A stretch of DNA of 22,467 nucleotides, taken from positions 1-22,467 of the IMG/VR virus record IMGVR_UViG_3300020213_000121, one strand, 5' to 3'. Below the pieces are notes generated by a model. It did not search any database and was not told where the DNA came from. It worked only from the letters and a program-made list of their open reading frames with translations. Positions 1 to 22,467 of the stretch are shown here, one piece after another (position 1 is the first letter of the stretch; each line of letters begins with the position of its first letter). The stretch comes from a virus. The position numbers were made by a program, and so were the translations under genes.

Positions 1-108
1 ATCACTGTGTCCGTTAAGCTCACCGTTTCTGCAAGTGTACGACTTGCGGTTCTGATCACTGTGTCCGTTAAGCTCACCGTTTCTGCAAGTGTACGACTTT
101 GGGTTTTG
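1..108 (-). repeat. 54-nt tandem repeat coding an 18-residue unit
   Basis: Positions 1-54 and 55-108 are two tandem copies. The first 45 nt of each copy are identical and the last 9 differ at a few bases. A diverged third unit follows up to about 162. The period is 18 codons and the repeat is in frame with the open reading frame that contains it. It may continue beyond the left edge. Confidence 0.9.
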
Positions 109-218
109 ATAACCGAATCGGTCAAAGTAGTGGTTTCGGTTAAAGTGCTTGTAAAAAACTTCCCAAAAAAGGGCTTTCCGTAATGGGGTTTTATTGGGAA
201 TGTTCGGCCATGTCTCAT
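1..218 (-). CDS. Tail-type repeat protein, N-terminal part (runs off window)
   Basis: An open frame starts at the ATG at 216-218 and has no stop before the left edge, giving 72 visible residues. It opens with MRHGRTFPIKPHYGKPFFGK and then enters 18-residue repeats rich in Thr, Ser, Leu and Val. One degenerate unit (TSTLTETTTLTDSVIKTQ) is followed by a unit reading SRTLAETVSLTDTVIRTA and then most of another. No catalytic motif is visible. Its place at the end of a structural gene series and its repetitive, beta-prone make-up suggest a tail or fibre component, but this is inference. The start is 3 nt past the stop of the upstream gene and has no Shine-Dalgarno site; a TATCAT box lies 6 nt upstream. 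The C-terminal part is outside the window. Confidence 0.6.
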   Translation of the reverse strand, partial: MRHGRTFPIKPHYGKPFFGKFFTSTLTETTTLTDSVIKTQSRTLAETVSLTDTVIRTASRTLAETVSLTDTV

Positions 219-221
219 AAC

Positions 222-929
222 TTAATGATAGCTTGCCCTATGAATTGCTTGAAATACAAATTTGCTTTTGAAAAATAGCGTTGCCGCTGGGCTGCTAGTA
301 GGTTTAATGGCAACAAAGGCTTGAGCATGAGGTGATCCACCTCCCATATTATATGAGTGTGCTTGCGCTCCGGCTGACGTTCCAGCTTCCGAGGACACTC
401 TTGTATTTTCATAGCTTTGGTCAGTCAGGGTAGCATCTGCCGTCTGTCCAGTTCCCATGCCAGTTATACTTGCTTCCGAGCACAGTCCACCTATTAAAAA
501 ACAACTATCTGCATCAGTTGTAATACTCATGGCAGGTGCAAATCCATTTGCAGTATCACTATCTGGTGTTCCGTTTATTGGGGTTGTTGTGTCGGCTCCT
601 GACAAGCGATATACAGTTAGTGTTGACTCGTTTATACCACTAGCAAAGTCTGCTATTACGCTTGCGGTAGTAGCTGTTGGAGCGTTTAATCTCCAGATTT
701 CAATTCTATTTGGCTGTCCAGTTCCTCCACTGCCTCCCGCTGCTATTACCAGGGTAAAGGCTTCGGTGGTGTTGAACTTTACACTTGCCAATGGAAGATT
801 GTTTGTGTTGGAGTCTTGAGAAGTGCAAACGGCAATCAGTATGTCTCCTGCTGCGACTACTAATGAGGCAGCGGTTCTATCTCCACCTGAGCCTCTTTCA
901 CTAACCACCTGTTCTTTTACAATTGCCAT
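222..929 (-). CDS. Phage structural (tail-associated) protein
   Basis: A 235-residue protein rich in Gly, Ala, Ser and Thr, with alternating hydrophobic stretches typical of beta-sandwich fibre or tail domains (for example VVAAGDILIAVCTSQDSN near residues 24-41). It ends in a conserved-looking AFVAIKP segment near residue 205. No signal peptide, transmembrane helix or catalytic motif is seen. The last 25 or so residues (ATLFFKSKFVFQ and onward) look unlike the rest and may be a degraded or frameshifted end. It sits between the HNH gene and the repeat protein, 47 nt after the HNH stop. No Shine-Dalgarno site precedes the ATG; a TAAACT box lies 6 nt upstream. The exact virion role cannot be told. 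Confidence 0.7.
   Translation of the reverse strand: MAIVKEQVVSERGSGGDRTAASLVVAAGDILIAVCTSQDSNTNNLPLASVKFNTTEAFTLVIAAGGSGGTGQPNRIEIWRLNAPTATTASVIADFASGINESTLTVYRLSGADTTTPINGTPDSDTANGFAPAMSITTDADSCFLIGGLCSEASITGMGTGQTADATLTDQSYENTRVSSEAGTSAGAQAHSYNMGGGSPHAQAFVAIKPTSSPAATLFFKSKFVFQAIHRASYH
225..253 (-). promoter_or_regulatory. Possible promoter, -10 box 6 nt before ATG
   Basis: On the minus strand the -10-like TATCAT (225-230, 5/6 match) is followed by 6 nt and then the ATG at 218. The -35 position 17 bp upstream reads TTCAAG (248-253), only 3/6. The case rests mainly on the shared spacing with other genes in this window. It would give a leaderless transcript. Confidence 0.35.
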
Positions 930-935
930 GTGTTT

Positions 936-964
936 AGTTTACACGTTTACTAGCCATTTGAGAA
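936..964 (-). promoter_or_regulatory. Probable leaderless promoter
   Basis: On the minus strand TTCTCA (959-964, 4/6) is followed by a 17-bp spacer, TAAACT (936-941, 4/6), 6 nt and the ATG at 929. The expected start of transcription is the A of the ATG. Each box is moderate; the exact spacing repeats that of other genes here. Confidence 0.4.
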
Positions 965-976
965 GAATTACGAAGA

Positions 977-1591
977 TTAGATTTCAAGCCATAGACGACC
1001 TGAAAGTATTCTACCAATATTTACTTGCGAAACTTTATACATATCTGCTATTTTTTGCTGTGTCATTCCTGTTTTTCTGAGTTCTTTTATTTTCATAATA
1101 TCTTCCTTTGTGAGTTTAGCATTAGGGTTATTTTCCCCATCATGTAAAGCTCCTCTGCCTTTGTTTTCTTTATCTCTATTGTTGTCTGCTATCGTTCCTA
1201 GCCATAAATGTTTAGGATTTATGCAAGCTGGATTGTCGCACTTATGGCAAACTGCTAAATTTTGGTCAAATTCTCCATAAGCTAAAGTATATGATAATCT
1301 ATGAGCCTTAATCCATTTTTGCGGATTACGACTTAAAGATAGAAAGCCATATCCATATACTTCTCTTGCTCCTTTCCATTCCCAACATTCATCTTCTGCT
1401 TTTTTATCAACTTTCTTCCAAAAACATTCTTCTAATGAAAGTCTGCGTTTCCCAAAACTGGAACGTCTTTGACCTCTCATTCCAACTCTTGCACATCTAA
1501 CAGAACAAAATCTTCTACTTTCCCAGTATGCTTTTGTTACCCTATATTTAGGTGAGAAATTGTTTTCGCAAATCTCACATTTCTTTTCCAT
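977..1591 (-). CDS. Free-standing HNH endonuclease (homing type)
   Basis: 204 residues in three parts. An N-terminal zinc finger has Cys5, Cys8, Cys29 and Cys33. A central HNH nuclease of the HNH_3 type has the AHRLSY motif (His97) and CHKCDNPACINPKHLWLGT (Cys115, Cys118, Cys123, Asn125, His128). A C-terminal helix-turn-helix (about 160-200) reads like those that position homing endonucleases on DNA. Such enzymes nick or cut DNA to spread their own gene; no intron is needed. It lies alone between two structural genes with about 40 nt on each side, which fits insertion as a free-standing mobile gene. It has its own promoter, with TATAAT exactly 6 nt before the ATG and no Shine-Dalgarno site. 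Confidence 0.92.
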   Translation of the reverse strand: MEKKCEICENNFSPKYRVTKAYWESRRFCSVRCARVGMRGQRRSSFGKRRLSLEECFWKKVDKKAEDECWEWKGAREVYGYGFLSLSRNPQKWIKAHRLSYTLAYGEFDQNLAVCHKCDNPACINPKHLWLGTIADNNRDKENKGRGALHDGENNPNAKLTKEDIMKIKELRKTGMTQQKIADMYKVSQVNIGRILSGRLWLEI

Positions 1592-1597
1592 GTGAGT

Positions 1598-1626
1598 ATT
1601 ATATTATACTTCTACCAATATAACAA
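1598..1626 (-). promoter_or_regulatory. Leaderless promoter of the HNH gene
   Basis: On the minus strand TTGTTA (1621-1626, 4/6) is followed by a 17-bp spacer, a perfect TATAAT (1598-1603), ACTCAC and then the ATG at 1591. Transcription should start on or next to the ATG. A second TATAAT overlaps 5 bp upstream. Confidence 0.65.
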
Positions 1627-1631
1627 TATGC

Positions 1632-2132
1632 CTACACCTCGCATAAAACATAACAGTATGCATTAACTGCTGCTGCTGCGGTTACTCGAATCCTTAAAGC
1701 GCTATCAGCGTTTACCATAGGCTCTTGCCCTAGCGGATATTGTTTAATATATTGATTTGTTGGTGCCACTAATTGAGCATCAAACATTCTTGAGGCCGTA
1801 ATTGTCCCTTCTGAAGTGCAAGTGTAACCAGTTGCGGCGGTTCCAACCGAAAAATAAGTTGTTGAAACGGGGTTGTTTGGATTATCAAATTTAACAATGT
1901 CGGCAGCGGCAGCGGCAGTGACAGTTCCGAAAACGGTGCCGGTCTCCAGTAGCTCACATTTTATCGGGGCGGCGGCGGCCGATCCGTCGAAAGAAATGCC
2001 CCACTCGCGAATTTTAAATTGTAACGCGGTGATCCCCTTCATCTGAAGCAGAGTTTTTATTACAGTACCGGTAGTAACAACGACTTGGGCGGCGGTTGTT
2101 GGTGCTGCGCCGTTAGTGAAAAGATAAAGCAT
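1632..2132 (-). CDS. Phage structural protein, Ala/Thr-rich
   Basis: 166 residues, rich in Ala, Thr and Val. Landmarks are EWGISFDGSAAAAPIKCELL near residues 43-62, GYTCTSEGT near 102-110 and YPLGQEPMVN near 131-140. I know this pattern from small proteins encoded near head or tail genes of tailed phages, where the function is not established; no enzyme motif is present. The fold is probably all-beta. The ATG has no Shine-Dalgarno site but a strong promoter abuts it (TTTACA, 17 bp, TATTAT, 6 nt). Codons in the alanine runs are GCN-rich, giving small GC-rich islands such as that near 1965-1980. Confidence 0.7.
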   Translation of the reverse strand: MLYLFTNGAAPTTAAQVVVTTGTVIKTLLQMKGITALQFKIREWGISFDGSAAAAPIKCELLETGTVFGTVTAAAAADIVKFDNPNNPVSTTYFSVGTAATGYTCTSEGTITASRMFDAQLVAPTNQYIKQYPLGQEPMVNADSALRIRVTAAAAVNAYCYVLCEV

Positions 2133-2138
2133 AAATCA

Positions 2139-2167
2139 ATAATAGATTGTCTGTTTAGAATTGTAAA
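2139..2167 (-). promoter_or_regulatory. Leaderless promoter
   Basis: On the minus strand TTTACA (2162-2167, 5/6) is followed by a 17-bp spacer, TATTAT (2139-2144, 5/6), TGATTT and the ATG at 2132. It is one of the best examples of the recurring layout. Confidence 0.65.
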
Positions 2168-2177
2168 CTAGGGGGTA

Positions 2178-2818
2178 TTAAGCGGCTTTAACTTTCCAAG
2201 TTATTTGTAGAGAATCCCCGTTTACAACGTTAATTGCGGAAAATACTTGTCGACAAAGCAGTACACCAGAAGATGCGGCGTTTAATACGCCAGATTCGGT
2301 AACTGCAACGGTTCCGGTGACTGTGTACGTAAGCACTAATTGCGCAGTGTCATTTGTTTGGGTTGTAGTAACTCGGGAAGCACTCGCGGCAGCCCTTGAA
2401 AGTCCAGAGGCGGCCGTTTCGGTTTGTAAAGTGGTATCCGCGGCGGCGGCGGCGGTTGCACCGGTTCCCACTGCAACAAAAGTAAACGCAGCTTCAGCGC
2501 CCGAACCGTTGATTCGTGAAGCAACCCCAGCGAACCCAGCATTCGTAACAAGATTGGCTATAACCCTTGAATTTCCCCAATTTCCGGTTAAATAAGGAAT
2601 TCTTAAACCATAAGCGGCTAAATTGTTTAGAATACCGGCTTTAACTTTTCCGGATTTGTCAATGGGTTGGGGAATGTATTTTCTAATAAATCTTAAAATA
2701 GAAGTTCCGAGTTTATTTTCTGTAAAAAGGGGTTTAAGATTCCCGTCTCTGTCTTTTAAGACATACTCGACGTTTTCGTAAAGGCTAAACTGAGCGGTTC
2801 GTGTGGCTTTATTTTCCA
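2178..2818 (-). CDS. Phage structural protein with VGTGATAAAAAD motif
   Basis: 213 residues from the ATG at 2816-2818 (MENKATRTAQFSLYENVEY). The frame extends upstream for 22 more codons, but that part is an unlikely Lys-rich leader that would lie almost wholly inside the previous gene. The N-terminal half holds an NWGNSRVIANLVTNAGFAG segment. The middle has the sequence VAVGTGATAAAAADTTLQTE, a pattern I recognise from phage tail or fibre-type proteins. The C-terminal half is Thr/Val-rich and probably beta-stranded. Five consecutive alanine codons form a GC-rich trinucleotide run near 2442-2456. The start overlaps the end of the upstream gene by 10 nt, so translation is probably coupled. The role is inferred from context only. 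Confidence 0.7.
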
Positions 2819-3147
2819 TTTTCGTCTCTTTCTTCTTCAACTGTAGTATCTTCATTTGAAATTTCAAATCCTTCAAGTGCTTCAATTGTTTCGTTTGCTT
2901 GCGCTTCTGCCCTGTCCTTCTCGACGTTCGCTATTGCACTCTCTGATTCAACATTATAATTATTAACATACTTTTGCAAGACCTCTTTTATGGATTCTTC
3001 GGAATCGTCAAGGTCAAAAGCTAAACTTCGGCGTTCTGTCTTTGGCTCTTCGTCGTCACTAACAATATGAAAGTCGACTATTAACTTTTCTTTGCCTTCG
3101 GCTTGGAAATACTGACGGACAGAAGAAATCACTTTCAAAGTAAACAT
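2809..3147 (-). CDS. Hypothetical acidic protein, first gene after the glycosylation cassette
   Basis: 112 residues. The N-terminal half looks beta-stranded (MFTLKVISSVRQYF, then KLIVDFHIVS). The C-terminal half is strongly acidic with many Glu residues and reads as helical or disordered. I do not recognise a family. It is followed by, and overlaps, the VGTG-motif structural gene, so it may be a virion-assembly partner. It is preceded by the best -35/-10 pair of the left part of the window (TTGACA, 17 bp, AATAAT), whose -10 box ends 7 nt before the ATG. No Shine-Dalgarno site is seen. Confidence 0.65.
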   Translation of the reverse strand: MFTLKVISSVRQYFQAEGKEKLIVDFHIVSDDEEPKTERRSLAFDLDDSEESIKEVLQKYVNNYNVESESAIANVEKDRAEAQANETIEALEGFEISNEDTTVEEERDENGK

Positions 3148-3154
3148 TGAGTTA

Positions 3155-3183
3155 ATTATTGCCTTATTAAATTAGGTTGTCAA
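3155..3183 (-). promoter_or_regulatory. Strong leaderless promoter overlapping end of upstream gene
   Basis: On the minus strand a perfect TTGACA (3178-3183) is followed by a 17-bp spacer, AATAAT (3155-3160, 5/6), 7 nt and the ATG at 3147. The -35 box lies inside the last codons of the glycosyltransferase gene. It would restart transcription for the structural genes to the left. Confidence 0.7.
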
Positions 3184-4237
3184 GAAACGTTTTAACTTTT
3201 TCGGCATCGCTCGCAAAATCGACCGTGGCTTTGAAGTTCTTATAAACGTTCTGGCACAAGGTCTTATACCTTGACGGTTCAGAAAAATATCTGATTTTCT
3301 CGATTATTTCGCCCGGTGTCAGATTGTCAATATTAATACAAGTAAAGCCATCAATCATTAGTTTCTCGGCTAATTTTCCGTTGTAATAGGATTTTTTAAC
3401 AATAAGTGGCTTGCCCACCGCGGCACTATTAAAAAGAATGTGTCCAAAACCGTCCCCACCGGCCTTAGTATGCCAAATAAACATTGAATCACGCATAAAT
3501 TGCGCAAGTTGTTTTGAGCCGTGCGCCGCGCCATCGCGACATTGCCCGCCGAAGCTGCGAAAAGCATAGTCGCGTGTACGACCTTCAACCATTAAGAATT
3601 CTTGATAATCCGAAAAATGTTGAAAGACATTAACAAAGCTATAAATATTTTTAGCCGGCATTTCGACAATTTCTTCCGGATAAAAAATGTCCAAATCAAA
3701 CTCTTGGTGGTAGCTTACGAAATTAATACCATTTGGCACCCCAGAAATTAACGCGCTTGCCATAACATTCTTAATTGATCCGTCGTCCGGAATGTTCCAA
3801 GCGTTTCCGATTTGATAAATTAATTTGGGCTTGTTTGGGTGCGCCTCTACTAATTTGCGGAAGGGGGCGATATGTTGAGGGACTGAAGCAATCACAATAT
3901 CGAATTCTTGCTTCATAAACTCCGAAACCGTAATTGCTTTATTGTAGTAACCGCTGTCAATGTCTTGGCAATAATAAATCCCGGGTTCCGGATTAGGGAC
4001 GCCGACCGAAAATAAATTTAGGGGGGGCGTCCCGTCCTCCGGTCTATACCCCTGATCCAACGTGAGGTATTGCGCTCTCGTTGCGGGGTGATCGTAAATA
4101 GCCCAATATGCCAGGTTAGCCCAATCCAAACCGATTGGTCGGTATATCGAGCCATTAAAACGACCTTCAAATAAAAGGATTAAGGATTGCAAAAGCGACG
4201 CGTGGTGAAAGTCGGTAAAGACTTTAAGCTGTTTCAT
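3167..4237 (-). CDS. Probable GT-B glycosyltransferase
   Basis: 356 residues. The C-terminal part (about 252-285) has MFIWHTKAGGDGFGHILFNS followed by AAVGKPLIVKKSY, which resembles the nucleotide-sugar-binding end of GT-B glycosyltransferases (an 'Asn/Glu-x-x-A-x-G-x-P' type segment). The N-terminal part lacks a clear signature. It has no signal peptide or membrane helix, so it should act in the cytoplasm. It is the last gene of the glycosylation cassette and its start overlaps the end of the neighbouring GT-A-like gene by 14 nt, so translation may be coupled; no clear Shine-Dalgarno site is visible. The sugar and the acceptor cannot be read from the sequence. Confidence 0.65.
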   Translation of the reverse strand: MKQLKVFTDFHHASLLQSLILLFEGRFNGSIYRPIGLDWANLAYWAIYDHPATRAQYLTLDQGYRPEDGTPPLNLFSVGVPNPEPGIYYCQDIDSGYYNKAITVSEFMKQEFDIVIASVPQHIAPFRKLVEAHPNKPKLIYQIGNAWNIPDDGSIKNVMASALISGVPNGINFVSYHQEFDLDIFYPEEIVEMPAKNIYSFVNVFQHFSDYQEFLMVEGRTRDYAFRSFGGQCRDGAAHGSKQLAQFMRDSMFIWHTKAGGDGFGHILFNSAAVGKPLIVKKSYYNGKLAEKLMIDGFTCINIDNLTPGEIIEKIRYFSEPSRYKTLCQNVYKNFKATVDFASDAEKVKTFLDNLI

Positions 4238-4940
4238 GGTATTTTATAAAGTTCGTGGCGATTCTCTGGAAGTCCGCCTCTAGCGTTTCCGGCGGTAATA
4301 ATAAGCATTTTTTTAGATAAATGACGAATTCGTCAATCTTATGATTAGGCATTTGCCCTTCAAACATCAACCGGCAATTATGGCTTAATCCGGCCATGTG
4401 GTACCAGTATTTGGACTGCACGTCCCCTATGGGTTCACCTAAATTAATTAAGTCTTTTTGAATATGGCCAAAATGATCCCAGTAAGGCGGATTAGCCGAA
4501 AAGTTTAATGATGTTTTTTTAAGTATCTCGCGCCTCATAAGCAAAAAGCACGGGTGTAAGCGGGTGCCCTCATAAACCCCGATTACTTTATTCCCGGCAT
4601 TCGCTAACCTCTCCACTTCGTCCCAAAATCCGGGTTGAGGTATAAAATCTTGCTCTAAAAAGAGAATCCATTCTGAATGTAAAGAATTTCTTAAGGCGGA
4701 ATGAATCGCGACATTGCGCCAATCTTCGGTTGCATTATTAAGCGGGCTTGAATAAAAACAAAGTGCGCGTTGTTCAAATAAAGAGTCCTTAACAAATTGG
4801 GCATAATCATTGCCGTGGTTTGGTTCGGTAAAAACGATCAGTATTTCATTGAAGCGCGTTCTTTCATCTTTTAAGAACTTCCGAAATAACGGAAAGTCGG
4901 TATTCTTTGGCCAAGATATGAACACGTCAGGCGGCAACAT
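4224..4940 (-). CDS. GT-A-like glycosyltransferase
   Basis: 238 residues. EWILFLEQDFIPQPGFWDEV (about 90-109) has the hydrophobic strand followed by an acidic Glu96-Gln-Asp98 triad. This is the usual place of the metal-binding DXD motif of GT-A enzymes, which transfer a sugar from a nucleotide donor. Another hydrophobic stretch (NEILIVFTEPNHG, near 31-43) fits the first Rossmann-type strands. It is short but within the range of single-domain GT2-type enzymes. The gene begins 1 nt after the stop of the upstream gene, with AGGGA inside the end of that gene as a possible ribosome site. I am confident in the fold class, not in the sugar. Confidence 0.7.
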   Translation of the reverse strand: MLPPDVFISWPKNTDFPLFRKFLKDERTRFNEILIVFTEPNHGNDYAQFVKDSLFEQRALCFYSSPLNNATEDWRNVAIHSALRNSLHSEWILFLEQDFIPQPGFWDEVERLANAGNKVIGVYEGTRLHPCFLLMRREILKKTSLNFSANPPYWDHFGHIQKDLINLGEPIGDVQSKYWYHMAGLSHNCRLMFEGQMPNHKIDEFVIYLKKCLLLPPETLEADFQRIATNFIKYHETA

Positions 4941-4941
4941 T

Positions 4942-6021
4942 TTAAATCCCTAATAACCTTTTATATATCATTTTTGATTTGTTTATTCTAGTTGGCGATA
5001 AAACAAATTGACTCTTAACATGAAATAAGCCCAGTCGGTAAAGCGAAGCATAGTTTGTAATATCTGGTGTTATATTTAAAGCCTTTTCGCTTTGAGTTTC
5101 AAAATGATCTACGAACATTTCCCACCAAGTTACTCGGCGCTCCCATTCCCGCCGTTCAGGTTCGGTGGTACACCACTCGTAAGGCAAACTTGTTTTTGCC
5201 CCGGGCGGGTCAATCAACCGCCTATCTAAAGCCCTATTGTGTTGGTCTCGAATCACTCCGGAAACACCAGATGATAAACTGCCAACATGAACCCACGGGG
5301 CACGCCCATCAAATAAATTTTTGTTTTCGCTGGCGTCCTCTAAGTCGTAAGTATTTGCATGGTATTGTGGCTGAGTAAAAATTCGCGCTTGCGGGATTAT
5401 TGCCCTAATTTGCAAGGAAGTATTGACGAACGTATCTCCATTTATAACGGCCGCTTGCACTTCGTAATTATTTAAAGCTTCGATTTTTTCGCCTTTATAC
5501 CAAGCTTTCCCCCTAAAATTGCGGTCTGTTTTTAACAGTATTTCCTTTTTAGTAAAAAAGAAGTTAGGCCAAAAGTTGCAACCTTGATCCCCATACCCTT
5601 CATAATCCAACCCCCAAATCTCTTTTGCCTTTATAGAAATTTCGGGGTGGCATGATCCACGTTTTGAGCCAACAACATCAAAATCGCCGGACTCAATAGC
5701 TTTAAAAGAATTCTCTACGTATCCTTTTCTAAAGATAAATCCGTCGTCTTCAATTAGCATAACAAGGTCTTGCTCGACTAGGTCAATGGTTCGGTCGATT
5801 CCTATGCCATGATCGGTGCGCGTATTCTCGTAGATAAAACTGATTTTAGGCCGTTCTAAACAAAGCTTGCGAATATAATCAACAACGCCTGCCTCCGCCG
5901 GGGTGTTTAGATAAATATAGAGTTTATCCACCTCATCATGCCAGACGTTGTCAAAAAAATGTAGCCAAAAGTTAAGCAAAAAGGGGTCGCCAGGGTATGG
6001 AAGAATCGCGGCACGGCTCAT
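4942..6021 (-). CDS. GT-A-like glycosyltransferase with long C-terminal part
   Basis: 359 residues. A strand-plus-acid motif DLVMLIEDDGFIFRKGYV (85-102) contains Glu91-Asp92-Asp93, the expected GT-A metal and nucleotide-sugar site. The N-terminal PYPGDPFLLNFWLHFFDNVW fits the first strand and helix of a GT2-like domain. The segment after about 240 (APWVHVGSLSSGVSGVIRD and onward) is not something I recognise and may be an acceptor-binding part. Its ATG overlaps the TGA of the upstream small gene as ATGA, so the two are translationally coupled. It sits directly next to another GT-A-like enzyme. Confidence 0.75.
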   Translation of the reverse strand: MSRAAILPYPGDPFLLNFWLHFFDNVWHDEVDKLYIYLNTPAEAGVVDYIRKLCLERPKISFIYENTRTDHGIGIDRTIDLVEQDLVMLIEDDGFIFRKGYVENSFKAIESGDFDVVGSKRGSCHPEISIKAKEIWGLDYEGYGDQGCNFWPNFFFTKKEILLKTDRNFRGKAWYKGEKIEALNNYEVQAAVINGDTFVNTSLQIRAIIPQARIFTQPQYHANTYDLEDASENKNLFDGRAPWVHVGSLSSGVSGVIRDQHNRALDRRLIDPPGAKTSLPYEWCTTEPERREWERRVTWWEMFVDHFETQSEKALNITPDITNYASLYRLGLFHVKSQFVLSPTRINKSKMIYKRLLGI

Positions 6022-6212
6022 TTTAGATTTGCATACTTAAACCAAATCAGAATCAATTCAGGCAATGAATATTTTGTAAAAATTACCTTAATGAGTTCTT
6101 TAATTTGGGCAATGTTAACTTGCTCTAATTTTGCTTCATGACTTGTAACGTCTTTGGCAAACTCGTTTAAATTAATAGACCTGACAAGCGTTTTTAAATT
6201 AATAAAAGACAT
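6018..6212 (-). CDS. Hypothetical small protein
   Basis: 64 residues, mostly helical in appearance, with a hydrophobic C-terminal stretch (YSLPELILIWFKYANLK). No known motif. A good ribosome site (GGGGG, ending about 5 nt before the ATG) supports it as a real gene. It is coupled to the downstream glycosyltransferase by an ATGA overlap. It may be a small accessory subunit, but nothing in the sequence shows this. Confidence 0.6.
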   Translation of the reverse strand: MSFINLKTLVRSINLNEFAKDVTSHEAKLEQVNIAQIKELIKVIFTKYSLPELILIWFKYANLK

Positions 6213-6224
6213 AATTCACCCCCT

Positions 6225-6575
6225 TTAGTAGCCTAGCTTTTCCAATAGCTGTTGGCGTTCTGCTGTAAGGATCTCTATTGTCGAGGTATTGGCTCGCACT
6301 CTTGCGCTTACTCTTTCCATTTCGTCAACGTCTAGGTTGACGATTGCGTTAAAGCCCTCACTGCATAAAATCATATTGTCGGCAGCAATGGCTAAGCCTT
6401 TGTCGTCTACACTTTTAAGGCTGCGCCAAGTGTCGTTATTCTTTTCAACTTCGACGGTTTTTTCAACGACTTTTTCAGCGACTAAGCCTTTTTCGTCTTC
6501 ACTTTTTCCCGCAGCACCGAACACTACGCCGAAAAAAAACACCACCGCAATTATTGCGATTATTTTTTTGTTCAT
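6225..6575 (-). CDS. Exported or membrane-anchored coiled-coil protein
   Basis: 116 residues from the ATG at 6573-6575. A GTG four codons upstream shares bases with the Shine-Dalgarno-like GGCGG, so the ATG is the better start. It opens with Lys residues and a hydrophobic stretch (IIAIIAVVFFFGVVFGAAG), which is a signal peptide or an N-terminal membrane anchor. A Lys/Glu/Val-rich segment and a helical C-terminal part (MERVSARVRANTSTIEILTA and onward) are coiled-coil-like. No enzyme motif. It lies inside the sugar-modifying cassette, so it could act at the membrane with it; this is inference. Confidence 0.65.
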   Translation of the reverse strand: MNKKIIAIIAVVFFFGVVFGAAGKSEDEKGLVAEKVVEKTVEVEKNNDTWRSLKSVDDKGLAIAADNMILCSEGFNAIVNLDVDEMERVSARVRANTSTIEILTAERQQLLEKLGY

Positions 6576-6600
6576 GTTCTTAATCACCGCCTTCCTTTTT

Positions 6601-7311
6601 TTATCCGCCTAATTTATAGCGGAATTCTTTATCTGGTTTATGCCAATTATGATCGTCTTGACGAACTTTATAAAACCCTGCAAAGCCGCGAGGTGTTGGA
6701 AAGTGGATCGGGCGAAGTGTGCCTTTGTTTACCGATTCCCTAATGACCTCCGGAATCGTGCCAAAAGGCCACGCAAAACCGTGATCGGCATTTGGGACTT
6801 GGTGCATATTCCTGTGCAAATCGTGAATAAAAAGAAAACCGCCATCTTCTAAATTATCCAGGAATCTAACCATTTCGTCAAAGCGGGTTTGAGGTTCGGT
6901 ATCCAAAAGGATTAATTGAAACTTTTTATCGCCGGGGTTGTAATCTCTAACGTCCATTAACAGGTTTTCAACTTGGTGGTTAAGCCCTAATGCCTTAAAA
7001 GTCCTGTCTGCAATTTCCCATATATGGCGGTGGAACTCGATTGTGGTTATTTTGCCTTTGCGGTTTTGCTTTAAAGCCATTGCCATATAAGAGGCACCGA
7101 CGCCCCAGTGCGTCCCCGTTTCTAATACAGATTCCGGTTTTAGCATTCTAGCCATCGCGTATAAGAATTCCCCAGTTTCGGTTTCAATACCGGCATCGTT
7201 AAAGCTCGAAAAAGAGGCGGGTTTTTCCGGGTCGTGTGGGTTCTCCCAATCCCCTTCGTTGTGCAAAGCCATGTCCGGGTTTAATTCCGTTAATTTTTTA
7301 GTTACGTCCAT
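6601..7311 (-). CDS. SAM-dependent methyltransferase, class I
   Basis: 236 residues. Motif I is VLETGTHWGVGASYMA (62-77), the glycine loop that binds S-adenosylmethionine. It is followed by an acidic end of strand 2 (TTIEFHRH, Glu92), an LLMDVRDY segment (117-124), and LILLDTEPQTR (133-143) with an Asp at the strand-4 position. HDLH (163-166) may bind metal or substrate. The layout resembles small-molecule or sugar O-methyltransferases and CmcI-like proteins rather than DNA methyltransferases, since no NPPY/DPPY motif is present. It is embedded among glycosyltransferase genes, so methylation of a transferred sugar is a sensible guess. The start overlaps the end of the upstream membrane-protein gene by 14 nt. 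Confidence 0.85.
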   Translation of the reverse strand: MDVTKKLTELNPDMALHNEGDWENPHDPEKPASFSSFNDAGIETETGEFLYAMARMLKPESVLETGTHWGVGASYMAMALKQNRKGKITTIEFHRHIWEIADRTFKALGLNHQVENLLMDVRDYNPGDKKFQLILLDTEPQTRFDEMVRFLDNLEDGGFLFIHDLHRNMHQVPNADHGFAWPFGTIPEVIRESVNKGTLRPIHFPTPRGFAGFYKVRQDDHNWHKPDKEFRYKLGG

Positions 7312-7510
7312 ATTGTTTTTTTGTCGGCTTCAACCAACCGACTAAAATCATTAAAGCAATATTCATAATAACCGCTATCCAAAGAGTGATTGGCTTGAAC
7401 CCAAAATAAGCAGCCAAAGTATTCCAAAAAAACATAGTTATAGCTGTCGAGATCAGGAAGGCACCTGTAAAAATTGCTAAAATAAAGATTCCTGAAAAGA
7501 ATAGTTTCAT
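7298..7510 (-). CDS. Small two-helix membrane protein
   Basis: 70 residues from the ATG at 7508-7510 (MKLFFSGIFILAIF). Another ATG three codons upstream abuts the predicted -10 box and would lie before the expected transcription start, so I prefer the second. Two membrane helices are clear: about residues 3-31 and 40-60 (LWIAVIMNIALMILVGWL), followed by a Lys-rich tail. No motif identifies it. Small membrane proteins in sugar cassettes can be anchors or flippase-like factors, but I have no evidence for either. It has its own promoter in the end of the upstream gene. Confidence 0.65.
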   Translation of the reverse strand: MKLFFSGIFILAIFTGAFLISTAITMFFWNTLAAYFGFKPITLWIAVIMNIALMILVGWLKPTKKQYGRN

Positions 7511-7519
7511 TAATTGCAT

Positions 7520-7548
7520 AGTTTAAGTATTTGTTCGCAATTTGTCAA
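7520..7548 (-). promoter_or_regulatory. Promoter inside end of glycosyltransferase gene
   Basis: On the minus strand a perfect TTGACA (7543-7548) is followed by a 17-bp spacer and TAAACT (7520-7525, 4/6). The expected transcription start near 7513 lies about 3 nt before the ATG at 7510, so the mRNA would be nearly leaderless. Confidence 0.5.
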
Positions 7549-8533
7549 GTGTGACTTTCCATAGCTTACTAATTGTCGGTTTTCCAAATAGTTTTATCGC
7601 AGTTTGGCGGCCATGTTCGCCAATAGCTCTCGCGGTGTCGTGGTGCTCCAAAAGATAAGTTATTTTGTCTTTTAATTCTTCTGGCTTATCAGACCAAAAG
7701 CCATTTGAAGCGTTGGCGATTATCTCGGGAATTTCGTACACTTTGCCGGCAATATTTAAGGAATTACCATAAGCCGGCCCTAAGCAAACCATAGGGATCC
7801 CGGTCATCATAGCCTCAATAAAATTCAAAGTATAAGACGCCGGTTGTGTCCCGGTATAAAAGTAAACCCTTGAATCCCGCATTTTCTGTTTCATTTTCTC
7901 GTAGGGCATAAAACCCCCCGACAAAGCCCCGGAAACCTCATTATTTGGGCCGAAAACGTGCATATTGGGTGTTTGCTCGGCTATTGATTTAAAAACCGTA
8001 TAATTGCAATATTCGGCTCTATTCTGCATATTTTGGGCAAAAGTAATCACCTCTTTATTAATACCATTCCAGTTGCCGAACTCTTCAGGATCTTTATAAA
8101 AACGGATAACGGCATCAGCGCCAATTGTGTTGGGTATTTCGTGTTCCATAGGCGAATAACGCACTATTCTTAGCCCCTCTTGACGATATTTCCACAGCCT
8201 CTTCTCAGCTTCGGGGGTTGATTGCCCAATCGTCCGCCATATAACGGTTTTGTGTTTCATATTCTCCCAATTATTTTCGATCCATTGGGGTAAGTGCATC
8301 ACAACGATAACGTCAAACTTATCAATAAATTCTTTCGGCATTTTGTCCCGATCTGGTGCCATTGATAATAATTCAGGGTCAACGATTTTATTTAGTGCTG
8401 GACGGATTGGATCAACGGGATTGAGGGGGTCTATGTAAGACCCTAGCGAGAAATAATCTATTCCAAGTTCTCCGAAAAGTTTTAATTCGTCGTATTCGAG
8501 TATTGCGTGGCAACTAAGATATAGTAATTTCAT
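7523..8533 (-). CDS. GT-B glycosyltransferase
   Basis: 336 residues. The C-terminal domain carries SRVYFYTGTQPASYTLNFIE followed by AMMTGIPMVCLG, a GT4-type motif in which Glu240 would contact the nucleotide sugar. A preceding HVFGPNNE segment (192-199) fits the strand that opens the second Rossmann domain. The N-terminal part starts with MKLLYLSCHAILEYDELKLF, a strand and helix of the acceptor domain. No export signal. The start overlaps the end of the upstream small gene by 4 nt, giving coupled translation. The last codons also hold a promoter for the membrane protein downstream. Confidence 0.8.
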   Translation of the reverse strand: MKLLYLSCHAILEYDELKLFGELGIDYFSLGSYIDPLNPVDPIRPALNKIVDPELLSMAPDRDKMPKEFIDKFDVIVVMHLPQWIENNWENMKHKTVIWRTIGQSTPEAEKRLWKYRQEGLRIVRYSPMEHEIPNTIGADAVIRFYKDPEEFGNWNGINKEVITFAQNMQNRAEYCNYTVFKSIAEQTPNMHVFGPNNEVSGALSGGFMPYEKMKQKMRDSRVYFYTGTQPASYTLNFIEAMMTGIPMVCLGPAYGNSLNIAGKVYEIPEIIANASNGFWSDKPEELKDKITYLLEHHDTARAIGEHGRQTAIKLFGKPTISKLWKVTLDKLRTNT

Positions 8534-8736
8534 AATATTGGGTTTTCGATTATAGGCGGAATACAGATTAACTTGCTAGCGTTCAAGATTCGGTTAATAT
8601 CGTTACGCGTGTAGGTGCTTGGATATTGCACGATTGTGTCGCACTTTTTACACCACCAAAATCTTTTATCGTGCGCCGGTTTTCTTTTAGCCTGGAGTGG
8701 GGAAGTCGGTATAAAATTATGAGGGTCGCGTGTCAT
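8530..8736 (-). CDS. Hypothetical small protein with one CxxC
   Basis: 68 residues. One Cys-x-x-Cys pair (WWCKKCDTIVQYP, near 28-40) and a single Cys near residue 58 suggest half of a metal site; a full zinc ribbon would need a second pair. The rest is polar and basic. A G-run (GGGGGG) sits 3-8 nt before the ATG and can serve as ribosome site. It overlaps the upstream glycosyltransferase gene by 20 nt and the downstream one by 4 nt, so it belongs to the same operon. Function unknown. Confidence 0.55.
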   Translation of the reverse strand: MTRDPHNFIPTSPLQAKRKPAHDKRFWWCKKCDTIVQYPSTYTRNDINRILNASKLICIPPIIENPIL

Positions 8737-9850
8737 AACCCCCCTTTTCTATCTCTTCTAGTCTTTTAGCCATGAGTTGTCCGACGGCATCAAAGCTAAA
8801 TTTCTTTATCACGGTCAATTTGCCCGCAAGACCAATTTCTTTGGCTATGTCTTGGTTCTCATAAGCAAACCTCATTTTTTCCCTTAGTACCAGTAAGTCA
8901 CAGTTTGCCCACTTTTGATCCGGTGTGTACCACTGCCGGTTTCTTGAGTTATCGACTAGAGGGATCAACTCATAAGGCACTAACAATGCGTCTTTCTGGT
9001 CGGTCAAGTATTCGTGAATTCCGCCGCAATCGGTTGAAATAATCGGGTGACCGGTTAACATTGCTTCCATTTGGGGAATTCCCCACCCTTCGCCTCGGTG
9101 CGCCGAAACGAAGCAATCGAAAGTGTTGTGAAACCGGTATATTTGGTGCCTGTCCATTAAGTTGGTGTAAATCTTTACTTCCGCATATCTGGGCAAGTTT
9201 AACTTTAATTTGATTTGGCGAATCATTATGGTGATCTCTTTCTTCTTCTCCGGCGTGAAGTTGTCAACGTAAGTCTTGAGGCACAATAAAACGTTTTCGT
9301 CGTTTTGGAATTCCCGATAATAAGCCTCCATCAAAGCCCCCGGGTTTTTGCGCTCCGTCCACTCAAAGATTGAATAAAATTTATATTTATCTACTTCCGG
9401 AATGATATAGGGGTCGGCTTTCGGGGCTATAATGTCGATTGCTTCCGGGATTATATATATCGGCTTCGTGACCCCCGCATTCCGCATAGACTGCTTGTTA
9501 AACTCGCTTCCCGTCCACAATTCGTCCATTAATTGCAAGTTAATAGCGAAATCAAGCGGCACTTTGTCGGTTTCCCAAAAAGCTCGACCAATGTGATACT
9601 TTTGCGGTTCCATGTACATTTTATAAACGTTGGGGGTAGTGTGTAAAATTTGGATTTTATAAGGAATATCGTTTTCTTGAAAGCCCACCGCTAAATCGCC
9701 TAATCGCCCGAAGTCGGCAATTTCCAGCGTGTATTTCGGGATTTGGGTTTTAATATTCACACCGGCCGAATGAAGCGCGGCTATATCATGCCTGCTTGCT
9801 TCACCATATCCGGAATAGTCGGTGGCCGGTGAAGTATATTTTATATTCAT
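8717..9850 (-). CDS. Glycosyltransferase family 4 (GT-B)
   Basis: 377 residues. Near the N-terminus SPATDYSGYGEASR (7-20) is the glycine-rich loop of GT4 enzymes that faces the acceptor. FYSIFEWTERKNP (158-170) opens the second domain. HRGEGWGIPQMEAMLTGHPI (251-270) holds the E-x7-E motif (Glu254, Glu262), followed by STDCGGIHEYL. These enzymes transfer a sugar from a nucleotide donor with retention of configuration. No membrane segment. It lies 4 nt after the zinc-ribbon gene. The similarity in plan to the 409-residue enzyme suggests old duplication or joint recruitment. Confidence 0.9.
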   Translation of the reverse strand: MNIKYTSPATDYSGYGEASRHDIAALHSAGVNIKTQIPKYTLEIADFGRLGDLAVGFQENDIPYKIQILHTTPNVYKMYMEPQKYHIGRAFWETDKVPLDFAINLQLMDELWTGSEFNKQSMRNAGVTKPIYIIPEAIDIIAPKADPYIIPEVDKYKFYSIFEWTERKNPGALMEAYYREFQNDENVLLCLKTYVDNFTPEKKKEITIMIRQIKLKLNLPRYAEVKIYTNLMDRHQIYRFHNTFDCFVSAHRGEGWGIPQMEAMLTGHPIISTDCGGIHEYLTDQKDALLVPYELIPLVDNSRNRQWYTPDQKWANCDLLVLREKMRFAYENQDIAKEIGLAGKLTVIKKFSFDAVGQLMAKRLEEIEKGGYDTRPS

Positions 9851-9854
9851 GTTT

Positions 9855-10055
9855 CTAGTTTATTTCAATGTAATTCTCGGCTTTGACCGGCTGATCTTTG
9901 CCGCAAACTTGACACTTAATATCACCTTTGTCCTTCTTGTCGCTTGTGACTAGTGCGGTGTTGGTGCAAGCTTCGCAAAAATAACGGAATTTGGGCTTTG
10001 ATTCTTTGGGTTCTTCTTTTTTAGGTTCTGCAACCACGTTTTCTTCGTTTTTCAT
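9855..10055 (-). CDS. Small zinc-ribbon protein
   Basis: 66 residues. A Lys/Glu-rich N-terminal tail is followed by FCEACTNTALV (Cys at about 28 and 31) and IKCQVCGKDQP (Cys at about 48 and 51), a two-knuckle zinc ribbon. It could bind nucleic acid or a protein; the sequence does not say which. A good ribosome site (GGGGTGAT) precedes the ATG. A weak promoter (TTAAGA, 17 bp, TATTAT) lies just upstream and would give a leader of about 17 nt. It sits between two GT4 genes. Confidence 0.65.
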   Translation of the reverse strand: MKNEENVVAEPKKEEPKESKPKFRYFCEACTNTALVTSDKKDKGDIKCQVCGKDQPVKAENYIEIN

Positions 10056-10078
10056 TTGTAAAATATCACCCCTGCATA

Positions 10079-10107
10079 ATAATACCTTAAACAGATTCCA
10101 TTCTTAA
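10079..10107 (-). promoter_or_regulatory. Weak candidate promoter with a leader
   Basis: On the minus strand TTAAGA (10102-10107, 4/6), a 17-bp spacer and TATTAT (10079-10084, 5/6). Unlike the leaderless cases it is followed by a leader of about 17 nt that carries a Shine-Dalgarno site for the zinc-ribbon gene. The -35 box lies in the end of the upstream coding region. Confidence 0.3.
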
Positions 10108-11316
10108 TACATTGTGGAGAGGCTTTTGGCTTGAGGGGCTTGCCATTAAGTCTTCAAAGACCTTTTTTAAGGCTAAAGCAGTTTTTGCAAAAGTGTAGCG
10201 CTTAACATATTCAGATGCTCTTTTACCCATTTGGAGGGCTTCGTCTTGATGTTCGTAAATATAACGCATTTTTTTTCTAAGATCGGAAATATTAGAGACA
10301 TACATTTTTCCCACGTCTTGGTTCTTATATTTGGAATAAAGCGCCGGGCAATATTGGATTTTACCGTCGTCACCCCGCACCGAAACTTCATACATATATT
10401 CACCATTGAAATATTCGCTTATACCGTGGGCGTTCGGCACAATTGCGGGCAATCCGGTTGCCATTGCTTCAAGTGGCGTCATTCCGAAACCTTCACCTCT
10501 TGACGGATAAACAAAACAATCGGCTTGCCCGCAAAGTTCGGCTAACTTTTGATCCGGGATTGATTCGTTAATAATCTCAACGTTGGGGTACATATGTTTG
10601 GTGATAGGCAAGGGGATTGCCCCACGTAAGGTGGTTTTTAAGACTAATTTAACCGGCTCATCTTTTCGGAACTCCTTATTGAAAGCCGTCCATACTTCGG
10701 GAAATCCTTTGCGAATATTGAATGCGTTGTAATGCAAAAAAACGAAGTCTTTGCGGGCTTGGCGCTTGTTTTCCCTTGGAATGAATTTAAAAACCTTGTC
10801 GTCATACCCTAAGGGCACAACGGTAGTCTTAAAGCCGGCTTTTTGAAATACCGATTGGCACCAGTGAGAGGGGACAATGATCAAATCGGCGGCCTCTAAA
10901 TAATCTTTCCAATCGTCGGGTATTTTAGTTGATTCAAACATTGTAAAAATAACCCGGAGTGGGGTTTCCATGCGCAAAATCGAATACGGGTTGTGAAATA
11001 AGACACCCAACCGTTGCCCCTCATTGTGAATTGAAACCGGCATTCCTAACCCCCGAAGCTCCGATATAAGCCGATCAGAAGCGATACCGTAACCGTCTTT
11101 TCCACCCTGGCTAACAGTTGCCAGATAAATCCCCTTAGAAGAATCAGTCAAACTTAGCGCTTCCCGCTCCCCGGCTTCTGCAAGGCGTTCAATTTTGTAA
11201 TTCTTTTCTTCGGCTTCCGATATTCTTTTAAATTGGGGGTTAGCGTCGAGTTCGGAGGCTTTTTGTGGATCGTCAACTTGAACAATCCGGCCACCCGGGT
11301 TAATGAAACAGGGCAT
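10087..11316 (-). CDS. Glycosyltransferase family 4 fused to a short phage-type N-terminal domain
   Basis: 409 residues. Residues 61-400 are a GT-B enzyme: GIYLATVSQGGKDGYGIASD (62-81) with the glycine loop, LIIVPSHWCQSVFQKAG (145-161), and YPSRGEGFGMTPLEAMATG (270-288) with the E-x7-E motif (Glu275, Glu283), followed by ISEYF. Residues 1-55 (MPCFINPGGRIVQVDDPQKA and a charged helix) are not part of a normal GT4 enzyme. They resemble the short 'Val-Asp-x-x-x-Ala' segments of small phage proteins, so this looks like a fusion. It is the first gene of the cassette, 90 nt after the capsid gene, and is driven by a strong leaderless promoter. No signal peptide or membrane helix. Confidence 0.9.
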   Translation of the reverse strand: MPCFINPGGRIVQVDDPQKASELDANPQFKRISEAEEKNYKIERLAEAGEREALSLTDSSKGIYLATVSQGGKDGYGIASDRLISELRGLGMPVSIHNEGQRLGVLFHNPYSILRMETPLRVIFTMFESTKIPDDWKDYLEAADLIIVPSHWCQSVFQKAGFKTTVVPLGYDDKVFKFIPRENKRQARKDFVFLHYNAFNIRKGFPEVWTAFNKEFRKDEPVKLVLKTTLRGAIPLPITKHMYPNVEIINESIPDQKLAELCGQADCFVYPSRGEGFGMTPLEAMATGLPAIVPNAHGISEYFNGEYMYEVSVRGDDGKIQYCPALYSKYKNQDVGKMYVSNISDLRKKMRYIYEHQDEALQMGKRASEYVKRYTFAKTALALKKVFEDLMASPSSQKPLHNVLRMESV

Positions 11317-11322
11317 CTAACG

Positions 11323-11351
11323 AATATACAACAATTGCTTAACGGTGACAA
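11323..11351 (-). promoter_or_regulatory. Strong leaderless promoter of the glycosylation cassette
   Basis: On the minus strand TTGTCA (11346-11351, 5/6) is followed by a 17-bp spacer, TATATT (11323-11328, 5/6), CGTTAG and the ATG at 11316. The expected first base of the mRNA is the A of the ATG. It lies right after the capsid terminator, so the cassette is an independent unit. Confidence 0.7.
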
Positions 11352-11360
11352 CTAAGCACC

Positions 11361-11389
11361 AAAAAGCCCGAAGTTTGAACCCCGGGCTT
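11361..11389 (-). terminator. Rho-independent terminator after the capsid gene
   Basis: On the minus strand AAGCCCG (383-389 of the 11 kb block, that is 11383-11389) pairs with CGGGCTT (11364-11370) across a 12-nt loop, followed by a run of T. It is 17 nt after the capsid stop. Confidence 0.85.
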
Positions 11390-11405
11390 AATGGCTAGAA
11401 AAATA

Positions 11406-12320
11406 TTAGAAGCTTTCGACCTCTACGATTCTCCTTTGATCGATTATGGCTACCCCATAAAGAAGATCTAGTGTTAATTGGTGCGCGCCTATTTCGGCGT
11501 TGTACCAAAATAGCGTTCTTAACGACAAATTTACCAAATCGCTGTTGATAACTACCGCATTTCCTCCGAAACCTTGAGGTTTTGGAAGTGGGCGGGAAGC
11601 TAATACCATCGAATTCTTGGTATAAGCTAAGTTATGGTACGCAACTGGTGAACCGGTTGTTTGAACTGCTTGTGACTCATTAATCTCTAAACCATAGGTT
11701 CGGATTACTTGCCCGTCTTTAATAGAAGAACCGTCACCCCTCGCGTCGTAACGTGAGTATTTATCGGTTTCGAGTAATTTATTAAAAACAGTTGAATCAA
11801 CATAGAAGTACCTTTGTTCTCCTCTTGGCACTTTCTGAACGGTAAAAAACCGTCTAATCCTCAACATTGATGCGTCAATTGTTGTTGCAGAAGTTGCGTC
11901 AAAAGTTAAAACGTTAGTAATCCCGGAATGCAAAGCAGCTATCGTATCCTCGACCGCTTCCGCAAGCGCAATTGCGCCGTCTTCGGCGTAACCATCTTGG
12001 GTGTCTTGGTTCTGAACAACTTTAGTGACGTCATCTAAAGTTATAGTGACTTCCTTATGTTTGTTCAAAGTAACTGACACATCTGTTGCAGTGGGGTTTT
12101 GCTTTGTAAAGCTGTTCCCTGCGGTTTTGTCATTTGCAATGACTGCGCCACGAACTGGAACTCTAACAACGGTACCTACGGTTGCAGTTGTCCAATCACT
12201 ATCTCTTGATATTGTTCTCGCTAAGTTTAAAAACTGAGGAAAACGACCAAGTGCTTTTTGAGCAATAATGGTAGGAATAAAGACCGCGTTTGTTGTGTTG
12301 TTTAAAACATTTTCAGGCAT
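11406..12320 (-). CDS. Major capsid protein
   Basis: 304 residues from the ATG at 12318-12320. A GTG four codons upstream overlaps the Shine-Dalgarno site (AGGGGGTG), so the ATG is the true start. The N-terminal FIPTIIAQKALGRFPQFLNLA, then VGTVVRVPVRGAVIA, and VSVTLNKHKEVTITLDDVTK (about 81-100) followed by an acidic helical part (EDGAIALAEAVEDTIAALHS) are the usual order in P22/HK97-fold coat proteins that do not need proteolysis. It follows the scaffold gene with a gap of about 75 nt and has its own strong ribosome site, as expected for the most abundant virion protein. A terminator lies just after the stop. Confidence 0.88.
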   Translation of the reverse strand: MPENVLNNTTNAVFIPTIIAQKALGRFPQFLNLARTISRDSDWTTATVGTVVRVPVRGAVIANDKTAGNSFTKQNPTATDVSVTLNKHKEVTITLDDVTKVVQNQDTQDGYAEDGAIALAEAVEDTIAALHSGITNVLTFDATSATTIDASMLRIRRFFTVQKVPRGEQRYFYVDSTVFNKLLETDKYSRYDARGDGSSIKDGQVIRTYGLEINESQAVQTTGSPVAYHNLAYTKNSMVLASRPLPKPQGFGGNAVVINSDLVNLSLRTLFWYNAEIGAHQLTLDLLYGVAIIDQRRIVEVESF

Positions 12321-12395
12321 TTGTAATTTCACCCCCTCTCAAAGTGGCATTAATAAACAAAGTAAAGTGGGGTTAAGTTCGCCGTAAGGTGGGGA

Positions 12396-13040
12396 TTAGT
12401 GGGCTAGATCATCTTCGACAAGGCCAAGTTTTAACGCTTCGTCGATCTCTTTTTTGTGATCGGTGTAAAATTGTGCGTCTTGTAACTGGCTATGTTTAAA
12501 TCTAGGCGTCCTATTGTCGCCACCGGCTGGCGGGTTTGACCCCGAACCGATATTAGGTTGTGGTACACCGTCTCTTAAGTACGGCTTGTCACTCGCTAAC
12601 TGTTGAACCGCTTCGATAAGTCCGGTTATATTTCCGTCTTTATCGACTAATATTTTCGAGCGGTCGATTAGTTTTGTCGCGGCGTCCAAATCTTTAATGC
12701 CTAGTTTGGCGGCTTCCATTGCGACCTTATTGTTTACCCTCTCGGTTTGCAATTCGGATTTCGCTTTCTCGGCTTCGGACTTATGATTATTAGCTAAGGT
12801 TTCCCATTCGCCTTTTTCCTTTAAATCCTCGTCAATTTTGGTTTGCTTTTCGGCTTCTTGCGTTGCCTTCCAAGTTTCCATTTCCTTCAATTTGGTGTTT
12901 ATTTCATCAAAGCGGTGCTTTGGGATCATATCACCTGAGGGGGGATTTGGTGCCTGTTGATCCGCGGGTGCCGGTGGTTTCGGGTCGTTGCCCGGTGCGG
13001 GTGGTATATTTAGTTGTGGTGCTGGTATTGGCTCGGGCAT
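12396..13040 (-). CDS. Capsid scaffolding protein
   Basis: 214 residues from the ATG at 13038-13040. A TTG 24 codons upstream also keeps the frame open, but that TTG is part of the -35 box of a promoter, so it would not be in the mRNA. A Pro-rich start (MPEPIPAPQLNIPPAPG) leads to MIPKHRFDEINTKLKEMETW (38-57), the usual entry of GP20-type scaffolds, then a long charged coiled-coil (about 45-110). A Gly/Pro linker (about 160-178) and a short helical C-terminus (IDEALKLGLVEDDLAH) likely bind the capsid protein. Scaffold between minor capsid and coat genes is the standard order. Scaffolds template procapsid assembly and are then lost. Confidence 0.82.
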   Translation of the reverse strand: MPEPIPAPQLNIPPAPGNDPKPPAPADQQAPNPPSGDMIPKHRFDEINTKLKEMETWKATQEAEKQTKIDEDLKEKGEWETLANNHKSEAEKAKSELQTERVNNKVAMEAAKLGIKDLDAATKLIDRSKILVDKDGNITGLIEAVQQLASDKPYLRDGVPQPNIGSGSNPPAGGDNRTPRFKHSQLQDAQFYTDHKKEIDEALKLGLVEDDLAH

Positions 13041-13083
13041 ACTTCGTTTTTTGCGTCGAACGTCGACGGTATTGCTAGAGTCA

Positions 13084-13112
13084 ATTATTAACTGCTTATT
13101 AATATTTGTCAA
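13084..13112 (-). promoter_or_regulatory. Promoter for scaffold and capsid genes
   Basis: On the minus strand a perfect TTGACA (13107-13112) begins right after the minor-capsid stop, followed by a 17-bp spacer and AATAAT (13084-13089, 5/6). Transcription near 13077 gives a leader of about 38 nt to the scaffold ATG, which includes a small hairpin (CGTCG pairing with CGACG). It would raise capsid output above that of the terminase and portal genes. Confidence 0.6.
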
Positions 13113-14000
13113 CTATTGGCTTTTAATCGACGCACCGGGTGCGCCATACCCTTTAATTCTAAAATCATAAGCCCGGGTTTTTGTCGCAAGTTCGAGATTT
13201 ATAACGTTAATGGCATGTTTGCAATTTGGGTGCAATAAACCGGCGCTTTTGGCGTCGTCGAGTGTTTTATACCCCGGGGTATTTCCTGTTAAAGACACTA
13301 TTTGTCCTTCCCAAACGGCACATTCTTCGTGGCTTGAGTTATGCCGGGACACTTGAACCAAATCATAACCGTTTTGCAACATGCGGTCTTCAAGCCCACG
13401 GTTTCTTGCCTCGACCGCTTTGGTGCGAATAAGCATTTCGGAATACCTATCTAAAGTCCATGAGTGACCACCCTTATCAACCAACGCGTCAAGCCCTTGT
13501 TCTCTTAGGGTTGATTTGATAGCTTTGCCAATTGCTTTATTAGTTGAGCCTTGGATTGTGCCGGTTGCTAGTTGTTGGGTGATTTTTTCTTTTGTCGCCC
13601 GTGACATTAATAGTCTCGCACTCCGGTTAACACCGGTTAAGGATTCGCCAAAAGCTTCGGCGGTTTCGGACACTAAAGCATCAATGGCTAAATGATTGAC
13701 TTTATTTAATCCGGCCGCTAATTCAACATTTGCCCCAACTGATTTTAATTGATAAGCAGCATCATCAACACCGGATTGATAATAGTCCGGTATTTCTTGT
13801 TCGATAAACCTTCCAACGTCAGCACCTAACTCGGTTAAGATGCCCTCAATCTGTGCGAGTATTGCCCGGCGATTTGCTACCCCCCAATCGGTCGCGCTCT
13901 CAATTTCGGCAACGATTTGTTTATAGGCATTTTTATACACGGTGGTAAGTCTGGCAATTTGGGTTTCATTTACTCGAACTTCAAGGGGGAAATGTGACAT
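13113..14000 (-). CDS. Minor capsid / head morphogenesis protein
   Basis: 295 residues. The helical N-terminal two thirds would lie along the portal. The C-terminal part YDLVQVSRHNSSHEECAVWE, then GQIVSLTGNTPGY and GLLHPNCKHAINV (about 212-266) has the pattern of the phage minor-capsid-2 / SPP1 gp7-like families, with His220, Cys227, His257, Cys260 and His262 able to bind a metal. It follows the portal gene by 7 nt and is the normal fourth member of the packaging cluster. No toxin domain is fused to its end. Such proteins enter the procapsid with the portal and may help DNA ejection. Confidence 0.88.
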   Translation of the reverse strand: MSHFPLEVRVNETQIARLTTVYKNAYKQIVAEIESATDWGVANRRAILAQIEGILTELGADVGRFIEQEIPDYYQSGVDDAAYQLKSVGANVELAAGLNKVNHLAIDALVSETAEAFGESLTGVNRSARLLMSRATKEKITQQLATGTIQGSTNKAIGKAIKSTLREQGLDALVDKGGHSWTLDRYSEMLIRTKAVEARNRGLEDRMLQNGYDLVQVSRHNSSHEECAVWEGQIVSLTGNTPGYKTLDDAKSAGLLHPNCKHAINVINLELATKTRAYDFRIKGYGAPGASIKSQ

Positions 14001-14007
14001 AGCACAA

Positions 14008-15597
14008 TTATTTTACAACTTTTGGCGGCAATTGAGGATTAGGTTTTGCGTTAGGAGTTATATCAGGCGGCCCAACCGGTTCCCCTTCTTTATCAAATAA
14101 CCCCTTCCCGATCCCTTGTGTAACCACGTTTATTTTTGATTCTTCTTGAATCTCTTTTGCTTTTTCTTCCGCCTCATCTTCGTCAAGCCCATCAATCCTA
14201 ATTAAGGAATCCTTAATCGTTGAAAGTCCGCCGTCAATCCTCTTTACTTCAGTGTCTACTTGCTCGCTTTCGTCAATCGGCAATCCGTCAAACCATTTGA
14301 TTTGGGGGCGGGTTGGTTCGCCTTTAAGTTTGATGTTCTTGTCGGTAACGCCAACGTTCCAAGCCTTGGCCAGTTGTTGGGCGACATAAATAAGATCTTT
14401 TAACCGCATATCGTAATAAGTCTTTTTGCGGGCGGCTTTGGCAAGCGTGCGCATGATCTTCATTTTTAAAGCCCGGCCTGAGTCGGATTGACCCTGCCCC
14501 ATACCCACAACGTCCGGGGATATCTCCCCAATCATCATTAAAAACTCAACCGTTTTTTCGATCTCTTTATAGGCGTTTTCAAGGGAAGCGTCCCAAACGA
14601 TGTACTCAGGCTTATTGTTTTCGCCGTCTTTGACCTCAATGACCCCTAACGCACTCTTTCTTACTTTGCCGTTTTCGTCAAGTATGCCCTCTGGCAAAGC
14701 AAGTATAGGGTCGGAATGCTTATCTAAAATGTTATCAATTTTAGTCATTCGGTTGTTTAAAGCAAAAAATAAGGTGTCAATGTCTTGGTAGTCAGATATA
14801 CCCAAATAGCGGTTGCCGGTTTTCCAATTAGGGATATGAAAGAGAAGTGAGCGAGTGACACCGGTGTTTTGCATTTCCGGGATAGATTCGTCACCTAGTA
14901 TCGAAAGCGGGGCTTTCGTTATGATTCTTTCATGGTCCATCTCCCAAACCTCATTAATAATTTTGCCGGGGTAGTGGATTTCCTTTCTTAAATACTTCTT
15001 CTTGTCGATGTAAAAAGTCCATGCTAACTCTTCGTATTCCGGTTTTGCCCGAACATTCCATTGATTAATCTTTGGGAAGTAAATGGTTGGGGTAATGTCT
15101 TCAATGATTATGGTGGCGAATTTGTCACCGGGGTTCCGCTTGCCAATCCTAAGCTTATAAACCGCATCACCGAAATAGGAGTTTGAAAGTGCGGATTCAT
15201 AATTTTGAATATGTAAATTGTTATCCTCAATAAGCCCATCAATAAAGTCTTGGTCGCCGTCTTGGCCCGCTTTGAACTTGGGGGGTTCGGTAAATAATAA
15301 ATCTGCTACAACCTTAGAAATAAACCCCGGGAAGTTTACCTTGACATACCTTAGCTTTGCATAAGCCGCATTAAAATCGCTATCATTGACCCGGACGTTA
15401 AACGCTTCAAAGTGTTGCCCTATAAACAACCTCTCGAAATATTCGTAATCGGATAATTTAAGCCTTTGGGCAAGTGTGGGGAAAACAGGGTAAAGGGTTG
15501 GGCTAGCAACCGTTGGTGCGTTACCTTGGGTTTGCTTAACGTTTCCGTCTGTCGCGGGCATTCCGCCGGGTGGTTGAGGATAATTATCATCTGCCAT
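14008..15597 (-). CDS. Portal protein
   Basis: 529 residues. The N-terminal region YEYFERLFIGQHFEAFNV (51-68) and NFPGFISKVVADLLFTEPPK (88-107) match the entry of SPP1 gp6-like portals. A central 'wing' is rich in beta strands. GQGQSDSGRALKMKIMRTLA (367-386) and KKTYYDMRLKDLIYVAQQLA (391-410) form the crown-stem helices seen in that family. The C-terminus is Pro-rich (NPQLPPKVV). The length is normal. Portals form the 12-mer ring at one vertex through which DNA enters. It lies 39 nt after terL and 7 nt before the minor capsid gene. No clear Shine-Dalgarno site; a weak -35/-10 pair (TTGTTA ... TTTTAT) precedes it. Confidence 0.9.
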   Translation of the reverse strand: MADDNYPQPPGGMPATDGNVKQTQGNAPTVASPTLYPVFPTLAQRLKLSDYEYFERLFIGQHFEAFNVRVNDSDFNAAYAKLRYVKVNFPGFISKVVADLLFTEPPKFKAGQDGDQDFIDGLIEDNNLHIQNYESALSNSYFGDAVYKLRIGKRNPGDKFATIIIEDITPTIYFPKINQWNVRAKPEYEELAWTFYIDKKKYLRKEIHYPGKIINEVWEMDHERIITKAPLSILGDESIPEMQNTGVTRSLLFHIPNWKTGNRYLGISDYQDIDTLFFALNNRMTKIDNILDKHSDPILALPEGILDENGKVRKSALGVIEVKDGENNKPEYIVWDASLENAYKEIEKTVEFLMMIGEISPDVVGMGQGQSDSGRALKMKIMRTLAKAARKKTYYDMRLKDLIYVAQQLAKAWNVGVTDKNIKLKGEPTRPQIKWFDGLPIDESEQVDTEVKRIDGGLSTIKDSLIRIDGLDEDEAEEKAKEIQEESKINVVTQGIGKGLFDKEGEPVGPPDITPNAKPNPQLPPKVVK

Positions 15598-15636
15598 ACT
15601 TAATAAAATATTATCCTATCCATTGTAACAATACAA

Positions 15637-17232
15637 TCAAAAGCCTGTCGGCTTAACTGCGAAGATTCTTGGTCGGTCTCTATACATTTTAATCATTTGA
15701 ATGGCTACGAATCCCCCAAACAAGGCATCATCAAATTTTCCGTCGGCGTGCTCCCTCTTTCCGTTTTCCTTTTTAACGAAAGTCTTCATTTCACCTAACG
15801 TTATCCGACTGTTGATTTTCGAGTGGGATTCTTCAAAAAGCTTTATAAAATCATCTATCATAACGTCCCGGCTTTTTGAATCAGTCCGCCACCCTAACTT
15901 CTTAGTCCGCCTAGTGGTGCGTTCGTCTATTGTGGTTGTAAAGTAGTAATGATCATAAATCTTAGATAATTCAAGTATAAAACTAAGCATATTGTTTTCA
16001 ACGCCGATATACGCCCCATTAAAGAAGTTACAAACCCTTGCGGCAATTTCCGCCCCCTCATCAGGTCTAATTTTCCCGTAATATTGCGCCACCTGTTCGA
16101 TGCCGTCTTTATCCCAAATATCGATATCGGTTGAGTCTGCGCCATTGCCATCTGAAGGATCAACACCAACAACGTATTTCTTCCCGGGGCTTGGTAGTTT
16201 CCAGAAGACAAAACCGAGCTTGTTTAAAGAGATGAACTCTTCGTAAATTTCCGGTCGGTTTTCCTTAACCCACTGATTGGGTATTGGGTTTCTAGGCTTA
16301 ATAGAATCCACTAACTCGGCATCAAAGATATTGCCGGCACCAGATTGAAAAGCTTGCAATTTGGTTGCCGGGTATTCTTGAAAAAACAATTGCAATCCGG
16401 ATAGCCCTAAGTGTGATTTGCTTGAATCCGCGGATAATTCCCGGATTTTCCAACGTCGCCACAATAACTGCCCATCACTTAATTTATAAAGTGCCTTATC
16501 CCTTGATTCGTCACCATAAAGCAATTTGTCATCTGGTGTTGGAATGGGTAAAGTGCCTGGTAACGTATATTCCGGATTTTCCCACCAAGCGTAAAAATAG
16601 GTTTTATAATCCATCTCACCAATTCTGTCCTTTGGGATTGCATCGAATAATTGATAAAAGTCATAAAAATGATTAAAACCATGGCCGGTGGTTTCTTCAC
16701 TGATCCGGCCGGTTAGGGGCACCGCTTGTTTTGTTGCTGCATTTAATGCTTGCCTGTCCTTAATCCAAGCCGACTCGGTAATATGTAAGTTGTGAACCGT
16801 GCCACCCCTAACATCAATGGTTACAAAGATTGACGAATCAAGCGCTGCCCCGTCAAATCGGGTCGTAAAGTCGTATCTGTATTTTGTATTAGTTTTCGTT
16901 TTTGGCTGAAGTTGGGCGGGTAGGTTCTCGAAAGCGCGTTCAACAATTTGGAAGTATTCCGGCAGTTTTTTGGCTTCATGCGCCACAATGGCAGAAACGT
17001 TACCAGACACCCAAAGTGATTCGTCGAGTAGATCAATCGCGTACAAGGTCGTCATTCCGAATTGTCGGGCTTTTAGAATAGCGCTATAGCGTTGACCGCC
17101 CCGCTCTTGAATATGTCGAAGTTGAATTAAATTAGGAACAAAAGTAACGATGTCCCCGCTTTTAGTCCTTATTTTGTACAGGTGTGTTAACCGCCACGCC
17201 TTGTCCTGCAATCGTGGATCCAAGTTTTTCAT
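15637..17232 (-). CDS. terL: Terminase large subunit
   Basis: 531 residues, the usual size. LTHLYKI (15-21) and FVPNLIQLRHIQ (31-42) lead to the ATPase P-loop KARQFGMTT (54-62), a Walker A variant typical of TerL. The Walker B strand LHITESAWI (149-157) carries Glu153, and ISEETTG (177-183) is the coupling motif. The C-terminal nuclease has VVGVDPSDGNG (354-364, Asp358), GVEN (410-413, Glu412) and FDDALFGG (500-507). All key residues are present, so it should pump DNA into the procapsid and cut it. The start overlaps the small-subunit gene by 71 nt, but the N-terminal motifs need this start. Confidence 0.96.
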   Translation of the reverse strand: MKNLDPRLQDKAWRLTHLYKIRTKSGDIVTFVPNLIQLRHIQERGGQRYSAILKARQFGMTTLYAIDLLDESLWVSGNVSAIVAHEAKKLPEYFQIVERAFENLPAQLQPKTKTNTKYRYDFTTRFDGAALDSSIFVTIDVRGGTVHNLHITESAWIKDRQALNAATKQAVPLTGRISEETTGHGFNHFYDFYQLFDAIPKDRIGEMDYKTYFYAWWENPEYTLPGTLPIPTPDDKLLYGDESRDKALYKLSDGQLLWRRWKIRELSADSSKSHLGLSGLQLFFQEYPATKLQAFQSGAGNIFDAELVDSIKPRNPIPNQWVKENRPEIYEEFISLNKLGFVFWKLPSPGKKYVVGVDPSDGNGADSTDIDIWDKDGIEQVAQYYGKIRPDEGAEIAARVCNFFNGAYIGVENNMLSFILELSKIYDHYYFTTTIDERTTRRTKKLGWRTDSKSRDVMIDDFIKLFEESHSKINSRITLGEMKTFVKKENGKREHADGKFDDALFGGFVAIQMIKMYRDRPRIFAVKPTGF

Positions 17233-17659
17233 AGTTTGTTCTAGGCTTATCTAAGTTATCAAGCATAACACCGACGGATTCGGGGTCAACTTGTGCCGTT
17301 TCAAATCGATTAACAAAAAATGGTTGAGCGCTTCGGTGTTTCTCGCTGAAGTGCTTCATGGTATCAATCTCTTCCCTTGTAAGCGTTAAATCTAGTTTTT
17401 GCTTGGCAATTATCCGCATAATCTCCTTATAAAAGAACTCATTCACTAATTCACCCGGTAATTTTCGCCAATTATTTATTTTTTCGGAAAACCAATCGCC
17501 TCGCTTGTACTTTACATAAATGGTGTCTTTGTGTTGATACAAGTCGGCTTTCTCTACAGCGTATCCGATTGTATTACCCGCTTTTAAGAACGGCTCTAAG
17601 TCCCTAAGCCAAGTTTCAAACGTCGCTTCCGTCGTTGGTGGTCTGCCGTTATTGTCCAT
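17162..17659 (-). CDS. Terminase small subunit (probable)
   Basis: 165 residues directly upstream of terL. The start MDNNGRPPTTEATFETWLRD followed by KAGNTIGYAVEKADLYQHKD (27-46) is a 'GRP' arm plus a helix-turn-helix of the kind that small terminases use to recognise the packaging site. The middle is helical and charged and would form the ring; the tail after about 140 is flexible. It overlaps the terL start by 71 nt, an unusually long overlap in which one DNA stretch codes both the TerS tail and the TerL head. AGGAAGG upstream is the ribosome site. The assignment rests on position and the N-terminal domain. Confidence 0.75.
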   Translation of the reverse strand: MDNNGRPPTTEATFETWLRDLEPFLKAGNTIGYAVEKADLYQHKDTIYVKYKRGDWFSEKINNWRKLPGELVNEFFYKEIMRIIAKQKLDLTLTREEIDTMKHFSEKHRSAQPFFVNRFETAQVDPESVGVMLDNLDKPRTNYEKLGSTIAGQGVAVNTPVQNKD

Positions 17660-17861
17660 TTTCGTTTTCCTTCCTGTAAAGAAGTACCATTGTTATTGAA
17701 GTATCCCCATCTTTATCCTTTTTTGAGACACCGGAAGCCGACACTTTTAAATCAAGAAAATCTTCGGTTACTAATCCTTTTTGATCCATGAATTCGTTAA
17801 TGTCCTTTTCGATTTTCGCCGGATCGTTCCCAGTGAATATTTTAATCTTTAATCTACGCAT
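17649..17861 (-). CDS. Hypothetical small protein
   Basis: 70 residues. The order is a strand (RLKIKIFTGND), a helix (IEKDINEFMDQKG), then two strands (LDLKVSASGV and TSITMVLLYRK), a compact alpha/beta plan also found in small uncharacterised bacterial and phage proteins; I cannot name the family. It overlaps the small terminase by 11 nt, so it is in the same operon. A perfect TATAAT lies exactly 6 nt before its ATG and no Shine-Dalgarno site is visible. Confidence 0.65.
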   Translation of the reverse strand: MRRLKIKIFTGNDPAKIEKDINEFMDQKGLVTEDFLDLKVSASGVSKKDKDGDTSITMVLLYRKENENGQ

Positions 17862-17867
17862 ATTTCT

Positions 17868-17896
17868 ATTATAGCCTTAATGGCTTTTACTCTGTA
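17868..17896 (-). promoter_or_regulatory. Probable leaderless promoter
   Basis: On the minus strand a perfect TATAAT (17868-17873) is followed by AGAAAT and the ATG at 17861. The -35 position (17891-17896, TACAGA) is poor, so strength is uncertain. It would drive the terminase and portal genes. Confidence 0.5.
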
Positions 17897-18048
17897 ATAC
17901 CGTAATATTTATTACAACGAACTGGAAAATCAATCGGGCTGTAATCGGCGCAGGAGTTTTGACCGAATCCGGTAACAATAAGAAGTCCTGGTAGTAAAAC
18001 CCCGAAACAGATTGCAATGGCTAGTATTAGTAGATTTTTTTTAAACAT
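17887..18048 (-). CDS. Small membrane or exported protein (53 residues)
   Basis: 53 residues starting MFKKNLLILAIAICFGVLLP, a Lys-led hydrophobic segment running to about residue 27 that is a signal peptide or membrane helix. A short polar end follows (GFGQNSCADYSPID and on), with two Cys at about residues 34 and 44 that could form a disulfide outside the cytoplasm. Its ATG shares one base with the TAA of the upstream gene (TAATG), a typical coupled start, which supports it as real despite its length. Function unknown; small membrane proteins next to packaging genes have no fixed role. Confidence 0.6.
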   Translation of the reverse strand: MFKKNLLILAIAICFGVLLPGLLIVTGFGQNSCADYSPIDFPVRCNKYYGITE

Positions 18049-18347
18049 TAGTGTCTTTTTGGATAGAATAAATCAGGTGGGGGCGTTAGCTCTTGGCCTT
18101 CCGGCTCAATGCCCATTTGCTCCATTATGGTTTGAGTTTCCACAACTACCGCCTCGAAAATAACTTCCTTAAACCCTTTGTCCGCGAAAGCATTAACTAC
18201 CATCGCTTTGACATACCTTTTGTCTTCCGGGTACATCGTAATCTCTATTTTACCGTCGGCCGTTTGAATGACCGTTAATAGCGCAGTTGGCAATGGTTTT
18301 TTATTTGCTAATAAATCGGCTGTCGTTGCTTTGGGGTGTTTATCCAT
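18048..18347 (-). CDS. Hypothetical protein
   Basis: 99 residues. The middle, ALLTVIQTADGKIEITMYPE followed by DKRYVKAMVVNAFADKGFKE, suggests an alpha/beta fold; the C-terminus is Pro-rich (ELTPPPDLFYPKRH). No motif that I recognise. The start overlaps the previous gene by 8 nt and the end overlaps the next by 1 nt, so the three are one transcript. It belongs to the early part of the packaging operon. Confidence 0.65.
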   Translation of the reverse strand: MDKHPKATTADLLANKKPLPTALLTVIQTADGKIEITMYPEDKRYVKAMVVNAFADKGFKEVIFEAVVVETQTIMEQMGIEPEGQELTPPPDLFYPKRH

Positions 18348-18570
18348 GATTTGGCTTATTAAATACTGGCTCGTTGTTTTTGAGGATTCCTTCTATCTCT
18401 TCTTCAATTTCCCTTAACGACTTAACTATTGCCATGTTGCCATTGGAAGCCTCAAGCCCCAAAGCGATGCCGGATAAGCAACCTTGAATATAAGCAAGCT
18501 TTGACCAATCAGTAACAAGTAAGTGCCCGTGTGGATTCTTTGTCGTGGGTTTCCCTATATCTGTCGACAT
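18340..18570 (-). CDS. Hypothetical protein, first gene of the head operon
   Basis: 76 residues from the ATG at 18568-18570 (MSTDIGKPTTKNPHGHLLVT). An ATG 14 codons upstream is open in frame but would add a Phe/Tyr/Leu stretch (MPIVFVLYLFYICF) that is a translation of AT-rich direct repeats, so I reject it. The body is mostly helical (LAYIQGCLSGIALGLEASNG, then MAIVKSLREIEEEIEGILKN). No known motif. The start has no Shine-Dalgarno site and lies 6 nt after a TATATT box, so it may open a leaderless operon that runs through the terminase genes. Confidence 0.6.
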   Translation of the reverse strand: MSTDIGKPTTKNPHGHLLVTDWSKLAYIQGCLSGIALGLEASNGNMAIVKSLREIEEEIEGILKNNEPVFNKPNHG

Positions 18571-18601
18571 AAAACAAATATAAAACAAATATAAAACAAA
18601 A
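18571..18601. repeat. 11-nt AT-rich direct repeats
   Basis: On the plus strand AAAACAAATAT occurs at 18571-18581 and 18582-18592, and a partial third copy follows at 18593-18601. They fill the space just before the first gene of the head operon and could bind a regulator. Confidence 0.75.
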
Positions 18602-18605
18602 ACAA
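18577..18605 (-). promoter_or_regulatory. Candidate leaderless promoter built of direct repeats
   Basis: On the minus strand TTGTTT (18600-18605, 3/6), a 17-bp spacer and TATATT (18577-18582, 5/6), then TGTTTT and the ATG at 18570. The boxes lie in 11-nt direct repeats, so a chance match is more likely here than elsewhere. Confidence 0.4.
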
Positions 18606-18807
18606 TAGGCAAAATTTAACAATTCTATAGTGATTTTTGTATAAAAGCACCCACTCCCCCACTATGGGTTTTTTATAGAAAAAAATATTTACGCACCAAA
18701 TTCCTCGAAAACGCCTTTTTTAGGCAGGGGAGGGGAGTGCCATGTCGCTTTTTGTTGAGTTTTCACGATCCTTTTCACGGGAGTAATTAAGTTACCCAAA
18801 AAGGTAC

Positions 18808-18841
18808 AAAAAAAGCCCAGTGAGCACACTAAGCCTTTTTT
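18808..18841 (-). terminator. Rho-independent terminator
   Basis: On the minus strand AAAAAAGGCTTAGTG (18827-18841) pairs with CACTGGGCTTTTTTT (18808-18822) across a 4-nt loop (TGCT), with two G-T pairs in the stem. It ends in seven T. It would stop transcription from the replication-side genes before the head operon. The A-run on the other side makes it a possible two-way terminator. Confidence 0.85.
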
Positions 18842-18925
18842 GAAAACAGGAACTGACAAATGAATAACCTGCCCGATTATTCGCTTGTAATTAATGATTA
18901 CGCTTTTTAGTTGAGTTTGTCAATA

Positions 18926-18953
18926 TTCCGGGGGCTGCATTTGTCCCCCGGAA
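18926..18953 (-). other. GC-rich hairpin just after a stop codon
   Basis: TTCCGGGGG (18926-18934) and CCCCCGGAA (18945-18953) form a perfect 9-bp stem with a 10-nt loop, starting 11 nt after the stop of the acidic-protein gene. It lacks a T-run on the minus strand (ATATTGAC follows), so it is not a classical terminator. It may protect the mRNA end or act as a protein-binding site. Confidence 0.7.
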
Positions 18954-18964
18954 CGCGTCTTTAT

Positions 18965-19525
18965 TTAGTTCGACTGATTTAAGTCGCTTTCCGCGGCTTT
19001 ATTGCTTTGCGGATTGTCATTGTTAAGGTCATTTTCGTTTTCCTCGGCTTTAGCTTGGTCGTCCATAGCTTGGGCGTTGGCATTCTCGGCTTCGATTTGG
19101 TTTTGACCAATCACGTTCGATGGATCTTGTGCCACTTCGGCCGCTTCATTATTAACCGGTTCGTCAATCTCAACTTCTTGAGGTGCGTTAGTGCCGTCCG
19201 GATTAACTTCATTCATTGGGGCATTGCTTGCGTCATCTGAGGCGGCCACTGTCCCATTAGTATTTGCGTTCTGATCCGGGGCTTCGGCTTTAAAAAGGGT
19301 TGAGCCATCGCCTAGCTCTTCGTCGTCTAAAACAGAATTACGATTTTCAGCGTTTCGATTTTCAGGCAAATCAGCACTGGGGGTTTTTAAGCCCTCGGCC
19401 GGATCTGTCCCAACTACATTGGCATCAAGTCTTACTTTCCGGACAGTCGGGTTGTTAGCGTCAACCCCGGGGGTTGCGTGGCTTGGATCTATCGAGAAAG
19501 CATCATTGTTATTTGTATCGTTCAT
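18965..19525 (-). CDS. Highly acidic disordered protein
   Basis: 186 residues made almost only of Asn, Asp, Glu, Ala, Ser, Pro and Gln, with no Trp, Tyr or Cys that I can see and only two Phe. It is predicted to be wholly disordered and very acidic. It starts MNDTNNNDAFSIDPSHATPG and ends in an Asn/Glu/Asp-rich tail. A strong ribosome site (GGAGGTG) ends about 8 nt before the ATG, so it should be well expressed. Acidic phage proteins can be DNA mimics that block host nucleases or repressors, or internal or scaffold-like proteins. DNA mimics are usually folded, so I cannot choose. The gene lies alone, between a zinc-ribbon gene and a terminator region. Confidence 0.75.
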   Translation of the reverse strand: MNDTNNNDAFSIDPSHATPGVDANNPTVRKVRLDANVVGTDPAEGLKTPSADLPENRNAENRNSVLDDEELGDGSTLFKAEAPDQNANTNGTVAASDDASNAPMNEVNPDGTNAPQEVEIDEPVNNEAAEVAQDPSNVIGQNQIEAENANAQAMDDQAKAEENENDLNNDNPQSNKAAESDLNQSN

Positions 19526-19574
19526 TATATATTCACCTCCTTCCTACTCAACAGCTTGATAAGATTAAGTAAGT

Positions 19575-19775
19575 TCATTTAATAGGGTCGCCATAACTGG
19601 CGCTTTTGCGCAACCTCCGGCATTTTATGCACCGGCGGGGTTTAGAGTACTTGTCAAACTTCTTTTTGGCAACCATTTCATGGAAAAATGATTGTTCTTT
19701 CGCTGTATAGGTAAAGTCATTGCCACAATCTTGGCATTTAAGAACTTCGTCTTGATATTGAGTATCTTGATCCAT
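19575..19775 (-). CDS. Zinc-ribbon protein (zf-trcl-like)
   Basis: 66 residues. LKCQDCGNDFTYTAKEQSFF (12-31) has Cys14 and Cys17 and the 'DCG-x-x-F-x-F/Y-T-x-x-EQ-x-F' pattern. PRRCIKCRRLRK (46-57) has Cys49 and Cys52. This matches the probable zinc-ribbon family that occurs as a small stand-alone protein in many bacteria and phages, possibly binding nucleic acid; its function is not established. No Shine-Dalgarno site is seen. A promoter (TTGACA, 18 bp, TAATAT) lies about 25 nt upstream. Confidence 0.8.
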   Translation of the reverse strand: MDQDTQYQDEVLKCQDCGNDFTYTAKEQSFFHEMVAKKKFDKYSKPRRCIKCRRLRKSASYGDPIK

Positions 19776-19800
19776 GTTTTGGTTTGGTATTTGTTTATTA

Positions 19801-19830
19801 ATATTAAGTTTAAAACGCCTTAAGTGTCAA
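19801..19830 (-). promoter_or_regulatory. Promoter of the zinc-ribbon gene
   Basis: On the minus strand a perfect TTGACA (19825-19830), an 18-bp spacer and TAATAT (19801-19806, 4/6). The expected leader is about 20 nt, A-rich and without a Shine-Dalgarno site. The -35 box overlaps the stop codon of the 26-residue peptide gene. Confidence 0.5.
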
Positions 19831-19907
19831 TATCCCCCAACAAATCCGGTCGCCCAAAATATTGCAAAAGTAAGGATCGCAAATAGAATAGCCTCTTTTC
19901 TGGTCAT
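19827..19907 (-). CDS. 26-residue single-helix membrane peptide
   Basis: The ATG at 19905-19907 overlaps the TGA of the nuclease frame as ATGA. The product is MTRKEAILFAILTFAIFWAT followed by GFVGGY: a short basic start and one membrane-spanning helix. The overlap and the composition support translation, but at this length chance cannot be excluded. Its stop lies in the -35 box of the next gene. Function unknown. Confidence 0.45.
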   Translation of the reverse strand: MTRKEAILFAILTFAIFWATGFVGGY

Positions 19908-20346
19908 TTCTTCAAAAGATTACCACCAAACCGATCATAAAGCTTGTTTTGCTCGAAATACTCGTGAATTTCAGCGCCTAACGTCAGAATCCAATTTTCG
20001 GCGTCCTCTAAAACGTTATCTGTCAACCAAACCGCGGACATGTCGAATTTATTGATGTACTGGTCGTAATGGTAGATTTCCGCCCGGTCAACATAAATGT
20101 TACTTCTCGTAGCTAAAACCGCATAAACCCCCGTTTGCTTTGAACTGGCGTAAGCCTCGCTTGATTGTTTCCCAGTCTTAAATTCGTAAATAATAGGCGC
20201 GTCGATGCAATCAATTTTGCCAACCAACTCAATCCAATCCGCAAGTTGAATAACTTTTTTAACTTCCGCGAATGGGCGGATAAGCTTTTTTGATCCAATT
20301 CTTTATTCCAGTCTTCGTGGAACTGCCGACCGTTAGTTCTTTCAGT
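19904..20346 (-). pseudogene. Remnant of a PD-(D/E)XK (RecB/Cas4-like) nuclease, truncated and frameshifted
   Basis: From the alternative start at 20227 a frame encodes VGKIDCIDAPIIYEFKTGKQ, the D...E-x-K active site of the PD-(D/E)XK nuclease superfamily, followed by a helical C-terminal part ending EYFEQNKLYDRFGGNLLKK. The same frame reads back to a stop at 20303-20305 and includes RPFAEVKKVIQLADWIEL. The expected preceding piece, NGRQFHEDWNKELDQK with the family's G...FHE motif, is in a second frame. The switch falls at a run of six A (20286-20291), where one more A would restore the frame. No N-terminal part ('S-x-S...CP') or start codon exists upstream; NinG sequence is there instead. 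So there are two lesions. A single-base sequencing error could explain one of them. Confidence 0.7.
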
Positions 20347-20672
20347 TCAGCATCTTTCAGTTTGATAACTGTCTTAAACAATCTTCTTAGAGAATTGAAC
20401 TGATCCAGCCCGAACTTCTCAATGTACCAGGTGAAATATGGGTACTGATCTCTAATGTGTCGGTAGTTACAGCCCCAACATTGGGTGTGAACATTACCAG
20501 CTTCGGTTAGATCCCATCTGGTATTCAAACCTCTTTTGCTAAAGATATGTCCGGCTCCTAATTTGGTTGTTGAACCACAAGTCACACATTCAGGCTCTAT
20601 CTCTCGAATCCTGAGACTGATTAACTTATCTAGTTTTTCTGTTAATTTCTTTCTCTCTGTTTTCTTTTTCAT
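20259..20672 (-). CDS. NinG/Rap-type recombination nuclease
   Basis: 137 residues. ECVTCGSTTKLGAGHIFSKR (28-47) and NVHTQCWGCNYRH (60-72) carry Cys29, Cys32, His42, His62, Cys65 and Cys68 in the pattern of lambda NinG (Rap), an HNH-like nuclease that resolves recombination intermediates. A basic N-terminal helix precedes it. A strong ribosome site (AGGAGGAG) sits about 7 nt before the ATG. Only residues 1 to about 113 (up to DAELKEL) look like NinG; the last 25 are the nuclease remnant read in a different frame, so the natural C-terminus has been replaced. The zinc site is complete, so it may still work. Confidence 0.82.
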   Translation of the reverse strand: MKKKTERKKLTEKLDKLISLRIREIEPECVTCGSTTKLGAGHIFSKRGLNTRWDLTEAGNVHTQCWGCNYRHIRDQYPYFTWYIEKFGLDQFNSLRRLFKTVIKLKDAELKELTVGSSTKTGIKNWIKKAYPPIRGS

Positions 20673-20673
20673 A

Positions 20674-20880
20674 TTATTTCTCCTCCTGAAGTGATTTTAT
20701 GTACTCCTCGTAAAGGCTTAATTCTTCGATCTTCTTCAAGTTCTCTCTGGTAATCAGATAGAGACCTTTACAGTCTTCACACTCATACATAAGTTCGTTC
20801 CTAAATTCTTTTATTAACTCGTAACGATGATACCCAGCCTGACAACCTAACCTTCTCCATAGTGATGGTTCTTTTTTCAT
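20674..20880 (-). CDS. Hypothetical small protein with CxxC
   Basis: 68 residues from the ATG at 20878-20880 (MKKEPSLWRRLGCQAGYHRY). A GTG three codons upstream is less likely since it would lie within the previous gene. One Cys is near residue 13, and a CEDC pair near residue 37 with a preceding GYHRY suggest a small zinc-binding knuckle. The C-terminus is helical and acidic. The start follows the previous stop by 1 nt. No family recognised. Confidence 0.6.
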   Translation of the reverse strand: MKKEPSLWRRLGCQAGYHRYELIKEFRNELMYECEDCKGLYLITRENLKKIEELSLYEEYIKSLQEEK

Positions 20881-20881
20881 A

Positions 20882-21160
20882 TTATTCACTTTCTTTCTCT
20901 GTTAATGGTTTGTCTAGTGAGGCGAGGACATTTTTGTATGCTTCTGTTTCACCTTTAACAAACTCATTATGTAAAGGATAATCATTTATTTTTTCTAGCT
21001 TTTTACCTATCTCCCCCACCACTCTCTCCCTCTCCTCTGCTACTGCTCTTGCTTTTACCTCTCTCAACTTCTCCTCAAACCAGATCTCTACTTCTTCAGG
21101 ATTGTTCCAATCACGTCTTTGCTTGAGTTCAGTCATTATGTTTTCAATTAAGTCTGCCAT
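20882..21160 (-). CDS. Hypothetical helical protein
   Basis: 92 residues, almost all charged helix (EEVEIWFEEKLREVKARAVA and on), probably a coiled coil. I do not recognise it. The ribosome site region AAAGGACTAACT directly before the ATG is identical to that of the gene upstream (21163-21384), which suggests a duplicated or standard leader. It lies 2 nt after that gene. Its role may be in early phage metabolism, going by position next to NinG. Confidence 0.6.
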   Translation of the reverse strand: MADLIENIMTELKQRRDWNNPEEVEIWFEEKLREVKARAVAEERERVVGEIGKKLEKINDYPLHNEFVKGETEAYKNVLASLDKPLTEKESE

Positions 21161-21162
21161 AG

Positions 21163-21384
21163 TTAGTCCTTTTGGGTTAGATTCTTTATTTCTGTATCGA
21201 TCTGCTTAATGAGAGAAAATGCAGACATTGTTCTACCGCCATCACGCCTTACTAATCCCCTTTTTTCTTCCTCATCACGTTCTTGTTCTGATTTGTTGAA
21301 TACCTGAATACTTAAACGAATCATTTGTAATTTAACGATTAGCCCCCTCGCTCCCTCTGCTACTGCAAATTCTTTTCTTTTCAT
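21163..21384 (-). CDS. Hypothetical small helical protein
   Basis: 73 residues, basic at the start (MKRKEFAVAEGARGLIVKLQ) and highly charged in the middle (EQERDEEEKRGLVRRDGG). Helices predominate and no motif is visible. AAAGGACTAACT abuts the ATG. It is followed at 2 nt by the next helical protein, so the two are cotranscribed. Confidence 0.55.
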   Translation of the reverse strand: MKRKEFAVAEGARGLIVKLQMIRLSIQVFNKSEQERDEEEKRGLVRRDGGRTMSAFSLIKQIDTEIKNLTQKD

Positions 21385-21415
21385 AGTTAGTCCTTTATTA
21401 TTTCTTTTTTTATCA

Positions 21416-22084
21416 CTAAACAGGTTTTAAGCCTTTTAGTCTTTCCTCAACTTCCTCTTTGTTGAAAGAAACATCACCTATTTTGATTGTTTCAACTTTT
21501 CTCTCTTCATCAACATTAATTCCTGATATCTCTTCAAAGATCTGCTTATCGAAGTTAGGCAATTTAAAAGTCTTCGCTCTGTCTTCAGGTGTAGCCTTGT
21601 CCCACGATGCTTTAAAAGCTTTTTTATAGTCGTAAACCTTAAGATATCCCTTATTGGTTTTATACTCTGATTCACGGTCTTCTTTCTCCTGATCAGTCAT
21701 GTCTTCTCCCGCCACCCATTCTGTCAAGTCAAAGAACCAGTACTCAGGAAAGGATATTTCCTCAAACTTTAAGCCTGTATCCTTATTAAACATTCGTACG
21801 GTCGGGGAGTCAGTATTCATGTATCCTGTATTCTGGTCCCCTGTATTCCAGCTTCCTGTATTCCAGTCCCCTGTATTCCTGTTTCCTGTATTCCAGTATC
21901 CTGTATTCCAGTATCCTGTATTCATGTCTCCTGTATTCCTTTGTCCTGTATTCATGTCTCCTGTATTCCTTTGTCCTGTATTCATGTCTCCTGTATTCCA
22001 GTCTCCTGTATTCCAGTCCCCTGTATTCCTGTGTCCAGTATTCCAGTTTCCTGTATTCATGTTTCCTGTATTATCATTTGTCAT
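21416..22084 (-). CDS. Pentapeptide-repeat protein
   Basis: 222 residues from the ATG at 22082-22084. The GGAGG site at 22093-22097 (minus strand) lies 8 nt before this ATG and overlaps the GTG three codons upstream, so the ATG is the start. Residues 5-89 are 17 repeats of N-T-G-x-x (second half Asp/Asn/Gln/Tyr plus Trp/Met/Arg), a right-handed beta-helix pattern, with a degenerate NTDSP after them. TVRMFNKDTGLKFEEISFPE leads into an alpha/beta C-terminal part of about 125 residues (PEYWFFDLTEWVAGEDMTDQ and on). I recall this two-part plan from phage and mobile-element proteins of unknown function. Some pentapeptide proteins mimic DNA and bind gyrase; the repeat type here is different from those. 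Confidence 0.85.
   Translation of the reverse strand: MTNDNTGNMNTGNWNTGHRNTGDWNTGDWNTGDMNTGQRNTGDMNTGQRNTGDMNTGYWNTGYWNTGNRNTGDWNTGSWNTGDQNTGYMNTDSPTVRMFNKDTGLKFEEISFPEYWFFDLTEWVAGEDMTDQEKEDRESEYKTNKGYLKVYDYKKAFKASWDKATPEDRAKTFKLPNFDKQIFEEISGINVDEERKVETIKIGDVSFNKEEVEERLKGLKPV
21818..22072 (-). repeat. 15-nt tandem repeat coding NTGxx
   Basis: Seventeen in-frame copies of a 15-nt unit. On the plus strand the core reads CCTGTATTC, with variable bases in between. Copies differ by a few bases, so unequal crossing-over or slippage could change copy number. Confidence 0.9.
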
Positions 22085-22112
22085 AATTTTCACCTCCTTT
22101 TTTTATATTTTG

Positions 22113-22218
22113 CGGAGAGGGATAAGATTTGAACTTACGCCCCAGACATCGCTGAGCAAGTCATTACTTGGAACAAGTTCCTTGCTGACTCGGCACTAGG
22201 CCTCTATGCGACCTCTCC
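22113..22218 (-). tRNA. tRNA-Ser-like element with an abnormal anticodon arm
   Basis: On the minus strand GGAGAGG pairs perfectly with CCTCTCC and is followed by G as discriminator base. Then come U8, a D arm with GCA/TGC stem and AGAGG...TA loop, a variable arm (GCTCAG with CTGGGGC) and a T arm GTAAG-TTCAAAT-CTTAT. These are tRNA-Ser traits. Two things are wrong: one extra C separates the T arm from the acceptor, and the place of the anticodon arm (GAGTC ... GACTT) holds a 24-nt insert instead of a 7-nt loop, rich in inverted repeats (GGAAC/GTTCC, CAAGT/ACTTG). CCA is not encoded. Length is 106 nt against about 90 for a normal type II tRNA. No anticodon can be assigned; it may be a pseudogene or a tRNA-like RNA. 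It begins 2 nt after the stop of the upstream gene. Confidence 0.55.
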
Positions 22219-22220
22219 AT

Positions 22221-22460
22221 TTATTTAAAAAACATAGAGTCGCGGACCCGCTTCTCTGCTATTTTCCTTTCTGGTCTTAAGCTTTCGGGTACCTGTAATT
22301 CTTGTGGGTACATTCGCATTACCGCAGCTTTCATGCTTAATAATGTAAATCCTGCCAAAGCTTTGCCCATTACCTCAGCATCAGTTCTGTCTATGTAAAA
22401 TACTGGCTGGCTTGCTCTTTCGTTTGGATTCTTTGAAAATCCTGCAAATATTTCTGTCAT
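22221..22460 (-). CDS. Hypothetical protein
   Basis: 79 residues. It starts MTEIFAGFSKNPNERASQPV, followed by FYIDRTDAEVMGKALAGFTL, and ends in a charged helix (ESLRPERKIAEKRVRDSMFF). The middle looks like a helix-rich small fold. I do not recognise a family. The ATG is 7 nt from the window edge, so its ribosome site cannot be judged. The tRNA-like element starts 2 nt after its stop. Confidence 0.6.
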   Translation of the reverse strand: MTEIFAGFSKNPNERASQPVFYIDRTDAEVMGKALAGFTLLSMKAAVMRMYPQELQVPESLRPERKIAEKRVRDSMFFK

Positions 22461-22467
22461 ATAAGTG

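Follow-up and report, generated by a model that had tools for sequence, protein, structure and literature searches.

The stretch of viral DNA analysed here, referred to as the window, comprises 22,467 nucleotides (IMG/VR record IMGVR_UViG_3300020213_000121, positions 1 to 22,467). An earlier note on this DNA had pointed to hexamers resembling the -10 promoter element that recur 6 nt before the ATG of many genes, and had proposed that these genes are transcribed from the first base of the start codon, i.e., without a leader. The question raised by this locus is whether the hexamers are promoters at all and, if so, where transcription would start and whether the arrangement belongs to the phage or to its host. 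On the evidence discussed below, it is very likely that the phage infects Patescibacteria and that these hexamers belong to promoters of its host's sigma70/sigmaA type, from which leaderless mRNAs are made.

Position of the -10 boxes

All boxes and other start signals described here are on the minus strand, and a -10 hexamer that ends 6 nt 5' of the start codon is referred to as a gap-6 box. Each of the seven boxes originally named is found at exactly this distance. They are TATCAT (225..230) before ATG 218 of a tail repeat protein, a gene that leaves the window end; TAAACT (936..941; 5.0 bits) before ATG 929; TATAAT (1598..1603; 7.1 bits) before ATG 1591 of an HNH endonuclease; TATTAT (2139..2144) before ATG 2132; TATATT (11323..11328) before ATG 11316 of a glycosyltransferase, the first gene after the capsid gene; TATAAT (17868..17873; 7.1 bits) before ATG 17861; and TATATT (18577..18582; 5.7 bits) before ATG 18570. 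For the HNH endonuclease and gene 2132 the sole relative found likewise has a gap-6 box, and for genes 929, 17861 and 18570 the comparison set contains no orthologues.

The -35 elements reported at a 17-bp spacing are also present, i.e., TTTACA (2162-2167) for gene 2132 and TTGTCA (11346-11351) for gene 11316. At gene 3147, the hexamer AATAAT (3155..3160) is indeed 7 nt from the ATG and falls under the 5-bit threshold, but is backed by a perfect TTGACA (3178-3183; spacer 17). The start codon of a further gene is uncertain (ATG 7510 or 7519); here TTGACA (7543-7548) is found 17 bp from TAAACT (7520..7525), which adjoins ATG 7519 and ends 9 nt before ATG 7510. This arrangement bears out the start predicted about 3 nt before ATG 7510, and the gene would have a very short leader or none; another candidate -10 element, AATACT, is found at gap 6 from ATG 7519. 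Two boxes had been overlooked: TAAACT (9857..9862; 5.0 bits), 6 nt before ATG 9850 of a glycosyltransferase, and the weaker AATAAT (14007..14012; 3.8 bits), 6 nt before ATG 14000 of a minor head protein. The former may be a chance match because a gap-6 box is found in 0/29 orthologues; the latter is replaced by TATAAT at the same place in some orthologues.

To quantify the signal, an E. coli -10 matrix with a cut-off of >5 bits was applied to the 33 called gene starts of the window, where start calling was crude (the first ATG was taken) and the edge ORF starting at 218 was left out. Strong matches are found at gap 6 in 7/33 starts, compared to an expected 0.33, which is the mean number of strong matches per gap over gaps 14-40 (binomial p=3.6e-8); there are none at gaps 5 and 7. 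The scan over distances and against shuffled sequence, which had been suggested as a check, confines the peak to gap 6 and yields no enrichment at other distances in the window. The signal is stable over thresholds from 2 to 5 bits, 2 genes remain at 6 bits, and none of the 112 internal in-frame ATGs of the window is preceded by a gap-6 box. In 32 related contigs a strong gap-6 box is found at 47/518 starts (p=5e-33), where the counts are not fully independent because the contigs are related. The observation is thus real and far beyond chance.

A promoter-free explanation would be that the hexamers arise by chance in A+T-rich, unstructured upstream DNA that serves starts lacking a Shine-Dalgarno (SD) site. 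There are many genes without an SD site, for which a local lack of structure permits translation (PMC3121790), and a composition bias near the ATG is seen at gap 0-1. Composition cannot, however, yield a peak at gap 6 that is one base wide, and 2000 shuffles of the window that preserve dinucleotides gave on average 0.33 matches and at most 3, i.e., none reached 7. Together with the features described in the following section, which this explanation does not account for, these data make it extremely improbable.

Promoter features and the predicted transcription start

Several features that were not used to select the boxes are those of promoters. A TGn extension is found at 26% of the gap-6 boxes in phage and 49% in CPR (Patescibacteria) genomes, compared to 5% at -10-like hexamers inside genes. 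With the latter hexamers as control, the match to TTGACA has its maximum at a spacer of exactly 17 bp (p=2e-6 and 4e-4). The base at -1 is a pyrimidine in 93% of the phage matches, compared to 63% of other starts. Furthermore, the phage signal is almost entirely restricted to ATG (54/551 starts, compared to 2/201 for other codons), such that GTG, TTG and CTG starts display almost none.

The claim that the boxed genes lack SD sites also holds: a strong SD is found in none of the gap-6 genes of the window, compared to 7/33 called starts, and over a larger set in 0/122 gap-6 genes compared to 39/246 genes, although geometry accounts for part of this absence, given that the -10 element fills the SD zone.

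Even if the promoters are real, transcription could start elsewhere, or the true start codon could be located downstream, which would yield mRNAs with leaders. The start codons are predictions, genes 3147 and 7510 fit a transcription start a few nucleotides off, and CPR genomes show an excess at gaps 7-11 as well. On the other hand, in protein alignments the starts of most homologues fall on the same codon, and the pyrimidine at -1 marks the A of the ATG. In sigma70 systems transcription starts about 7 nt after the -10 element, which also counts against a leader. Leadered mRNAs are therefore very unlikely, and a start on the A of the ATG, in genes interspersed with SD-led genes, is strongly supported by the comparative and sequence features. 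In the leaderless reading, the -10 element, at times with TGn and/or a -35 element at 17 bp, would occupy positions -12 to -7 from the start codon, so that transcription is expected to begin with the A of the ATG. The resulting 5'-AUG mRNAs would be translated by recognition of the 5'-AUG (70S or initiator-tRNA-led) rather than by SD pairing.

Host assignment and comparison to known systems

The phage very probably infects Patescibacteria, as judged from sequence relationships. An alignment search with the terminase in 84,980 species genomes (GTDB) returned only two relatives (57% and 49% identity), both in Patescibacteria MAGs, where a binning error is possible because both are phage-only contigs; the corresponding search of GTDB genomes with the capsid protein returned none. 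A tRNA-Ser-like sequence in the window has 26 nt in common with CPR tRNA-Ser genes, although neither ARAGORN nor Rfam reports a tRNA anywhere in this DNA. A comparison of the phage to 380 CPR genomes gave two phage contigs, weak short matches and the tRNA-Ser segment, with no spacer array among the matches. A Firmicute host, considered from the portal match to Paenibacillus phages, was rejected because the identity is low and the start signals differ. Membership of the SPP1-like portal siphophages of Bacillota (Tripp group) was also rejected; the portal is 34% identical, and the SD-dominated starts of that group are not found here.

The same peak is found in the host phylum. In CPR genomes, 13/161, 27/333 and 28/442 starts have a strong match at gap 6 (in total 68/936 starts from 41 genomes), while gaps other than 6 in the compared sets are at about 1% per gap, and E. 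coli gives 0/169 starts with the same detector. The earlier note had suggested that the leaderless genes may select for 70S-type initiation or for a host condition. A phage-specific strategy of this type, e.g., for 70S-rich, stressed cells, would fit the larger fraction of strong matches in the window, which is 21% compared to 6-8% for CPR genomes. The excess over the relatives (9%) stands, however, on 7 genes, and ordinary genes across the host phylum have the same architecture, which renders a special infection state superfluous. This explanation is unlikely. Instead, because Patescibacteria themselves appear to express a considerable part of their genes in this manner, the phage would simply follow the style of its host.

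The mix of leaderless and SD-led genes had also been considered unusual for a phage, which holds in comparison to some phages and not to others. The phage lambda gene cI, transcribed from PRM, is a classic leaderless gene, and it is the single match in lambda with our detector (TAGATT, exactly 6 nt before the ATG). Lambda has one such gene in an otherwise leadered genome, while there are at least seven in 22 kb here. In Paenibacillus phage Tripp, 50% of the starts have a strong SD and a gap-6 box is found at 1/68. Leaderless transcripts are known from Thermus phages, and phiYS40 is comparable to the present phage, with TANNNT at gap 6 in 8/59 starts compared to 1.3 expected. Phage P23-45 is a weak positive control (3/78 at gap 6), which is plausible because it also uses its own RNA polymerases (PMC10770324). 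Neither of these Thermus phages was recovered among the relatives of the present phage.

The architecture as such is of an already known kind. The consulted parts of Zheng et al. 2011 (PMC3160421) describe TA-led leaderless genes in Actinobacteria, Deinococcus-Thermus and others, with TANNNT/TATAAT about 12 nt upstream and SD genes in the same genome, as seen here, and with a TG extension in Lactococcus. In those parts no Patescibacteria or phage genomes were encountered, while here the trait is found in a family of CPR phages and in a sample of CPR genomes, with gene-by-gene conservation. In Deinococcus, experiments demonstrated leaderless expression and a spacing requirement for a -10 element adjoining the ORF (PMC12340547); the position next to the ORF is common to both systems, but the Deinococcus data concern cellular genes. 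The Deinococcus MP1 plasmid, used as a positive control, gave 0 matches at the matrix threshold, where 40 genes are too small a sample.

No report of this architecture for Patescibacteria or their phages was found in the limited literature collection searched. Because nearly all members of this very large bacterial group are uncultured, little is known of their expression and promoter rules; judged from the sequences, a measurable fraction of their genes, as well as defined genes of their phages, are predicted to be transcribed without a leader. Gene-start annotation is affected because tools that expect an SD may misplace leaderless starts. The prediction also raises the question of how translation of 5'-AUG mRNAs is initiated by the reduced ribosomes of CPR.

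Predicted gene-specific start modes

The start mode appears to be gene-specific and conserved, where the portal, minor head protein and glycosyltransferase genes look leaderless and the capsid gene keeps a strong SD. Orthologues of gene 11316 have a gap-6 box in 10/30 cases, a box at gap 5-8 in 13/30 and a strong SD in 0/30, and 7/26 orthologues of the minor head protein (14000) have a strong gap-6 box. Taken together, the portal, minor head protein and gene 11316 families have gap-6 boxes at 26/76 starts, compared to 6/240 in all other families (p=5e-13). In contrast, the major capsid gene (start 12332), a leadered counterpart, has the SD site gagagggg (12333..12345), and 18/30 of its orthologues have a strong SD and 0/30 a gap-6 box. 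A leadered scaffold/capsid promoter, together with a leader hairpin, is located at 13054..13112, with TTGACA at 13107-13112 and AATAAT at 13084-13089. The hairpin, CGTCG-ACGTT-CGACG (13054-13068), is followed by CAAAAAACGAAGT and then ATG 13040. Covariation in this 5'-UTR hairpin among relatives is suggestive only; the hairpin and the A-rich tail are found again in relatives.

These observations allow a broader, tentative reading, to which we assign somewhat less than an even chance: in a phylum with many leaderless genes, phages may encode the start mode of each virion gene, conserved over long divergence, with a leaderless portal and minor head protein compared to a leadered capsid (SD) and scaffold (conserved leader hairpin), i.e., a translation-mode code for virion stoichiometry that is fitted to reduced CPR ribosomes.

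In the favoured reading, leaderless promoters would reside inside a co-directional gene array, at the genes for the portal, the minor head protein and the glycosyltransferase that comes after the capsid, and at several small or mobile genes. The capsid protein, which is abundant, would in contrast be made from an mRNA with a leader and an SD. Translation of the leaderless genes from polycistronic read-through RNA should be poor, as their starts have no SD, and each would then probably rely on its own promoter. The gap-6 genes of the phages are also found further from the upstream gene than other genes, at a median of 39 compared to 17 nt (p=0.005).

A -10 box at a fixed distance from the start codon

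The window is a virus fragment (IMG/VR) of 22,467 bases with a G+C content of 41.9%, where the minus strand carries nearly all genes in the order terminase, SPP1-type portal, minor head protein, scaffold and capsid; next come a glycosyltransferase block with a methyltransferase and, after these, tail-like proteins plus an HNH endonuclease. An earlier note had listed seven -10 boxes, each ending exactly 6 nt before an ATG; all were found at that distance, and the -35 boxes that it named lie where it placed them. When an E. coli -10 matrix was scored at each distance from 0 to 40 upstream of simply called start codons (cut-off 5 bits), 7 of the 33 called genes exceeded the cut-off at distance 6 (p=3.6e-8), while none did at distances 5 and 7 and the mean at 14-40 was 0.33 per distance, i.e., distance 6 is the only one that stands out. 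None of 2000 dinucleotide shuffles reached seven matches at this distance; the signal thus exceeds that of shuffled sequence, the comparison on which the earlier reading had been staked. The box was absent at all 112 internal in-frame ATGs of the window, and the pattern was the same when hand-picked starts were scored. The peak is robust for thresholds of 2 to 5 bits, and 6 bits leaves only two window genes. Among individual genes, named by start coordinate, 1591, 2132, 11316, 17861 and 18570 are better supported than 929, 9850 and 218.

Conservation and promoter features

A capsid search identified 20 IMG/VR contigs (58-99% identity) and one distant match, and a glycosyltransferase search identified further IMG/VR contigs. 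The distance-6 box precedes 47 of 518 starts (p=5e-33) in 32 of these contigs, which as relatives are not independent samples, and it is kept despite greatly altered upstream DNA. For 11316, the gene after capsid, the box is found at distance 6 in 10/30 orthologues and at distances 5-8 in 13/30, with a strong Shine-Dalgarno (SD) sequence in none of the 30; the distance-6 box is also found in 9/20 portal and 7/26 minor head protein orthologues. Together these three families account for 26/76, compared to 6/240 for all others (p=5e-13). The capsid gene has the box in 0/30 orthologues and a strong SD in 18/30.

Boxes were selected by hexamer and distance alone, and intragenic hexamers of equal quality served as the comparison. 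A TGn motif precedes 26% of the boxes in phages and 49% in Patescibacteria (CPR), compared to 5% of intragenic hexamers, and similarity to TTGACA upstream of the boxes peaks at a 17-bp spacer. A pyrimidine directly precedes the ATG in 93% of phage hits and 63% of other starts, and the signal is nearly restricted to ATG in phages (54/551, compared to 2/201 for GTG/TTG/CTG). A strong SD is found in 0/122 genes with the box at distance 6 and in 39/246 with a -10-like box elsewhere, a difference that is partly forced because the box fills the SD zone. Control counts at distance 6, from a set that included no low-SD, non-leaderless phylum, were 0/169 in E. coli and 1/68 in Paenibacillus phage Tripp; in lambda the same detector gives a single hit, which is cI, a textbook example of a leaderless gene. 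In the phages, overlap with the upstream gene is rarer for genes with the distance-6 box than for the rest (4% vs 30%), and their starts lie further from it, as expected of genes with their own promoters within a co-directional array.

These features suggest that the host RNA polymerase initiates on the A of the ATG, yielding an mRNA whose 5' end would be AUG and which 70S ribosomes would bind via 5'-AUG recognition (for review, see PMC9031893). Because such genes lack an SD, poor translation from read-through RNA is expected, and the local promoter would therefore set output and timing.

Probable host and shared initiation style

A terminase alignment search of one genome per species (84,980 species) returned two relatives, both Patescibacteria MAGs, one of which is a member of the Gottesmanbacteria (Microgenomates); a sample of 380 Patescibacteria genomes added one distant match. 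Both MAG contigs have the gene order of the window, and the host link depends on binning because both are phage-only. Independently, a tRNA-Ser-like sequence at 22111-22218 (-), with intact acceptor stem, D-arm and T-loop and an aberrant anticodon/variable region, shares its first 26 nt with tRNA-Ser genes of many CPR genomes; it had no match among 50,697 phages or 72,556 plasmids, and ARAGORN and Rfam made no tRNA call there. It may serve as a decoy or an attachment site, or be a degenerate tRNA. From the terminase relatives and this sequence, a CPR host is very probable.

In stretches of these two MAGs and 39 other Patescibacteria genomes, the distance-6 box was found at 13/161, 27/333 and 28/442 starts (p=2e-9, 4e-14 and 7e-14, respectively), which are probably lower bounds because start calls were crude and operon-internal genes were included; 7-12% have a strong SD. 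The phage therefore shares the initiation style of its probable host, and this common style displaces the earlier suggestion that a special host condition may be required.

Leaderless promoters of the same form are described for many bacteria (PMC3160421) and were tested experimentally in Deinococcus (PMC12340547), and a survey, as cited in PMC9581028, predicts leaderless transcription for 21.6% of bacterial species. One paper notes that CPR retain YchF, which has been connected with the translation of leaderless mRNAs (PMC12641178). A literature search combining leaderless with Patescibacteria, CPR or related names, with most subscription journals outside its range, found no description, and the CPR-phage papers checked mention neither promoters nor leaderless genes. 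The architecture is known, and the lineage appears to be new for it.

Scaffold leader, repeats and glycosyltransferase block

The scaffold gene leader (13040-13112, -) consists of a sigma70-like promoter, a short hairpin (CGTCG-ACGTT-CGACG), AAAAAACGAA and the ATG. It occupies the same place in relatives (L005, L010-L012, L014, L016, L017, L030, L033, L036, L038, L042, L048, L051 and L055), with hairpins such as GTGG-ACTTA-CCAC, TTGG/CCAA and GCGG/CCGC, and most of these leaders lack an SD. The covariation score of 0.283, compared to 0.143 when shuffled (4/500), is suggestive, and the element is possibly a regulatory leader of the scaffold/capsid transcript.

The repeated words (T)AGGGGAGTG and TGGGGGAGTG occur at 18652-18661 (-) and 18731-18739 (+), and in relatives at L008 17152-17220, L012 18980-19051, L014 17451-17513, L025 7558-7627, L027 16045-16060 and L033 11009-11082. 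In the relatives, the words are clustered on both strands within a single intergenic region that often lies upstream of gene g4237, and the cluster is possibly an operator, origin or packaging element.

The glycosyltransferase-like block with its O-methyltransferase (3167-11316, -) lies directly 3' of the capsid gene, in the same order throughout the phage family and both CPR MAG contigs, which suggests virion or host-surface glycosylation. A tandem NTGN-type pentapeptide repeat protein (PF01469) is encoded by near-perfect repeat DNA at 21416-22084 (-), and at 1-218 (-) a gene continuing past the window end contains a 60-nt direct DNA repeat that encodes TETVSLTDTVIRTASRTLA repeats.
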